Of a DNA stretch of 64,000 nucleotides, positions 1-64,000 are shown piece by piece. A program made the position numbers and the translations under genes. A model generated the notes under the pieces. It saw only the letters and a list, made by a program, of their open reading frames with translations. It searched no databases and was not told where the DNA came from. Each line of letters starts with the position of its first letter. Position 1 is the stretch's first letter. The stretch is from positions 1,736,001 to 1,800,000 of the forward strand of contig NZ_JQNN01000001.1 of assembly GCF_000745265.1 (NCBI RefSeq), given 5' to 3'. The DNA comes from Massilia sp. 9096 (GTDB taxonomy: Bacteria > Pseudomonadota > Gammaproteobacteria > Burkholderiales > Burkholderiaceae_D).

Positions 1-2161
1 TGGCCAGCAGGTGGCGAATCTTGCGCGCCAGCTGCTCGCGCCCGTAGGGCTTGGACAGCAGCTCGACGCCAGGATCGAGGCGCCCGCCGTGCACGATCGC
101 ATTCTGCGTATAGCCCGAGGTGAACAGCACCGCCAGCTTGGGCTGCAAGGCCTTGGCCTGGCGCGCCAGCTCGGGGCTGCGCAGCGTGCCCGGCATCACC
201 ACGTCGGTAAACAACAGGTCGATCGGCAGCCCGCTCTTGACGATGCCGAGCGCATCGGCGGCGTTGTCGGCCTTGAGCACCCGGTAGCCCAGGCTGCCCA
301 GCAGCTCGACCACGGTGGCCTGCACCGCCGGATCGTCCTCGACCACCAGCACGGTCTCGCTGCCGCCCTCGATCTTGCCGCCCGCCAGGCGCGTCACGGT
401 CGCCTCGCTCTCGAAGCTGCGCGGGAAGTACAGCTTGATCGTGGTCCCGTGCCCGACTTCGCTGTAGATCTTGAAGTGGCCGCCGGTCTGCTTGACGAAG
501 CCGTAGGCCATCGACAGGCCCAGGCCGGTGCCGACGCCTTCCGGCTTGGTCGTGAAGAACGGTTCGCAGGCGCGCTCCATCACTTCGCGCGTCATGCCGC
601 TGCCGGTGTCGGACACGGCGATCATCACATACTGGCCCGGCTTGATGTCGGGTTCGAACGAGACGTAGGCATCGTCCAGCATGGCGTTGCCGATCTCGAT
701 GGTCAGCTTGCCCTCGCCCGCCATCGCGTCGCGCGCGTTGATGGCCAGGTTCAGGATCACGTTTTCGAGCTGGTTGGGGTCGACCACGGTGTTCCACAGG
801 CCGCCGCTCTTGACGGTCTCGATCGCGATCGTCTCGCCCAGCGCGCGGCGCAGCAGGTCGTCCATCTCGCCGACCACGCGCGCCGGATTGACCACCACCG
901 GCTGCAGCGGCTGGCGCCGCGCGAACGCCAGCAACTGCGAGGACAGCTTGGCGCCGCGCGTGACCGCGTCCTGCGCCACCTGGAGCAAGGCCTGGGCGTC
1001 GCCGTCCGGCATGCGGCGCTGCAGCAGCTCGAGGTTGCCGCCCACCACCTGCAGGATATTGTTGAAGTCGTGCGCCACGCCGCCGGTCAGCTTGCCGATC
1101 GATTCCAGCTTTTGCGAGCGCTGCAGCGCGTCCTGGGCCGCGACCAGTTCCTGAGTACGCTCCTGCACCAGCGATTCGAGCTCGGTCTGGTGGCGCGCCA
1201 GTTCGTCCTGGGTCTGCTTCTGTTCGGTGACGTCGCTGCCCTGCACGAAGATGCCGATCACTTCCGAGGTCGGGTCGAGCACCGGCTGGTAGATGAAGTC
1301 GAGGTAGCGGCGCTGGAGCGGGCCGTCGCCGTCGACCTGCAGGTCGAGCGGCACGGCGCGGCCGATGAAGGGCTTGGCGGTGCGGTAGACGTCGTCCAGC
1401 AGTTCGAAGAAACCCTGGCCCTCTAGCTCGGGCAGCACCGCGCGCACCACCTTGCCGATCAGGTCGCGCCCGCCGATCAGGCGGCGGTAGGCGGCGTTGG
1501 CCAGCTCGTAGCTGTGCTCGGGTCCGCGCAGCACGCAGATGAAGCCGGGAGCCTGCTCGAACAGGCGCTGCAGGTGGGTCTTGTCGCCCTGCAGTTCGCC
1601 GGCAAGCTTGAGCGCCGCGTGCGCCTCGGCCAGCGCCTCGGTGCGCGCCGCCACCATGCGTTCGAGTTCCTCCTGCTTGCGCCGCAGCGCTTCCTCGGCG
1701 ATCACGCGCTCGGTGACGTCGTTCCCCTGCGAGAACACGCCGACCACGGCGCCGCTCTCGTCGACGATCGGCTGGTAGACAAAGTCGATGTAGCGCAGCG
1801 CCGCCGGACCACCGCCCGCCGGCGTGATTTCCAGCGGCAGCGCGGTGCCGACGTAGGCCACGCCAGTCTGGAACACCCCGTCGAGCAATTCGAAGAAGCG
1901 CTGACCCGCCAGTTCCGGCAGCGCTTCGCGCACCGGCTTGCCGATGATGTCGCGATAGCCCGCCAGGCGATGGTGGGCGCCGTTCTGCAGCTCGTACACG
2001 TGCTGCGAGCCACGGAAGAAGGTGACGAAGCCGGGCGCCTGCTCGAACAGGCGCAGCAGCTCGCGGTAAGTGCGGCTGGCGCGGACCGGATCTTTGGTCG
2101 CGTCGGCGTAGACCGACAGGTCGGGATTGGCGGCCGGGGGGCTCGCGTTTTGTGGGTTCAT
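1..2161 (-). CDS. Hybrid sensor histidine kinase, PAS-PAS-HisKA-HATPase-receiver (3' end cut by window)
   Basis: The minus strand reads open from an ATG at 2161 to the window edge, about 720 codons. Two similar PAS domains lie at about residues 35-150 and 194-310, each starting with an LFEQAPGF segment and followed by a Glu/Arg-rich helical linker. The phosphoacceptor box GGVAHDFNN places the histidine at residue 364. ATPase boxes follow (NLAINARDAM, DTGSGM, GTGLGLS), then a C-terminal receiver domain with the phosphoacceptor Asp at 653 in TDVVMPG. The architecture is that of a soluble, PAS-sensing hybrid kinase without membrane segments. The stop lies beyond the left edge but the receiver is nearly complete, so little is missing. 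No clear ribosome binding site precedes the ATG. The signal sensed and any partner regulator are unknown. Confidence 0.9.
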   Translation of the reverse strand, partial: MNPQNASPPAANPDLSVYADATKDPVRASRTYRELLRLFEQAPGFVTFFRGSQHVYELQNGAHHRLAGYRDIIGKPVREALPELAGQRFFELLDGVFQTGVAYVGTALPLEITPAGGGPAALRYIDFVYQPIVDESGAVVGVFSQGNDVTERVIAEEALRRKQEELERMVAARTEALAEAHAALKLAGELQGDKTHLQRLFEQAPGFICVLRGPEHSYELANAAYRRLIGGRDLIGKVVRAVLPELEGQGFFELLDDVYRTAKPFIGRAVPLDLQVDGDGPLQRRYLDFIYQPVLDPTSEVIGIFVQGSDVTEQKQTQDELARHQTELESLVQERTQELVAAQDALQRSQKLESIGKLTGGVAHDFNNILQVVGGNLELLQRRMPDGDAQALLQVAQDAVTRGAKLSSQLLAFARRQPLQPVVVNPARVVGEMDDLLRRALGETIAIETVKSGGLWNTVVDPNQLENVILNLAINARDAMAGEGKLTIEIGNAMLDDAYVSFEPDIKPGQYVMIAVSDTGSGMTREVMERACEPFFTTKPEGVGTGLGLSMAYGFVKQTGGHFKIYSEVGHGTTIKLYFPRSFESEATVTRLAGGKIEGGSETVLVVEDDPAVQATVVELLGSLGYRVLKADNAADALGIVKSGLPIDLLFTDVVMPGTLRSPELARQAKALQPKLAVLFTSGYTQNAIVHGGRLDPGVELLSKPYGREQLARKIRHLLA

Positions 2162-2266
2162 CCGTGCAGGTTTTCGGTTATGGAAAGCCGCTGCAACAGA
2201 AGATGAGCGACCGGCAAGGTTAAATGTTACCGCGAACGCGTGTTACATTGCCAGTAGAGTATTGTA

Positions 2267-2446
2267 TCAGCGCTGCATGCCCCCGCGCCCGACCGTGGCC
2301 CCTTCGATCGAGCGGAACACCAGGTGCTCGAACAGCGGGCCGATCACGATCACCGCCCCCAGGCCGGCGAACTCGTGGTCGTTGTCGCCGGAGATACGGC
2401 GGCCATGGCGGCCATGGCGGGTCAAGAACAGGGAGGACAGTCGCAT
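2267..2446 (-). CDS. Possible small hypothetical protein (59 aa)
   Basis: A 59-codon reading frame starts 23 bp after the TauD-like gene on the same strand. A GGAAAG sequence sits 4 nt upstream of the ATG. The N-terminal third is rich in Arg/His, and a hydrophobic stretch of about 19 residues in the middle (FAGLGAVIVIGPLFEHLVF) could be a membrane segment. I recognise no family. It may be a chance frame, since high-GC DNA gives many; its only support is position, Shine-Dalgarno-like sequence and the hydrophobic segment. Confidence 0.3.
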   Translation of the reverse strand: MRLSSLFLTRHGRHGRRISGDNDHEFAGLGAVIVIGPLFEHLVFRSIEGATVGRGGMQR

Positions 2447-2469
2447 GGGGCTTTCCGCGTCGGGTCGGG

Positions 2470-3381
2470 TCAGAACGGCGCGTCGCCTTCGATCGTGGTG
2501 CGGTACAGCTTGCGGCGCTGGTCGTCCGGCGTGCCGGCCGCAAGGTGCATCAGCGAGCGGTTGTCCCAGAACACCATGTCGTGGTCGCGCCAGGCGTGGC
2601 GGTAGACGTGGACCGGGCGGGTACTGTGCTCGAACAGCTCGGCCAGCAAGGCGCGGCTCTCGTCCTCCGGCAAGCCGACGATACGGGTGGTGAAATGCTC
2701 GCTCACGAACAGGGCCTTGCGGCCGGTTTCGGGGTGGGTGCGCACCACCGGGTGCACCACGGGTACGACCTCGTCGATCTGGGCCTGGGTCAGCTTGGGC
2801 CGCCACGGATTACGCGCGCGCAGTTCCTCGTAGCGCGCCAGGTAGTGGTGCTCGGCCTTCGCGCCCTCGATCGCGCGGCGCAGGTGGCCCGGGAGCGCAT
2901 CGAGCGCGCTGTGCTGGTTGGCGAACAGCGTGTCGCCGCCGATGGCAGGCAGTTCCTGCGCGTGCAGCATCGAGCCCAGGCTCGGTGTTTCCTTGTACGA
3001 GAGGTCGGAGTGCCAGAAGTGGCCGGCGTCGCCCAGGCCGATCGGCTGGCCGTTCTCGCGGATGTTCGACACGATCAGCACCTCCGGTTCCTCGGGCAGC
3101 TGGAACTGCCGCAGCACGTGGATCTGCAGCGGCCCGAACCGGCGGCTGAAGGCCACCTGCTGCGACGGCGTGATGCGCTGGTCGCGGAACACCAGCAGGT
3201 GATGCTCGAGATGGGCGCGGTGCAGGCGTGCGAAGTCGTCGCTTGACACCGGCTTGCCCAGGTCGAGGCCGATCACCTCGGCGCCGAGCGGCGCGTCGAA
3301 CCGGCGGATCTCGAAATGCTGGGCGGCACTCGGGCCGGCGTGATGGGTAGACAGCGAGAGGTCGTGCAGGACGGCGGACAT
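2470..3381 (-). CDS. TauD/TfdA-family 2-oxoglutarate-dependent dioxygenase
   Basis: The 303-residue protein has the length and motifs of the taurine dioxygenase family, Fe(II)/2-oxoglutarate enzymes that hydroxylate a substrate to release sulfite or another leaving group in the cytoplasm. The iron-binding facial triad is visible as H124-x-D126 (HSDLSY) and H279 (LMHLAAG), with the 2-oxoglutarate-binding Arg at about 290 (RRKLYRTT). No sulfonate ABC transporter or regulator lies next to it, so taurine itself is not supported as substrate; alkylsulfates, other sulfonates or chlorophenoxyacetates are alternatives within the family. The gene stands alone apart from a possible small frame downstream. 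Confidence 0.88.
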   Translation of the reverse strand: MSAVLHDLSLSTHHAGPSAAQHFEIRRFDAPLGAEVIGLDLGKPVSSDDFARLHRAHLEHHLLVFRDQRITPSQQVAFSRRFGPLQIHVLRQFQLPEEPEVLIVSNIRENGQPIGLGDAGHFWHSDLSYKETPSLGSMLHAQELPAIGGDTLFANQHSALDALPGHLRRAIEGAKAEHHYLARYEELRARNPWRPKLTQAQIDEVVPVVHPVVRTHPETGRKALFVSEHFTTRIVGLPEDESRALLAELFEHSTRPVHVYRHAWRDHDMVFWDNRSLMHLAAGTPDDQRRKLYRTTIEGDAPF

Positions 3382-3522
3382 GGGCGCGGACGAGTGAGTC
3401 AGGATGGACCCAGCTTATCCGCGCATGGTTGGAGCGACAACGAAGGTTTTCGCGCATCGTCATGCGCTTTTCGCGCTAGCCCGCTCCCGTACGTACGCGC
3501 GGGCTGGCGCGAGGACGATGAC

Positions 3523-4536
3523 TCAACGGCACATGGCGTCGAGTTGGCCCACCTGCGGCACTTGCGGCAGGCCGCTCGTGTCGACGTGCTTTTCCGTCGC
3601 CGCGCGTTCCGGCAGCGTGCCGTTGGCCGCCTGCGGGCCGCCTTCGCGGTAGGCGGCATCGAGCTGCGCCTGGGCCAGCGTCACGTAATGCGCGCCGGCC
3701 GCGTCCAGCCTGGCCATCACCTCGGGCAGCGTGGCCGCGCTCCAGGCGCCCATGTGAGTCAGCAGCACTTCCGGGATCTGGCGTCCGTACACCGCCTGCG
3801 ACAGCGCCTTCATGCGCGCGATCGCCGCGTCCACGCGGGTGAAATAGTCGCGCTTCATGGCGTCGATCGCGGCCGTGTCGTTTTTCGCCAGGCAGCGTGC
3901 GTAGGTCTCGGTGTAGGCCCAGTCGTCGAAGCTGACGCTGACGTCGGCGATGCGGTAGCCGCGCCCCTTCAGCCAGGCCTGGGCGGCGTCGTGGCGGCCG
4001 GGGTCGCCCGCGGCGCCGTTGCCGGCATCGAGGAAGGGATAGCGCAGCACACGCCAATCCGCGCCGGCCATGCGCGCCTGGATCGGCGGCTCGCCCTGCT
4101 TGACGTTGTCTTCCCAGGCTTGCAGCGAAGGCGCTTGCGACAGGCCGAGGTGGCTGTAGGTGTGGTTGCCGAGCGGGTAGCCGGCCTGGCGCCAGATGTC
4201 GAGCACCGGCTCGCTGCCCGGCGCATCCTTCAGGCGCAGCGCGTTGACGAAACCGTAGGCCTCGGGCACGCGGTGCGCCTTCAAGGTGGCGAGGTAGCTC
4301 TTGGCGATGGCGGGCCAGTTCATCCCCGGCGGCAGGCTGCCGTGGGCGCTCAGGTCGTCCACGGTGATGGCGATGTCGAAGCCGCGCCCGGCCGGGGCGG
4401 CGGATGCAATGGTCGAGCCGGGGCCGGGTTGCGCGGCGGCTTGGGCAGCCGCGGCGTTGGCCGACGCATTGGCCTCAGCATTAGCCGCAGCGGCGCCGGC
4501 GAGCAGCACAGCGCCCATGCAAATGCGTAGTTTCAC
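3523..4536 (-). CDS. Secreted polysaccharide deacetylase (NodB-fold)
   Basis: The frame begins at a GTG (4536) just after GGAGGAGAC, giving 337 residues; an upstream ATG at 4605 is in frame but runs through the operator and lacks a ribosome site. Residues 1-20 form a signal peptide, followed by an Ala/Asn-rich linker to about 35. NodB motifs are present: TVDD (D60, D61) and the metal-binding HTYSH (H125, H129), then LRYPFLDAG and a late LLTHMG segment. The family removes N- or O-acetyl groups from glycans using a divalent metal. Next to plant cell-wall hydrolases, an acetylxylan or chitooligosaccharide substrate is possible; the sequence does not decide. A perfect LacI-type palindrome sits 58 bp upstream of the GTG, so it probably belongs to the local sugar regulon. 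Confidence 0.85.
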   Translation of the reverse strand: MKLRICMGAVLLAGAAAANAEANASANAAAAQAAAQPGPGSTIASAAPAGRGFDIAITVDDLSAHGSLPPGMNWPAIAKSYLATLKAHRVPEAYGFVNALRLKDAPGSEPVLDIWRQAGYPLGNHTYSHLGLSQAPSLQAWEDNVKQGEPPIQARMAGADWRVLRYPFLDAGNGAAGDPGRHDAAQAWLKGRGYRIADVSVSFDDWAYTETYARCLAKNDTAAIDAMKRDYFTRVDAAIARMKALSQAVYGRQIPEVLLTHMGAWSAATLPEVMARLDAAGAHYVTLAQAQLDAAYREGGPQAANGTLPERAATEKHVDTSGLPQVPQVGQLDAMCR

Positions 4537-4594
4537 GAAGTCTCCTCCTGATATTGTGGATGGTGCACCCTCGCAGCGCAACACGACAGGTCGA

Positions 4595-4608
4595 TGTTTG
4601 CGCAAACA
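4595..4608. promoter_or_regulatory. GCGC-centred LacI-type operator, perfect palindrome
   Basis: TGTTTGCGCAAACA is a perfect 14-bp palindrome, extending to 18 bp (4593-4610) as GATGTTTGCGCAAACATC. It lies between the divergent deacetylase and GH9 genes. The same pattern recurs at 23172, 37218, 37317 and 45305 and fits operators of the LacI family. Confidence 0.75.
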
Positions 4609-4709
4609 TCGGGCTCAGGCATATTACTCCGTGATGCCTGGAAGTCAAGCTGCCGCGCGCACGCGCGGGAGCGCCAAACTGTTGACTACGATACACGCCC
4701 CGCGTAGCA

Positions 4710-4723
4710 TGAAATCGATTACA
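4710..4723. promoter_or_regulatory. CG-centred LacI-type operator upstream of GH9
   Basis: TGAAATCGATTACA matches the general LacI/GalR operator pattern TGnAAnCGnTTnCA at every fixed position. It lies 48 bp before the GH9 start codon, close enough to overlap a promoter. Related sites are at 23378, 35858 and 37294. Confidence 0.6.
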
Positions 4724-4771
4724 ACCGGCGACCTCGGGTGTGCCGGACCATAAATACAGACAGGAGACAGC

Positions 4772-6598
4772 ATGAATTTCACTGCCCGCATCGACCGATC
4801 CGGCCGCGCCGCGCGCCACGCATCCGCACAGCCGACGCCCGACACTGGCCCCCGCGCCGCAAGCCGCCGCCCGCGTGGGCGCCGCGCGAGTCCGGTCCTC
4901 CTCGCCTGCCTGGCCCTGCTGGCGGGCGCGTCCGGCGCCGCCGGCGCGGCCGTCAAGCTGAACCAGCTCGGCTTCCTGCCGGCTTCGCAAAAGCTGGCGG
5001 TCGTGACCGATGCCGGCGCAGGCCAGGACAGCTTCGCGCTGGTCGACGCCGCCAGCGGCAAGACCGTGTTCGAAGGCCGCCTGGGCGCGCCGGGCACCTG
5101 GGACGCCTCGGGCGAGACCGTGCGCGTCGCCGACTTTTCCGCCCTGCGTACGCCCGGCAGCTACAAACTGCGCGTGAACGGCCAGCCTGAGTCGAAACCA
5201 TTCCCGGTGGCCGCGGACGCCTACCGCGCGCTGGACGCCGCCGCCATCAAGGCTTACTACTACCAGCGCGCCAGCATCGCGATCGAGCCGCGCTACGCCG
5301 GCACCTGGGCGCGTCCGCTCGGGCACCCCGACAACCACGTGCTGGTGCACGAGTCGGCGGCATCGAAAGAGCGTCCGGCCGGCACCGTCATCTCCAGCCC
5401 GAAAGGCTGGTACGACGCCGGCGACTACAACAAGTACATCGTCAACTCCGGCATCAGCACCTACACGCTGCTGGCCGCCTACGAGCACTTCCCGCAGTTC
5501 TTCGACGCCCTGGCGCTGAACATCCCGGAATCGGGCAACGGCCTGCCCGACCTGCTCAACGAGGCGCTGTGGAACCTCGAATGGATGGCGACCATGCAGG
5601 ACCCGAACGACGGCGGCGTCTACCACAAGCTGACCAACAAGCAGTTCGACGCCTTCATCATGCCGGACAAGGCGACCGGGCCGCGCTACGTGGTGCAAAA
5701 GAGCACCGCCGCCACGCTCGACTTCGCGGCCGTGATGGCGGTCGCCAGCCGCGTGCTGGCGCCGTTCGACAAGCAGGACCCGGGCCGCTCGAAACGCTAC
5801 CTGGCGCAGGCCGAGAAAGCCTGGGCCTGGGCCGTGGCCCATCCGGACGCGGTCTACAAGCAGCCGGCAGACATCGGCACCGGCGACTACGGCGACAACA
5901 AGCTGGACGACGAGTTCTCCTGGGCCGCCACCGAGCTCCTGATCGCCACCGGCAAGGACGCCTACCGCGCGCGCGCGCTGGCCGCCGGCACGACGCGCGG
6001 CCTGGCGCCTGGCTGGGCCGACGTGCGCCAGCTCGGCTGGATCTCGCTGGTGCAGCAGCGCGAGCACCTTCCGAAGGGCGTCGACGCGGCCGATGCCAGG
6101 CGCCAGATCCTGGCCGCCGCCGACACGCTGCTGGCGCGCGCGCAAGCCTCGCCCTACCGCATCAGCATGGCCACCAGCGAATTCAACTGGGGCAGCAATT
6201 CGGGCATCCTGAACGAAGCGATGATGCTGGTGCAGGCCTACCGCCTGACCGGCCGCGCCGACTACCTGCAGGCGGCGCAGTCGGCGCTCGACTACGTCAT
6301 GGGCCGCAACGGGCCGGGCCGCTCGTTCGTGACCGGCTTCGGCGCGCCGTCGCCGATGCACCCGCACCACCGGCCGTCGGAAGCGGACGGCATCGCCGCG
6401 CCGGTGCCGGGCTGGATGGTGGGCGGACCGAATCCGGGCCAGCAGGACCTGGCGGGCTGCAAGCTGCCCTACCCGTCCAAGCTGCCGGCGCTGTCCTACC
6501 TGGACGACGTGTGCAGCTACGCCAGCGGCGAGGTCGCGATCAACTGGAACGCGCCGCTAGTGTACGTGACCGCGGCCGTCCAGGCCCTGGTGCGCTGA
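4772..6598 (+). CDS. Glycoside hydrolase family 9 endoglucanase, secreted
   Basis: This 608-residue protein hydrolyses beta-1,4-glucan (cellulose, mixed-linkage glucan or xyloglucan backbone) by inversion. After the signal segment, an N-terminal Ig-like CelD_N domain (about residues 59-150, VKLNQLGFLP) precedes the (alpha/alpha)6 catalytic domain. Catalytic-base motif GWYDAGDYNKY gives D215 and D218; the late HHRPSEADG and the acid E587 in SGEVAINWNAP complete the GH9 signature. The ATG follows CAGGAGACAG. Oddly, the hydrophobic core of the signal peptide begins only near residue 41, after an Arg-rich n-region of about 40 residues. No carbohydrate-binding or dockerin module is seen. A carboxylesterase gene follows 98 bp downstream. 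Confidence 0.93.
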   Translation: MNFTARIDRSGRAARHASAQPTPDTGPRAASRRPRGRRASPVLLACLALLAGASGAAGAAVKLNQLGFLPASQKLAVVTDAGAGQDSFALVDAASGKTVFEGRLGAPGTWDASGETVRVADFSALRTPGSYKLRVNGQPESKPFPVAADAYRALDAAAIKAYYYQRASIAIEPRYAGTWARPLGHPDNHVLVHESAASKERPAGTVISSPKGWYDAGDYNKYIVNSGISTYTLLAAYEHFPQFFDALALNIPESGNGLPDLLNEALWNLEWMATMQDPNDGGVYHKLTNKQFDAFIMPDKATGPRYVVQKSTAATLDFAAVMAVASRVLAPFDKQDPGRSKRYLAQAEKAWAWAVAHPDAVYKQPADIGTGDYGDNKLDDEFSWAATELLIATGKDAYRARALAAGTTRGLAPGWADVRQLGWISLVQQREHLPKGVDAADARRQILAAADTLLARAQASPYRISMATSEFNWGSNSGILNEAMMLVQAYRLTGRADYLQAAQSALDYVMGRNGPGRSFVTGFGAPSPMHPHHRPSEADGIAAPVPGWMVGGPNPGQQDLAGCKLPYPSKLPALSYLDDVCSYASGEVAINWNAPLVYVTAAVQALVR

Positions 6599-6696
6599 GG
6601 TGGTCGACCCGAGCGCGTCCGCCGCAAGCCCCGGTTGACGCGCCCGGCACCGCTCAGTACCATCGACCACCCAATAAGACAATCAGGAGACACTGC

Positions 6697-8169
6697 ATGA
6701 CACGCACGTTCGCCCGCGGCCTGAGCATCGCCGCCGCCCTTTCGCTCGCCCTGCCCGCCGCGTTCGCGGCCGCCGCCGGCGCCGCCTCCAGCCCCGTGGT
6801 CGCCGTCGACGGCGGCAAGGTCCAGGGCGCGGTCGAGGATGGGGTGGCCAGCTGGAAGGGCATTCCGTTCGCCGCTGCGCCGGTCGGCCCGCTGCGCTGG
6901 CGCGCCCCGCAGCCGGCCGCCGCCTGGGACGGCGTGCGTGCAGCCACCGCCTATGCCAACGACTGCATGCAGCTGCCCTTCCCGAGCGACGCCGCGCCGC
7001 TCGGCACCCCGCCGTCCGAGGACTGCCTGTACCTGAACGTCTGGAAGCCCACCCACGCCAAGGCCAGGCTGCCGGTGCTGGCCTGGATCTACGGCGGCGG
7101 CTTCATCAACGGCGGCAGCTCGCCGCCGACCTATTCCGGCGCCAACCTGGCCAAGCAGGGCGTGCTGGTGGTCAGCTTCAACTACCGCCTCGGGCGCTTC
7201 GGCTTCTTCGCGCATCCGCAGCTGACCACGGCGGATGCCGACCACGGCCAGCTCGGCAACTATGGCCTGATGGACCAGATCGCGGCGCTGCAGTGGGTGC
7301 GCAAGAACATCGCGAAATTCGGCGGCGACCCGGCCAACGTCACCATCATCGGCGAGTCGGCCGGCGGCATGTCGGTGCACGCCCTGATGACGTCGCCGAT
7401 GGCCGACGGCCTGTTCGCCAAGGCGGTGATCATGTCCGGCGGCGACGGCCGCACCAACAGCGCCACCCTGGCCGCGGTCGAGCAGGCCGGCGTCGCCTTC
7501 GGCGTCAAGAAAGGCATCGCGGCCGACGACCGCGAAGCGCTCGAGAAGCTGCGCGCGCTGCCGGCCGACGCCGTGGTCGACGGCATGAACCTGGCGTCGC
7601 GCCAGGGCGACAACCCGCCGACCTATGTCGGCCCGTTCGCCGACGGCCGCGTCGCGGTGCAGCCGCTGGACGTCTACCAGGCCGGCCGCATGAAAAAGAT
7701 CCCGGTGATGGTCGGCGCCACCAGCGCCGACATCGGCGGCAAGACCGGCTTCATGGTGGGCGGCGCGCGCTCGGTCGCGGCCGTGCTGGCCGACCATGGC
7801 CTGCCGGTCTACGAATACCGCTTTTCCTACGTGGCCGACTCGCTGCGCCGGCCCAACGCCCAGGGCCAGACGCCGCAGGGCGCCGGGCACGCCAGCGACA
7901 TCCCCTACTTCTTCGACACCACGGCGATCAAGTACGGCGACGCGGCAACCGCGCGCGACGTCGGGATGGGCCATGCCATCAGCGCCTACATCGCCAACTT
8001 CGCCAAGCGCGGCGACCCGAACGGCGCCAGGCTGCCGGCCTGGCCGCGCTACACGCGCGCGCAGGACGGCCTGATGGACTTTGCGATGGACGGCAAACCG
8101 CTGGCTGCCAAGGATCCGTGGGCGGCCGACATCGACGCGGCGCAGGCCGCGCAGGCGGCCAAGCCCTGA
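6697..8169 (+). CDS. Secreted type-B carboxylesterase
   Basis: The 490-residue protein starts at an ATG preceded by CAGGAGA and has a signal peptide to about residue 30. Type-B carboxylesterase signatures follow: the EDCLYLNVW motif (109-116), oxyanion-hole GGGF (133-136) and nucleophile elbow GESAGG with Ser221. A GHASDIPYFF segment near residue 395 carries the likely catalytic His. It is shorter in the C-terminal half than typical 520-550-residue members. It probably removes acyl groups (acetyl, feruloyl or similar) from side chains of cell-wall polysaccharide or oligosaccharides, inferred only from neighbours. A strong hairpin follows the stop. Confidence 0.88.
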   Translation: MTRTFARGLSIAAALSLALPAAFAAAAGAASSPVVAVDGGKVQGAVEDGVASWKGIPFAAAPVGPLRWRAPQPAAAWDGVRAATAYANDCMQLPFPSDAAPLGTPPSEDCLYLNVWKPTHAKARLPVLAWIYGGGFINGGSSPPTYSGANLAKQGVLVVSFNYRLGRFGFFAHPQLTTADADHGQLGNYGLMDQIAALQWVRKNIAKFGGDPANVTIIGESAGGMSVHALMTSPMADGLFAKAVIMSGGDGRTNSATLAAVEQAGVAFGVKKGIAADDREALEKLRALPADAVVDGMNLASRQGDNPPTYVGPFADGRVAVQPLDVYQAGRMKKIPVMVGATSADIGGKTGFMVGGARSVAAVLADHGLPVYEYRFSYVADSLRRPNAQGQTPQGAGHASDIPYFFDTTAIKYGDAATARDVGMGHAISAYIANFAKRGDPNGARLPAWPRYTRAQDGLMDFAMDGKPLAAKDPWAADIDAAQAAQAAKP

Positions 8170-8218
8170 GCGGCTGCGAAGGCGCCTGAAGCGGCGCCTG
8201 AACCGGCACATGAGCGCG

Positions 8219-8252
8219 CGGCGCCTCGGCAACGCCTCGAGGCGCCGTTGTT
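8219..8252 (+). terminator. Probable Rho-independent terminator after carboxylesterase
   Basis: A perfect 10-bp stem (8219-8228 with 8238-8247, CGGCGCCTCG/CGAGGCGCCG) and a 9-nt loop are followed by TTGTT. The U tract is weak. It would separate the GH9-esterase unit from the halogenase-like gene. Confidence 0.6.
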
Positions 8253-8263
8253 AAGCGCAAACA
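8250..8263. promoter_or_regulatory. Degenerate GCGC-centred LacI-type site
   Basis: GTTAAGCGCAAACA keeps a perfect right half (GCGCAAACA) of the GCGC-centred operator class but a poor left half. It lies 89 bp upstream of the halogenase-like gene. It could be a weak operator or chance. Confidence 0.35.
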
Positions 8264-8351
8264 TTTTCGTTGCCGCGTCCGTCATTTGTGCCTACACTCC
8301 CGTAAAGACTTGACCGGCGCCGCACGAGCGCCCGACTTACGGGAGACAAGA

Positions 8352-9878
8352 ATGACTGACACCGCGATCCGCCGCATCGTGATCGTCGGCGGCGGCACCG
8401 CGGGCTGGATGGCCGCCGCGCCGCTGGCCCAGCGCCTCGGCCGCCGCTGCCAGGTGAGCCTGATCGAATCGCCGGAGATCGGCACCATCGGCGTCGGCGA
8501 AGCCACGCTGCCGACGATCCGCTTCTACAACGATGCGCTCGGCCTCGACCCGGCCGACTTCGTGCGCAAGACCCAGGCCAGCTTCAAGCTCGGCATCGAG
8601 TTCAAGGACTGGGGCCACGTCGGCAACCGCTTCTTCCATGGCTTCGGCGACTTCGGCGTGCGCTTCGCCGGCCAGGCGCCGCACATGGCCTGGCTGCGAC
8701 TGGCGCGCGAATTCGACCGCATGCCGGCGCTTGACGACTGGTCGATGGCGGCCGTCATGGCGCGCCAGAACCGCTTCCTGCCGCCGCATGGCGCCCAGCC
8801 CGGCGTCACCGACGCCTATTCCTACGGCTACCATTTCGACGCCGGCCTGTACGCCAACTACCTGCGCGACTACGCGATGGCGCGCGGGGCCAGCCGCATC
8901 GAGGGCACCATCACCGGCGTCGAGCAGCATCCCGAAACCGGCTTCGTCACCGCGGTCGTGCTGAACGACGGCCGCCGCGTCGAGGGCGAGCTGTTCGTCG
9001 ACTGCTCGGGCTTTCGCGGCCTGCTGATCGAAGGAACGCTGCGGGCGGGCTACGAGGACTGGAGCGGCTGGCTGCCGTGCAACAGCGCGCTTGCGGTCCC
9101 GAGCGCGCGGGTGGAGCCGGTCACGCCCTACACGCGCTCGACCGCGCAAGGCGCCGGCTGGACCTGGCGCATCCCGCTGCAGCACCGCACCGGCAACGGC
9201 CACGTCTACAGCGACGCCTTCACCAGCGACCGCCAGGCGCGCGACGACCTGCTGGCCGGCCTGGACGGCGCGGCACTGGACGAACCGCGCCAGCTGCGCT
9301 TCGTCACCGGACGACGGCGCAAATCCTGGGTCAAGAACGTGGTCGCGCTGGGCCTGTCGGCCGGCTTCGTCGAACCGCTCGAGTCGACCAGCATCCACCT
9401 GATCGAGACCGGCGTGGGCAAGCTGATCGAATTGTTCCCGGACCGCGACTTCCGTCCCGAGCTGGCCGACGAATACAACCGCGTGATGGGCGGGCGCTAC
9501 GAGTCCGTGCGCGACTTCATCGTCATGCACTACAAGCTCACGCAGCGCGACGACACCCCGTTCTGGCGCCATTGCGCGGCGATGCCGATTCCCGACTCGC
9601 TGGCGCACCAGATCGAACTGTTCCGCGAAACCGGACGCGTCACCATCCTCGACCCGGACGGCTTCGCCGAACCGTCGTTCGTGGCCATGCTGCTCGGCCT
9701 GGGCGTGGTCCCGAAGCGCTATTGCCCCTTCGTCGATGCACTCGACCTGCGCCAGCTGCACGGTCACTTCGCCGGCCTGCGCGAGATGATCGCGCGCGCG
9801 GCGGCGCAGGCGCCGGACCACGGCGCCTATCTCGCCGGCGCGGCCAAGGGTGTCAAGCCGCAGCGCGTGACGGCCTGA
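8352..9878 (+). CDS. Tryptophan-halogenase-family flavoprotein
   Basis: The 508-residue protein starts at the ATG after GGGAGACAAG; an in-frame upstream start at 8286 has no ribosome site. It shows the FAD-binding GGGTAGW (13-19), the GVGEATLPTI segment (47-56), the lysine K79 in ASFKLGIEF at the position of the catalytic lysine of PrnA, the GWTWRIP signature (269-275) and EPLEST with E344 near the PrnA glutamate. Flavin-dependent halogenases use FADH2, O2 and halide to make hypohalous acid that reacts at the lysine. Members next to TonB receptor genes of sugar loci are known in proteobacteria, but their substrates are not established. No flavin reductase is adjacent; one flavin-reductase-fold gene lies far away at 62359. 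Confidence 0.9.
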   Translation: MTDTAIRRIVIVGGGTAGWMAAAPLAQRLGRRCQVSLIESPEIGTIGVGEATLPTIRFYNDALGLDPADFVRKTQASFKLGIEFKDWGHVGNRFFHGFGDFGVRFAGQAPHMAWLRLAREFDRMPALDDWSMAAVMARQNRFLPPHGAQPGVTDAYSYGYHFDAGLYANYLRDYAMARGASRIEGTITGVEQHPETGFVTAVVLNDGRRVEGELFVDCSGFRGLLIEGTLRAGYEDWSGWLPCNSALAVPSARVEPVTPYTRSTAQGAGWTWRIPLQHRTGNGHVYSDAFTSDRQARDDLLAGLDGAALDEPRQLRFVTGRRRKSWVKNVVALGLSAGFVEPLESTSIHLIETGVGKLIELFPDRDFRPELADEYNRVMGGRYESVRDFIVMHYKLTQRDDTPFWRHCAAMPIPDSLAHQIELFRETGRVTILDPDGFAEPSFVAMLLGLGVVPKRYCPFVDALDLRQLHGHFAGLREMIARAAAQAPDHGAYLAGAAKGVKPQRVTA

Positions 9879-9900
9879 GTCCGCGCGCCGCGCCGGCGGC

Positions 9901-10854
9901 TCAGGCGGCCTCGGCCGCCATGGCGCGCGCCAGCCCGCTCGGGCCGGCCGGCTTGTGCGGCGCCCAGTACCAGATCAGGCCGCGCGCATAGGCCTCGCAC
10001 TTGACCGTGGTGTGGTCCAGGCCCGGCATCACGCGCGTCTCCAGCGCCAGGCCCTCGTAGCGGCGCGCCGCCAGCTGGCGCTCGAACGCGGCGATCGGTT
10101 CACGGAAGGCCGGGTACTCCTCGGCGCCGTAGGCGATGAACATGCGCGTGGCCAGGCCCTTGTGGGTGCGCGCGTAAGCCTCGTCCAGGCGCGCCAGCAG
10201 CCCGCCGTCCCAGCCCGCGGCCGGGCTGAGCGCGATGTGGCCGGCGAAGAATCCCGGCGCCTGGTAAGCGGCCGTCACGGTGAACAAGCCGCCCAGCGAG
10301 CTGCCGCCCAGGATGCGGCCGCCGCTGGCGCCGCCGTAGTTGCGTTCGACCAGAGGCGCGGCTTCCTTGGTGATGAAGTCGAGGAAGGCGGCGCCCTTGC
10401 CGGAATCCGTGTCGGCGCCTTTGCCTTTTCCTCCGTTCGCGGCCGTGAACGTGTAGTCGCGCCGGCGCTCGAGGTCGTAGTTGCTGCCGTTCGGGTAGGA
10501 CAGGCCGACCATGATGAACTCGGGCGCGAAGTTGTCGTACATGAGGTTGCCGTAGGTCGACGCGAGCAGCGGCGTGTCCCAGTAGCCGTCCAGGAAGTAC
10601 AGCACCGGATAGGTCTTGCCGGGGGTCTTGCCATGACTGGACGGCAGCACCACGATCAGCTCGTGGCGCCGGCCGGTGTATTTCGAATCGATCGGCACGA
10701 TCTGCGTATTCTCGATCACGAACTTGCGCGCACCCGCCTGCGCACCCGCCTGCGCACCTGCCTGCCCCTGCCCCTGCCCCTGCGCCTGCGCGCGCGCGGC
10801 CAGGCCGCCGGACAGGCCGAGCAGCGCCAGCCCCTGCATGAATCGACGTCTCAT
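9901..10854 (-). CDS. Secreted alpha/beta-hydrolase esterase (Fes/CE1-like)
   Basis: The start at 10854 (317 aa) is preferred because AAGGAG lies 6 nt before it and abuts the alternative ATG at 10860. The N-terminus MRRRFMQGLALLGLSGG is a signal peptide, possibly Tat type. A Gln/Gly/Ala repeat linker (about 22-42) follows, then an esterase-D-type fold with LYFLDGYW (oxyanion region, 86-92) and nucleophile elbow GSSLGG with Ser186; GLDHTT near residue 285 holds the likely His. The family cleaves feruloyl, acetyl or similar esters. It is the last gene of the operon starting at GH74 and is 37 bp from the preceding TonB receptor gene. Confidence 0.82.
   Translation of the reverse strand: MRRRFMQGLALLGLSGGLAARAQAQGQGQGQAGAQAGAQAGARKFVIENTQIVPIDSKYTGRRHELIVVLPSSHGKTPGKTYPVLYFLDGYWDTPLLASTYGNLMYDNFAPEFIMVGLSYPNGSNYDLERRRDYTFTAANGGKGKGADTDSGKGAAFLDFITKEAAPLVERNYGGASGGRILGGSSLGGLFTVTAAYQAPGFFAGHIALSPAAGWDGGLLARLDEAYARTHKGLATRMFIAYGAEEYPAFREPIAAFERQLAARRYEGLALETRVMPGLDHTTVKCEAYARGLIWYWAPHKPAGPSGLARAMAAEAA
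10729..10788. repeat. Short tandem repeat encoding Ala-Gln/Gly linker
   Basis: About two and a half 12-bp units (GCGCACCCGCCT) run into several CCCCTG hexamers. The repeat lies inside the esterase gene and encodes its AQAG/QG linker. Unit lengths are multiples of three, so copy changes would keep the frame. Confidence 0.75.
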
Positions 10855-10891
10855 CTCCATCTCCTTGTCGTTGTGGTTGCTACGGTCGTGC

Positions 10892-13132
10892 TCAAAGCTT
10901 CATTTCGAGGTTCAGGCCGGTGCGCATCCAGCCGCGCTGCCAGCTCCACTGGCGCGAGGTGCCGGACGCATCGGCGTAGCTGCGCTCGGAATCGTTGTCC
11001 ATGCCGAGGATGTTGGCCAGCGACAGGCGCAGCTGGAAGTGATCGTCCAGCTTCCACAGCGCATAGGCGTCGAGGTCCTTGCGGGTCTGCTGGCGCGTGC
11101 TCTGGGCGTCCGAGATGCGCACCCAGCCTCCCTGCTGGTAGGCCAGGCTCGCGCCCAGGCTAAGACGGTCCTTGCGGTAGTCGATGCCGAAGGTGGCCGA
11201 TTCCGGGGTCTGGGCGTCGAGCCGGTTGTCCGGCCCCGGCACCGTCGACACCTCGGACCAGTTGCGCGTGACGCTGGCGCGCAGGTCGACGCCGTTCCCG
11301 GCATCGAACAGCAGCTTGAGCGGCAGCTTGAGTTCGGCCTGGAGCGAGCGCACGGTGGCGTCGCCGTCGTTGAACGGCTGGTAGAGCCAACGCCCGTCGG
11401 CATCCTGGTCGAGCCGGGTGCGGATGTAACTGCTGATGTCGCGGTGCGAGGCGCTCAAGGCCAGCAGCGCGCCCGGCGCCCAGAAGCTCTCGTAGGCCAG
11501 GTCGAGGCCGTTGGCCAGCTCGGGCTTGAGCGCCGGATTGCCGCCGGAATCCGGGGTGAAGCGCGTGTTCTCGATGGCGACGTAGCGGCGCGCGCTCAGC
11601 TGGTCGGTGCTGGGCGCCTTGAAGGTGCGCGTCAGGGCCAGACGCAGCTGCTGCTTGCCGCCCGGGAGCTTGTACAGGGTCTGGAGCACCGGGCTGAGCA
11701 CGTGGTTGCGCGAAACCGTGTCGGCTTCCCCTGCGGTTTGACCCGAGGCGGCGCTGTCGGTCTGGATGCCTTCCCAACGTCCGCCCAGGTACATCGACCA
11801 GGCCGGCAGGATATTCCACTCGTCCTGCACATAGCCGGCCAGGCGCGTCACGTGCGGGTCGAACGCCTCCAGGATATCGCTGTCGGGCAGGCCGGTCTGG
11901 CGCTCGTGGCGCAGGCGCGTCTCGTCGTTGTCCTGGCGGCTGGCCTCGAAGCCGGTCCCGAGCGAGTGGCCCTCAAACAATGAGCGGCTGTATTTCGCGC
12001 GCGCGAACAGGCGGCTGTTGTGCTGCACGTCGTCCCAGTCGCGCGTGTATTCCTGGGTCGCGTCGATGTTGGTCTGATCATTGAACTGGTCGCTGCGGCT
12101 GCGGCTGCGCTCCCCGGATACGGTCACGTCCAGCTTGCCGCCGCCGATCTTGGCGACCCAGTTCGCTTCGCCGCGGACCATCCAGTGATTGTTGCTCGAG
12201 TGGTTGGCGCTGTCGATCCAGTCCGGGTCGCCGAAGCTGCCGAGCGTGACGTCGTTGTGCGAGGCGCCACGCCACGACGAGCTGTCGGCCTGCAGCCCCA
12301 CCGACAAATTCAGCTCGTTGCTGTCGTCGACCTTCCACGACAGGCGCGGGAACAGCACCAGGCCGCGGTACGGACCTTCGCCGGCGTAGCGCGCGTCGCG
12401 CGCCTGGGTCAGCACCCCGTTCGGGTCCGTCATGCGGTCGGCGCTGGTCTGGGTGAATTCGCTGCTGCCGGCCCAGGCCGAGCCATTGAGGAAATACGAC
12501 AGGCCGCCGACCCGCTCGCCGTAGGTGCCGCCCAGGTTGACGCCGCGGTTCTGCGGCGTGCGGTTGTAGGCGATGCGCGCGTCGCGCTGTGGCTTGACCA
12601 CGAGTTTGCGCAGCACGATGTTGATGGTGCCGGCGATTGCCTGCATCGAGTACTCGGCGCTGGCCGCCTTGTCGATCTCGATGCGTTCGATCTGGTCGGG
12701 GGTCAGCGTGTCGAGCGAAAAGCCGGGCGGCGGCCGGTCGCCGTTGACCAGGATCTGGGTGTAGCCGGCGCCCAGGCCACGCATGCGCAGCGTGTTGCCG
12801 GTGACGGTCACGCCGGGGGCACGCTTGAGCACGTCGTAGATGTTGGTGTCGCCGTACTTGCGCACTTCTTCGGCGTCGATCACGGTCTTGCTGGCGGTGT
12901 CGTCGCGCCGTGCGTCGTAGCTGGCGGCGCCGCGCACCTGCACGGTCTGGATCGGCGCGGCCTCGACCGGCTTGGCGGCAACGGCCTTGGCGTCAGCCGG
13001 CTTGGCGTCAGCGGGCCTGACCGCCGGCGCCGTGTCGGCCGTCACCGTGGTCCCCGGCGCCGCGCTCTGCGCCAGGGCCAGCGCCGGCGCCAGCCAGGCC
13101 GCCAGCGCCAGCGGCATCGAACGCGGGGTCAT
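10892..13132 (-). CDS. TonB-dependent outer-membrane receptor (short type, 746 aa)
   Basis: A signal peptide (1-21) is followed by a Pro/Ala/Lys-rich linker with PADAK repeats (about 40-60), then a plug domain (DTASKTVIDAEEVRKYGDTN to about residue 175) and a beta-barrel with many aromatic strands. It imports a ligand across the outer membrane using TonB energy. The last residues are NLEMKL, so the barrel does not end in the usual C-terminal aromatic. It is shorter and of a different subtype from the two roughly 1,000-residue receptors nearby. The gene starts 4 bp after the CE2 stop, with the ribosome site inside the CE2 end, implying translational coupling. The substrate is probably an oligosaccharide released by its operon's hydrolases, but this is inferred. 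Confidence 0.9.
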   Translation of the reverse strand: MTPRSMPLALAAWLAPALALAQSAAPGTTVTADTAPAVRPADAKPADAKAVAAKPVEAAPIQTVQVRGAASYDARRDDTASKTVIDAEEVRKYGDTNIYDVLKRAPGVTVTGNTLRMRGLGAGYTQILVNGDRPPPGFSLDTLTPDQIERIEIDKAASAEYSMQAIAGTINIVLRKLVVKPQRDARIAYNRTPQNRGVNLGGTYGERVGGLSYFLNGSAWAGSSEFTQTSADRMTDPNGVLTQARDARYAGEGPYRGLVLFPRLSWKVDDSNELNLSVGLQADSSSWRGASHNDVTLGSFGDPDWIDSANHSSNNHWMVRGEANWVAKIGGGKLDVTVSGERSRSRSDQFNDQTNIDATQEYTRDWDDVQHNSRLFARAKYSRSLFEGHSLGTGFEASRQDNDETRLRHERQTGLPDSDILEAFDPHVTRLAGYVQDEWNILPAWSMYLGGRWEGIQTDSAASGQTAGEADTVSRNHVLSPVLQTLYKLPGGKQQLRLALTRTFKAPSTDQLSARRYVAIENTRFTPDSGGNPALKPELANGLDLAYESFWAPGALLALSASHRDISSYIRTRLDQDADGRWLYQPFNDGDATVRSLQAELKLPLKLLFDAGNGVDLRASVTRNWSEVSTVPGPDNRLDAQTPESATFGIDYRKDRLSLGASLAYQQGGWVRISDAQSTRQQTRKDLDAYALWKLDDHFQLRLSLANILGMDNDSERSYADASGTSRQWSWQRGWMRTGLNLEMKL

Positions 13133-13136
13133 CGCC

Positions 13137-14234
13137 TTACCACCCCATGCGTTCGCGGATGAAGGGCGTCAGCAGCGCGGCGTTGGCTTGCTGGTGCTTC
13201 ACGCGCGGATGCTGGCCGTAGCCGGTGTAGGGAAAGAAGATGGTGTCGATGCGGGTGTCGCCGCCTTCGCGCAACTGCGCGACCGCGCTGCGGATGTAGC
13301 CCGGCCACGGCGAGCCCGGACGGGTGGCGTCCATGCTGCCCAGCGCGCACACGATGTAGGCCTTCGGGTAGAGCTGGCGGATGCGCGCGACGAAGGTGCG
13401 GTAAGCCTGGATGCGCGCGGCGTCGTCGGGCTCGGGCTGCATCTTGTGGTCGCGGCCGATCAGCCAGCTGTCGTTCTGGAACAGGTTGATCACGACGACG
13501 TCCGGGGTCCATTTGGAAAAGTCCCAGTGCGTGTCGTTGTCGCCGACCGCGCTGAGCTGGTCGTAAAAGTCCGGCATGGTGAACGGGAACCAGCTCATCA
13601 TCACGCCGATGCCGCTCTGCGAGGTCATGTGCAGCTCGGCGTCGAGCGCGCGCGCGGTGATCGCGGCGTACGACATGTGGCTGTTCTTGTCGCGGGCGCG
13701 GTCGTCGGGGCCGGTGTCGGGCGACTCGTCGCCCATGCCGCTGGTGATCGAGTCACCGAACACTTCGATGCGGTGCTTCGGGCGCGGCAACGGTTCAAAC
13801 AGCTTGCCGCCGTCGGCCAGTTCCAGGCCTTCGAACAGGGTCGAGCCTTCCGCGCCTTCGGTGCGCTTGGTGACCAGGAAGCGGTGCTTGCCCGGCGCCA
13901 GGTGCGCGGCTACCGGATAGGTCTTCAGGCCGCGCTCGAGCTGCAGCACGGTCGGATGCGCGTCGTCGCCGTCGATGAAGACGTTGAAGAAGTTCTTGCC
14001 CTCGTGGTCGTCGAACTTGAGCGCCAGCGAGGCACCGCTGAAGGTACCCGCGATGGCGCTCTCGGGCCAGCTGATCATCGGCGCGGCCGGCTGGGCGAAG
14101 TCGATGCGGCCGGTGTACTGCAGTTTCGGGTCGTCGGCTTTTACGCTGACGCTGGCCAGGGCCGGCGCAGCCAGGCAAGCGAGGGTGCAGGCCAGCGCCA
14201 GCGCATGCATCGATCGGGTCAGGGAAAATTTCAT
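13137..14234 (-). CDS. CE2-family acetyl esterase (SGNH fold), secreted
   Basis: The 365-residue protein has a signal peptide to about residue 27, an N-terminal jelly-roll domain (about 35-150) and an SGNH hydrolase domain with GDSITSGMGDE (Ser162) and a C-terminal His (342 or 347, HPRVKHQ). This two-domain layout is typical of carbohydrate esterase family 2, which removes acetyl groups from xylan or mannan oligosaccharides. Its ATG overlaps the GH26 stop by 4 bp (ATGA), so the deacetylase and mannanase are translationally coupled, which points to acetylated glucomannan as the natural substrate. Confidence 0.88.
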   Translation of the reverse strand: MKFSLTRSMHALALACTLACLAAPALASVSVKADDPKLQYTGRIDFAQPAAPMISWPESAIAGTFSGASLALKFDDHEGKNFFNVFIDGDDAHPTVLQLERGLKTYPVAAHLAPGKHRFLVTKRTEGAEGSTLFEGLELADGGKLFEPLPRPKHRIEVFGDSITSGMGDESPDTGPDDRARDKNSHMSYAAITARALDAELHMTSQSGIGVMMSWFPFTMPDFYDQLSAVGDNDTHWDFSKWTPDVVVINLFQNDSWLIGRDHKMQPEPDDAARIQAYRTFVARIRQLYPKAYIVCALGSMDATRPGSPWPGYIRSAVAQLREGGDTRIDTIFFPYTGYGQHPRVKHQQANAALLTPFIRERMGW

Positions 14235-15391
14235 TCGTGGGCTTTCAGGAAAGCGGGCAGTTGGTCGAGGGTGATCACGTCCGGGTGCTTGAACACGGCG
14301 CGCTTGTGCTCGCTCGTATTGTAATACTCGCCGGACCAGAAATTGTCGGGTGCGGATACGCCGGCGCGGGCACGGCCGTCGTTCCAGGTCATGAACCAGA
14401 GCCAGCGCGCGTTTTCGCGCGCCATCTTGTCCGGGTCGGGAATGAAGCTGTTCTCGCTCATCGCCACGGGTTTCGGCGTGCCCGGTATCGCCCGCGCCTT
14501 GCGGAAGATGGCGGCTTGCGCGCCGTAGGTCTTGCGGTCGTTCTCGTCGTAGACGTCCCAGCCGACCACGTCGACCACGTCGTCACCCGGGTACCAGGCC
14601 GCGTCCTGGCCATTCCACACCCAGATCAGGTTGTGCAGGCCGTGCACGCGCACCAGGCGGTCGAACATGTGGCGGTACAGCTGCACGTAGGCCTTGCTGC
14701 CCGCCTCGCCGTCGCTGCGCTTCCTGCCCCACCAGAACCAGCCGTCGCCGCCGTTGCCGGCAGCTTCGTGCAGCGGGCGCCACAGCACGGTGACGCCGGC
14801 GTCCTGCAGGCGTCTCAGTTCGCCGGCGACCAGGTCGATACCGGCGTCGATCTGGGCGTAGGCCGGGTTTGCAGTGTCCAGGCGCCCATCCTTCATCGGG
14901 ATCGTGAAGGCGGTGTTCTTGCCAGGGTCCTTCTCGCGCGCGTAGAAGTTGGCGCGGTTCGCATCCGGCGTGCCCAGCAGTGCCGGGTCGCGCCAGTGCC
15001 AGCAAAACGCGACCAGGCCGCCGCGCCGGGCCCAGGCGATGGCTTCGTCGACCTGGTGCAGGCCGCTGGCGCCATCCGAACCGGCGCCCTGCATGCCCGT
15101 GTTCATGAAGTCGAAGCCCATCAGGGCCGGCCAGCGGGAGGTAGCGTCGAACACGCGCTGGGCCATGTCGACCCGGTCATCCCAGGTCAGGTCCTGCTGG
15201 CCGGCGATGGTCTTCTTGCCCCAGGTGGCGAGCAGCCAGGCGTATTCGGCCCTGGTCCGGGCCGTGGCCTGGCCATCGGCCAGCCCCCGCGCCGGGGCCG
15301 CGCCCGCCCACCCGGGCGCGCACGCGAGGGCCGCCGCCAGCAGCGATGACGACAACGACGGCCACCGCGGCGCCGGGCGTGCGATGCGCAT
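14231..15391 (-). CDS. Glycoside hydrolase family 26 beta-mannanase, secreted
   Basis: This 386-residue protein has a signal peptide (about 1-31) and a single GH26 catalytic domain. The acid/base Glu209 sits in VLWRPLHEAAGNG and the nucleophile Glu313 in PVAMSENSF; the WFWWG segment (218-222) is a further family mark. GH26 enzymes retain configuration and cleave beta-1,4-mannan or glucomannan. No binding module or lipobox is seen. It lies 12 bp after the large TonB receptor gene in the operon and overlaps the CE2 gene. Confidence 0.92.
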   Translation of the reverse strand: MRIARPAPRWPSLSSSLLAAALACAPGWAGAAPARGLADGQATARTRAEYAWLLATWGKKTIAGQQDLTWDDRVDMAQRVFDATSRWPALMGFDFMNTGMQGAGSDGASGLHQVDEAIAWARRGGLVAFCWHWRDPALLGTPDANRANFYAREKDPGKNTAFTIPMKDGRLDTANPAYAQIDAGIDLVAGELRRLQDAGVTVLWRPLHEAAGNGGDGWFWWGRKRSDGEAGSKAYVQLYRHMFDRLVRVHGLHNLIWVWNGQDAAWYPGDDVVDVVGWDVYDENDRKTYGAQAAIFRKARAIPGTPKPVAMSENSFIPDPDKMARENARWLWFMTWNDGRARAGVSAPDNFWSGEYYNTSEHKRAVFKHPDVITLDQLPAFLKAHE

Positions 15392-15403
15392 GCTCGGCCC
15401 CGG

Positions 15404-18400
15404 TTAGAACGAGTAGCGCAGCGAGGCCGTGTAGCGGCGGCCCGACACGATCACCTGGCGGGTCATCAGGCCGATCGACTGCTGCATCAGCTGGCGGTAC
15501 TTGGCATTGGTCATGTTTTGCGCCTCCAGGCCGAGCGACATGTTCTGCGTGATGTTGTAGAACACCGAGCCGTCCAGCTGGCCATAGCTGTCGGCATAGG
15601 TCGGCAAGGCCCAGGCGATGGTCTGGTAAGAGGCCGCGCCCGGGGCGACGTAGCGGCCGTCGGTGCCGTTGGTGCCGTTGACGTTCACGTTCTGCAGCGA
15701 CTTGGAGCGCCAGGCCCAGGCCATGCGTGCCGAGAACTTGCCCTGATCGTACAGCAGCGCCAGGTTGTAGGCGTTCTTCGACAGGCCTTGCAGCGGCAGG
15801 TTGCCGAAGGTGGCGCCGTTGGTGTCGCAGCCGTTCTGGTTCAGGTTCAGGTTGTCCGCGCCACCCGAGGTGCTGTTGCAGGAGGCCGAATTGACCGGGT
15901 GGTACAGCGACTGCGCACTGTCGACGTAGGTGTAGTTGGCCTGCACGCCGAAGCCCTTGGCCCAGTCGGGCAGCCACTTGTCGAAGTACTGCTGGTAAGC
16001 GATCTCCATGCCGCGCGCGTGGCCGCGTGCGCCGTTGACCGGACCGGTCACGGTGAAGTTGTACGGCGTGCCGTTGGTGCCGGCGATGTCGTAGCCGTAG
16101 GACTGGTTGATGATGATGTCCTTGAGCTGCTTGTTGAACACCGCCATCGTCAGCGAACCGGCCGGCGCGAAGTACCACTCGGCCGAGAGGTCGACCTGGC
16201 GCGACTGGATCGGGCGCAGGTTCGGGTTGCCGCTGCCGGTGCCGGTCAGGCCGACGTTGTTGACCACGACCGTGTGCGCATTCGCGTTGGTGGTCTGGTC
16301 GACGTTCTCGGACAGCGTCGCATAGCTCTGCAGCTGCGAGTAGTCAGGCTTGGAAATACCCATCGCGGCGGCGAAGCGGAACTGCAGCTTGTCGCTGTAC
16401 TTCATGCGCAGGTTCAGGCTCGGCAACACGTTGTGGTAGTGGTTGTCCGAATCCTGGGGGGCCGAGAAGGCGGCGATGCTCGGGATCGCCGGGCCGGTCA
16501 CGGTGTAGCCGGCGGCCGGCGGCGTGAAGGTCGGATTGAACACCGTGTAGCCGTGCGCGGTCAGCAGCGTCTGCACGTAGCGCACGCCGATATTGCCGTC
16601 GATCGGGTACTTCAGGTCGTCGAAGCCGAAGCGCAGCTGGGTGTAGAAGGCGGCGGTGCGCTCGGACAGGTCGTTGGTGCCCGCCGGGTCGGTGCCGAAG
16701 GTGGCCGGGGCCCAGGCCGGGCAGCTGGCATTCGGGCCGCCCGCCTGCTGGCACAGGATGTCATGGTACGAGTGCAGCGTCGCATAGCTGGACGGGTAGC
16801 CGGTGGCCAGCGAGGTGTTCGGGAACACCACGGCCGGCACCGGCGTGTTGTTGTTGAAGAAGTTGCTGAAGGTGTGGAGCTGGGTCTGGTTCGAGAAGCG
16901 CGGATCGCCCAGGTAGGCCAGCTGGCCGCCGGTGTCGGTCTGCCAAGTCTGGCTGATGGCCGCCCAGTTGTAGCTCGGGTTCGAGTTCATCGTGCTCGAA
17001 TCGGCCTTGGTCAGGCGCACGCCGAAACGCAGGTCGCGCAGGACCGGATTGTCGAAGCTGAACTTGGCGTCGGTCTTCCACGCCCATTCGCCGGCGTGGC
17101 TGTCGTCGAAGTGTTCCTGGGTGAACGACCAGTAGTAATTGTTGGGATTGGCGAGGTAGCCTGTCTGGTACTGGTCGAAGGTCAGCTTGGGCACTGAACC
17201 GGTCAGGTCGACGTTCTCGTACGGCATCTGGACCGCGGTGGCGACCGTCGAGTCGAAGCTGTTGCTGCTCGCGCGCACGCGCTGCAGGTCGGTGTCGAAC
17301 TGCCAGGCGCTGCTCGGGCGCCAGGTCAGGTGCCAGGAAATGTCGGTGGTGTCGGACTTGCGGTTGGCCGCGCGGGTGTCGGCGCCGAAGCCGATGCCCT
17401 TGTCGGCGGCGTCGGTCAGGGTGCCGGTCAGGAGCTGGCCGTTGGCGCCGTAGGTGCCGTTGGTGACGCCAAGGTTGTACGGGCTGGCGGCCGAGAAGAT
17501 CGCCTGCTCGTCCCAGTTCATCTTGTACTTCGACTTGAAGTAGGTCAGCGAGGAGCTCAGGGTGGCGTCCTTCTTCCACTGCAGCGCGCCGTAGATGCCT
17601 TCGCGGGTGCGGTCGAAGTCGGTGGTGCGGTAGGCCGAGCCCTTCGGCACCCACACGGTGCTGCCCGGGGCGATGTCGGTGCGCGCATAGTAGGGTTCGA
17701 CCTGGAAGGTGTCGGCGCGGTTTCTGCTTTGCGAGTAGGCGAAGTCGACCAGGGCGCCGATCTCGCCGTAGCCGGTCTTCCAGCGGTCCGAATACATGAT
17801 CGAGCCGGAGGGCTGGCGCTTGCCCTTGATCAGCTCGCCGTACGTGTCCGAAATCGAGGCCGCGACCTTGCGCTCCTTGAAGTCGAACGGCATCGCCGTG
17901 CGCAGGTTGACCAGGCCGCCGATCGCGCCCTCGATCTGCTCGGCCGACGGGTTCTTGTAGATGTCGACGCCGGCCATCAGCTCAGGCGGGACGTCCTCGA
18001 AGTTGAGCGAACGGCCGCCGTTGGCCGAGAACGAGTCGCGGCCATTGAGTTCCGAGCGGGTGTAGGACAGGCCGCGGATGGTCACGCCCGAGCCTTCCAC
18101 CGAGTAGTGCTCGGGGTCGCCCTTGGACATGGTGCGGTCGATGCTGACGCCGACCACGCGCTGCAGCACTTCGGTCACCGAACGGTCCGGCAGCTTGCCG
18201 ATGTCGTCGGCGACGATCGAATCGACGATCTCGTCCGAATCGCGCTTGATCGATTGCGCCGAGTTCAGCGCGGCGCGCTGGCCGCTGACCACGACCACGT
18301 TGGTGGCCGCAGCCGGCACGGGTGCCTTGCCGGCGCCCTGGGTGCCGGCGCCGGCCGCGCCGCCGTCGGCCTGGGCCAGGGCGGCGCCGCTGGCCAGCAG

Positions 18401-18451
18401 CGCGATTTGTGCGGCGGCGATCGCGATCGCCGTTTTCTTCAGTTGTGACAT
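15404..18451 (-). CDS. TonB-dependent receptor (large Xanthomonas/Caulobacter type, 1015 aa)
   Basis: The protein begins with a signal peptide (1-26, ending ALAQA), has a TonB-box-like VVVVSGQRAAL segment (about 52-62), a plug domain with DSIVADDIGKLPDRS and GVTIRGLSY, then a long beta-barrel ending in RYTASLRYSF with the canonical terminal Phe. This subtype is common in polysaccharide-using proteobacteria and imports oligosaccharides. CTACGGAGACAAG precedes the ATG. It sits between GH95 and GH26 in the operon, so a xyloglucan or glucomannan fragment is the likely ligand. It is a clear paralogue of the receptor at 23674, sharing plug and barrel motifs such as QLRFGFDDLKYPIDGNIG. Confidence 0.94.
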   Translation of the reverse strand: MSQLKKTAIAIAAAQIALLASGAALAQADGGAAGAGTQGAGKAPVPAAATNVVVVSGQRAALNSAQSIKRDSDEIVDSIVADDIGKLPDRSVTEVLQRVVGVSIDRTMSKGDPEHYSVEGSGVTIRGLSYTRSELNGRDSFSANGGRSLNFEDVPPELMAGVDIYKNPSAEQIEGAIGGLVNLRTAMPFDFKERKVAASISDTYGELIKGKRQPSGSIMYSDRWKTGYGEIGALVDFAYSQSRNRADTFQVEPYYARTDIAPGSTVWVPKGSAYRTTDFDRTREGIYGALQWKKDATLSSSLTYFKSKYKMNWDEQAIFSAASPYNLGVTNGTYGANGQLLTGTLTDAADKGIGFGADTRAANRKSDTTDISWHLTWRPSSAWQFDTDLQRVRASSNSFDSTVATAVQMPYENVDLTGSVPKLTFDQYQTGYLANPNNYYWSFTQEHFDDSHAGEWAWKTDAKFSFDNPVLRDLRFGVRLTKADSSTMNSNPSYNWAAISQTWQTDTGGQLAYLGDPRFSNQTQLHTFSNFFNNNTPVPAVVFPNTSLATGYPSSYATLHSYHDILCQQAGGPNASCPAWAPATFGTDPAGTNDLSERTAAFYTQLRFGFDDLKYPIDGNIGVRYVQTLLTAHGYTVFNPTFTPPAAGYTVTGPAIPSIAAFSAPQDSDNHYHNVLPSLNLRMKYSDKLQFRFAAAMGISKPDYSQLQSYATLSENVDQTTNANAHTVVVNNVGLTGTGSGNPNLRPIQSRQVDLSAEWYFAPAGSLTMAVFNKQLKDIIINQSYGYDIAGTNGTPYNFTVTGPVNGARGHARGMEIAYQQYFDKWLPDWAKGFGVQANYTYVDSAQSLYHPVNSASCNSTSGGADNLNLNQNGCDTNGATFGNLPLQGLSKNAYNLALLYDQGKFSARMAWAWRSKSLQNVNVNGTNGTDGRYVAPGAASYQTIAWALPTYADSYGQLDGSVFYNITQNMSLGLEAQNMTNAKYRQLMQQSIGLMTRQVIVSGRRYTASLRYSF

Positions 18452-18503
18452 CTTGTCTCCGTAGTAAATTGCACGCCCGCTGCGTCCATGCGGCGGGCTT
18501 CGT

Positions 18504-20885
18504 TCAGTGATTGGTAATCGAACTCGTTGTGGTGGAACCGGTACTCGTGAAACCGGTTCCGAAGCGGCGCAGATCCAGGCTCACGTCCTGCCCCGGCTTC
18601 ATGTCCAGCACCTGCACCCCGGCGCCGTAGCGTACCCGTACCGGCCCCGCCGCGCTGACGCTGCGCAGCGTGGCGCTGGCCAGGCGCCCGTCCTTCCAGG
18701 CCATGTCGACTTCGACGCCGCCGCGCGCGCGCAAGCCTTTCACCGCGCCGTCCGGCCAGGCCGCCGGCAGCGCCGGCAGCAGGTGGATCTCGCCGGCCTG
18801 CGACTGCAGCAGCATCTCGGCGATGGCGGCGGTAGCGCCGAAATTGCCGTCGATCTGGAACGGCGGATGGGCGTCGAGCAGGTTCGGATAGATGCCGCCG
18901 GCATTGTTGGCTTCGGAGCCGGGACCGGCCTGCTCGGCCGCGCGTGCGCCCGGCGTGGCCAGCAGGCCGCGCAGCATGCGGTAGGCGTGCTCGCCGTCGA
19001 GCAGGCGCGCCCAGTACGCCATCTTCCAGGCCATGCCCCAGCCGGTGCCGGCATCGCCGCGCGCGGCCAGGGTGCGCTTGGCGGCGGCGGCCAGCGCAGG
19101 CGTGCGCACCGGCCCGATCTGGCGTCCCGGGAACAGGCCGAACAAATGCGAGACGTGGCGGTGCGTGTCCTGCGGCGTGTCGAGGACCGGATCGTGCTTT
19201 TCGTCGAGCCATTCGAGCAGCTGGCCCCAGCTGCCCACGCGCGGCGCGGCCAGGTGGTCGCGCATGGCGGCCAGCCGGCCGCGCAGGCCTGGATCGACGC
19301 CGAGAATGGCGGCCGCTTCCACCGTATTGTTGAACAGGTCCCAGACGATTTCCTGGTCGTAGGTGACGCCATCCTCGACCGGTCCATGCTCGGGCGACCA
19401 GCCCTGCGGCGCCACCAGGCGTCCGTCGGGCAGGCGCTTGAGGGTGTCCTGCCAGAAGGCGCAGGCCTCCTTCATCATCGGGTAGGCGACCTTGGCCAGG
19501 AAGGCGCGGTCGCGGGTGAAGGCGTAATGCTCCCAGAAGTGCAGCGCGTACCAGGCGTTGGCGGTCTTGTTCCACAGGTAGCCGCTGGCGCCGAAGGGGT
19601 TCGATTCGGTGCGCACGGTCCAGCCGCGTACCGCCGCGCCATCCGCCCGCTTGAATTCGCGCGCGGTGGCGCCGCGGTACACCGGCGCCATCCCGTCCAC
19701 GAAATCGAACAGCGGCAGGGCCAGCTCGGACAGGTTGGTCACCTCGGCCGGCCAGTAATTCATCTGGATGTTGATGTTGGTGTGGTAGTCCGAGTTCCAC
19801 GGCGGCGTGAGGCTGTTGTTCCACAGGCCCTGCAGGTTGGCCGGCAGCGGGCCGCGCGAGCTCGAGACCAGCAGGTAGCGCCCGTACTGGAACAGCAGCG
19901 CTTCCAGTTCCGGATCGCCCCCGCTTTGCGCGCGGTTCGCGGTATAGGCGGCGATGCGGGCGTCCGTGCTCATGGCGCGCCGCTCGGACGGCGCGGGGCC
20001 GAGGTCGAGTCCCACGCGGTCCATCAGCGCCGCCACGTCGCGCTCGTGCTCGCCCAGCAGCGCCGCGCCCGCATCCGCCTGCGCGCGCGCCGCGGCCGCG
20101 TCCACCTGCGCCTGCACGCGCGCGAGCGGGTTGGCGCCGTTGAAGCGGCGCGCCGCGTCGAGCACGTAACTGGTGCCCGCGCCGAGCACGATGGTCAGCG
20201 CATCGCAATTCGTAAAGCGCAGGCTGTCGCCGTCGACCTCGACCTTGCCGCCTTCGTTGACGACCTGGACTTCGCTGGCGTAGTCCGTCACGTTGCTGGT
20301 CGGCTGGCCGCCCGGCAGCGTGTAGCCGGCCAGCGTGCCGGCCGCCAGCAGGCGCTCGCCGCCGGCCGACAGATGCGCGCCGTGGCGGTCGGTCAGCCGA
20401 ACCACGCCGCTGTACCGGCCCGGCCGGTCGGCGCGCAGGCGCAGCACGATGACGCCGGCCGGGTGGCTGGCCCAGCTCTCGCGCGTGAAGGTCACGCCGT
20501 CCTTGACGTAGCTGACCGTGTGCACGCCGTGTTCGATGTCGAGACTGCGGCGGTAAGCGCTGGCGCCCTGCGCATGGCCCGGCAGATCGACGAACAGGTC
20601 GCCGAACGGCTGGTAGGCGCCCATGTGGGTCTCGTCGCCGGTCCACAGCGTGATGTCGTTGAACTGCAGGTGCTCGCGTCCCGGCTGGCCGAACACCATC
20701 GCGCCGATGCGGCCGTTGCCGATCGGGAGCGCCTCGCGTTCCCAGCCGCCATCGTCGTCGCTGGCCGGACGGTCGTAATGCAGGGTCAGGTCGGGCGCCG
20801 CCGCGGCGTGGGCGCCGGCCGCCAGCAGCGCCGCCAGAGCGGCCGCCAGCAGCGGGCGAATCGGAGATGACGTACGCGGCATCAT
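18504..20885 (-). CDS. Glycoside hydrolase family 95 alpha-L-fucosidase (or galactosidase), secreted
   Basis: Starting at the ATG overlapping the GH74 stop, the product is 793 residues with a signal peptide to about residue 28. The N-terminal beta-domain contains [16 protein letters not shown] and NDITLWTG; the (alpha/alpha)6 domain carries the [15 protein letters not shown] motif with N370 and N372, equivalent to the asparagines that activate water in Bifidobacterium AfcA, and [14 protein letters not shown] near residue 700. GH95 enzymes cleave alpha-1,2-L-fucose by inversion, some members alpha-L-galactose. Coupled to GH74, removal of terminal fucose from xyloglucan side chains is the most likely role. 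Confidence 0.92.
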
Positions 20886-23089
20886 TGCGCCGGCCTCCCG
20901 TAGACGATGCCGCGCCCCGCCGTGCTCATGTAGACGACGCCGAAGCGGTTCATGTCGCCGACGATGAACTGGCCGTCGCCCGGTCCGCCGTACTGGTGGG
21001 CGTCGTCGTTGATGCGCTGCCAGGACGCCCCGGCGTCGATCGAGCGATAGACGCCGTGCAGGCCGGACGTGCCCGCCAGCGCGCCCCAGACGTACAGGGC
21101 CGGCGCGGCATGGCCCGGCGCCGCCTTGCCGAAGCCGACCGCGCCGCACCAGGAAAGGCCGTCCAGCCGGGCGAAGTGGGCGCCGCCGTCGGTCGAGCGC
21201 ACCAGGCCGCCCTCCTTCAAGGCGACCCAGATGTCTCCGGCGCGCCCCGGCGCCAGGCGGATCAGGTTCGATCCTCCTGCCGGCAGCGCCGCGCGCGGCG
21301 CGAAGCTGGCGCCGCCGTCGCTGCTGGCCATCAGGTGCGCACCGTCGTAGGCGTAAAAGGCCTTGGGGTCGACCGGATCGGCCACCGGGCGCAGGCGCGC
21401 ACCCGGCAGGCCGGCGACGCGGCTCCAGTGCGCACCGGCGTCGACCGAGCGCCACACGCCCTCCATGCCTTCGGGGCTGTGCAGGATCGTCGCGCCGTCG
21501 CTGGAGATCGCGACCTGGCCCTTCTTGCCGGCCGGGGCGGCCGTCGCCCGCCAGGTCGCGCCGCCATCGTCGGACAGCTGCATCCGATCGCCCACGCGCA
21601 CCAGCCGGTTCGGCTGGGCGCCGGCGACGGCAAGGCCGGTCGTGGTGCCGATCTCGGGACGGTGGATCGGGCCGTAGCGCGCCGGGTCGAGATGGCGAAA
21701 GCCGTCGTAGTCGCCGATCGCCGACACCAGCGCCCCCCCCGGCAGGCTGGCCGCACCCAGCGGCACGGTCTCTTCCAGGCCGGCCACCGTGAAGCGCCAG
21801 ACCGTGGGCGTGGCCTCGATGTCGGCCGCGCGGAACACGCCGTTGCCCGAGGTGACCCAGACCGCGCGCGCATCGCTCGGGTCGAACGCGACCGTGCTGG
21901 CCCAGTGGATCGCGTGACCCTGCAGCCAGTCGACCCCGCCATTGTCGCGCACGAAACCGCGCGCCACGACGTCAACCCAGCTGGCCCCGCCGTCGTGCGA
22001 CACGAAGATGCGGTCACCCTTGGCGTCGCCCTGCGCCAGGTAGGTGCTGATGGTCGAGAGCACGAGGCGGCGCGGGTCCGACGGGTCGACCGCGATGCCG
22101 GAGAACGCGTGGGCGCCCCAGCCAGCCGGCGTGACCTCGGTCCAGGCGCCGTCGGCCAAGCGGTACTTCCAGACCTGGCCGCGATCCATCGGCTCGCTGC
22201 CGTCGCGGTTCGGATGGGGACCGGCGCCGTTGGCGTAGGTGATGAACAGGTTGCCGGCGCCGTCGAAGGCGGCGCGCTGGGGCATCAGCGCCGGCGCGCC
22301 CTTGACCGGCGCAAAGCTTCGCCCGCCGTCGTCGCTGCGGTACAGGTTCGAGCCGACGCTGCCGAAGCGCGAGACGCCTATCAGCAAGCGCCGCGCGCGC
22401 CCATCGGTGACGCTGGAGGGATCGGGCAGCACCAGGTCGATGCCGACGTCGTTCGGCGTGGTCGTGACGGCCAGGCCGGCGACGCGGCGCCAGGTGCGGG
22501 CGGCATCGTCGCTGACGAACAGGCCGTCGCGCCGGGTGCCGGCATAGACCCGCCGACCGTCGCCGGGATCGACCGCCAGGCGCTCCCCGTTCTGGCGGCC
22601 CATGCCGTTGCCGTGTGCCTTGAACTGCGCGCTGACGTCGACGCTGCTGAAAGTCTTGCCTGCATCGGTCGAGTGCAGGATCGCCGTGCGCCCGCCGTTC
22701 AGGTAGGCGATTCCGGCCATCAGGTAGATGTTCGCCGAGTCGTGCGGGTCGATCGCCAGGCTGTCGACGCCGAGCAGGCCGGTCTGCGCGTCGGACACCC
22801 AGTCGAGCAGTGGCACCCAGCGCCGCTGCTCGGCATCCAAGCGGTAGGCGCCGCCCACGTCGGTGCGCGCGTACGTGAGCGGGTGAGCGCCGCCGGACGG
22901 CAGCAGCGCGGCGACGAAGCCGCCGCCGCCGATCGCAACACTGTCCCAGACCATCGCGGGCACAGGCGCGGCGCCACAACATGGCGCTGCGCCCGCAGTG
23001 GCGGATGCGGCGGCAAATGTGGCGGCAGCGAATGCGGCAGCGGCGAAGGCGGCGGCAGCGACGGCGCGGCGCGCGAGGTGGATGGTCAT
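20882..23089 (-). CDS. Glycoside hydrolase family 74 xyloglucanase, secreted
   Basis: The 735-residue protein has an unusually Ala-rich signal peptide with an AAFAAA-type repeat (1-35). The rest forms the two seven-bladed propellers of GH74, visible as repeated Asp-box motifs ([72 protein letters not shown]). The early [11 protein letters not shown] carries the likely catalytic base Asp (about residue 77). GH74 enzymes are inverting endo- or exo-xyloglucanases. It is the first gene of the 9901-23089 operon and overlaps GH95 by 4 bp. A GCGC-centred operator lies 82 bp upstream of its ATG. Confidence 0.93.
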
Positions 23090-23171
23090 GCGTCTCCCGA
23101 TGATGGCGTGTGATCTGGGGTCACTTTTGCCGCCATCCTAGGCGATGCCCAGCCATGCACGCAAGCAAACA

Positions 23172-23185
23172 TGTTCGCGCTAACA
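23172..23185. promoter_or_regulatory. GCGC-centred LacI-type operator for GH74 operon
   Basis: TGTTCGCGCTAACA differs at one base from the symmetric TGTTAGCGCTAACA. It lies 82 bp before the GH74 start codon. Confidence 0.7.
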
Positions 23186-23377
23186 CGAGTTGCGCGCAAG
23201 TTCAATAAACAAGCTCATGTTTAAGAAACACGGGCGCACCTTTGTTGTCCGGGTGCACCGCTGCGGGGTGTAGGGAAATCTGTCGGCTGGCTGATCGATA
23301 GGGGTAGATGCTAGCGTTGACCCATGGGGATGACGGTTGAGTTCGCTAACAGCGCAACACGACTCGGCAGCGCATCA

Positions 23378-23391
23378 TGAAATCGTTTTCA
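23378..23391. promoter_or_regulatory. CG-centred LacI-type operator in divergent region
   Basis: TGAAATCGTTTTCA matches TGnAAnCGnTTnCA at all fixed positions. It lies about 285 bp from both the GH74 and receptor start codons, so it could serve either direction. Confidence 0.6.
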
Positions 23392-23673
23392 CAACAGCGC
23401 TCATATGCAATAATACTAAACGCTGCTTGTTCCACCACCACATAGGCTGGCGTGACGCGGACCGGGCAGCCCTATGTTTGATCGCCTAGGCCAGAAGTTG
23501 TCCAGACATCTGTTGTGCATAAACAAAACTTTCAGACTTGTAAGGAATTGTAGAAAGTTTTATGGTAGCGTACAACAACCAGTGTTAAGACGATCACTTT
23601 CACTGGGGTATCAGCAGTTCATAGAGTTAGCAGTTTATAAAAACACACATACCTTGATAATCGGGGGAGACGT

Positions 23674-26600
23674 ATGAAGTTCCAAAGAACCGCAATCGCG
23701 GCCGCGGTTGCGCAAATCGCTGTCCTTTCCAGCAACGCAGCCTGGGCCCAGCAAACCGTCGATGCGGCGCAAACCGCCGGCGCTCCGCAAGCAAACGTCG
23801 TGGTCGTCAGCGGCCAGCGCGCCGCCCTGCAATCGGCACAGAAAATCAAGATGAACTCGGACGAGGTCGTCGACTCGATCGTCGCCGAAGACATCGGCAA
23901 ACTGCCTGACCGTTCCATCACCGAAGTGCTCAGCCGCGTCGTCGGCGTGACCATGGACCGCAGCGCCCAGGGCGACCCGCAGCACCTGGCGGTCGAAGGT
24001 TCGGGCATCTCGATCCGCGGCCTGTCGTACGTTGCGTCGCAGCTGAACGGCCGCGAGTCGTTCTCCGCAGGCGGCGGACACAGCCTGAGTTTCTCCGACG
24101 TGCCGCCCGAGCTGATGGCCGGCGTCGACGTCTACAAGAACCCGTCCGCCGAAAACATCGAAGGCGGCATCTCGGGCCTGGTCAACCTGCGCACCGCGCT
24201 GCCGTTCGACTTCAAGGGCTTCAAGGGTTCGCTGACCGGTTCGGAAAGCTACTCGACCCTGCGCAAGGGCGCACCGGCGCCGAGCGGCTCGCTGCTGCTG
24301 TCGAACCGCTGGAACACCCAGTACGGCGAATTCGGCGCCCTGATCGACGTCGCCAAGTCCAAGACCAAGGTGCGCAACGACGAGATGTTCGTCGACCCGT
24401 ACTATCCGCACGTCGGCGCCGGCCCGAACGGCACGGACCTGTATATCCCGAAGGGCGCCGAGTGGCGTTCGCAGGCGTATGACCGCGACCGCCGCGGCGA
24501 CTACGCCGCCTTCCAGTGGCGTCCGACCAAGGACGTCACCGCCGCCCTGACCTACTTCCGCTCGCGCTACACCGAAGACTGGTCGGAAGAGGCGCTGCTG
24601 GGCCAGGAAACCAGCTGGTACGACATGCAGGTGGCCAACGGCGTGTTCAGCCCGACCGGCGCCTTCCTGGCCGGCACGATCAGCGATCCGAACAACGGCG
24701 GCATCAACTACAACACCGACCACCGCGTGTCGGACCGCCAGTCGAGCACCCAGGACTTCTCGCTGAACGTGCAATGGCGCGTGAACTCGGCCTGGACCGT
24801 CACCAACGACTTCCAGCGCGTGATGTCGCAGACCCATGCGCTCGATTCCGACGTCGCCACCGGCATCAAGCTGCCGAGCCAGACGCTCGACCTGCGCGGC
24901 GACCAGCCGACCTACACCTTCAGCCCGAGCGACATCGCGTACCTGGCCAATCCGCAGAATTACTACTGGGCCTACACGATGGAGCACCTGGACCGCCAGG
25001 AAGCCGACAGCAAGGCCTGGAAGACCGACGTCAAGTACTCGTTCGACAATCCGGTCCTGCGCGACATCCGTTTCGGCGTGCGCCTGCAGAACCTGAACGG
25101 CCTGAACCGCATGACCAACCCGAGCTACAACTGGCAGGGCATCACCCAGCCATGGAACGTCGGCAGCGGCAACGGCAACATCACGAGGCAGGCTTTCCTG
25201 GGCGACCCGCGCTTTTCGGGCGGCACCGAACTGGGCACCTTCCCGAACTTTTTCAACGGCGACGTGAAAGTGCCGGCAGCCGTGTTCCCGACCGATGCCG
25301 TGGCGCGTAACTACCCGAACAGCTACTCGACGCTGCACGGCTACTACCAGGCGCTGTGCGCCGTGCCGGGCACCTGCGCGGCATGGGTGCCGGCCGGCTT
25401 CGCCAACGACCCGGCCGCCGTCAACAAGCAGGACGAGAAGACGCGCGCCTTCTACACCCAGCTGCGCTTCGGCTTCGACGACTTGAAGTACCCGATCGAC
25501 GGCAACATCGGCCTGCGCTACGTGAAGACCACGACCAATTCGTCGGGCTACACGGTGTTCACGCCGCCGTCGAACCTGCCGAGCGGCCCGAACGTCACCG
25601 GCGCGAATCTGGTTCCGATTTTCGGTGCGCTCGCTACGCCGATGGCCTACGAGACCAACTACCACAACTTCCTGCCCAGCCTGAACCTGCGCTTGAAGTA
25701 CAACGACCAGCTGCAGTTCCGCTTCGCGGTGGCCAAGTCGATGTCGCGTCCTGACTTCAACCAGCTGCAGGCCTACACGACGCTGGCCGAAAGCGTGCGC
25801 AGCACCAGCACCGGCACCGGCACCAACACACAGACCAACGTCACCGGCGCCAACCTGACCGGCACCGGTACCGGCAACCCGCTGCTCAAGCCGACCACCG
25901 GTATCTCGGAAGACCTGACCGCGGAATGGTACTTCGCCAAGGCAGGCTCGCTGACCTTCGCCGTGTTCAACAAGAACCTGCACGACATCGTCGTCAACAC
26001 GCTGTACAACTACAGCCTGAACGACACCGCCGGCCAGGCCCACAACTTCACGGTGACCGGCCCGGCCAACGGCGCGCACGGTTATGCGAACGGTATCGAG
26101 ATCGCGTACCAGCAGTACTACGACTTCGTGCCCGACTGGCTGCGCGGCATCGGCACCCAGGCCAGCTTCACCCTGGTCAACAGCAAGCGCCAGCTGAACA
26201 ACCCGGTCAGGAGCGCCTGGTGCACCGGCGGCGCCGCTGCCGACAACCTGAACCTGGCGATCAACGGTTGCGACACCAACATGCAATCGTTCGGCGACCT
26301 GCCGCTGCAGGGCCTGTCGCGCAAGACGGTCAACTTCGCGGTCATGTACGAGCGCGGTCCGATCCAGACCCGCCTGGCGTACAACTGGCGTTCGCGCTTC
26401 CTGCTGGGCGTGAACAACTTCGGCACCAACGGCACCGACGCCATCGACCTGAACCCGAACAGCCCGACCTTCCGCAACATTACTGCCAACAACGACCAGG
26501 CCTACGGCCTGCCTTTGTACCAGGAAGCCTACGGCCAGCTGGACGGTTCGATCTTCTACCAGTTCACGCCGAAGTTCCGCATCGGCCTGGAAGCCCAGAA

Positions 26601-26712
26601 CCTGACCAACACGACGGTCAAGCAGACCATGGTGCAGCACGTCGGCAACCTGGGCCACGCCTGGTTCACGACCGGCCCGCGCTACACGGTTCAGGCATCC
26701 TACGACTTCTGA
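23674..26712 (+). CDS. TonB-dependent receptor (large Xanthomonas/Caulobacter type, 1012 aa)
   Basis: A signal peptide (1-25, ending AWAQQ) is followed by NVVVVSGQRAAL, a plug domain with DIGKLPDRSITEVLSRVVGV and GISIRGLSY, and a barrel ending in VQASYDF with the canonical terminal Phe. The ribosome site GGGGGAGA is strong. It is a close paralogue of the receptor at 15404 and probably takes up an oligosaccharide from the local hydrolases. A strong terminator lies 14 bp after the stop, before the semialdehyde dehydrogenase gene, so it is probably transcribed at high level as a single unit. Confidence 0.95.
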   Translation: MKFQRTAIAAAVAQIAVLSSNAAWAQQTVDAAQTAGAPQANVVVVSGQRAALQSAQKIKMNSDEVVDSIVAEDIGKLPDRSITEVLSRVVGVTMDRSAQGDPQHLAVEGSGISIRGLSYVASQLNGRESFSAGGGHSLSFSDVPPELMAGVDVYKNPSAENIEGGISGLVNLRTALPFDFKGFKGSLTGSESYSTLRKGAPAPSGSLLLSNRWNTQYGEFGALIDVAKSKTKVRNDEMFVDPYYPHVGAGPNGTDLYIPKGAEWRSQAYDRDRRGDYAAFQWRPTKDVTAALTYFRSRYTEDWSEEALLGQETSWYDMQVANGVFSPTGAFLAGTISDPNNGGINYNTDHRVSDRQSSTQDFSLNVQWRVNSAWTVTNDFQRVMSQTHALDSDVATGIKLPSQTLDLRGDQPTYTFSPSDIAYLANPQNYYWAYTMEHLDRQEADSKAWKTDVKYSFDNPVLRDIRFGVRLQNLNGLNRMTNPSYNWQGITQPWNVGSGNGNITRQAFLGDPRFSGGTELGTFPNFFNGDVKVPAAVFPTDAVARNYPNSYSTLHGYYQALCAVPGTCAAWVPAGFANDPAAVNKQDEKTRAFYTQLRFGFDDLKYPIDGNIGLRYVKTTTNSSGYTVFTPPSNLPSGPNVTGANLVPIFGALATPMAYETNYHNFLPSLNLRLKYNDQLQFRFAVAKSMSRPDFNQLQAYTTLAESVRSTSTGTGTNTQTNVTGANLTGTGTGNPLLKPTTGISEDLTAEWYFAKAGSLTFAVFNKNLHDIVVNTLYNYSLNDTAGQAHNFTVTGPANGAHGYANGIEIAYQQYYDFVPDWLRGIGTQASFTLVNSKRQLNNPVRSAWCTGGAAADNLNLAINGCDTNMQSFGDLPLQGLSRKTVNFAVMYERGPIQTRLAYNWRSRFLLGVNNFGTNGTDAIDLNPNSPTFRNITANNDQAYGLPLYQEAYGQLDGSIFYQFTPKFRIGLEAQNLTNTTVKQTMVQHVGNLGHAWFTTGPRYTVQASYDF

Positions 26713-26725
26713 TGTAGCCTCTCCG

Positions 26726-26757
26726 GCCGCGGACGGTTTTGCCGTCCGCGGCTTTTT
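26726..26757 (+). terminator. Rho-independent terminator after TonB receptor
   Basis: A perfect 11-bp stem GCCGCGGACGG/CCGTCCGCGGC with a 5-nt loop is followed by TTTTT. Confidence 0.9.
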
Positions 26758-26807
26758 CATTTGTGGCAAACTAAGCGCTTTCGCACCCTACGGATAAGGA
26801 AACCAAC

Positions 26808-28388
26808 ATGCAAATCAACGGCGAAATGATCATCGGCCGGCGCATCGTGCGCGGCAGCGCGGGCAACGTGCGCGCCTACGACCCGGCCAAGCACGCGACG
26901 CTCGAACCGGAGTTCGGCATAGCCACGGCCGACGACCTGGCCGCCGCCTGCGCGCTGGCCGGCGACGCCTTCGACGCCTACCGTAACCTGCCGCTCGAGC
27001 AGCGCGCACGCTTCCTCGAGACCATCGCCGATCGCATCATGGACATCGGCCCGCTGCTGCTGGAACGCGCCGGCCAGGAATCCGGCCTGCCGCCGGCGCG
27101 CCTGGAGGGCGAGCGTGGCCGCACCTGCAACCAGCTGCGCCTGTTCGCCAAGGTCGTGCGCGACGGCCACTTCCTGGAAGCGACCCTGGACTCCGCCCTG
27201 CCCCAGCGCACGCCCCCGCGCCCGGACCTGCGCATGCGCAAGATCGGCCTGGGCCCGGTCGCCGTGTTCGGCGCCTCCAACTTCCCGCTGGCCTTTTCCG
27301 TCGCCGGCGGCGATACCGCCTCGGCGCTGGCCGCCGGCTGCCCGGTCGTGGTGAAAGCCCACAACGCCCACCTGGGCACCTCGGAGCTGGTCGCCAAGGC
27401 GATCCGCCAGGCCGCCGAAGAATGCGGCATGCCGGAAGGCGTGTTCTCGATGGTGATCGGCGAAGGCTACCAGATCGGTCTGGACCTCGTGACCCACCCG
27501 GCCATCAAGGCGGTCGGCTTCACCGGCTCGCGCCAGGGCGGTCTCGCGCTCGTGAAAGCGGCCGCGGCGCGCAAGGAACCGATCCCGGTCTACGCCGAGA
27601 TGAGCAGCATTAACCCGTTCTACCTGCTGCCGAACGCGCTCGCCGCCGGCGGCCAGAAGCTCGCCCAAGGCTTCGTCGATTCGCTGACGATGGGCGTGGG
27701 CCAGTTCTGCACCAACCCGGGCCTGGTCATCGCCCTGGCCGGCGAGCAGTTCGACGCGTTCCGCAGCGCCGCCGCGCAAGCGCTGGGCGTGAAACCGGCC
27801 GGCACCATGCTGACCGCCGGCATCCACCAGGCTTACTCGAGCGCGGTCTCGAAGCGTTCCGGCATCGCCGGCGTGCAGCTGGTCGGCCAGGGCAGTGCCG
27901 AAGGCCAGGGCTGCGCCGCCCAGGCCGCGCTGTACCAGACCGATGCCGCCACCTTCCTGGCCAACCCTGACCTGGAAGAAGAGATCTTCGGACCGGCCTC
28001 GCTGATGATCGCCTGCCGCGACGAAGCCGAGCTGCTGGCCGTGACCGAGCACGTCGAAGGCCAGCTGACCGCGACCCTCCACGCCACGCCTGAGGACCGC
28101 GCGGTCGCCGCCAAGCTGCTGCCGATCCTCGAGCGCAAGGCCGGCCGCATCCTGTTCAACGGCTTCCCGACCGGCGTCGAAGTGTCGTACGCGATGGTCC
28201 ACGGCGGCCCGTTCCCGGCCACCTCGGACTCGCGCACCACCAGCGTCGGCGCGACCGCGATCGAGCGCTTCCTGCGCCCGGTGTGCTACCAGGACGTGCC
28301 GGCCGAGCTGCTGCCGGTCGAGCTGGGCGATGCCAACGAGCTGGGCCTGACCCGCCTGGTGGACGGCCAGCTGAAGACCGCTCAGTAA
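26808..28388 (+). CDS. 2-oxoglutarate semialdehyde (2,5-dioxovalerate) dehydrogenase
   Basis: This 526-residue aldehyde dehydrogenase oxidises 2,5-dioxopentanoate to 2-oxoglutarate with NAD(P)+. The subfamily is recognised by GPVAVFGASNFPLAFSVAGGD (149-169, N158), the Glu264 motif AEMSSINP and catalytic Cys301 in GVGQFCTNPG. It ends the Weimberg xylose route (called xylA in Caulobacter) whose other four enzymes are encoded on the opposite strand from 28491 to 33169; the same reaction ends the glucarate route started by the GudD-like enzyme at 45383. The ATG follows GGATAAGGA. It is convergent with xylD across a shared terminator, and is separated from the upstream receptor by a terminator, so it probably has its own promoter. 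Confidence 0.92.
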   Translation: MQINGEMIIGRRIVRGSAGNVRAYDPAKHATLEPEFGIATADDLAAACALAGDAFDAYRNLPLEQRARFLETIADRIMDIGPLLLERAGQESGLPPARLEGERGRTCNQLRLFAKVVRDGHFLEATLDSALPQRTPPRPDLRMRKIGLGPVAVFGASNFPLAFSVAGGDTASALAAGCPVVVKAHNAHLGTSELVAKAIRQAAEECGMPEGVFSMVIGEGYQIGLDLVTHPAIKAVGFTGSRQGGLALVKAAAARKEPIPVYAEMSSINPFYLLPNALAAGGQKLAQGFVDSLTMGVGQFCTNPGLVIALAGEQFDAFRSAAAQALGVKPAGTMLTAGIHQAYSSAVSKRSGIAGVQLVGQGSAEGQGCAAQAALYQTDAATFLANPDLEEEIFGPASLMIACRDEAELLAVTEHVEGQLTATLHATPEDRAVAAKLLPILERKAGRILFNGFPTGVEVSYAMVHGGPFPATSDSRTTSVGATAIERFLRPVCYQDVPAELLPVELGDANELGLTRLVDGQLKTAQ

Positions 28389-28419
28389 GCATCCCTGCCG
28401 CGCCGCGCGGCGCGGCAAT

Positions 28420-28456
28420 AAAAAAGCCAGGCGATTCGCATCGCCTGGCTTTTTTT
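28420..28456. terminator. Bidirectional Rho-independent terminator
   Basis: An 11-bp perfect stem AGCCAGGCGAT/ATCGCCTGGCT with TCGC loop is flanked by A6 on the left and T7 on the right. It can end both the dehydrogenase transcript and the convergent xylD operon. Confidence 0.93.
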
Positions 28457-28490
28457 CATCGAAGCGCCCGCAAGCGCCCCGGACGCGCCG

Positions 28491-30272
28491 TCAGTGGTTA
28501 TGCCGCGGCATGTCCTGGCCGACGTTGTGGTACTTGAGCGCCATCTCCATCACGGCGCCGGTGTGCAGCTGGCCGACGGTCGAGCGGTAGATCTCCTGCC
28601 ATGGGGTCTGGTTCGGCGGGATCGGCGGCGGCGCATCCTTGCGGCGCTGGTCCAGCTCTTCATCCGACAGCAGCACGTTGCAGGCACCGGTATTCAGGTC
28701 GACGCGCACCACGTCGCCGGTGCGCAGCAGCGCCAGGTTGCCGCCGGCCGCGCTTTCCGGCGAAGCGTTCAGGATCGACGGGCTGTCCGAGGTGCCGGAC
28801 TGGCGGCCGTCGCCCAGCGTCGGCAGCGCCGTGATGCCCTGCTTGATCAGCGCGTCGGGCGGTTGCATGTTCACGACCTCGGCCGAACCCGGCCAGCCGA
28901 TCGGGCCCGAGCCGCGGATCACGAGCATGGTGCGCTCGTCGATGCCCAGCGCCGGATCGTTGATGCGGTGGTGGTAGTCGTCCGAGCCGTCGAACACGAC
29001 GACCTTGCATTCGAAGGCGTTCTCGTTGCCCGGCTCCGACAGGTAGCGCTGGCGGAAGGCTTCCGAGATCACGCTGGTCTTCATGATCGCGAAGTCGAAC
29101 AGGTTGCCCTTCAAGACCATGAAGCCGGCCTTTTCCTTGAGCGGCTGGTCGAATGGGCGGATCATCTCGCGGTCCCAGCTCTCCCTGCCGACCAGGTTCT
29201 CGGCCATGGTCGTGCCGGTGACGGTGGTGCGCCTGGAGCGCAGCAGGCCCTTTTGCTCGAGCTCCCACATGATGGCGGGGGTGCCGCCGGCGCGGTGGAA
29301 GCGCTCGCCCAGGTATTTGCCGGCCGGCTGCATGTTCAGCAGCAGCGGCACGTCGTAGCCGACCTCCATCCAGTCCTGCGGCGTGATCTCGACGCCGGCG
29401 TGGCGCGCCATCGCGACGATGTGCGGCTGGGCGTTGCTCGAGCCGCCGATCGCGGCGTTGACCACGATCGCGTCCAGGAAGGCGTCGCGGGTCAGGATCT
29501 GCGACGGACGCAGGTCCTCGAAGGCCATGCCGACGATGCGCTTGCCGGTTTCATAAGCCATCTGGCCGCGCTCGCGGTACGGGGCCGGAATCGCCGAGCA
29601 GCCGGTCAGCGACATGCCGAGCGCCTCGGCAACCGCGTTCATGGTCGACGCCGTGCCCATCGTGTTGCAGTGGCCGGAAGACGGCGCCGAGGCGGTGGCG
29701 ATGTCGATGAACTTCTGTTCGTCGATCTCGCCGGCGGCCAGGCGGCGGCGGCCCTTCCAGATCGCCGCGCCCGAACCGACCAGCTCGCCCTCGAACCAGC
29801 CGTCCAGCATCGGACCGCCGGACAGCACGATGGCCGGGAGGTCGACCATGGCCGCGGCCATCAGCTGGGCCGGGGTGGTCTTGTCACAGCCGGTGGTCAG
29901 CACCACGGCGTCGATCGGGTAGCCGTGCAGGATCTCGACCAGGCCGAGAAAGGCCAGGTTGCGGTCCAGCGCGGCGGTCGGGCGGCGGCAGTTCTCGAAA
30001 ATCGGGTGCAGCGGGAATTCCATCGGGATGCCGCCGGCGTCGCGGATGCCTTCGCGCACGCGCTTGGCCAGCTCAAGGTGGATGCGGTTGCACGGCGTCA
30101 GGTCGCTGCCGCTCTGGGCGATGCCGATGATCGGCTTGCCAGAGCGCAGCTCGTCCGGGGTGATCCCGTAGTTCATGAAGCGCTCGAGGTAGAGCGCGGT
30201 CATGTCGATGCGCTCCTGGTTGTCGAACCAGTCCTGGGACCGGAAGCGCCGTTTGGCTTTTTGATCAGTCAT
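28491..30272 (-). CDS. xylD: D-xylonate dehydratase (IlvD/Edd family)
   Basis: The 593-residue enzyme removes water from D-xylonate to give 2-keto-3-deoxy-xylonate. It belongs to the IlvD/Edd family with a [2Fe-2S] cluster; the three cluster cysteines are C61 (LTPCNRIH), C129 (TTGCDKTTP) and C202 (SGHCNTMG), placed as in the Caulobacter xylonate dehydratase. L-arabinonate dehydratases are close relatives, but the neighbouring XylX of the fumarylacetoacetase family, rather than a DapA-type enzyme, favours the xylose route. It is the last gene of the GH3-xylX-xylB-xylC-xylD operon, 9 bp after xylC. Confidence 0.92.
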   Translation of the reverse strand: MTDQKAKRRFRSQDWFDNQERIDMTALYLERFMNYGITPDELRSGKPIIGIAQSGSDLTPCNRIHLELAKRVREGIRDAGGIPMEFPLHPIFENCRRPTAALDRNLAFLGLVEILHGYPIDAVVLTTGCDKTTPAQLMAAAMVDLPAIVLSGGPMLDGWFEGELVGSGAAIWKGRRRLAAGEIDEQKFIDIATASAPSSGHCNTMGTASTMNAVAEALGMSLTGCSAIPAPYRERGQMAYETGKRIVGMAFEDLRPSQILTRDAFLDAIVVNAAIGGSSNAQPHIVAMARHAGVEITPQDWMEVGYDVPLLLNMQPAGKYLGERFHRAGGTPAIMWELEQKGLLRSRRTTVTGTTMAENLVGRESWDREMIRPFDQPLKEKAGFMVLKGNLFDFAIMKTSVISEAFRQRYLSEPGNENAFECKVVVFDGSDDYHHRINDPALGIDERTMLVIRGSGPIGWPGSAEVVNMQPPDALIKQGITALPTLGDGRQSGTSDSPSILNASPESAAGGNLALLRTGDVVRVDLNTGACNVLLSDEELDQRRKDAPPPIPPNQTPWQEIYRSTVGQLHTGAVMEMALKYHNVGQDMPRHNH

Positions 30273-30281
30273 GCTCGTCTC

Positions 30282-31169
30282 TTAATCCTCTAACTTCAAG
30301 TGTCGCTGCGGCTGGCCTGCGACCTCCGCGCGGAAGGTGAACAGCGCGCCGGCCAGGGGTTGCGCCGCCAGTTCCTCGTTCGAGAGGCCCTTGCGCGCGC
30401 TGGTCGCATACACGGTGCGCAGGTCGGCGCCGCCGAAGGCCAGCTTGGTGATGTTCGCACAAGGGAAGCGCAGCTCGCCCACCTTGCGTCCCTGGGCGTC
30501 GAAGCGGTCGATGCGCCAGCCGCCAAAGGTCGCGACCCAAACGAAACCGTCGGCGTCGACCGCCATCCCGTCCGGATAGCCGCCGTCCTCGATGGTCGTG
30601 AACTGGCGCTTGTTCGATACATTGCCGTCGGCGTCCACGTCAAACGCGTAGACGCGCTTGTCCAGCGTATCGGTGTGGTACAGCGTCCGGCCATCCGGGC
30701 TGGTTGCCGGCCCGTTGGTGATGATATACCCATCGTCGGCGGTCGCGACGCGCGCGCCGTCGAACCGGTACAGTTTGCCGGTCGGGTGCTCTTCCGCGTC
30801 GTGCATCGAACCGAACCACAGGCGCCCGTCCGCGTCGACGAAACCGTCGTTGAAGCGGTTGCCGGTTTCGTCGGCCTCGACCTTGGCCAGGGGGACGAAG
30901 CTGCCGTCGGCTTCGATGAAGCGATACAGGCCATCCTCGAGCGAGCAGACCATGCCGCCGTCCTCCGTGGGCACGATGAAGCTGACCTGGCCCGGCGCGT
31001 CCCAGCTCTGGCGCTGGCCGCCGTCAGGGGCGCAGCGATGCACGCGGCGGCCTTTGATGTCGACGAACCAGACGCACTGGCGCGCCGCATCGAACAGCAC
31101 GCCCTCGCCCAGCGTGGCGCCGACTTCCCACAGCGCCTGCGGGGCGCTGCCGATGGTCGGGGTGCTCAT
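30282..31169 (-). CDS. xylC: Xylono-1,4-lactonase (SMP-30/gluconolactonase family)
   Basis: The 295-residue protein is a six-bladed propeller lactonase that opens D-xylonolactone. Expected metal ligands are visible as the Glu of LGEGVLFD, the Asn of ITNGPATSPDG and the Asp of YPDGMAVD. The start at 31169 is preferred because GGGGA lies 4 nt upstream; an alternative in-frame ATG at 31184 overlaps the xylB stop by 4 bp and would add five residues. Order and overlap within the operon match the pathway sequence. Confidence 0.9.
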   Translation of the reverse strand: MSTPTIGSAPQALWEVGATLGEGVLFDAARQCVWFVDIKGRRVHRCAPDGGQRQSWDAPGQVSFIVPTEDGGMVCSLEDGLYRFIEADGSFVPLAKVEADETGNRFNDGFVDADGRLWFGSMHDAEEHPTGKLYRFDGARVATADDGYIITNGPATSPDGRTLYHTDTLDKRVYAFDVDADGNVSNKRQFTTIEDGGYPDGMAVDADGFVWVATFGGWRIDRFDAQGRKVGELRFPCANITKLAFGGADLRTVYATSARKGLSNEELAAQPLAGALFTFRAEVAGQPQRHLKLED

Positions 31170-31180
31170 GCCGTCCCCGC

Positions 31181-31975
31181 TCATGCGCCGTACCAGCCGG
31201 CGTCGACGAAGTACTCGCGGCCGCTGCAGTGGCGCGCGTTGTTCGACGCCAGGAACAGCGCCAGCGCGGCCACGTCGTTCATCTGCACGCGCTCGGGGAT
31301 GCACTGGCCGGCCAGGATGCGGGCTTCCTCTTCCGGGTTGTGCCACAGCTTCTTCTGGCGCGGGGTGACGACGGCGCCCGGGATCACGGTGTTGACGCGG
31401 ATGCCGTCCTTGCCCAGTTCGCGCGCCATCGCGCGGGTCATGCCCTCGATCGCCGCCTTGGCCATCATGTACAGCGACAGCTGGGTGTGCGGCAGGTGCC
31501 AGGAGATCGAGCCGAAGTTCAGGATCGCGCCGTGGCCGCGCGCCTTCATCCCGGCGATGACGGCCTGCGAGCAGAAGTACATGTGGCGCAGGTTGACGTT
31601 CATGCGGCTTTCCCAGTATGCCGGGGTGACGTCGGCGATCTCGTGGCGGTCGTCGTTGGCCGCGTTGTTGAGCAGGATGTCGACGCCGCCGGACTCCTGT
31701 TCGATCTGGGCGAAGACGGCTTTGAGCTCGTCCAGGTTGGTCAGGTCGCACTTGATGAACTTCGGCGCCACTTTCGATCCGGCCAGTTCAGTCTCCAGCT
31801 CGCGCGAGGCTTGCTCGGCGATGTCGAGGAAGTAGACGCGCGCGCCCTGGCCTGCAAAGGCCGTGGTCAGTTCGCCGCCGATGCCGCTGCCGCCGCCGGT
31901 GATGACGACGGTCTTGCCGGCCAGGTCCGGAAAGGTCGCGTAGACGAACGCTTCTTGTTGGGTTTGTTCAGCCAT
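31181..31975 (-). CDS. xylB: D-xylose 1-dehydrogenase (short-chain dehydrogenase)
   Basis: This 264-residue short-chain dehydrogenase oxidises xylose to xylonolactone with NAD+. It has the cofactor motif TGGGSGIG (26-33), NNAAND, the Ser of FGSISWH (156-158) and the catalytic Y169-MMA-K173. NDDRHEIADVT, NVNLRHM and FGSISWH closely resemble the Caulobacter XylB sequence, which makes the assignment firmer than for a generic family member. It lies 18 bp after xylX in the operon and may overlap xylC. Confidence 0.92.
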   Translation of the reverse strand: MAEQTQQEAFVYATFPDLAGKTVVITGGGSGIGGELTTAFAGQGARVYFLDIAEQASRELETELAGSKVAPKFIKCDLTNLDELKAVFAQIEQESGGVDILLNNAANDDRHEIADVTPAYWESRMNVNLRHMYFCSQAVIAGMKARGHGAILNFGSISWHLPHTQLSLYMMAKAAIEGMTRAMARELGKDGIRVNTVIPGAVVTPRQKKLWHNPEEEARILAGQCIPERVQMNDVAALALFLASNNARHCSGREYFVDAGWYGA

Positions 31976-31993
31976 GTCTCTCTCGTGTTTTGG

Positions 31994-33169
31994 TTATTTG
32001 GCGCCCAGCAGTCCGCGCTGGGCCAGGTTTGCGTACAGGGCGCGCACGCCGAAGGTCCAGGGCTCGATCTGGTCGCTGCGCTGGACGGTGTTGACCAGGG
32101 TGCCGATCGCCGGGGTCGAAATGCTGACGCGATCGCCGGCATGGTGGGTGAAGCCGCCGCCTTGCGCGTCGCGGTCCTTGATCGGCGAGAACATCGTGCC
32201 CAGGAAGAGCATGAAGCCGTCCGGGTACTGGTGGTGCTTGCCGCAGGTCTGGCGCACCAGGTCGAGCGGGTCGCGGCTGATCTCGCGCATGAAGCTGGCG
32301 CCGGCCAGCTCGAACTTGTCATCCACGCCTTCGATCAGCATGCGCACTTCGCACTCGCGCACGGTGTCGATGGTGAAGTCGCCGTCGAACAGGCGGATGA
32401 ACGGGCCGATCGAGCACGAACCGTTGTTGTCCTTGGCCTTGCCCAGCAGGAGTGCGCTGCGGCCTTCGATGTCGCGCAGGTTGACGTCGTTGCCGAGCGT
32501 GGCGCCGACAGCTTCGGCGCGGCTGTTCACGGCCAGCACGATCTCCGGCTCCGGGTTGTTCCAGTGCGAGGCCGGGTGCAGGCCGACCGCGGCGCCGTGG
32601 CCGACCGAGGACATCGGCTGCGACTTGGTGAACACTTCGGCGTCCGGGCCGATGCCCACTTCCATGTACTGCGACCACAGGCCGCGCTTCGACAAGTCAG
32701 CTTTCAGGCGCATCGCCGCTTCGCCGCCCGGCTCGAGCTCGGACAGGTTGGTGCCGATGGTGGCCTGCAGGTCGGCACGCAGCGCCGACGCGCGCGCCGG
32801 GTCGCCCTTGGCCTGCTCTTCGATCACGCGTTCCAGCAGGCTGACCGCGAAGGTCACGCCGGCGGCCTTGATCGCCTGCAGGTCGCACGGGGCAAGCAGC
32901 TTGAGGCCATCCTGGCCGCCCTGGCCTTGTTGCGCGGCCGCGACCAGCGCAGCCGCATCGCCCAGGTCTTCGCCCTCGGCGCCGCGCACGATGTCCAGCA
33001 GGTCGCTGCGCTCGAGCAGGTCCGAGACGGTGGCGGCGTGGCGCGTGATGTCGACCAGGCGGCCTTTACGCACGGCCACCACGGCCGGGCCTTCGCTGCG
33101 CAAGACGCGCCCGACCAGCAGGGCGCGCTCCAGGTCCTGGGGCAACGCCGGAGTTTGATTCGTCGTCAT
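31994..33169 (-). CDS. xylX: 2-keto-3-deoxy-D-xylonate dehydratase (fumarylacetoacetase family)
   Basis: The 391-residue enzyme converts 2-keto-3-deoxy-xylonate to 2-oxoglutarate semialdehyde. The ATG at 33169 follows GAGGAAA. Family metal ligands are expected in the EPE of SHWNNPEPEIV and in the Asp of LGNDVNLRD; the blocks LGNDVNLRDIEGRSALLLGK and HQYPDGFMLFLGTMFSPIKD are strongly like Caulobacter XylX. It is the second gene of the operon, 20 bp after GH3. Confidence 0.93.
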   Translation of the reverse strand: MTTNQTPALPQDLERALLVGRVLRSEGPAVVAVRKGRLVDITRHAATVSDLLERSDLLDIVRGAEGEDLGDAAALVAAAQQGQGGQDGLKLLAPCDLQAIKAAGVTFAVSLLERVIEEQAKGDPARASALRADLQATIGTNLSELEPGGEAAMRLKADLSKRGLWSQYMEVGIGPDAEVFTKSQPMSSVGHGAAVGLHPASHWNNPEPEIVLAVNSRAEAVGATLGNDVNLRDIEGRSALLLGKAKDNNGSCSIGPFIRLFDGDFTIDTVRECEVRMLIEGVDDKFELAGASFMREISRDPLDLVRQTCGKHHQYPDGFMLFLGTMFSPIKDRDAQGGGFTHHAGDRVSISTPAIGTLVNTVQRSDQIEPWTFGVRALYANLAQRGLLGAK

Positions 33170-33189
33170 GGGTTTCCTCGTGATTGAAC

Positions 33190-35604
33190 TTATGCCACCG
33201 TCAGCGTAGCCTGTTTCAGGTCGACGCTGTTCGGACCGGCGAAAATGGTGAACGTCCCCGGCTCGACCACGCGCTGCATGTCGGCGTTGTAGAACCACAG
33301 GTCGGTCGGCTTGATGTCGAAGGTGACGGTGCGCTGCTCGCCCGGCTCGAGCGTCACGCGCTGGAAGCCCTTCAGCTCGAGCACGGCGCGGGTCACCGAG
33401 CTGACGTCGTCGCGGATGTACATCTGCACGACCTCGTCGCCGCGGCGGGCACCTAGGTTGCGCACGTCGACCTGCACGCGCGTCGTGCCGTTGGTCGCGA
33501 TACTGGACTTTTCCAGGCGCGGCGCCGAGATCTCGAATCTGGTGTACGACAGGCCGTAACCGAACGGGAACAGCGGCGTGGTGACGTCATCGATGTAGCC
33601 GCGGCGGCTGCTTGGCTTGCGGTTGTAGAACATCGGCAGCTGGCCGACGTTGCGCGCGATCGTGACCGGCAGCTTGCCGCCCGGGTTGGCGCGGCCGAAC
33701 AGCAGGTCGGCGATCGCGTGGCCGGTCTCCTGGCCCATGTACCAGCACTCCATCAGTGCATGGGCATTCTGGTTGAGGTAGTTGACGGACAGCGGACGGC
33801 CGTTCAGCAGCAGTACCACGGTCGGCTTGTTCAGCGCGAAAATCGCGCGCGCCAGGTCGTTCTGCTGGCCGATCAGGTCGAGCGAGCTGCGGTCGCCCAG
33901 GTGGTTGTCGGCCCAGGCTTCGCGCGCGGTCTGCTCGTTGTCGCCCAGGACCATGACGATGGTGTCGGCCCCCTTGGCCGCTTCCACGGCTTCGGCGATC
34001 AGGCGCTGGTTGACTTCCGGCTTGGTGAATTCGATCTTGTCCTGGCCCCAGACGTGGCCTTCGGTCAGGCGCACGCCTTCGGCATACGACAACTGGAAGC
34101 CCTGCGACCTGGCCTCTTCCTGCAAGCCTTCGAGCACCGAGACCACGTGGCGCGGCACGTCCGAATAGCCGCCGATCGGGGTGTCTTTCGCATGGGTGCC
34201 GACCAGCAGCATCTTGCCGACCTTGCGGCCGTCCAGCGGCAGCAGGTTCTGGTCGTTCTTGAGCAGCACGGCGGTGCGGCGCGCCGCTTCGCGCGCCAGC
34301 GCGATCGCTTCCGGCGTGGCGGTGCGGGCGTCGGCCTGGGCGGCGTCGGCGTACGGGTCTTCGAACAGGCCGGCTTCGAACTTCAGGCGCAGGATGCGGC
34401 GCACCACGGTGTCGATCTCTTTTTGCGAGATCTTGCCCTCGCGGACGAGCTCGGCCAGGAAGGCGAAACCGAGCGGGTCCGGGGTCTCGATGTCGACGCC
34501 GGCCTTGAGCGCGCGGTAGCCGGCTTCCTTGGGCGAGGCGACCAGGTGGTGGCGGGTCTGCATCTCGGCCACGGCCATGTAGTCAGACACGGTCACGCCC
34601 TTGAAACCCCACTCCTCGCGCAGGACCTTGGTCAGCAGCCAGCGGTTGGCGTGCGACGGGATGCCGTCGATCTCGTTATACGAGGGCATGACGGCCGCGA
34701 TCTTGGTTTCCTTGATGATCTTCTCGAACGGCGGGAAGAAGTCTTCGCGCAGCGTGCGCTCGCCGACGTTGGCCGGGCCGATGTTGGTGCCCGACTCCGG
34801 CTGGCCGTGGCCGGTCATGTGCTTGAGGGTCGCGTAAACCTTGTCCTTGGCCAGCGGCAGGGTGTCGCCGGAGAAGCCCAGCACGGCCGCCTTGCCCATC
34901 ACGCCGCACAGATGCGGGTCTTCGCCGTAGGTCTCTTCGATACGGCCCCAGCGCGGCTCGCGCGCCACGTCGACCACCGGCGCCAGCGCCAGGTTGGCCC
35001 CGCGCGCGCGCATCTCGCGCGCTGCGCTGGCGAACACCTTCTGCACCAGCTCAGGGTCGAAGGTCGAAGCCAGGCCGATCGCCTGCGGGAAGCTGGTGGA
35101 CTCGCGCGCGACGTAGCCGTGCAGCGACTCCTCGTGCATGAACAGCGGGATGCCCAGGCGCGTGTTCTCCAGCGCCCACTTCTGCACCGCGTTGACGTAT
35201 TCTGCGGTTTCGCGCGGGCCGCGGTGCTTGACTTCACCGCTGTCGCCGGCGGCGCTGGCCTTGCCCAGCTGGCGGTCCGATGGACGCGCGAACATGCCCA
35301 TCCCGTTCGGGTAGGCCGCGCTGGCCTTGGCCGGCGAGAAGCTGGTGTCGTCGTTCTGGATGTCGCCCTTCTTGATCCACAGGCACTCCATCTGGGCGAT
35401 CTTCTCGTCCAGCGTCATGCGGCGCAGCAGGTCCTCGACGCGCGCCTCGACCGGTGCGTTCGCGCGCTTGTAGACCGCGTTCTTCAAGTCGCCCGTGCTT
35501 TGTCCTGCAGCCTTGGCCGCGGCGGCCCCGGCCATGCCCGGCACCGCCGCCAGACCGGCGATGCTGCCCACCGATGCCAGAAATTCCCTGCGTTTGATAG
35601 CCAT
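33190..35604 (-). CDS. Glycoside hydrolase family 3 beta-xylosidase/beta-glucosidase, exported
   Basis: The start at 35604 gives 804 residues. The N-terminus MAIKRREFLASVG is a likely Tat signal. The GH3 N-terminal barrel includes KH at 261-262 and the nucleophile D341 in GVTVSDYMAVAE; the alpha/beta sandwich and the C-terminal fibronectin-III-like domain (from about residue 680) follow. GH3 enzymes release terminal xylose or glucose with retention. Because it heads an operon for xylose oxidation, beta-xylosidase activity is the best guess, but a glucosidase acting on cello- or xyloglucan-oligosaccharides is not excluded. Export puts sugar release in the periplasm. Confidence 0.92.
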   Translation of the reverse strand: MAIKRREFLASVGSIAGLAAVPGMAGAAAAKAAGQSTGDLKNAVYKRANAPVEARVEDLLRRMTLDEKIAQMECLWIKKGDIQNDDTSFSPAKASAAYPNGMGMFARPSDRQLGKASAAGDSGEVKHRGPRETAEYVNAVQKWALENTRLGIPLFMHEESLHGYVARESTSFPQAIGLASTFDPELVQKVFASAAREMRARGANLALAPVVDVAREPRWGRIEETYGEDPHLCGVMGKAAVLGFSGDTLPLAKDKVYATLKHMTGHGQPESGTNIGPANVGERTLREDFFPPFEKIIKETKIAAVMPSYNEIDGIPSHANRWLLTKVLREEWGFKGVTVSDYMAVAEMQTRHHLVASPKEAGYRALKAGVDIETPDPLGFAFLAELVREGKISQKEIDTVVRRILRLKFEAGLFEDPYADAAQADARTATPEAIALAREAARRTAVLLKNDQNLLPLDGRKVGKMLLVGTHAKDTPIGGYSDVPRHVVSVLEGLQEEARSQGFQLSYAEGVRLTEGHVWGQDKIEFTKPEVNQRLIAEAVEAAKGADTIVMVLGDNEQTAREAWADNHLGDRSSLDLIGQQNDLARAIFALNKPTVVLLLNGRPLSVNYLNQNAHALMECWYMGQETGHAIADLLFGRANPGGKLPVTIARNVGQLPMFYNRKPSSRRGYIDDVTTPLFPFGYGLSYTRFEISAPRLEKSSIATNGTTRVQVDVRNLGARRGDEVVQMYIRDDVSSVTRAVLELKGFQRVTLEPGEQRTVTFDIKPTDLWFYNADMQRVVEPGTFTIFAGPNSVDLKQATLTVA

Positions 35605-36082
35605 ACTCTCGTCTCCACTGCTTGTTGTTTTGGATGTCGCCGGCGCCAGGCGCGCTGGCGGAGGTGTTGCCGATGCGGCCCGCCGTGCTAGTACGCCGGG
35701 CCGACGTGTTCGAGGATCGTGCCGGCCACGCGCGCGGCGCGGGCGCGGTCTGACCTGGAGGAAAGCGATGCGCAGCCACACGCAGGGCCGGTCCGTACGG
35801 ACGGACTGCCGTTTCGATGCATGGCTTGTCTCCTATTTGTATTTTTGTGTCTGCTTTTGCAAGCGTTTGCGAACATCAGACTAACACGAATGTTACCGCA
35901 ACCATTGAAGTCTAATAGGCAAGTTTTGGGGTGTCAATCAATTTCCAGCAGCGTGGAAAAGGAATGCAAATGTGCACACGGCATGCCCCCGCGAGGGGGA
36001 CGGGCCGTGAAAAAAAGCACAGAAAGCGAAAGGGAAATTGACGCGGAATGTAACGGCAACACGGTCACGCTGCCGGCGCCGT
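35605..36082. promoter_or_regulatory. 478-bp control region upstream of GH3-xyl operon
   Basis: No gene is supported. Short frames starting near 35876 begin inside operator-like sequence and have no ribosome site. The region holds a CG-centred operator (35858), an inverted repeat TAACA-CGAA-TGTTA (35882-35895) and the hairpin CCCCCGCGAGGGGG near 35985. It lies downstream of the LacI gene. Confidence 0.65.
35858..35871. promoter_or_regulatory. CG-centred LacI-type operator upstream of GH3-xyl operon
   Basis: TGCAAGCGTTTGCG matches TGnAAnCGnTTnCA except the last base. It is 253 bp upstream of the GH3 start codon, beside GCGAACATC, a partial GCGC-class half-site. Confidence 0.5.
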
Positions 36083-37192
36083 TCAGCGCCCGGCGGTGGC
36101 CAGCAGCGGCAGCCGCGCCGAGGGCCGCATGCGCGGAGCGGCGTCCGACTGGCGGCGCACCAGCTCGAAGGCCATGCGCACCTGCTCGGGGTCGCCGGCG
36201 TCGCCATCGCGCTGGGCGCGCACGCGCCGCACCAGCGATTGCACGGCTTCGCGCGCCATCTCGGCGATCGGCTGGCGCACCGTGGTCAGCTCGGGCCAGA
36301 TGGTGGTGGCCAGTGCAGTGTCGTCGAAGCCCGTGACGGTCAGGTCGCCCGGCACGTCCAGGCCGAGGCGGTGCGCGACGGCCACCGCGGCGGCGGCCAT
36401 GTCGTCGTTGCTGCAGAAAATGGCGGTCGGGCGCTCGGGCAAGCCCAGCAGGTGCTCGGCGGCATCCAGGCCGGAGCGGTAGGTGAACATGCCCTGCACC
36501 ACCAGTTCGGCCGCATCGTCGGCCTTTTTCTCGGCGATCGCGGCGCGGTAGCCGGCCAGGCGGCGCGCGCTGGCGGACTGGTTCGGATGGCCGACCACGA
36601 AGCCGATGCGCTGGTGGCCCAGCGCGATCAGGTGACGCGTCATCGCGTAGGCGGCGTCGAAGTCGTCGATGCTGACCGCGCCGACGCCGGGATCCGGCTG
36701 GCCGCAGGCGACCACCACGGCCGGGATGCCGGCCTCGCGCACGCACGCGAGCACGGCCTGGCTGTCGCACAGGGGGGGCGGCAGGATCACGCCGTCCAGG
36801 CCGTTGCCGATCAGGCGCCGCGCATGGTCCTGCTCATGCTCGCCGGCTTCGCATTTCTCGACGAACAGCTGGACATTGTTCAGGCCCGACTGGTTCAGCA
36901 GGCCGACCAGGAACTCGCTCAGGTAGGCGGCGCTGGGGTTGCTGTACAAGAATCCGACGCGGATCGGCTTGGAGCCGGCCAGGTTGCGCGCTTCCTGATT
37001 GGGCGTGTAGTTGAGCGCGGCGACCGCTTCGGCGACCTTGCGGCGCGTGCTCTCGCGCACCAGGCCCTTGCCGTTCATGACGCGCGACACGGTCATCGCC
37101 GACACGCCGGCCAGCTTGGCGACATCGGCCATCGTCGGCTGGCCGCGCCGTTCCACCTCGTCGTGGAGCGTTTCGACTTTGGCTGTTGACAT
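36083..37192 (-). CDS. LacI/GalR-family transcriptional regulator
   Basis: The 369-residue protein has an N-terminal helix-turn-helix (TMADVAKLAGVSAMTVSRVMNG, first 20 residues from about 20), a hinge ending near residue 78, and a periplasmic-binding-protein-like ligand domain. The start at 37192 is the first ATG; its ribosome site is weak, and a GTG at 37237 is in frame but lies upstream of one operator. It probably represses genes of the locus in the absence of an inducing sugar. It is divergent from GH67-GH10 and next to the GH3-xyl operon; a GCGC-centred site 25 bp upstream of its ATG suggests autoregulation. Which of the two operator classes it binds cannot be read from sequence. Confidence 0.92.
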   Translation of the reverse strand: MSTAKVETLHDEVERRGQPTMADVAKLAGVSAMTVSRVMNGKGLVRESTRRKVAEAVAALNYTPNQEARNLAGSKPIRVGFLYSNPSAAYLSEFLVGLLNQSGLNNVQLFVEKCEAGEHEQDHARRLIGNGLDGVILPPPLCDSQAVLACVREAGIPAVVVACGQPDPGVGAVSIDDFDAAYAMTRHLIALGHQRIGFVVGHPNQSASARRLAGYRAAIAEKKADDAAELVVQGMFTYRSGLDAAEHLLGLPERPTAIFCSNDDMAAAAVAVAHRLGLDVPGDLTVTGFDDTALATTIWPELTTVRQPIAEMAREAVQSLVRRVRAQRDGDAGDPEQVRMAFELVRRQSDAAPRMRPSARLPLLATAGR

Positions 37193-37217
37193 GGCTGGCA
37201 AACCCCCGTGAACCTGT

Positions 37218-37231
37218 TGTTTGCGCAATCT
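37218..37231. promoter_or_regulatory. GCGC-centred LacI-type operator near lacI-type gene
   Basis: TGTTTGCGCAATCT has a perfect left half and two mismatches on the right compared with TGTTTGCGCAAACA. It lies 25 bp upstream of the regulator's ATG. Confidence 0.6.
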
Positions 37232-37293
37232 TAGCACAGTTACATGATTGCAAGTGATCTAAGTCAAACTTCATACGCCACTGTGATAACAGA

Positions 37294-37307
37294 AGAAATC
37301 GGTTTCA
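37294..37307. promoter_or_regulatory. CG-centred LacI-type operator upstream of GH67
   Basis: AGAAATCGGTTTCA matches TGnAAnCGnTTnCA except the first base. It lies 9 bp before the next GCGC-centred site. Confidence 0.55.
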
Positions 37308-37316
37308 GTGCGCAAG

Positions 37317-37330
37317 AGTTTGCGCTAACA
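37317..37330. promoter_or_regulatory. GCGC-centred LacI-type operator upstream of GH67-GH10
   Basis: AGTTTGCGCTAACA has one mismatch in the half-site ends. It is 78 bp upstream of the GH67 start codon. Confidence 0.65.
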
Positions 37331-37408
37331 TTCTTTGGCCGGCTCGTAACGACAAGCACGCCGGCGTATCGACGACAACGATAACGACAACAAGACTTGG
37401 AGACCGAT

Positions 37409-39700
37409 TTGCAGCGATCGTTCACGCGCCTGCATGCGCGCGCCTGCCTGGGGCGCGCCGCCGCGCGCCGCCGCGCCGGCTTTTTGCTCTGCCTTCTGTG
37501 CATGGTCCTGACCGGCATGTTCGCCGCCGCGCCTTCGCAGGCGGCGGACGAGGATGGCTACGACCTGTGGCTGCGCTACCGGCCGCTGCCGGCCGCGCAG
37601 CGCGGTCCCGTCGAGGTCTCCAGCCTAGTGACGCTGGCGCCCGACAGCCCGACCGTGCGCGCCGCCGTCGCCGAACTCCAGCGCGGCCTGCAGGGCATGC
37701 TCGGCCATGCGCCGGCCACCGCCTCCGGTGACGCCAACCTCCGTGCGGGCGGCCTGGTGCTGGCCCACGCCGGGGCGCTGCCGCCCGCGCTCGCCGCCGC
37801 CCTGCCCCCCGATGCGCGCGCGCGCCTGGCCACGCTGGGCCGCGACGGCTACCTGCTCGCACGCGTGCGCGCGGGCACGGGCGCCGGTGCGGGCCAGCTC
37901 ACCCTGATCGCCGGCGGCGCCGGCACCGGCCTGCTGTACGGCAGCTTCGCCTTCCTGCGCGCGCTGCAGACCGGCCTTGCCGCCACGCTGGAGCGCGCCC
38001 CCGTCATCGAGACGCCGCGCCTGCCGCTGCGCATGCTGAACCACTGGGACAACCTGGACCGCACCGTCGAGCGCGGCTACGCCGGCGAATCGATCTGGAA
38101 CTGGTGGGAGCTGCCCGCCATCGTCGACCCGCGCTACGTCGACTATGCGCGCGCCAACGCCTCGCTCGGCATCAACGGCACGGTGCTCGACAACGTCAAC
38201 GCCAAGGCCGAGATCCTCAGCCCGGCCTACCTGGCCAAGGCGGCCGCCGTGGCCAAGGTGCTGCGCCCGTACGGCATGCGCGTGTATCTGGCGGTGCGCT
38301 GGTCGACGCCGCTCGAGCTGCACGAAACCCGCAGCGCCGATCCGCTCGACCCGGAAGTGGCCGCCTGGTGGCGCCGCAAGGCCGACGCGATCTACGCCGC
38401 CATCCCCGACTTCGGCGGCTTCCTGGTCAAGGCCAATTCCGAAGGCCAGCCGGGTCCGCAGGATTACGGGCGCGACCACGCCGACGGCGCCAACATGCTG
38501 GCGCGCGCGCTGGCGCCGCACGGCGGCGTGGTGATCTGGCGCGCCTTCGTCTATGCGCCGCCGGGCCAGGCCAAGGCGGCCGACGATCCCAAGGCGCACG
38601 ACCGCGCCGCCCAGGCCTACGAGCAGTTCAAGCCGCTCGACGACCGGTTCGACGCCAACGTGATCGTACAGGTCAAGAACGGCCCGATCGACTTCCAGCC
38701 GCGCGAGCCGTTCTCGCCGCTGTTCGGCGCGATGCCGGCCACGCCGCTGATGATGGAGTTCCAGGTCACCAAGGAGTACCTGGGCTACGCCACCCACCTG
38801 GTGTATCTCGGCACCCTGTTCCAGGAGACGCTGCGGGCCGACACCCGCGCCGGCGGTCGGGCGATGCCGGTGGCGCGCACGCTGGAAGGGGCGCAGCAAG
38901 GCCGGGTCGGCGGCATCGCCGGCGTCGCCAACATCGGCGCCAGCCGCAACTGGACCGGCTCGACCTTCGACCAGGCCAACTGGTATGCCCTGGGCCGGCT
39001 GGCCTGGGACCCGATGCTGGACGCCGGCGCCATCGCGCGCGAGTGGGCCGCGCAGACCTTCGCGCCGGACGCGCGCATCGTCGAGCCGGTGGTGGCGATG
39101 ATGATGGGCTCGCGCGAAGCCGCGGTCGACTACATGACGCCGCTCGGCCTGCACCACATGATGGGCACCGGCCACCATTACGGACCCGCGCCCTGGGTCG
39201 GCGACCTGGCCCGGGCCGACTGGAACCCGACCTATTATCACCGCGCCGCGCGCGACGGCATCGGCTTCGACCGCACTGCGAGCGGCAGCAACGCCGTGGC
39301 CCAATACGCGCCCGAGCTGGCGCGGCGCCTGCAGGATCCGGCGACCACGCCACCCGAGCTGCTGCTGTGGTTCCACCACCTGCCCTGGGACTACGCGATG
39401 CCATCCGGGCGCACGCTGTGGGCCGAGCTGGTCGCACACTACGACCACGGCGTCGCCCAGGTCGCGCACATGCAGGCGCAGTGGGATGCGTTGAAGCCCC
39501 TGATCGACGCGCGCCGCTGGGAAGATACGGCCCAGCGCCTGGCCCAGCAGCGCGAGGAAGCGCTGTGGTGGCGCGACGCCTGCATCGCCTATTTCAAGAG
39601 CGTGAACGGCCTGGCGCTGCCGCCCGGCACGCGCGCGCCGGCCCATCCGCTCGAGTATTACCAGGCGCTGCGTTTCCCGTACGCGCCCGGCCACGGGTGA
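37409..39700 (+). CDS. Glycoside hydrolase family 67 alpha-glucuronidase, exported
   Basis: Translation probably starts at TTG 37409, 6 nt after GGAG; no ATG precedes the signal peptide. The 763-residue product has a signal peptide ending near AQAAD (residue 46). GH67 marks are LRMLNHWDNLDRTVERGYAGES (first 20 from 207), the catalytic acid Glu345 in LVKANSEGQPGPQDYG, and QVKNGPIDFQPREPFSPLFG with the following MEFQVTKEYLG. The enzyme removes 4-O-methyl-glucuronic acid from the non-reducing end of xylooligosaccharides. GH10 follows 69 bp downstream, a common pairing for glucuronoxylan breakdown. Confidence 0.94.
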   Translation: MQRSFTRLHARACLGRAAARRRAGFLLCLLCMVLTGMFAAAPSQAADEDGYDLWLRYRPLPAAQRGPVEVSSLVTLAPDSPTVRAAVAELQRGLQGMLGHAPATASGDANLRAGGLVLAHAGALPPALAAALPPDARARLATLGRDGYLLARVRAGTGAGAGQLTLIAGGAGTGLLYGSFAFLRALQTGLAATLERAPVIETPRLPLRMLNHWDNLDRTVERGYAGESIWNWWELPAIVDPRYVDYARANASLGINGTVLDNVNAKAEILSPAYLAKAAAVAKVLRPYGMRVYLAVRWSTPLELHETRSADPLDPEVAAWWRRKADAIYAAIPDFGGFLVKANSEGQPGPQDYGRDHADGANMLARALAPHGGVVIWRAFVYAPPGQAKAADDPKAHDRAAQAYEQFKPLDDRFDANVIVQVKNGPIDFQPREPFSPLFGAMPATPLMMEFQVTKEYLGYATHLVYLGTLFQETLRADTRAGGRAMPVARTLEGAQQGRVGGIAGVANIGASRNWTGSTFDQANWYALGRLAWDPMLDAGAIAREWAAQTFAPDARIVEPVVAMMMGSREAAVDYMTPLGLHHMMGTGHHYGPAPWVGDLARADWNPTYYHRAARDGIGFDRTASGSNAVAQYAPELARRLQDPATTPPELLLWFHHLPWDYAMPSGRTLWAELVAHYDHGVAQVAHMQAQWDALKPLIDARRWEDTAQRLAQQREEALWWRDACIAYFKSVNGLALPPGTRAPAHPLEYYQALRFPYAPGHG

Positions 39701-39769
39701 CCCTGCCCCCGGCGCATCCTTGAGCGCATCACCACCACGATAACAACGCTTCAACCACGGAGAACGAGA

Positions 39770-40909
39770 ATGACCACACGACGCACCATGCTCGGCGCCC
39801 TCGTCGGCGCCGCCCTGCTGCCTACCGCCTTGCGCCCACTGCCGGCGTTTGCCGCCGGCGCGCCGGAACCGCTCAAGGACATCGCACGTCGCAAGGGCAT
39901 GCGCTTCGGCACCGCGATCGGCTCCGGTCCTACCGAGTTCGGCAATCCGGCCTACCGCGCCCTGGTCGAACGCGAGTGCGGCCTGATCGTGGCCACGAAC
40001 GAGATGAAATGGCAAGCCATCGAGCCGTCCAAAGGGCAGCTGCAGTTCAAGGCCGCCGACACGCTGCTCGCCTGGGCCAACGAACACGGTATCGCGATGC
40101 GCGGCCATAACCTGTTCTGGCAGCCAGAGAAGTGGCTGCCGCACTGGGTGGTGCAGGAGAAATTCGGCGCCAATGTGCGTCAGGGCGTGGAGCGCCTGAT
40201 GCGCGAGCACGTACGCGCCGAGTGCGAGCACTTCGGCAAGGCGATCGCCAGCTGGGACGTCATGAACGAAGCGGTCGACCCGGCCGACGGCAAGCTGCGC
40301 CAGAACCCGTTGACGCGCCCGTTCGGCACCCCGGTCGAACAGATCGACCTCGCCTTCCGCCTGGCCAAGGAATATGCCCCGCACGCCCAGCTGGTCTACA
40401 ACGACTACATGCGCGGCGACGAAGGCAGCGCCAAGCACCGCGCCGGCGTGCTGCAGCTGCTGGCCGACCTGAAAAAGCGCGGCACCCCGGTCGACGCACT
40501 CGGCCTGCAGAGCCACATCGGTTCCTGGGACGAGAGCCAGGACCGCGGCAAGGCCGACCTGCTCGAATGGCGCAAGTTCCTCGACGAAGTGAGCGGCATG
40601 GGTTACGACCTCCTGATCACGGAGCTCGACGTCAACGACCGCCGCCTGCCGGCCGACATCGCCAAGCGCGACGCCGGCGTGGCCGCCGCCTGCCGCGACT
40701 ACCTCGACGTCTGCCTGTCCTTCCCGCGCCTGCGCGACGTCCTGGTGTGGGGCATGTCGGACGACATCAGCTGGCTGCAGACCTGGGACGAAGCGCCGCG
40801 CAAGGACGGCTTGCCGATGCGCCCCTGCCCGTACGACGCCAAGCTGCAAGCCAAGCCGATGCGCCAAGCGATCGCCGACGCCATCAACGCCGCGCCGGCG
40901 CGCGCTTGA
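39770..40909 (+). CDS. Glycoside hydrolase family 10 endo-1,4-beta-xylanase, exported
   Basis: This 379-residue xylanase has an N-terminal signal (MTTRRTMLGALVGAALL, possibly Tat) and a single GH10 barrel. The acid/base Glu167 is in WDVMNEAV and the nucleophile Glu285 in LLITELDVND; the RGHNLFWQ motif (111-118) is also typical. It cleaves xylan or long xylooligosaccharides with retention. There is no carbohydrate-binding module, so it may act on oligosaccharides after import. It forms an operon with GH67 and is convergent with GH115. Confidence 0.95.
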   Translation: MTTRRTMLGALVGAALLPTALRPLPAFAAGAPEPLKDIARRKGMRFGTAIGSGPTEFGNPAYRALVERECGLIVATNEMKWQAIEPSKGQLQFKAADTLLAWANEHGIAMRGHNLFWQPEKWLPHWVVQEKFGANVRQGVERLMREHVRAECEHFGKAIASWDVMNEAVDPADGKLRQNPLTRPFGTPVEQIDLAFRLAKEYAPHAQLVYNDYMRGDEGSAKHRAGVLQLLADLKKRGTPVDALGLQSHIGSWDESQDRGKADLLEWRKFLDEVSGMGYDLLITELDVNDRRLPADIAKRDAGVAAACRDYLDVCLSFPRLRDVLVWGMSDDISWLQTWDEAPRKDGLPMRPCPYDAKLQAKPMRQAIADAINAAPARA

Positions 40910-40984
40910 GCCGGTCACCCGCGTCTGCCGTGCGGCGGGGCGGCCTCGTCCAGCCGGGCGCCTGAGCCGCGCGCCCTCGACGCG

Positions 40985-43930
40985 TCACGGCAGGCGCGGA
41001 CTCTCCGGCGGCCCCAGGTAGCTCGGCTGCAGGCCGCCGGCGTCGATCACCAGGCGCTCCAGCACCAGGGCCGGGTCGAGCGCCCAGAACTTCAGGGTGT
41101 GGCGGCCCGCTCTCGCCACCGCATGCTCGCTGGTAAAGCGCGCCACGCCATCCGAGACGATCTTTTCCCAGTGCCCGTTCGAACCGTCCGCGTGCACGTC
41201 GACCACGACCGGGGCCGCATCGTCGATCGAGACCGCGTACCGGAAGCCCGGGCCGGGACGGAACTTGAGCGTCGGCGCCAGCGTCGCCTCGACCTTCAAT
41301 TTGCCTGGCTCCGCCAGCCAGACCTCGTACTCGAGCCGCATCGCATCGGCCAACGTCGCCGGCGGCGCGGTCGAGGGCAGCGTCGTCATGCCCGACAGCG
41401 TGGCGCCGAAGCCGGGCACGCGCAGCCACGCGCGTCCCGCCGGCGCGAGCGCGCGCGCGTAGTGCTCGGCTTCGATGGCGACCACGCCGCCGGTCTCGAC
41501 GAAGCCGTGTACATCATCGGTGCGCAGGCCCGCATGGCGCAGCGGCACCTCGACCACGGCGCTGGCGCCGTCGGCGCCGCTGACGGTCACGTGCGCCGAT
41601 AGCGCGCCCGCCGGCACGCGCGCCCAATCGACGTCGACCGCGATGCGCTGCTCCAGCGCGACCGTCCCGCCGGCGGCGCCGAGCTTGACCCACGGCTGGT
41701 CGGCGCGCGCCGTGAAGCGCAGCGGCGCACGGCCACGGTTGAACACCTCGATGAAGCGCGGTCCCTTGGCCAGCGCTTCGAAAGCCGGCAAGGCCAGCGC
41801 CGGCGCTGCCGGGAAAACCGCTGTACCGCCCTCGACCGCCACCCCGAGTCCGGCCTGCGCCGGCAGATCGATCTCGCTCACCTGCGGCATCAGGTTGGTC
41901 GCGGGGTCCTTCCAGCTGGTATAGCCGATGTGGGTCTGGGCCATCATGTGCTTCCACTTGCCGCCCGCCGCCGCCTCGTACCGGCGCGCCAGCGCGGCGT
42001 CCTGCGCGAACAGCGCGCGCGCCTGCGCCGCCAGCGCGTTGGTGCCGGCCCGTCCCTGGGCCGCGTGCAGGCGGTTGCGCTGCACCGTCAGGTACAGCTG
42101 GTTGACCGTGTTGGCCGCGTCGACCGGATATTGCACCAGCTCGAAGAAGGCGTCGCGCTGCGCCGGCGGCAAGCGGGGCGCCAAGGCGCGCGCGCGCTCG
42201 GCCAGCGCCTGCCACTCGAGCCCGACGCGCTCGGCCTCGCGGTAGTGCTCGATGCTGAAGGTGCCCGGCTCGAGCTGCTCGGGCTTGCGCCGCCCGTTCA
42301 AGCGCGTGTAACCCTCGACCAGCGCCGCGATCTCGCCGGCGTGCGCCGCGCCGAAGTCGCGCGTCGCCCAGAGTCTCAGGTAGTCGGGCAGGCGCTCGGC
42401 CGGCCAGGCCTGCGGGTTCCAGGCATACGACAGGAAGAACTCGATCGGCACTTCCATCGGCTTGAGGTCGCCGACGTTGACGATCCACAGCCGGTCGGCG
42501 CCATAGCTCGCGGCCAGGTGCATCTGCTCCCAGACCTTGGGCAGCGGCGTCACGTTGATCCATTTATAGGAGCGCGGCCCGCCGACGTAATCGAAGTGGT
42601 AATAGATGCCGGCTCCGCCGGAGCGCTTGCGCTCTTCAGGCGTGGGCAGGCGGCGGATATTGCCCCAGTTGTCGTCGCACCAGAGCAGCAGCACGTCGTC
42701 GGGCACGCGCATGCCCTTCTCGTAGTAATCCTGGACTTCCTTGTACAGCGCCCACATCTGCGGCGCGCCGCCGGCCGGGCGCGAGGCCGGATTGGCCGTG
42801 GGCCTGGCGGTGTCGAGAGCGATCAGGGTGCGCTGGTCGGCCACGATCCGCTGCAGCAGGGCCACGTTGGATTCTTCGGACATCGGCTCGTCGCCGTCGC
42901 CGCGCATGCCGATCGTGATCACCTTTTCGAAGTCGTGGCTGCGCGCCAGGCCCTGCTGCCAGAACTCGCGCAGCACGGCCGCGTTCTTGCCGTAGTCCCA
43001 CGGGCCCTTGCCGTACCTGGCCCATTCGGCATGCGCGCGCATCAGCGGCTCGTGGTGCGAGGTGCCGATGACGACACCCATCTCCTGGGCCAGGCGGCCG
43101 TTTTCCGCGTCATCATCATAAAAGGCGTTGCCCCACATCGCCGGCCACAGGTAATTGCCGCGCAGGCGCAGGATCAGCTCGAACACCTTTTCGTAGAAGC
43201 GGTGGTTGAAGCCCCCGAACGTGTCCTTGGCAAAGCCGGACAGCGCCGGCGCCTCGTCGTTCAGGAAGATGCCGCGGTACTGCACGACCGGCGCATCCTG
43301 CACGCGCGCATCGTTCGCAAGCGCCAGCACCTCGTGGTGCGCGGGCGGGACGTCGGCCCACCAGTGCCAGGGCGAGACGCCGATCTGCTCCGACAGCGTG
43401 TACATGCCATACACCGTGCCGCGCCGGTCGCTGCCGACAATCACCAGCGCCTGCGCCACCCCGGGCAACGGATTGCGCACCACCTGGATCAGGTAGCCTT
43501 CCCATTTGCCGCGCAGCGTCGACACGTCGATGCGGCCCTCGCGCGCGAGGCGGTCGATGAGCGGGCTGCTGCCCAGCGTGCCGACCAGCACCAGGTCGCC
43601 CTGGCCGGCCGCAGGCGTCGCGGCGGTCCCCGGCAGTTCCGACAGCAGCGCGGGCCGCGCGCCCGAGACCCGCTCGATATCGTCGCGCAGGCTGGCGGCG
43701 GCGTGCTTGACCGCCGGGTCCTCGGCGGCATCGACGAGCAGGCGCGCGGCGGCGCCGTTGCGCGCCAGCGTCACCGCGCCGGGGGCGAGGTCGAAGCGCA
43801 CCACCGGGCGTTCGCCGAGGGCCAGGGCCGGTACGGCGGCCAGCGTGGAGCAGACGGCCAGCGCGGCGCATGCCAGCGCACGCCGCAACGGGACCTGGCG
43901 GCGCGCTCGCCGCAGCGGAAGGTGGCTCAC
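40985..43930 (-). CDS. Glycoside hydrolase family 115 alpha-glucuronidase, exported
   Basis: The 981-residue protein has a signal peptide (to about residue 38) and the full-length multi-domain layout of GH115, with the YRGIFLNDEAP motif (218-228), LRGNYLWPAMWGNAFYDDD and DVLLLWCDDNWGNIRRLP, then a C-terminal beta-rich domain. Unlike GH67, GH115 enzymes remove glucuronic acid from internal xylose residues of polymeric xylan. Both types in one locus widen the range of glucuronoxylan fragments that can be trimmed. The gene starts 15 bp after the GDSL lipoprotein stop. Confidence 0.93.
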   Translation of the reverse strand: MSHLPLRRARRQVPLRRALACAALAVCSTLAAVPALALGERPVVRFDLAPGAVTLARNGAAARLLVDAAEDPAVKHAAASLRDDIERVSGARPALLSELPGTAATPAAGQGDLVLVGTLGSSPLIDRLAREGRIDVSTLRGKWEGYLIQVVRNPLPGVAQALVIVGSDRRGTVYGMYTLSEQIGVSPWHWWADVPPAHHEVLALANDARVQDAPVVQYRGIFLNDEAPALSGFAKDTFGGFNHRFYEKVFELILRLRGNYLWPAMWGNAFYDDDAENGRLAQEMGVVIGTSHHEPLMRAHAEWARYGKGPWDYGKNAAVLREFWQQGLARSHDFEKVITIGMRGDGDEPMSEESNVALLQRIVADQRTLIALDTARPTANPASRPAGGAPQMWALYKEVQDYYEKGMRVPDDVLLLWCDDNWGNIRRLPTPEERKRSGGAGIYYHFDYVGGPRSYKWINVTPLPKVWEQMHLAASYGADRLWIVNVGDLKPMEVPIEFFLSYAWNPQAWPAERLPDYLRLWATRDFGAAHAGEIAALVEGYTRLNGRRKPEQLEPGTFSIEHYREAERVGLEWQALAERARALAPRLPPAQRDAFFELVQYPVDAANTVNQLYLTVQRNRLHAAQGRAGTNALAAQARALFAQDAALARRYEAAAGGKWKHMMAQTHIGYTSWKDPATNLMPQVSEIDLPAQAGLGVAVEGGTAVFPAAPALALPAFEALAKGPRFIEVFNRGRAPLRFTARADQPWVKLGAAGGTVALEQRIAVDVDWARVPAGALSAHVTVSGADGASAVVEVPLRHAGLRTDDVHGFVETGGVVAIEAEHYARALAPAGRAWLRVPGFGATLSGMTTLPSTAPPATLADAMRLEYEVWLAEPGKLKVEATLAPTLKFRPGPGFRYAVSIDDAAPVVVDVHADGSNGHWEKIVSDGVARFTSEHAVARAGRHTLKFWALDPALVLERLVIDAGGLQPSYLGPPESPRLP

Positions 43931-43945
43931 TGTTGTCCTTCGCGG

Positions 43946-45238
43946 TCAGCGCGCGTACTTGCAGCGCATGAGCAGTTCGAGCGGCACCGCCTGCGCCATC
44001 GCCGCGTAGCCGGCCTTGTTCGGGTGCAGGCCGTCGTTGTCGTATTCCTTTTTCAGGTAGCTCGGCCGGGCCGGGTCGCGCAGCGCGGCGTCGAAGTCGG
44101 CCACGCCGTCGAACACGCCGGACTCGCGCACGAAGCGGTTGTAGGCCAGGCGGTCGGCTTCGTTCTCGGGGCCGGGCGCGTAATAGGCGCTGCCCGAATA
44201 CGGCGTGATGGTGCCGCCGATCACGCACACGCCGCGCGCGTGCGCCTGGGCGACCAGCTGGCGCTGCGCCTGTTCCATGTCGGGCACCAGCTGCGCGCGA
44301 TACGCGGGGGTGTCTTCCTTGTTCCGATGCGGGATGCCGAAGTCGTTCACGCCGATCATCACGATCGCATGGCTCACGCCGGCGCGATCGAGCACGTCGC
44401 GCTCGAACCGCGACACCATGTTCGGCCCCAGGCCGTCGCGCAGCAGGCGTCCGCCGCCGATGCCGGCATTGACCACGCCGACCTCGCCCATGCCCTGCGT
44501 GCGCAGGCGCGTGGCGAGGCCGTCGGTCCAGCGCGTGTTGGTGTCGGTCGCGACGCCGTAGCCGTCGGTGATCGAGTCGCCGATCGCCACCACCGCGCGC
44601 GCCGGTGGCGCGGCCTGCACGTCGACTTCGGCGATCTGGTACCAGCGCGAGAACGTCGCCGCGCCCGGCAGGTCGGCGTCCATCACGTGCCGGCCCGCGG
44701 CCACGTAGCTGGTCGCGCGCGAACCGGGATGGCTGGTCTGGCGCGAGGGCTCGCTCGGGAAGTGCAGCGACAGCGCCAGGTCGGCGCCGGCCGGCACCGC
44801 CAGGTCGACCGGATCGCTCAGGTACTCGGCGCCGCCCGGGATGGTGACGCTGGCGCTGCCCCCGAAACGCAAGGGCCGCAAGCTGCCCGGGTCGAGCGCG
44901 GCGCTGCCCGGGCCTTTCGAGACGGCGATGCTGGCCGCATCGATCACCAGCGGCGTCACGCCCATCGCATTGCTCAGCTTGACCCGCACCCGGCCGCCCG
45001 CGGTCGACACCCGCACCACCTGGCGCAGCGTGGCGTCGCGCCACTGGGCCGGGGCCAGCTCCTCCTGGGCGCCGGGCACCATCTGCGCGGCGCCCCAGGT
45101 GGCCACCCAGTGTTCGCCGGCGCCGCCGCCGCCCGAAGGGGAAGCAGCCGTGCTGGCGCAACCGGACAGGGAAAGGGCCGCCAGTGCGGTCGCCAGGGCG
45201 GCCGCCAGCGCGCTCGCTGGTATCGAGGTACGCGTCAT
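43946..45238 (-). CDS. GDSL/SGNH-family esterase lipoprotein
   Basis: The 430-residue product starts after CGGAGAC and has a lipobox ALSLSGC with Cys27, predicting a membrane-anchored lipoprotein. A beta-rich domain (about 45-205) precedes the SGNH hydrolase domain, with AIGDSITDGYG (Ser222), the Gly block near 250 (NAGIGGG), GVNDFG and DGLHPNKAGY with the C-terminal Asp/His pair. It probably deacetylates xylan or related oligosaccharides at the envelope; lipase activity is an alternative. It heads an operon with GH115 and is divergent from glucarate dehydratase across a shared operator. Confidence 0.88.
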   Translation of the reverse strand: MTRTSIPASALAAALATALAALSLSGCASTAASPSGGGGAGEHWVATWGAAQMVPGAQEELAPAQWRDATLRQVVRVSTAGGRVRVKLSNAMGVTPLVIDAASIAVSKGPGSAALDPGSLRPLRFGGSASVTIPGGAEYLSDPVDLAVPAGADLALSLHFPSEPSRQTSHPGSRATSYVAAGRHVMDADLPGAATFSRWYQIAEVDVQAAPPARAVVAIGDSITDGYGVATDTNTRWTDGLATRLRTQGMGEVGVVNAGIGGGRLLRDGLGPNMVSRFERDVLDRAGVSHAIVMIGVNDFGIPHRNKEDTPAYRAQLVPDMEQAQRQLVAQAHARGVCVIGGTITPYSGSAYYAPGPENEADRLAYNRFVRESGVFDGVADFDAALRDPARPSYLKKEYDNDGLHPNKAGYAAMAQAVPLELLMRCKYAR

Positions 45239-45304
45239 CTTGTCTCCGTTATGGTGGTGTGCGGAACGATTTGACGACAGCGCCCGCTTCCCGCACACTC
45301 GTTA

Positions 45305-45318
45305 TGTTTGCGCAATCA
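45305..45318. promoter_or_regulatory. GCGC-centred LacI-type operator between GDSL-GH115 and gudD
   Basis: TGTTTGCGCAATCA has one mismatch to the perfect palindrome at 4595. It lies 66 bp from the GDSL start codon and 64 bp from that of the dehydratase, placed to control both. Confidence 0.7.
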
Positions 45319-45382
45319 TTCTAATTTATAAAAATATTAAGGGCAATCGCGCGATCGCCGCGTAGCCCGATGGAGATAAACG

Positions 45383-46750
45383 ATGCATACGATACAAGCC
45401 GGCGCCAGCCCCACCGTCACCCAGATGCAGGTGATTCCGGTGGCTGGCCGCGACAGCATGCTGCTCAACCTGTGCGGCGCGCACGCGCCCTACTTCACCC
45501 GCATCCTGGTGCTGCTCACGGACAGCGCCGGCCACGTGGGCATGGGCGAGGTGCCCGGCTCGAACGGCATCCTGCTGGCGCTGCAAAAGCTGGTCCCGCT
45601 GGTCGAAGGCAGCGAGGTGGCGCGCTACAACCGCACCCTGAACGCCCTGCGCGGCGCCATCGCCGGCGCCAGCCACCAGGTGACCTCCAGCGCCGAAGCG
45701 GCGGTGATGAAGCAGCCGCACGAGATCAACCTGCGCCTGGAAAACGTGATCACGGCGGTGGAGGCCGCCCTGCTCGACCTGCTCGGCCAGCATCTCGGCG
45801 TGCCGGTGTGCGAACTGCTGGGCAGCGGCCAGCAGCGCGGCCACGTGCCCATGCTGGCCTACCTGTTCTACGTCGGCGACCGGCGCCGCACCGAGCTGCC
45901 CTATCCGACCGGCGACAAGGGCGACGGCTGGTACCGCGTGCGCAACGAGGAGGCGCTGACCCCGGAGCAGATCGCCGACCTGGCCGCCGCCAGCGTCGAC
46001 CGGTACGGCTTCAAGGACTTCAAGCTCAAGGGCGGCGTGATGCGCGCCGAAGACGAGATCGAAGCGGTGGCCGCGATCAAGCGCCGCTTCCCGCAGGCGC
46101 GCGCGACGATCGACCCGAACGGCGCCTGGTCGCTGGCGCAGGCGATCGCGGCCTGCCGCGGCAAGGGCGACATCCTGGCCTATGCGGAAGATCCGTGCGG
46201 TCCGGAGGACGGCTATTCGGGCCGCGAGATCATGGCCGAGTTCAAGCGCGCCACCGGCATCCGCACCGCCACCAACATGGTCGCCACCGACTGGCGCCAG
46301 ATGGCCCACTCGCACATGCTGGGCGCGGTCGACATCCCGCTGGCCGACCCGCACTTCTGGACCATGCAGGGCTCGGTGCGCCTGGCCCAGCTGTGCCACG
46401 ACTGGGGCCTGACCTGGGGTTCGCACTCGAACAACCACTTCGACGTCTCGCTGGCGATGTTCACCCACGCGGCCGCGGCGGCGCCGGGCGAGATCACGGC
46501 GATCGACACGCACTGGATCTGGCAGGAAGGCCAGGAACGGCTGACGCGCGAGCCGCTGCAGATCGTGGGTGGCCAGGTGGCGGTGCCGGACCGTCCGGGC
46601 CTGGGCATCGAGCCCGACATGGAGAGAATCATGCGCGCCCACGCGCTGTACCGGCAGGTGGGCGCCAACGCGCGCGACGATGCGATGGCGATGCGCTGCC
46701 TGTTCCCGAACTGGAAGTACGATCCGAAGAAGCCGAGCTACGCGCGTTGA
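45383..46750 (+). CDS. gudD: D-glucarate dehydratase (enolase superfamily)
   Basis: This 455-residue enzyme dehydrates D-glucarate to 5-keto-4-deoxyglucarate. The catalytic KxK is K214/K216 (KDFKLKGG), expected metal ligands are D244 (TIDPNGAW), E275 and N298, and the D322/H348 dyad is in LADPHF and [10 protein letters not shown]. All lie at a constant offset of nine from the Escherichia coli enzyme residues as I recall them. Glucuronate freed by GH67 and GH115 could reach it after oxidation to glucarate, and the product path ends at 2-oxoglutarate semialdehyde, the substrate of the dehydrogenase at 26808. The intermediate enzymes are not in the window. Confidence 0.93.
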
Positions 46751-46761
46751 AGACAGGATGT

Positions 46762-46797
46762 CGCTCCGCCCTGCGCCGCAGCGACAGGGCCGGAGCG
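46762..46797. terminator. Hairpin between convergent gudD and cheV
   Basis: CGCTCCG-CCCTG pairs with CAGGGCCGGAGCG, a long stem with one bulged base and an 11-nt loop. No U tract follows in either direction, so it is a transcript-end candidate rather than a clear intrinsic terminator. Confidence 0.4.
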
Positions 46798-46807
46798 CTG
46801 AAACGGA

Positions 46808-47767
46808 TTACTGCTTGAGGATGCCGCGCAGGGTGCGCGACAGATCCTCGGCCGAGAACTTGGCCACGTACGCGTCGGCGCGCACGTTCTTGACGTGTTC
46901 CTCGTTGGTCGTGCCCGACAGCGAGGAGTGGATCACCACCGGCAGCTGGCCGAAGCGGCTGCTCGACTTGATGTTGCGGGTCAGCGTGAAGCCGTCCATC
47001 TCGGGCATCTCGAGGTCGGTCAGCACCAGGGCGACCTTGTCGTAGACCGACTTGCCTTCGGCTTCGGCGCCGGCCGCGATCGCGTTCAGGTGGTCCCAGG
47101 CTTCCTTGCCGCTCTTGGTCATCACGAACGGCAGGCCCATCGCCTCCAGGCCGCGCTCGATCAGGGATCGTGCGACCACCGAGTCGTCGGCGGCCAGGAT
47201 CGTCGTGCCTTCCTTCAGCCTGATCTTGCTGCCGACCGCCTGGGCGATGTTGGCGTCCTCGGCCTCCGGGTTCAGGTCGCGCAGGATGGTCTCGACGTCC
47301 AGCACCTGGGCCAGGCGCGACGGCTGGTCGCCCTCGGCCGGCAGGCGCGCGATGCTGGTCACCATGCCGCTGCCGGCGCTGTGCTCGGCCGACATCACCT
47401 GGCTCCAGTCCAGGCGCACGATTTCCTCGACGCTCTCGACCGCGAAGGCCTGGGTGGTGCGCGCGAATTCCGTCACCAGCATGATGTTCAGGCCGGTCGC
47501 GGGCGTGACCCCGGCGATCGACGGCAGGTCCAGCACCTGGATGATCTGGCCGCGCAGGTTGACCACGCCGAGCACGTGTTCGGGCGCACCGGCCACCTTG
47601 GTGATGGCCGGCATGGCGACGATCTCGCGGATCTTGAATACGTTGATGCCAAACAGCTCGCTCTGGGCCCCTGCCGCGTCGCCGCCGAGGCGGAACAGCA
47701 GCAGCTCGAATTTATTGGTGCCGGTCAGGTTGCTGCGTTCTTCGACTTCCTGTTGTACGGATTTCAT
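46808..47767 (-). CDS. cheV: Chemotaxis coupling protein CheV (CheW-receiver)
   Basis: The 319-residue protein joins an N-terminal CheW domain (about 18-165, with VLGVVNLRGQIIQVLDL) to a C-terminal receiver domain with DD at 194-195 and the phosphoacceptor Asp251 in VLTDLEMPEMDG. CheV couples chemoreceptors to CheA and is thought to adjust signalling through its phosphorylation. No other chemotaxis gene is nearby, as often for cheV. It stands alone, convergent with gudD. Confidence 0.95.
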   Translation of the reverse strand: MKSVQQEVEERSNLTGTNKFELLLFRLGGDAAGAQSELFGINVFKIREIVAMPAITKVAGAPEHVLGVVNLRGQIIQVLDLPSIAGVTPATGLNIMLVTEFARTTQAFAVESVEEIVRLDWSQVMSAEHSAGSGMVTSIARLPAEGDQPSRLAQVLDVETILRDLNPEAEDANIAQAVGSKIRLKEGTTILAADDSVVARSLIERGLEAMGLPFVMTKSGKEAWDHLNAIAAGAEAEGKSVYDKVALVLTDLEMPEMDGFTLTRNIKSSSRFGQLPVVIHSSLSGTTNEEHVKNVRADAYVAKFSAEDLSRTLRGILKQ

Positions 47768-48018
47768 GGCTATTCCATTGGTTTAATTCCTGTGGGAAAT
47801 TTTAGACGGGAAGTTTGCGAATGTGTACGTACTTGTGTCGGGCGAATGAAGTTTTTCTGCAAATCAATCAAAAAAACGACAAAACTGAAACCTGCATTGG
47901 GAGGGAACGCTATCAAACCGCCGAAATCGACGTCAAATTGCGTGCCGGCGACATTGCCATTCAAGTAAGATTGGCGGCGATGCGCGCACCCGCGCGCGTA
48001 ACCACGCAGGAGCCCTTC

Positions 48019-49413
48019 ATGCTGGACACGAAGACGATCGCGGCGCGCCTGCGCAAACTGGCGCCGGCCCCGGCTTCCCTGCTGACGCCGCTGTTGGCGA
48101 CACTGGTGGCGCTGATGCTGATGCTGAGCAGCATGGCCCAGGCCGCGCCGGCGCAAGCCGCCGAGCCGCCGCGCGGCGCGCTGGTGATCGCCGGCGGCGC
48201 CCTGCGCGCCGACAACGTCCAGGTCTGGCAAAAGATCGTCGAGCTGGCCGGCGGCGCCGGTGCGCGCATCGCCGTGTTCCCGACCGCGGCCGGCGATCCG
48301 CAGCGCTCCGGCCAGTTCGCCGCCGACACCCTGACGCGCTACGGCGCGCAAGCCTTCGTGGTGCCGCTGGCGCCGCGCCTGGCCGGCTCCGACGTCCGGC
48401 GCGCCGCAGACGATCCGGCGCTCGCCGCCCAGGTGGCGGCCAGCGGCGGCGCGTTTTTCGTCGGCGGCGACCAGGGCCGCATCACGGCGGCGCTGCGCCG
48501 GCCGGACGGCAGCGACAGCGCGGTCTTGCGCGCCTTGTGGAGCATGTACCGGCGCGGCGGCGTGATCGCCGGGACCAGCGCCGGCGCCGCGATCATGAGC
48601 TCGACGATGTTTTTCGAGGGCCGCGCACCGCTGCCGACGCTGTTCGACGGCGTGCGCGAGGGCCATGAAATCGCCCCCGGCCTGGGCTTCATCGGCGAGC
48701 GGGTGTTCGTCGACCAGCACCTGCTGGTGCGCGGGCGCTTTGCGCGCATGCTGCCGGCGATGCTGGCCAAGGGCTACCGGATCGGCCTGGGCATCGACGA
48801 GAACACCGCGGCGGTGGTCAAGGGACAGCGCGCGGTCGAGATCATCGGCTACAAGGGCGCGATCCTGCTCGAACTGGCCCGGGCGGCCACGGATGGCGCC
48901 GGGCCCGGCTTCAAGCTGCGCGACGCGCGCATCAGTTACCTCGACAGCGGCGACAAGGTCGACCTGGGCGACTTGGGCGATCCTGCGGAACTGCGCCTGA
49001 CTCCCGGCCCCGATAAAGAAAAGGTCGACCCCGCCGGGCCGGAATACCGCGGCCCGCTGTTTTCCAGCGACGTGTTCGGCAACACCAGCGTGGTGGACCT
49101 GCTGTGGAAGCTGTGCGACAGCGACCAACCCAGCGCGACCGGCATTGCCTTCGGCGCGCCCGGCACGGCGCTGGCCGGGCGCGGCTTCGAGTTCGAGTTC
49201 ACGCGCGCGCCCGACAGTGCCGGCTACGCCTCCAATCGTTCCGAGAGCTACTCGGTGCACCGCATGCGCATGGACGTGCGCCCGATCCGCGTCGGCCAGC
49301 CGGGCCAGCCGCTGTACCGCGTCGAGGGCGCGCAGACCCAGGGCCAGGCCGCGGCGCCGGCCGCAGCCTCCGACAAGCTCAGCGCGCGATCGACAGCGCC
49401 AGCGTCTCCTTGA
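48019..49413 (+). CDS. Cyanophycinase-like serine peptidase (family S51), secreted
   Basis: The ATG at 48019 follows GCAGGAG; upstream in-frame sequence has no ribosome site. The 464-residue protein has a signal peptide ending near QAAEP (residue 48), and the S51 core with [10 protein letters not shown] (147-155) and the nucleophile Ser187 in [12 protein letters not shown]. Such enzymes split the Asp-Arg storage polymer cyanophycin into beta-Asp-Arg dipeptides; exported forms (CphE type) let bacteria feed on cyanophycin from others. No cyanophycin synthetase is in the window, consistent with scavenging. Its last 35 bp overlap the convergent Lrp-family gene. Confidence 0.85.
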
Positions 49414-49864
49414 CCTCTTCCATCACCACGTAGCTCTTGGACTGGCCGGCGTCGGCCACGTGCAGGATCTCGCCCAGCAGGCGCCGGTATTCGGACATTT
49501 CCGTGATGCGCGCCTTGATCAGGTAATCGAAGTCGCCCGACACCAGGTGGCATTCCAGCACCTCGGGAATGCCGAGCATGGCGCGGCGGAAGCGCTCGAA
49601 ATCCTTTTCGGACTTCTGCTTGAGCGTGATCTCGACGAACACCAGCACCTGCAGGCCGAGCGACTGCGGGTTCACGCGCGCGTGGTAACCTGCGATCACG
49701 CCGTCGCGCTCCATGCGCTTGACGCGCTCGATGCAGGGCGTCAGCGACAGGCCGACCTGCTCGGCCAGGTCCTTCATGACGATGCGGCCGTCCTGCTGCA
49801 GGATGGACAGGATGTGCAGGTCGATGCGGTCCAGCACCCGGGTCGATTCTTTTTGTACGCGCAT
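49379..49864 (-). CDS. Lrp/AsnC-family transcriptional regulator
   Basis: Starting at 49864 after CCGGAGAC, the 161-residue protein has an N-terminal winged helix ([18 protein letters not shown], then [20 protein letters not shown]) and a C-terminal RAM ligand-binding domain ([20 protein letters not shown] onward). It is divergent from dadA-alr with a 114-bp gap containing an inverted repeat, so it is very likely the alanine-responsive regulator of that operon. Confidence 0.92.
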
Positions 49865-49898
49865 GCGCGTGTCTCCGGAAATGTTTCTGAAAATCGAT

Positions 49899-49921
49899 GC
49901 AATAACCGGAACCATTATTGC
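49899..49921. promoter_or_regulatory. Inverted repeat, candidate Lrp-family operator
   Basis: GCAATAA and TTATTGC form a perfect 7-bp inverted repeat with a 9-bp spacer between the regulator and dadA. AT-rich dyads of this kind suit Lrp/AsnC proteins. Confidence 0.5.
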
Positions 49922-49978
49922 CCGCCCCACTATATCATGGCAATCTTTCCTGAACCTTCATCCATCTTCGAAAACAAC

Positions 49979-51271
49979 ATGCGTGTCATCGTGCTCGGAA
50001 GCGGCGTGGTCGGCGTGACCACCGCGTATTATTTGGCCAAGGCCGGCCATGAGGTTACCGTGATCGACCGGCAGAGCGGCCCGGCCCTCGAGACGAGCTT
50101 CGCCAACGCGGGCCAGATCTCGCCGGGCTATGCCTCGCCCTGGGCCGCCCCGGGCATCCCGTTCAAGGCCTTCAAGTGGCTGTTCCAGCGCCACGCGCCG
50201 CTGGCGATCCAGCCGGACGGTACGCTGTTCCAGCTTCAGTGGATGTGGGAGATGTACCGCAACTGCGACGCGTCGCGCTACGCCGTCAACAAGGAGCGCA
50301 TGGTACGGCTGGCCGAGTACAGCCGCGATTGCATGCGCGCGCTGCGCCAGGCCAGCGGCATCGAGTACGAAGGCCGCCAGAGCGGCACGCTGCAGCTGTT
50401 CCGCACCCAGGCCCAGTTCGACGGCGCCGCCAAGGACATCGAGGTGCTGAAACAGGCTGGCGTGGCGTTCGAAGTCCTGAGCCGCGACGAGCTGGCCAAG
50501 GCCGAGCCGGCGCTGGCCAACGTGCGCGACAAGCTGGTCGGCGGCCTGCGCCTGCCGAACGACGAGACCGGCGACTGCAACCTGTTCACCACGCGCCTGG
50601 CGCAAATGGCGCAGGAGATGGGCGTGCGCTTCGTGTTCGACACCAGCATCGAATCGCTCGACATCCAGGACGGCGAAGTGGTCGCCGTGCGCACCAGCCG
50701 CGGCAACTTCGCCGGCGAGCGCTACGTGCTGGCGCTGGGCAGCTACTCGCGCTTCCTGTTGAAGGACCAGTTCCGCGTGCCGGTGTATCCGCTCAAGGGC
50801 TACTCGCTGACCGTGCCGATCGTCGATGGTGCGAAAGCGCCGGTGTCGACCATCCTCGACGAGACCTACAAGATCGCCGTGACCCGCTTCGAGGACCGCA
50901 TCCGCGTCGGCGGCATGGCCGAGATCGCAGGCTACAGCACCGAATTGAAAGCCGCGCGGCGCGAGACGCTCGAGCTGGTCGTGAACGACCTGTTCCCCGG
51001 CGGAGGGGACCTCGAACGCGCCAGCTTCTGGACCGGCCTGCGCCCGATGACCCCGGACAGCACGCCGATCGTCGGCGCCACACCGCTGGCCAACCTGTAC
51101 CTGAACACCGGCCACGGCACGCTGGGCTGGACCATGGCCGCCGGTTCGGCCAGCGTGATCGCCGACCTGGTCAGCGGCAAAACGCCGGCGATTCCCGCCG
51201 ACGACCTGGCCGTGTTCCGCTACGCCGGCACGCCGCAGCCGGCGCACCGGCCGGCGCTGGCGCAGGCATGA
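49979..51271 (+). CDS. dadA: D-amino acid dehydrogenase small subunit
   Basis: The 430-residue FAD enzyme oxidises D-alanine and other D-amino acids to 2-oxo acids, passing electrons to the respiratory chain at the inner membrane. The dinucleotide motif [20 protein letters not shown] begins at residue 7; [36 protein letters not shown] and [16 protein letters not shown] are typical of DadA. Length fits the family (432 in E. coli). No clear ribosome site precedes the ATG. The stop overlaps the alr start (ATGA). Confidence 0.95.
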
Positions 51272-52395
51272 GCCACATGGACGCGGATCTGCAAGCCGCC
51301 AGCCGCGCCGGGGCGATCCTGACGGTCGACCTGGACGCGGTCGGCGCCAACTACCGCCTGCTGTCGGCGCGCGCCGGCGGCGCCGTGTGCGCCGGCGTGA
51401 TGAAAGCCGACGCCTACGGCCTGGGAATGGCCCAGGTCGCGCCCGCGCTCGCGCGCGCGGGCTGCCACGTGTTTTTCGTCGCCCACCTCGACGAGGGCAT
51501 CCGCCTGCGTACGCTGGTGCCGCAAGACAGCACGATCTACGTCCTGCACGGCGCCATGCCGGGCGCCGCGTGGGATTGCGTGGCGCACGGCTTGACGCCG
51601 GTGCTGAACGACCCGGGCCAGGTGGCCGAATGGCAGGCCTGTGCGCGCCGCGCGGGCCGTACGCTGGCGGCCGCGCTGCAGGTCGATACCGGGATGTCGC
51701 GCATGGGCATGGCGCCGGCGGACTTCGACCGGCTGTGCGCCGAGCCGTCGCGGCTGGACGGCATCCGCCTGGTGCTCCTGATGAGCCACCTGGCCTGCGC
51801 CGACGAGCCCGAGCATCCGCTCAACGAGCTGCAGCGCGAACGCTTCGCCGCGGCGCGCGCGCGCTTCCCGAACGTGCCGGGCAGCCTGGCCAATTCCTCG
51901 GCCATCTTCCTCGGCCCCGGCTACCACCACGGCCTGGTGCGCCCGGGCGCGGCGCTGTACGGCATCAACCCGCATCCGGGCCGGCCCAATCCTCTGGCGC
52001 AGCCGGTATCGCTGCAGGCGCGCATCGTGCAGGTGCGCGAAGTGCAGGCCGGCGACGCCGTCGGCTATGGCGCGCGCTTCATCGCCGCCGAGCCGACCCG
52101 CATCGCCACACTCTCGATCGGCTACGCCGACGGCTGGCTGCGCGCGCTCACCAACCGCGGCCACGCCTGGATCGACGGCGTGCGCGTGCCCTTCGCCGGC
52201 ACCGTGTCGATGGACAGCATCACGCTCGACGTCGGCGCGATCGACCCCGCGCGCCTGGCGCCGGGCACGCCGGTCGAGCTGCTCGGGCCCAACCAGCAGG
52301 TCGACGACGTCGCGCGGGATGCCGGCACCATCGGCTACGAAGTGCTGACGCGCCTGGGCGGACGCTTCGAGCGGCGCTATCTGGCGCGCGACTGA
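51268..52395 (+). CDS. dadX: Alanine racemase, catabolic type
   Basis: This 375-residue PLP enzyme interconverts L- and D-alanine. The PLP lysine is K46 in [10 protein letters not shown], the second catalytic Tyr is in SIGYADGW, and [13 protein letters not shown] and the Arg of [13 protein letters not shown] are conserved. Overlap with dadA indicates the catabolic operon: L-alanine is racemised and then oxidised by DadA. Whether another alr gene exists elsewhere cannot be seen. Confidence 0.92.
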
Positions 52396-52409
52396 GTCAC
52401 CCCATGCAA

Positions 52410-52435
52410 AGGGCCTGATTCGCAGGCCCTTTTTT
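52410..52435 (+). terminator. Rho-independent terminator after dadA-dadX
   Basis: An 8-bp stem AGGGCCTG/CAGGCCCT with ATTCG loop is followed by T6. Confidence 0.92.
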
Positions 52436-52688
52436 ATGCCCGGCGTCCAGCGCCTGGTGTCAGAGGCTGCGACGGCACCGTCGCCGGCCTGGACGCGCAC
52501 GCATGCCATCAGCGCGACTCATTGCCGAATTTGAGCGAGCGCCTGCACAAATGTTGTTCCAACCCCGATCATTCGTTACTTTTCAGCATTATTTTCAAAA
52601 TTCAGGCATGATTACGTACTTATAGGAAATATTTAATTTGAGCATCTTATTTCTCCGAAGATCCTCGCTCGAATCTCCAGCAGTACTC

Positions 52689-53776
<1,088 letters not shown>

Positions 53777-53780
<4 letters not shown>

Positions 53781-54133
53781 AACCAAGTTCCAACAGCGGA
53801 CTCGTCTATTCCACCGACGGCGGCCGCATGTGCCCCGACTGCCGGCTCGCGCTGGCAAGCTGCGCCTGCAACGCCAGGACCGCGGTGCTGGGCGACGGCA
53901 AGGTGCGCGTCTCGCTGCAGACCAAGGGCCGCGGCGGCAAGGCCGTCACGCTGGTGAAAGGCGTGGCGCTCGACGCTGCCGCCCTGGGCGTGCTGGGCAA
54001 GCAGCTGCGCAGCGCCTGCGGTTCGGGCGGCACCGTCAAGGATGGCGTGATCGAGGTGCAGGGCGACCATTGCGAACTTATCCTGGCGACACTGGCCAGA
54101 TACGGCATCGACGCCAGGCGCACCGGCGGCTGA
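53777..54133 (+). CDS. yciH: SUI1/YciH-family translation factor
   Basis: The 118-residue protein has a CPDCRLALASCAC cysteine cluster near residue 22 and a SUI1 domain (about 40-115, with KGRGGKAVTLVKG and CGSGGTVKDGVIEVQGDH). YciH resembles eukaryotic eIF1 and affects start-site fidelity in vitro in E. coli. Its ATG overlaps the diguanylate cyclase stop (ATGA), so the two are co-translated. A strong terminator follows. Confidence 0.93.
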
Positions 54134-54156
54134 ACGCGCGTCCTCCCTTTGCAAAC

Positions 54157-54188
54157 GAAAATGCCTGGCCGAAGCCAGGCATTTTTTT
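54157..54188. terminator. Bidirectional Rho-independent terminator
   Basis: A 9-bp stem ATGCCTGGC/GCCAGGCAT with CGAA tetraloop is flanked by A4 and T7. It can end yciH and the convergent efflux operon. Confidence 0.9.
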
Positions 54189-54246
54189 ATCTTCCGCAGG
54201 CCTACGCGCGCAGGCGCACGAACCTGCGCGCGCGCGCGCGGGCGCG

Positions 54247-55416
54247 TCAGCCGGCCTTTTTCGCCGCCGCAGCGGCCGGCGCGGCCTGCGCCACGCGCAC
54301 CGCATCGCCGTCGGCCAGGCCGTCCGGCGGGCTGTCGATGATGCGGTCGCTGCGCGTCACGCCGGCCAGCTGCACCACGCTGCCGAGGTCGCGCGCGATG
54401 GTCACGCTGCGCAGGCGGGCATGGTTGTCGGCGTCGAGCGTCGCGACCTGCACGCCGTTCTTGCCGACGATCAGGGCGCCCGGCGGCACCGTCACCGCGC
54501 CGACGTCGACCGGCAGGTCGAAGCGCACGTTGGCGAACGCGCCCGGCAGCAGGTCACCGTTCGGGTTCTCGACCACCAGCTGTACCTGCATCGCGCCGGA
54601 ACCGGAGGCGATCGCCTGCGACTGCGCGGTCACCTTGGCCTTGTAGGTCTGGCCCGGGCGCTCCGGCACGCTCAAGGTGGCCACGCTGCCCGGCTTGATC
54701 AGGGCGACCTGGCGCTGCGGCACGTTCACGTACACGCGCAGCTGGTGCAGGTCGGACACCACGAACAGCTCGCTGCCGGTGGCGCCGCCGACGTTGACCA
54801 GCGCGCCGACGTCGGTGTTGCGCTCGGTGACCACGCCGTCGAACGGCGCCACCAGGCGCGTGTAGCGCTTCAGCGCCTGCTCACGGTCGACGTTGGCCTG
54901 CAGCGACTGCGCGGTGGCGCGCTTGGACAGATAGTCGCCCTGCTTCTCGTCGGCCTCCTGCTTGGAGACCGCCTGCTGGCCGATCAGCGATTGCCAGCGC
55001 TTGGCGGTACTCTCGGACAAGGTCAGGTTGCTCCTGGCGACCGCCAGGTTGGCCTGGGCCGCGGCCAGGTCCTGGTCCAGGTCCGGCGTGTCGATCACGG
55101 CCAGCACCTGCCCGGCCTTGACCTTGGCGCCGATGTCGACGTTCCACTTTTCCAGGTAGCCGCTGACGCGGGCGTAGATCGGCGCGCGCGACCAGGCTTC
55201 GATGCGCGCCGGCAGGTCGAGCGGCGCGCCCGGAATGTCGTGCACGTTGACCAGGTTGACGGTCGGGACCGAGCGCTCGGTCGCGCTCTGCTTGAGCTGT
55301 TCGGCTTGCGAATGGCGCGTCGCCAGGCCGCCGGCGACCACCGCGCAGGCGGCGACCAGGGCGGTGACGCCGATCACGAGCGGACGCTTGTTTGCTTTGT
55401 TGGCATTAGTGGGCAT
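54247..55416 (-). CDS. RND efflux periplasmic adaptor (membrane fusion protein)
   Basis: The 389-residue adaptor has one N-terminal membrane anchor (about 12-30), a lipoyl-like half (ARVSGYLEKWNVDIGAKVKAGQVLAVID), a helical hairpin (about 115-185, QANLAVARSNLTLS) and beta-barrel/membrane-proximal domains. It links the inner-membrane RND pump to an outer-membrane channel. Its start overlaps the pump gene by 11 bp, with CGGAG 9 nt upstream. The order permease-adaptor is the reverse of acrAB. The C-terminus is Ala-rich (APAAAAAKKAG). Confidence 0.93.
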   Translation of the reverse strand: MPTNANKANKRPLVIGVTALVAACAVVAGGLATRHSQAEQLKQSATERSVPTVNLVNVHDIPGAPLDLPARIEAWSRAPIYARVSGYLEKWNVDIGAKVKAGQVLAVIDTPDLDQDLAAAQANLAVARSNLTLSESTAKRWQSLIGQQAVSKQEADEKQGDYLSKRATAQSLQANVDREQALKRYTRLVAPFDGVVTERNTDVGALVNVGGATGSELFVVSDLHQLRVYVNVPQRQVALIKPGSVATLSVPERPGQTYKAKVTAQSQAIASGSGAMQVQLVVENPNGDLLPGAFANVRFDLPVDVGAVTVPPGALIVGKNGVQVATLDADNHARLRSVTIARDLGSVVQLAGVTRSDRIIDSPPDGLADGDAVRVAQAAPAAAAAKKAG

Positions 55417-58400
55417 GGACGGGAACTCCGGGTTGGGGTTTGGGCAGGTCGGTCGCTTTGCGCTTGTCGCGCGCGTGGACCATGCTGAAGACGACGGGAA
55501 CGAATACCAGGGTGGCGATGGTCGAGAAGATCAGGCCGCCGATCACGGCGCGGCCCAGCGGGGCGTTCTGCTCGCCGCCCTCGCCCAGGCCGAGCGCCAT
55601 CGGCAGCATGCCGATGATCATGGCCAGCGCGGTCATCAGGACCGGACGGAAGCGCACGAAACCGGCTTCCAGCGCGGCGGCGTGGGCGTCGCCCAGCTCG
55701 GCCAGGCGCTCGCGCGCGAAGCTGATGACCAGCACCGAGTTCGCGGTCGCCACGCCCATGCACATGATGGCCCCGGTCAGGGCCGGCACCGACAGCGTGG
55801 TGTGGGTCGCGAACAGCATCCAGACGATGCCCGCCAGCGCGGCCGGCAGCGCCGACACGATCACCGCCGGGTCGAGCCACGATTGGAAGTTGACCACGAT
55901 GAGCAGGTAGATCAGGCCGACCGCGCCGAGCAGGCCGAACATCAGGCCGCTGAACGCGCGTTCCATCGTGCTGACCTGGCCCAGCATCTGCACGGTGGCG
56001 CCCTTCGGCGCTTCCGCCTTGGTGTCGGCGATCGCCTTGCGGATGTCGGCGGCGACCGCGCCCAGGTCGCGGCCCTGGGTGGCGGCCTGGATCTGCACCA
56101 TCGGCGCCACGTCGTACTGGCTGACGATCGCGGGCGAGTTGTCGCGCGTGATCCTGGCCACCGCGCCCAGCGTGGCCGAGGCGCCGCTGCCGTTGCCGAC
56201 CGGGAGGTTGGACAACGCGGACAGCGAATCGAGGGTCGGCTGCGGGGTCTGCATCACGATCGGGTAGCTCACGCCGTTCTGCGGGTTGAGCCAGTAGGTC
56301 GGGGCAACCTGGCTGCTGCCGGCCAGGTTGACCACCAGGCTGTTGGTGACGTCCTTGGCGGTCAGACCGAGCAGGCCGGCCTGGGTGCGGTCGATGTCGA
56401 CGTTGAACTGCGGCGCACGCCGGGACTGCTGGATGCGCACGTCGGCCACGCCCGGGATCGCACGGATGCGCTTCATCAGCTTGTTGGCGTAGGCGTAGTT
56501 GCCGTCGACGTCGCGGCCGCGCACTTGCACGTCGATCGGCGCCGGCGAACCGAAGTTCAGGATCTGGCTGACGATGTCGGCCGGCGGGAACGAGAAGGTC
56601 GTGTCCGGGAATTCGCGTGGCAACACCTCGCGCAGCCTGGCCACGTACTCGGCGGTCGGCTTGTGCTCTTCGCCCAGCGCGATCTGGAAGTCGCCGTCCT
56701 GCGAACCCATGGTGCCGGTGTTGTTGTAGGTGAGGTTGATCGAGGACGCCGGCAGGCCGATGTTGTCGACCATGGTCACGATGTTCTCGCTCGGGATCAC
56801 GCGGCGGATGGCCTGGTCGATCCGGGCGAAGCGCTGCGCGGTTTCCTCGGCGCGGGTGCCGACCGGCACGCGCGCGTGGATCAGCACCTGGCCCGAATCG
56901 ACCGCCGGAAAGAAGTTACTGCCCAGGAAAGGCACCAGCGCGAACGAGGCGAACACCACGACCAGGAAGCCCAGCACGAAGCCCTTGCGGTTGCCCAGCG
57001 CGCCCTGCAGGATGTTGCGGTAGCGCGCGCGGATGGCTTCGAAGCGCGCCTCGAAGCCGCGCTGGAAGCGCACCAGCGGGTTGCGCGACGGCGCGGGGTG
57101 GCCATGCTCGCCATGCGCCTCGTGCGCCTTGAGCAGGTAGTTGGCCATGGTCGGCACCAGGGTACGCGACAGGATGAACGAGCAGACCAGCGCGAAGATC
57201 ACGGCCTTGGCCATCGGCACGAACAGGAAGCCGGCCACGCCCTGCAGGAAGAACATCGGGATGAACACGATGCAGATGCACAACAGCGACACCAGCGCCG
57301 GGGTCACGATCTGCTGGGCGCCGTCCAGGATCGCCGGTTCGACCGCCTTGCCCTGCTCCAGGTGCCAGTTGATGTTTTCGATGGTGACGGTGGCGTCGTC
57401 GACCAGGATGCCGACCGCCAGCGCGAGGCCGCCCAGCGTCATCAGGTTGAGCGTCTCTCCGAGTGCGGACAGCGCGATGATCGACCCGAGGATCGACAGC
57501 GGGATCGAGACCGCGATGATCACGGTCGAGCGCCAGCTGCCCAGGAACAGCAGGATCATGACGCTGGTGAGGCAGGCCGCGATCGCGCCCTCGGTCGCCA
57601 CGCCCTTGACGGCGGCGCGCACGAACACCGACTGGTCGTTGATCGGCACGACCTTCAGGGCTTCCGGCAGGCCGGGCTTGAGGGAATCGAGCTTGGCGCG
57701 CACGCCGTCGACGATCGCCAGGGTCGAGGCCTGGCCGTTCTTCAGCACCGACATCAGCACCGAGCGGCCGCCGTCGACGTGGACGATGTTGGTCTGCGGC
57801 GCATTGCCGTCGTGGACGTCGGCGACGTCGCTCATATAAATGGTGGTGCCGTTCACCACCTTGATCGGCAGCCGGCCCAGGTCTTCGATGGCCGAGGGCG
57901 CGCTGTTCAGGTTGATCGTGTATTCGAGGCTGCCGATCTTCTGGGTGCCGACCGGGGTCAGCACGTTCTGCGCCGCCAGCGCGTTGGCGATGTCCTGCGC
58001 CGACAGGCCGCGCGCCTGCAGTGCGTCCGGCTTGACGTCGATCTGGACCTGGCGCTGCTTGCCGCCGTACGGCAGCGGGATCGCGGCGCCCGCGACCGTC
58101 ACCAGCGGCGTGCGCACGGTGTTCAGGCCGAGGTCGTACAGCTGCTGCTCCGACAGGCCCTTGCCCGACAGCGCCAGCTGCAGGATCGGCACCGTGGCGG
58201 CATTGTAGTTCAGGATCAGCGGCGGGGTCACGCCGGCCGGCATCTGCTTGAGCAGCGCCTGCGACACCGCCGTCACCTGCGCGTTCGCGACCGCGATGTC
58301 CACGCCCGGCTGGAAGAAGATCTTCACGATCGAGATGCCGGGATAGGTGTTCGCTTCGATATGCTCGATGTCGTTGACCGTCGTGGTCAGGCTGCGCTGG

Positions 58401-58606
58401 TACAGCGTCGAGATGCGCCCGGCCATCTGGTCCGGCGGCAGGCCGGTGTACTGGAAGGCGACGGCGATCACCGGCATCTTAATGTCGGGGAAGATGTCGG
58501 TGGGCGTGCGCATCGCTGCGAGCGGCCCGATGATGAGGAGCGCGAGCGCCAGCACCACGAAGGTGTAAGGCCGCCGCAGCGCGGTGTGGACAAGTCCTAG
58601 CAACAT
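55406..58606 (-). CDS. RND-family efflux permease
   Basis: At 1066 residues it has the normal size for an inner-membrane RND proton antiporter with 12 helices and two large periplasmic loops. TM1 starts at about residue 14; the proton-relay pair DD is in LAVGILVDDATVTIEN, and duplicated halves are seen. Sequence features (NFQSWLDPAVIVSALPAALAGI, no long acrB-type termini) point to the broad HAE/NodT-associated group exporting drugs, solvents or metals rather than to heavy-metal CusA, which needs a Met triad. CCGGAG precedes the ATG. No outer-membrane channel gene is in the operon. Confidence 0.93.
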   Translation of the reverse strand: MLLGLVHTALRRPYTFVVLALALLIIGPLAAMRTPTDIFPDIKMPVIAVAFQYTGLPPDQMAGRISTLYQRSLTTTVNDIEHIEANTYPGISIVKIFFQPGVDIAVANAQVTAVSQALLKQMPAGVTPPLILNYNAATVPILQLALSGKGLSEQQLYDLGLNTVRTPLVTVAGAAIPLPYGGKQRQVQIDVKPDALQARGLSAQDIANALAAQNVLTPVGTQKIGSLEYTINLNSAPSAIEDLGRLPIKVVNGTTIYMSDVADVHDGNAPQTNIVHVDGGRSVLMSVLKNGQASTLAIVDGVRAKLDSLKPGLPEALKVVPINDQSVFVRAAVKGVATEGAIAACLTSVMILLFLGSWRSTVIIAVSIPLSILGSIIALSALGETLNLMTLGGLALAVGILVDDATVTIENINWHLEQGKAVEPAILDGAQQIVTPALVSLLCICIVFIPMFFLQGVAGFLFVPMAKAVIFALVCSFILSRTLVPTMANYLLKAHEAHGEHGHPAPSRNPLVRFQRGFEARFEAIRARYRNILQGALGNRKGFVLGFLVVVFASFALVPFLGSNFFPAVDSGQVLIHARVPVGTRAEETAQRFARIDQAIRRVIPSENIVTMVDNIGLPASSINLTYNNTGTMGSQDGDFQIALGEEHKPTAEYVARLREVLPREFPDTTFSFPPADIVSQILNFGSPAPIDVQVRGRDVDGNYAYANKLMKRIRAIPGVADVRIQQSRRAPQFNVDIDRTQAGLLGLTAKDVTNSLVVNLAGSSQVAPTYWLNPQNGVSYPIVMQTPQPTLDSLSALSNLPVGNGSGASATLGAVARITRDNSPAIVSQYDVAPMVQIQAATQGRDLGAVAADIRKAIADTKAEAPKGATVQMLGQVSTMERAFSGLMFGLLGAVGLIYLLIVVNFQSWLDPAVIVSALPAALAGIVWMLFATHTTLSVPALTGAIMCMGVATANSVLVISFARERLAELGDAHAAALEAGFVRFRPVLMTALAMIIGMLPMALGLGEGGEQNAPLGRAVIGGLIFSTIATLVFVPVVFSMVHARDKRKATDLPKPQPGVPVHAH

Positions 58607-58919
58607 TGTGAAACTCCGGACGATGGGTGAATGCAGTCTGCAGAGGCTTTACGAGCAATTGCGGCCAACTTCGCGTAATTACGCCCGAATTGCACTCAAG
58701 CCCTCATGCAAACCCGGTAATATGGGGCAAAATCGAATTCCTGACTAGGGGCTCGGGACGCCAAAACCCCGACATTTTGCACGCTGCCGTGAATTTCTGC
58801 TGGCGGTGCGCCGGTTTTGGCACGGAGGTAATGACGATGGTGACATCGGCTCGGCGCGATGCCACACAACGTACACAGTTCGTTACGAAAGCGTCGTCAA
58901 AACAATGACTTAGCACTGA
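58607..58919. other. 313-bp intergenic region upstream of RND operon
   Basis: It holds the promoter side of the efflux operon and the end of polB. Short frames on both strands lack family resemblance and ribosome sites. I see no clear hairpin or operator. Confidence 0.5.
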
Positions 58920-61376
58920 CTAGAAGAGCGCGCCCTGGGGGCTGGTGAGACGTGCGAAATCGTCGCCGAGGAAGGTCAAGATGGCGTCGGCCACCGGTTC
59001 GAGCTGGCGCGTCAGGTAGTGCTCGTAGTCGATCCCGGCGCGCGCCGAATGCGGCATTGATTCGATCGCGTCCAGCGGTTCCGGTCCGGACAGCAGCATC
59101 ACGTAACGGATCCAGCCGCCGTTGCGGTACTGGGCCGGGCGGCCCTGGCGCAGGTGGAATTCGTCGGCGATGCGCGCCGCGCGCACGTGCGGCGGCACGT
59201 TGCGGTCGTATTCGGCCAGCGGCCGGCGCACGCGCTTGCGGTAGACCAGCTGGTCGTCGAGTTCGCCGGCCAGCAGGCGCGCCACGGTGTCGCGCACGTA
59301 ATCCTCGTAGGGCTGGTTGCGGAAGATCCGTTCATACAGGCCTTGCTGGAAGCGCTGCGCCAGCGGGGTCCAGTCGGTGCGCACCGACTCCAGGCCCTTG
59401 TAGACCATCTCCTCGCTCAGCTTGCCGTCCTTGTCTTCATGGCGCACCAGGCCGGCGTAGCGCTTCTTGCTGCCCTCCTCCGAACCGCGCACGGTCGGCA
59501 TCAGGAAGCGTGCAAAGTGCACGTCGTATTCCAGCTCCAGCGCCGAATCGAGTCCGAGTTCTTCCTTCAGGTGCGTGCGCCACCAGCCGTTGACCCGGTC
59601 GACCAGGTCCTGGCCGATGCGGCGCGCGTCCAGTTCGCCATGGGCGCGCCCGAGCCACACGAAGATCGAGTCGGTATCGCCGTAGATCACGCCGTAGCCC
59701 TGCTCCTCGATCATCGCGCGCGTGCGCTGCAGGATGTCGTGGCCGCGCATCGTGATCGACGAGGCCAGGCGCGGGTCGAAGAAGCGGCAGGCCGGGGTGC
59801 CGAGCACGCCGTAGAACGCGTTCATGATGATCTTGAGCGCCTGGGACAGCGGCGCATTCTTCTCGACCTTGGCCGCCTCGCGCCCGGCCCAGACGCGCGT
59901 GACGATGCCGGGCAGGCAGTTTTTGCTGCGCGAGAAGCGCGCGCCGCGGTAGCCGGGCACGGTATCCTGCGCGCGCCCCTGCTGCGCCTCGCGCAGGCCC
60001 TCGACCAGGCCGACCGGGTCGATCAGGAAGGTGCGGATGATCGACGGGTACAGGCTTTTATAGTCCAGCACCAGCACCGAGTCGTACAGGCCGGAGCGCG
60101 AATCCATCACGAAGCCGCCCGGGCTGTCGCCGCCCGCGACGTCGCCGATGTTGGGCGCCACCAGGCCCTGGCGATGCATCAGCGGCATGTACAGGTGTTC
60201 GAACGCCGCCACCGAACCGCCGCTGCGGTCGGCCGCCAGGCCGGTCACGCTGGCGCGCTCGAGCAGGAAGGGAAACAGGCCGGCCTTGTCGAAGATGCGC
60301 GTGACCAGCTCGCAGTCCTTGAGGTTGTAGCGCGCCAGCTGCGGCTTGTCCTCCTCGAACATGCGGTCGATCTCGGCCATGCGGTCGTAGGGGTTGCCGA
60401 TCTCCTTGCCTTCGCCGAGCAGCGTCTGCGCGACATTCTCCAGGCTGAAGGACGGAAAATTCCAGGTGGCCGTCTGCAGCGCCTCGATGCCGTCGATGAC
60501 CAGGCGCCCGGCGATGCCCCACAGGTAGCGCGCGCCGCCCGAGTTTTGTCCCCCTCGCTCGCGCCACTCGATCGCCGAGCCGTCGCGCCCCAGCCGCAAG
60601 GGCCGGTTGTGGCGGTCGGCATGCTCCTGCAACACGCGCAGGTCGAAGTTAACGACGCTCCAGCCGATGATCACGTCCGGGTCGTGGCGCCGGAACCAGT
60701 CCTCCATCGCCTCCAGCAGCTCGAGGCGGGTGGCGCGGTACTCGAGCGCGAAGTCGACCTTCGCGCGGCTCTCGGGCGAACCGTTTTCCGGCCCCAGCAT
60801 GTACACCACGCGCTGGCCGCAGCCTTCCAGCCCGATCGAGCGCAGCTCGCCCTGCATCGTCGTTTCGATGTCGAGCGAGACCGTGGAGAGCCTGGGCCGG
60901 TAGCCGTGGTCCGGCTTGAGCTGGCCGTTGACGAACAGCTGCGGGTCGCCCGGCGCCGGGGTGCCGGTGAACAGCACCGGGGCGGTGATGAAGCGCTCCA
61001 TCAGGTAGCGGTCGGTCGGTCGGACGTCGGCCTCGAACACGTCGACGCCATGCTCGCGCAGGCGCTTTTCCAGCCGCATCAGGTGGCGATAACTCTTGCA
61101 GTACAGGCCCAGCACGGGCCGATGCTGGAAGTCGGCCAGCGCCAGTTCGCGCAGCTCGACGCCACGCTCGCGCGCGAGCAGGGTGTCCAGCGCGGCGCGC
61201 TGCTCGGCTGGCACGAAGGCGACGGCGCTGGTTGGCGCCAGGCGCACGCGGCATGGACCGTCCTCGGTGGCCAGCCAGAACTCGGCCTCGACGCCATCGT
61301 CGACGTCGCGCCAGTGGCGCGTCAGCAGGAAGCCTGTGCGCGGCCCGGGTGCGCGCTGCGGATCGTGGTCGTCCAT
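58920..61376 (-). CDS. polB: DNA polymerase II (family B)
   Basis: The 818-residue protein has the 3'-5' exonuclease motifs (DIE at 169-171; ARYNLKDCE near 348-356) and polymerase motifs A (DYKSLYPSI, 438-446), B (KIIMNAFYG, 515-523) and C (YGDTDS, 565-570), so both activities should be intact. E. coli Pol II is 783 residues. It acts in restart and damage-tolerant synthesis. No LexA site was recognised in the short upstream gap; it follows the DUF455 gene by 15 bp and is probably co-transcribed with it. Confidence 0.95.
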   Translation of the reverse strand: MDDHDPQRAPGPRTGFLLTRHWRDVDDGVEAEFWLATEDGPCRVRLAPTSAVAFVPAEQRAALDTLLARERGVELRELALADFQHRPVLGLYCKSYRHLMRLEKRLREHGVDVFEADVRPTDRYLMERFITAPVLFTGTPAPGDPQLFVNGQLKPDHGYRPRLSTVSLDIETTMQGELRSIGLEGCGQRVVYMLGPENGSPESRAKVDFALEYRATRLELLEAMEDWFRRHDPDVIIGWSVVNFDLRVLQEHADRHNRPLRLGRDGSAIEWRERGGQNSGGARYLWGIAGRLVIDGIEALQTATWNFPSFSLENVAQTLLGEGKEIGNPYDRMAEIDRMFEEDKPQLARYNLKDCELVTRIFDKAGLFPFLLERASVTGLAADRSGGSVAAFEHLYMPLMHRQGLVAPNIGDVAGGDSPGGFVMDSRSGLYDSVLVLDYKSLYPSIIRTFLIDPVGLVEGLREAQQGRAQDTVPGYRGARFSRSKNCLPGIVTRVWAGREAAKVEKNAPLSQALKIIMNAFYGVLGTPACRFFDPRLASSITMRGHDILQRTRAMIEEQGYGVIYGDTDSIFVWLGRAHGELDARRIGQDLVDRVNGWWRTHLKEELGLDSALELEYDVHFARFLMPTVRGSEEGSKKRYAGLVRHEDKDGKLSEEMVYKGLESVRTDWTPLAQRFQQGLYERIFRNQPYEDYVRDTVARLLAGELDDQLVYRKRVRRPLAEYDRNVPPHVRAARIADEFHLRQGRPAQYRNGGWIRYVMLLSGPEPLDAIESMPHSARAGIDYEHYLTRQLEPVADAILTFLGDDFARLTSPQGALF

Positions 61377-61391
61377 GTCGGGATGATACGC

Positions 61392-62219
61392 TCAGGGAGA
61401 CAGTGCGTCGGCGCGGTAGCGCGCCAGCTCGGCATCCAGGAACCCGGCCTGGCGCCGCGCTTCGACGTTGAACGGGCCCTTGAGCACCGGCGCCTTGTAC
61501 TGCAGCGTGAGCGCATCGTAGGTCGACACCGGCTCCAGGCCGCGCAGCGCGCACAGGTGGAAATACCAGCGGTTGCCGATCTCCACGTGGCCCACCTCGT
61601 CGCGCAGCAGCACGTCGAGGATGGCGGCGGCGGCCGCGTCGCCGGCCTGGGCCAGCTTGGCGCGCAACGGCGGGATCGCGTCCAGGCCGCGCGCTTCCAT
61701 CGTGCGCGGCACCAGGGCCATGCGCGCCAGCACGTCGCCGGCGGTCTTGGCGACCATCTCCCACAGGCTGTCGTGGCCGGGAAAATCGCCATAGGCGTGG
61801 CCCAGCGTGCCGAGGTGCCGATCGAGCAGATTGAAATGCAGCGCTTCCTCGCTGGCCACGCGCAGCCAGTCGGCGTAGTAGGCCTCCGGCATGGCGGGAA
61901 AGCGCCAGATCGCGTCCAGCGCCAGGTTGACGGCGTTGAACTCGATGTGGGCCAGCGCGTGGATCAGCATGGCGCGCCCTTCCACGGTGGCCATCGAGCG
62001 GCGCCCGAGCCGCTTGGGCGAGACCAGCTCCGGCCTGGCCGGGCGGCCGGGGATGGCGCCGGCCGGCGTCAGCAGCGCGGTCGGGTCGATGCGCGCGCGC
62101 GCCTGCGCCTGTGCGCGCGCGAGGGCGGCCACGCCGGCGCTCTTGGCGGCGGGGTCGGATTCGGTCAGGAGCTGCAGCGCCTCGGCGCGCAGATCCGGAA
62201 GTTGTGGCGGGTGCGCCAT
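61392..62219 (-). CDS. DUF455 ferritin-like protein
   Basis: The start at 62219 gives 275 residues. The helical core has the di-iron-type spacing of DUF455: HIEFNAVNLALD, ASEEALHFNLL and RDEVGHVEIGNRW with ExxH motifs. The family resembles ferritin-like di-iron proteins such as MiaE, but its reaction is not established. It lies 15 bp upstream of polB on the same strand. Confidence 0.85.
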   Translation of the reverse strand: MAHPPQLPDLRAEALQLLTESDPAAKSAGVAALARAQAQARARIDPTALLTPAGAIPGRPARPELVSPKRLGRRSMATVEGRAMLIHALAHIEFNAVNLALDAIWRFPAMPEAYYADWLRVASEEALHFNLLDRHLGTLGHAYGDFPGHDSLWEMVAKTAGDVLARMALVPRTMEARGLDAIPPLRAKLAQAGDAAAAAILDVLLRDEVGHVEIGNRWYFHLCALRGLEPVSTYDALTLQYKAPVLKGPFNVEARRQAGFLDAELARYRADALSP

Positions 62220-62358
62220 CGGCAAACCTGTGCTGCGTGAAAAACGCACAGTGTAGCAAAGCGCCCCGACGGCCGTGCGCCGGAGTTCGATGCCGCCGTC
62301 GCAAGCCTGCACGCGCGCGCGAGGAATGCTATCGTGCGCCCTGCACACAGGAGCCTTC

Positions 62359-62979
62359 ATGAACGACACCGTCCATTTTTACGAACCCGGCCAGGGACAC
62401 GGCCTGCCGCACGACCCGTTCAACGCCATCGTCGGCCCGCGCCCGATCGGCTGGATCGCCTCGAAAAGCGGGGCCGGGGTATTGAACCTCGCGCCCTACA
62501 GCTTCTTCAACGCCTTCAACTACATCCCGCCGATCATCGGCTTTTCCAGCATCGGCTGGAAGGACTCGGTGCGCAACATCGAGGAGACCGGGCAATTCGT
62601 GTGGAACCTGGCCACGCGCGACCTGGCCGAGCGCATGAACCAGACCTGCGCGGCGGTGCCGCCCGAGGTCGACGAGTTCCAGCTGGCCGGCCTGACGCCG
62701 GCCGCATCGCGCGTGGTGGACGTGCCGCGCGTGCTCGAGTCGCCGGTGGCGATGGAATGCCGCCTGACTCAGCTGATCCAGCTGCAGCGCGCCGGCGGCG
62801 CACAGGTGCCGAGCTGGCTGGTGCTGGGCGAGGTCGTCGGCGTGCACATCGACCGGCGCCTGCTCAAGGACGGCGTGTACGACACCGCCGCCGCCGGTCC
62901 GATCCTGCGCGGCGGCGGCCCGGCCGATTATTTCAGCATCGGACCGGAGCAGCTGTTCCGCATGTTCCGTCCGCAGTAA
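62359..62979 (+). CDS. Flavin-reductase-fold flavoprotein
   Basis: The ATG after ACAGGAG gives 206 residues. VGPRPIGWIASKS (29-41), NLAPYSFFNAFNYIPPIIGFS and the late HIDRRLLKDGVYD are typical of FMN-binding split-barrel proteins of the flavin-reductase-like family. They reduce flavin with NAD(P)H or bind FMN for other redox reactions. No monooxygenase is adjacent. It could in principle supply FADH2 to the halogenase-like protein at 8352, but they are 52 kb apart and nothing else links them. Confidence 0.85.
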   Translation: MNDTVHFYEPGQGHGLPHDPFNAIVGPRPIGWIASKSGAGVLNLAPYSFFNAFNYIPPIIGFSSIGWKDSVRNIEETGQFVWNLATRDLAERMNQTCAAVPPEVDEFQLAGLTPAASRVVDVPRVLESPVAMECRLTQLIQLQRAGGAQVPSWLVLGEVVGVHIDRRLLKDGVYDTAAAGPILRGGGPADYFSIGPEQLFRMFRPQ

Positions 62980-63000
62980 GGTCGCGCCGACGAGGACATG

Positions 63001-63024
63001 AAAAAACCCCGCCGCGGCGGGGTT
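63001..63024 (-). terminator. Rho-independent terminator of the Ser/Gly-rich gene
   Basis: The 20-bp palindrome AACCCCGCCGCGGCGGGGTT is followed on the minus strand by a run of T's (A6 at 63001-63006). Confidence 0.85.
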
Positions 63025-63062
63025 GTGTCATGCCGGCGCACGGCGCACGCCCGTGGCAGCGA

Positions 63063-64000
63063 TCAGCGCTGCACCGGCGGCGCGCTGCCGGCACCCTGCT
63101 GGCCCTGGCCCTGCGTGTCCGATTGGGTGGCGCCGGTGCCGGCGCCCATCGAGCGCGAGGTGGCGGTGCCGCTCATGCCCGACTGGCTGCCGTTGGTGTT
63201 GTTCGAGCCGGACTGGGTCGGACCCGAGATCGGCGCTCCGCTCTGGCCGGCGCGCGTGGCGCCCATGCCCGAGCTGCCGCTGGCGCCGGTCGACGAGGGC
63301 TGGCCGCTCAAGCCGCTGTTGACGCCGCCGTTCATGGCGCCGGTCGACGACTGGCTGCCGTTGCTGCTCGTCGCGCCCGATTGCTGAGCGCCCGACAGGG
63401 TCTGCGGCTGCTGGCCCATGCTACCGGTGGCGCCCATGCTGCCGCTGTTGCCCATCGATTGCGAGTTCATGCCCATCCCGCCCGACTGGCCGATGCTGGA
63501 GCTGGACTGGCCGATGCTGGTGGAGCCCGACTGCTGGGCGCCGGAAAGCGTTTGCGGAGCCGCATCCGAGCCGGAACCGGTGGCGCCGGACGCGCCCGAG
63601 CCGCCGTAGGCACCGCTGCCTGCGCTGCCGCTCGAGCCGATGCCCGAGGCGGTCTGTCCGCCCGCGCCGTCGACCGTGGTGGTCGAGACGATGCGCTCGC
63701 TCACTTCGGCCTGCGGGGCGTTGGCCACCAGCTGGCGGATGTTGCCGCTGTCACGCTTGTAATTGGCTTGCGCCTGCTTCAGGCAAGCCGCCTTGCCCGA
63801 CTTCTGCTTGTTGCAGGCCGCGGTCTGGTCGGCATAGGCGGCGCTGAGTTCCTTCTTGAGGACGGCGGTGCGCTGGGCCTGGCTCGCATCGGCCTTGTAC
63901 CAGCGGGCCGGATCGCCTTTATGCTGGGTCTGCGCGGCCGTCGCTGCGGTGCTGCCGGCGCACATGATGCAGGCCACTGCGACCATGCGCGATAGGGATA
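63063..64000 (-). CDS. Secreted Ser/Gly/Gln-rich repeat protein (5' end cut by window)
   Basis: The frame stays open to the right edge (codons for SLSR before the ATG at 63986), and the hydrophobic MVAVACIMCAGSTAATAAQ looks like the middle of a signal peptide, so the true start is probably outside. From about residue 20 of the visible part, a charged helical region with two Cys (TAACNKQKSGKAACLKQA) resembles small periplasmic proteins; from about residue 100 the sequence is low-complexity Gly/Ser/Gln/Met, with the block PQTLSGAQQSG present twice and many QSGxxG units. I recognise no function. Such tails occur in surface and adhesive proteins, but also as unstructured spacers. Confidence 0.75.
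   Translation of the reverse strand, partial: SLSRMVAVACIMCAGSTAATAAQTQHKGDPARWYKADASQAQRTAVLKKELSAAYADQTAACNKQKSGKAACLKQAQANYKRDSGNIRQLVANAPQAEVSERIVSTTTVDGAGGQTASGIGSSGSAGSGAYGGSGASGATGSGSDAAPQTLSGAQQSGSTSIGQSSSSIGQSGGMGMNSQSMGNSGSMGATGSMGQQPQTLSGAQQSGATSSNGSQSSTGAMNGGVNSGLSGQPSSTGASGSSGMGATRAGQSGAPISGPTQSGSNNTNGSQSGMSGTATSRSMGAGTGATQSDTQGQGQQGAGSAPPVQR

Follow-up and report, generated by a model that had tools for sequence, protein, structure and literature searches.

The locus raises the question of whether the GCGC-centred palindromes scattered through a 64-kb stretch of DNA (the window, by which we mean the whole stretch analysed) are operators and, if so, which regulator they serve. 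A preliminary description had joined palindromes at 4595, 23172, 37218, 37317 and 45305, plus a degenerate one at 8250, into one LacI-type regulon of hydrolase, uptake and dehydratase genes. Our preferred reading, to which we give a probability of roughly 0.87, is that the palindromes are xyl-boxes, operators of the XylR-type repressor encoded at 36083-37192, with predicted control that is released by xylose.

Rare, clustered palindromes in intergenic DNA

A pattern search found exact TGTTNGCGCNAACA four times in the 5.71-Mb genome, twice inside the window. Allowing up to one mismatch, TGTTWGCGCWAACA had 11 matches genome-wide, versus one for the reversed control pattern; four of them lie in the window (4595, 23172, 37317 and 45305), another 258 bases beyond its end and a sixth some 35 kb beyond that. 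The presence of 4 of the 11 sites in 64 kb corresponds to a binomial p of about 5e-6, assuming site independence. At up to two mismatches, 37 sites were found in the genome versus 17 for the control, and at up to three mismatches the window held 27 versus 29 expected. Since there is no excess at this last level, loose matches are mostly due to chance, and the weak three-mismatch sites in the window were dropped.

Sites were also scored with a matrix built from 19 sites at regulator promoters in 13 other genomes of the genus, chosen by means of the TGTTWGCGCWAACA pattern, itself prompted by the window, with the base composition of the window as background; two weaker regulator-promoter sites with three mismatches (G005 and G011) are omitted from it. 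The six best 14-mers in the window, in descending order 4595, 37317, 45305, 37218, 23172 and 35891, are all intergenic, in a window with a coding share of 92.5% (genes were called with a script that relies on the window's own codon usage and finds hardly any genes, or none, in relatives of low GC content). The first five are the palindromes of the preliminary description, found where it had placed them; the sixth had been overlooked. The putative boxes, to which no strand is assigned, are as follows.

4592..4611, xyl-box within a perfect 20-bp palindrome, between CE4 (-) and GH9 (+); score 25.2, rank 1
23172..23185, xyl-box TGTTCGCGCTAACA, between the GH74-like gene (-) and the TonB receptor gene (+); score 18.6, rank 5
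35891..35904, xyl-box TGTTACCGCAACCA, upstream of the Weimberg operon for D-xylose oxidation; score 14.2, rank 6
37218..37231, xyl-box A, 25 bp before the regulator start codon; rank 4
37317..37330, xyl-box B, between the regulator (-) and GH67 (+); rank 2
45305..45318, xyl-box, between the GDSL esterase (-) and the glucarate-dehydratase-like gene (+); rank 3

The palindrome at 4595 is perfect, as had been noted, but over 20 bp and not 18. Most sites lie within 100 bp of a start codon, as had also been proposed, but the GH9 start is 163 bp past the 4595 site and that of the TonB receptor 488 bp past the 23172 site. The 8250 site did not hold up: its score of 10.4 is not above chance, given that simulated windows yield 2.2 matches at scores of at least 10, and only weak look-alikes precede a halogenase in two relatives. 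It may be a chance match and was rejected as an operator.

The whole set could likewise consist of chance or structural palindromes, such as terminator stems or repeats, in intergenic DNA. One terminator-like stem overlaps the 37317 site, the window has no excess at up to three mismatches, and the best matrix scores of 60 simulated windows, with a mean of 12.6, reached 20.2 once. Because simulations reach such scores, the sites at 35891 (14.2) and 23172 (18.6) lean on position and conservation besides score. Nevertheless, the sites are rare and clustered, and the regulator boxes and the sites at 35891, 23172 and 45305 are conserved in position in relatives, which makes this explanation very improbable; the rare, clustered and position-conserved sites were confirmed as real.

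Nor do matches occur as often inside unrelated genes, which the preliminary description had named as evidence against its own proposal: 9 of the 11 sites are intergenic in the own genome, as are 107 of 114 boxes in 14 relatives (all boxes within one mismatch in 13 regulator-bearing relatives and G006; the 8 boxes of the 10 remaining genomes of the genus that lack the regulator, like boxes from beyond the genus, entered counts only). Two sites, 4600725 and 4999235, fall within called genes, and one of the nine intergenic sites, 3769319, sits in 9 kb with three called genes only; these are included among the 11, yet are not claimed as targets. Genes preceded by boxes in the own genome include the xylan genes GH67 and GH39, the xyloglucan-type GH74-like and symporter-GH31 genes, and the glucarate-dehydratase-like gene. 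Many of the relatives' boxes precede orthologues of GH67, GH74-like/ALDH, GH39, the glucarate-dehydratase-like gene, GH31, the symporter and GH115.

The regulator at 36083-37192 and its relatives

36083..37192, minus strand, LacI-family regulator, XylR-type, with PF00356 and PF13377 above cut-off (LacI HTH and periplasmic-binding-like sugar domain)

A site with up to two mismatches was found within 140 bp upstream of this regulator in all 13 relatives that possess it, within poorly conserved DNA, and the earlier proposal of a LacI-type operator family with self-regulation remains the best reading. All 14 genomes with the regulator, the own one included, have another such site on its 3' side. 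A sigma-70 scan of 37150-37480 found no promoter.

Box number tracks the presence of the regulator, with a mean of 8.5 boxes per genome with it (n=14) versus 1.3 without it (n=11; Mann-Whitney p 5e-5, which, like the other co-occurrence p-values, is too small because the genomes are related). Among the same 25 genomes of the genus, D-xylose dehydrogenase (NF053674) passes cut-off in 14 of 14 regulator-bearing genomes and in none of the 11 others, four of which have sub-cut-off matches (G006, G008, G010 and G014). This co-occurrence of boxes with the regulator and xylB was established by computation, as were the sites themselves, their placement and their conservation.

The boxes might also be owned by, or shared with, another LacI-family repressor, the 36083 gene being merely a neighbour. 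The genome encodes seven LacI genes, and G006 has six boxes and GH67 with no regulator found, in an assembly 83% complete and in 540 contigs. Moreover, boxes of the TGTTAGCGCTATCA kind adjoin other LacI genes, of 29-35% identity, in some relatives, so that not every box need be XylR's. However, among the seven LacI loci only the 36083-37192 locus has a box (the others score at most 4.2 by matrix), and this, together with the boxes at its promoter in every relative that has it and the tracking of box number with regulator presence, renders such ownership unlikely.

For the XylR-type repressor, we infer that without substrate a dimer of the 36083-37192 product would bind the boxes near promoters and repress its own gene, the Weimberg operon, GH67, the xylan and xyloglucan enzymes, the outer-membrane receptor and the sugar symporter; as inducer, D-xylose or a close xylan or xyloglucan product would bind the repressor and free the boxes.

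In a tree that took in 38 of 80 related-regulator loci, the regulator joins a clade of 37 rows, beside sphingomonads and neighbouring a Caulobacter-type clade, with no experimentally studied XylR among the rows. Of all 80 loci, 41 reach a matrix score of at least 12 in intergenic DNA and none in coding DNA, versus 10 and 5, respectively, for the order-reversed matrix; 11 of the 80 have fewer than four called genes. Hemicellulase or xyl-pathway genes neighbour 36 loci, 26 of which reach 12 in intergenic DNA, and 39 of the 80, including two Xanthomonas loci, are without a strong intergenic box. Boxes with up to one mismatch were found at 9 of the 80 (11 sites; reversed control 2). A figure of 18 out of 20 for hand-picked loci was set aside in favour of the scan of all 80, since the 20 included known box-bearers.

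The excerpts of PMC10380989 and PMC13282271 consulted give TGGTAGCGCTAACA as the Xanthomonas xyl-box, the XylR operator. An Asticcacaulis locus has the regulator, a box identical to the one published in PMC10380989, which scores 20.3 with the genus matrix, and xylX-B-C-D consecutively. The window sites have the same GCGC core and flanks as the published box, mostly with T where the latter has A, at position 5. As far as these excerpts go, the Xanthomonas system shares with the present one a LacI-type repressor, the operator core, and xylan and xylose genes with TonB receptors, whereas here xylose is degraded oxidatively and xyloglucan-type genes have boxes in front of them too; xylA1 of the X. 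citri xyloglucan operon is described as not XylR-regulated (excerpt of PMC10380989). The excerpt also cites Caulobacter crescentus XylR as a xylose-released LacI repressor of xylose metabolism (Stephens 2007, cited in PMC10380989), as is predicted for the repressor here, with TGGTAGCGCTAACA and xylX-B-C-D present in Asticcacaulis of the same family; the window's regulator differs in belonging to a neighbouring clade with sphingomonads and in lying amid polymer-degrading genes.

Control by XylR and xyl-boxes is thus of an already known kind, of which the xylan/xyloglucan regulon described here is a new member. Literature searches on xylan and XylR in Massilia, on its Weimberg pathway and xylose use, and on the second motif found no description of this regulon. 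On this reading, a single predictable operator would govern xylan and xyloglucan breakdown in a betaproteobacterial Massilia group, from outer-membrane uptake to the oxidation of xylose. Among alpha- and gammaproteobacteria, too, the genus matrix detects boxes next to some of the related regulators.

Candidate xylose oxidation and polymer-degrading genes

26808..28388, plus strand, aldehyde dehydrogenase, candidate alpha-ketoglutaric semialdehyde dehydrogenase; PF00171, NCBIfam matches far below cut-off
28491..30272, minus strand, IlvD/EDD dehydratase, candidate D-xylonate dehydratase (xylD-like); NF009560 subfamily above cut-off
30282..31184, minus strand, SMP-30 lactonase, candidate xylonolactonase (xylC-like); PF08450 on the longer frame 30282-31751, no NCBIfam match
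31181..31975, minus strand, D-xylose 1-dehydrogenase (xylB); NF053674, 423 bits, cut-off 400
31994..33169, minus strand, FAA-hydrolase-fold protein, candidate 2-keto-3-deoxyxylonate dehydratase (xylX-like); PF01557 on the longer frame 31994-33298, no NCBIfam match
33190..35781, minus strand, GH3, first gene of the operon; start at 35781 or 35604

All five folds of the Weimberg set lie inside 26808-33169. The xylose dehydrogenase alone matches an equivalog model above its cut-off; the xylonate dehydratase exceeds that of a broader subfamily model, and the other three are assigned by fold and context. In Caulobacter crescentus the operon order is xylXABCD; here it is GH3-xylX-xylB-xylC-xylD. The box at 35891, upstream of this operon, occupies the same place in G003 and M. 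rhizosphaerae. The target pathway of the preliminary description, which had spoken of cell-wall and sugar-acid genes, is accordingly amended to D-xylose, xylan and xyloglucan with their own oxidation operon. The polymer-degrading and uptake genes are the following.

4772..6598, plus strand, GH9 glycoside hydrolase; PF00759
18504..20885, minus strand, GH95, xyloglucan-type set, presumably of the alpha-L-fucosidase family; PF22124
20882..23089, minus strand, BNR/sortilin-type protein (BNR, Sortilin-Vps10), probably a GH74-like xyloglucanase
23674..26712, plus strand, TonB-dependent receptor; TIGR01782 above cut-off
37397..39700, plus strand, GH67 alpha-glucuronidase family
39770..40909, plus strand, GH10 xylanase family
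40985..43930, minus strand, GH115 family, presumably with alpha-glucuronidase activity
43946..45298, minus strand, GDSL/SGNH esterase, candidate xylan acetylesterase
45383..46750, plus strand, glucarate-dehydratase-like enolase-superfamily enzyme; TIGR03247, 695 bits, below cut-off 829

In G020, G004, G013 and G011, the 14 bases of the 23172 site recur in the gap that separates the GH74-like gene from ALDH, and G001, G003 and G012 have a box in the position of the 45305 one. A box of the 4595 type was not found at the GH9 promoter in the three relatives examined, and the 4595 box is a putative operator proposed from its sequence alone.

A second palindrome near the putative xyl-boxes

Three of the promoter regions also bear a second LacI-type palindrome, of the TGAAATCGATTTCA type. 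Because of it, the earlier claim of one regulon stands as regards the LacI-type family but not as a simple single regulon. This pairing with xyl-boxes was newly noticed here and was unexpected.

4710..4723, no strand, second palindrome TGAAATCGATTACA, upstream of GH9, 115 bp from the 4595 box
23378..23391, no strand, second palindrome TGAAATCGTTTTCA, in the same promoter region as the 23172 box
37294..37307, no strand, second palindrome AGAAATCGGTTTCA, 23 bp from box B, start to start

Second boxes are rare, with 9 in the genome at up to one mismatch and none for the reversed control, and in three of the nine cases a xyl-box is only 23-206 bp away (binomial p 7e-8 under independence, although the two kinds of box are not independent, both favouring carbohydrate promoters). 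The 23-bp spacing at the regulator promoter was found, at up to two mismatches, in seven genomes (the own one, G001, G009, G012, G017, G021 and G022). Another second box lies between a GH1 beta-glucosidase gene and a LacI gene, a pair that is kept together with its box in G003, G009 and G012. From this sequence context, the owner of the second palindrome is probably a beta-glucoside LacI repressor. In the consulted part of PMC4052901, BglR/GluR-type LacI regulators are linked to beta-glucoside use, as is proposed for the second box; the likeness is one of description, with no motif compared. A similar box adjoins a second LacI gene next to a sugar transporter, whose product may be the binder instead.

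These data suggest, with about even chances, overlapping LacI regulons, in which the XylR box and the box of a beta-glucoside repressor share promoter regions and would act jointly as a two-input gate and not as one regulon. The rarity of the second boxes, the GH1/LacI pair and the conserved spacing argue for it. Against it, G003, G009 and G012 also have a second box at their GH9 promoter, and in three relatives this promoter bears the second box without a xyl-box; a fourth window match (18548, two mismatches) falls inside GH95, and second boxes occur in regulator-less genomes too, among the matches listed. More tentatively, xylose and beta-glucoside LacI repressors may share the promoters of the cellulase-family GH9, GH74-like/TonB receptor and regulator/GH67 genes, full expression needing both signals. 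The pairing leads to a specific, readily testable proposal on how promoters may integrate several cell-wall sugars; if true, it would constitute a coincidence detector for the plant cell wall, in which xyloglucan would supply both signals. The overlap of two regulons supplements the explanation by XylR and xyl-boxes more than it competes with it.

Candidate xyl-boxes and their probable regulator

GCGC-centred palindromes at 4595, 23172, 37218, 37317 and 45305, together with a degenerate one at 8250, had been proposed in the preliminary description to form one LacI-type regulon. The positions of the five main sites (xyl-boxes, 14 bp) were confirmed in the window sequence. The exact motif TGTTNGCGCNAACA occurs four times in the 5.71-Mb genome, with two copies inside the window. 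Allowing one mismatch to TGTTWGCGCWAACA, 11 genome sites were found (order-reversed control, 1), of which four lie in the window and two more at genome positions 1800258, just beyond the window end, and 1835470; six of the 11 are packed into approximately 95 kb. With two mismatches, 37 genome matches were obtained versus 17 for the reversed control, and with three no excess was detected in the window (27 found versus 29 expected).

A symmetric matrix was trained on 19 sites taken from the 300-bp stretches that precede the regulator gene in 13 further genomes of the genus, with window base frequencies as background. The sites of the window were left out of training, yet the test is partly non-blind because the 19 had been picked with a window-derived pattern. 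The six best-scoring of all window 14-mers were 4595, 37317, 45305, 37218, 23172 and 35891, and all of them are intergenic, as had been claimed for the family, though gene calls assign 92.5% of the window to coding sequence. The candidate at 35891 was absent from the preliminary description, and its score (14.2) does not prove it by itself, since the best scores of 60 simulated windows averaged 12.6 and reached 20.2. The degenerate site at 8250 did not hold up: it ranks eighth, and simulated sequence reaches its score about twice per 64 kb.

Regulator encoded among the sites
36083-37192, minus strand: LacI-family regulator (protein family match), probably of XylR type

CcpA and PurR are among the proteins of solved structure that match this protein best in sequence. 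The expected site near its own start was found, with box A (37218) 25 bp and box B (37317) 124 bp before the start codon; because of these positions, the regulator should damp its own synthesis through both predicted boxes. A sigma-70 promoter scan around boxes A and B gave no match. From the sequence data, we consider it highly probable (about 87%) that the palindromes are operators of the XylR-type repressor encoded at 36083-37192. By analogy with the XylR systems described in PMC10380989 and PMC13282271, the repressor would occupy the boxes as long as xylose or a related product is absent. It is improbable that the boxes belong to, or are shared with, another LacI-family repressor: among the seven LacI genes of the genome, only the 36083 gene has xyl-boxes (24.3 and 22.7 by matrix), all other LacI loci scoring at most 4.2. 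In favor of sharing, some TGTTAGCGCTATCA-type boxes in relatives adjoin other LacI genes (29-35% identity), so not all of the 114 boxes in relatives need be those of XylR.

Genes adjoining the boxes

Neighbors of XylR-type boxes (window positions unless stated)
4595: between CE4 and GH9 genes, preceding both
23172: GH74-like gene then GH95 on one side; TonB receptor then aldehyde dehydrogenase on the other
35891: flanked by the 3' end of the regulator gene and by a compact minus-strand operon (GH3, FAA-hydrolase-fold protein, D-xylose 1-dehydrogenase, lactonase, IlvD/EDD dehydratase)
37218 (box A): precedes the regulator itself
37317 (box B): precedes GH67
45305: between a GDSL esterase gene and a glucarate-dehydratase-like one, preceding both
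Locus L013, outside the window: precedes a sodium/solute symporter with GH31, GH35/42-like and GH3 genes
L014:16470-16483, outside the window: perfect box TGTTTGCGCAAACA between a chemotaxis receptor, about 80 bp downstream of it, and a malic enzyme, the two genes being back to back; in genome G009 (L153) this box immediately precedes a related receptor (52%)
Locus L016, outside the window: precedes GH39 with a TonB receptor
Locus L017, outside the window: touches the start of a GH3 gene with PA14 and is flanked on its far side by a base-excision-repair-type gene

The D-xylose 1-dehydrogenase of the operon scores above the cut-off of the xylB family NF053674. All 14 regulator-bearing genomes, its own included, have a site with up to two mismatches 3' of the regulator gene. 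Together with the aldehyde dehydrogenase at 26808, the operon is the oxidative (Weimberg) D-xylose gene set, the FAA-fold protein, lactonase and aldehyde dehydrogenase being assigned by fold and context. Going by the established activities of these families, GH67, GH10, GH115 and GH39 indicate glucuronoxylan as the substrate, and GH74, GH95, GH31 and GH35 xyloglucan; both polymers release D-xylose. Sugar taxis may be a further part of the regulon. A tryptophan-halogenase-like flavoenzyme (8352-9878) also lies among the cell-wall genes; its homologues are close to GH9 genes in both G003 and G012, and in G003 to GH26 and CE2 genes as well.

Conservation and relation to known XylR systems

Of 25 genomes of the genus (its own included), 14 carry the regulator at ≥83% identity, and the other 11 gave no hit at E 1e-60. 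All 14 regulator-bearing genomes, and no others, have an NF053674 match above cut-off; weaker matches below it occur in 4 of the 11 others. GH67 was found in 9 of 14 and 1 of 11, respectively. One-mismatch boxes average 8.5 per genome with the regulator versus 1.3 without (Mann-Whitney p 5e-5, uncorrected for kinship). The GH67-bearing genome lacking a detected regulator, G006 (83% complete, 540 contigs), has six boxes and may represent an assembly gap or a counter-example. By our own gene calls, 107 of 114 boxes in 14 relatives are intergenic, and the regulator-promoter box stands out from poorly conserved surrounding DNA. TGTTCGCGCTAACA, all 14 bases of the 23172 site, precedes the GH74-like gene and the aldehyde dehydrogenase gene in G020, G004, G013 and G011; counting against the reading, a 4595-type box before GH9 was not found in three relatives examined.

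Further XylR-like genes (L043-L051, 41-77% identity) occur in G005, G009, G011, G017, G020 and G022, with a different box, AGTTCGCGCTAACA, at those of G005, G011 and G020, a pattern that suggests duplicated repressors whose operators have drifted. On contig G018:C2, the regulator region appears twice (L150, L151) as inverted copies of equal score about 63 kb apart, which may reflect a genuine duplication or an artefact of assembly.

The closest named genome found by the regulator was Massilia rhizosphaerae (86%). In the tree, the protein groups with Pseudoduganella and then sphingomonads, next to a clade of Asticcacaulis and Xanthomonadaceae regulators. Hemicellulase-type (GH67, GH10, GH3, GH39, GH115) or xylX/B/C/D neighbors were found at 36 of 80 related-regulator loci, all of which were scanned for boxes. 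When at most one mismatch to the pattern was allowed, boxes were found at only nine loci (11 sites, every one intergenic, versus 2 for the reversed control), and a matrix score of 12 is reached in intergenic DNA at 41 and in coding DNA at none (column-reversed matrix, 10 and 5). Intergenic scores of at least 12 occur at 26 of 36 loci with xylan/xylose-type neighbors and 15 of 44 without. The box thus accompanies about half of the related regulators, chiefly beside xylan/xylose genes, and because it is only half, our confidence in XylR as the binder was slightly lowered and that in a shared repressor slightly raised.

Judged by its sequence, this XylR system is a new case of the known XylR/xyl-box kind. 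Asticcacaulis has TGGTAGCGCTAACA between regulator and xylX, the very sequence that PMC10380989 gives for the Xanthomonas xyl-box. Compared with Xanthomonas XylR as covered there, Massilia sp. 9096 differs in its oxidative xylose route and in a predicted regulon that includes xyloglucan-type genes. PMC10380989 states that X. citri xylA1, within the xyloglucan operon, is not XylR-regulated; according to PMC13282271, similar regulation has been proposed there. A literature search, with most subscription journals outside its coverage, returned no publication on a XylR/xyl-box regulon in Massilia.

A second palindrome

Another palindrome was spotted beside box B in the alignment of relatives and then scanned for. 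Allowing two mismatches, TGAAAYCGRTTTCA has four window matches versus 0.16 expected, the fourth being inside GH95.

Second boxes (TGAAATCGATTTCA type) near xyl-boxes, distances start to start
4710-4723: 115 bp from 4595
23378-23391: 206 bp from 23172
37294-37307: 23 bp from 37317

These are three of nine genome sites with up to one mismatch (reversed control, 0). The search for this motif in print, again with most subscription journals uncovered, found none. At the regulator promoter, G001, G009, G012, G017, G021 and G022 show the same 23-bp spacing. In 801 kb of box-centred loci from relatives, 17 of 26 second boxes (up to two mismatches) are, by our own count, no more than 300 bp from a xyl-box; the reversed control gave 0 in all. 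In the Massilia sp. 9096 genome, a GH1 beta-glucosidase gene and a LacI gene flank a perfect copy; the two genes with the box between them are also present in G009, in G012 and in G003, where they adjoin the XylR cluster. The second palindrome is probably the operator of this LacI gene, though the product of another LacI gene, which lies beside a sugar transporter and carries a similar box, may also be the binder. Second boxes are also present in genomes without the XylR-type regulator, as expected for an independent regulon.
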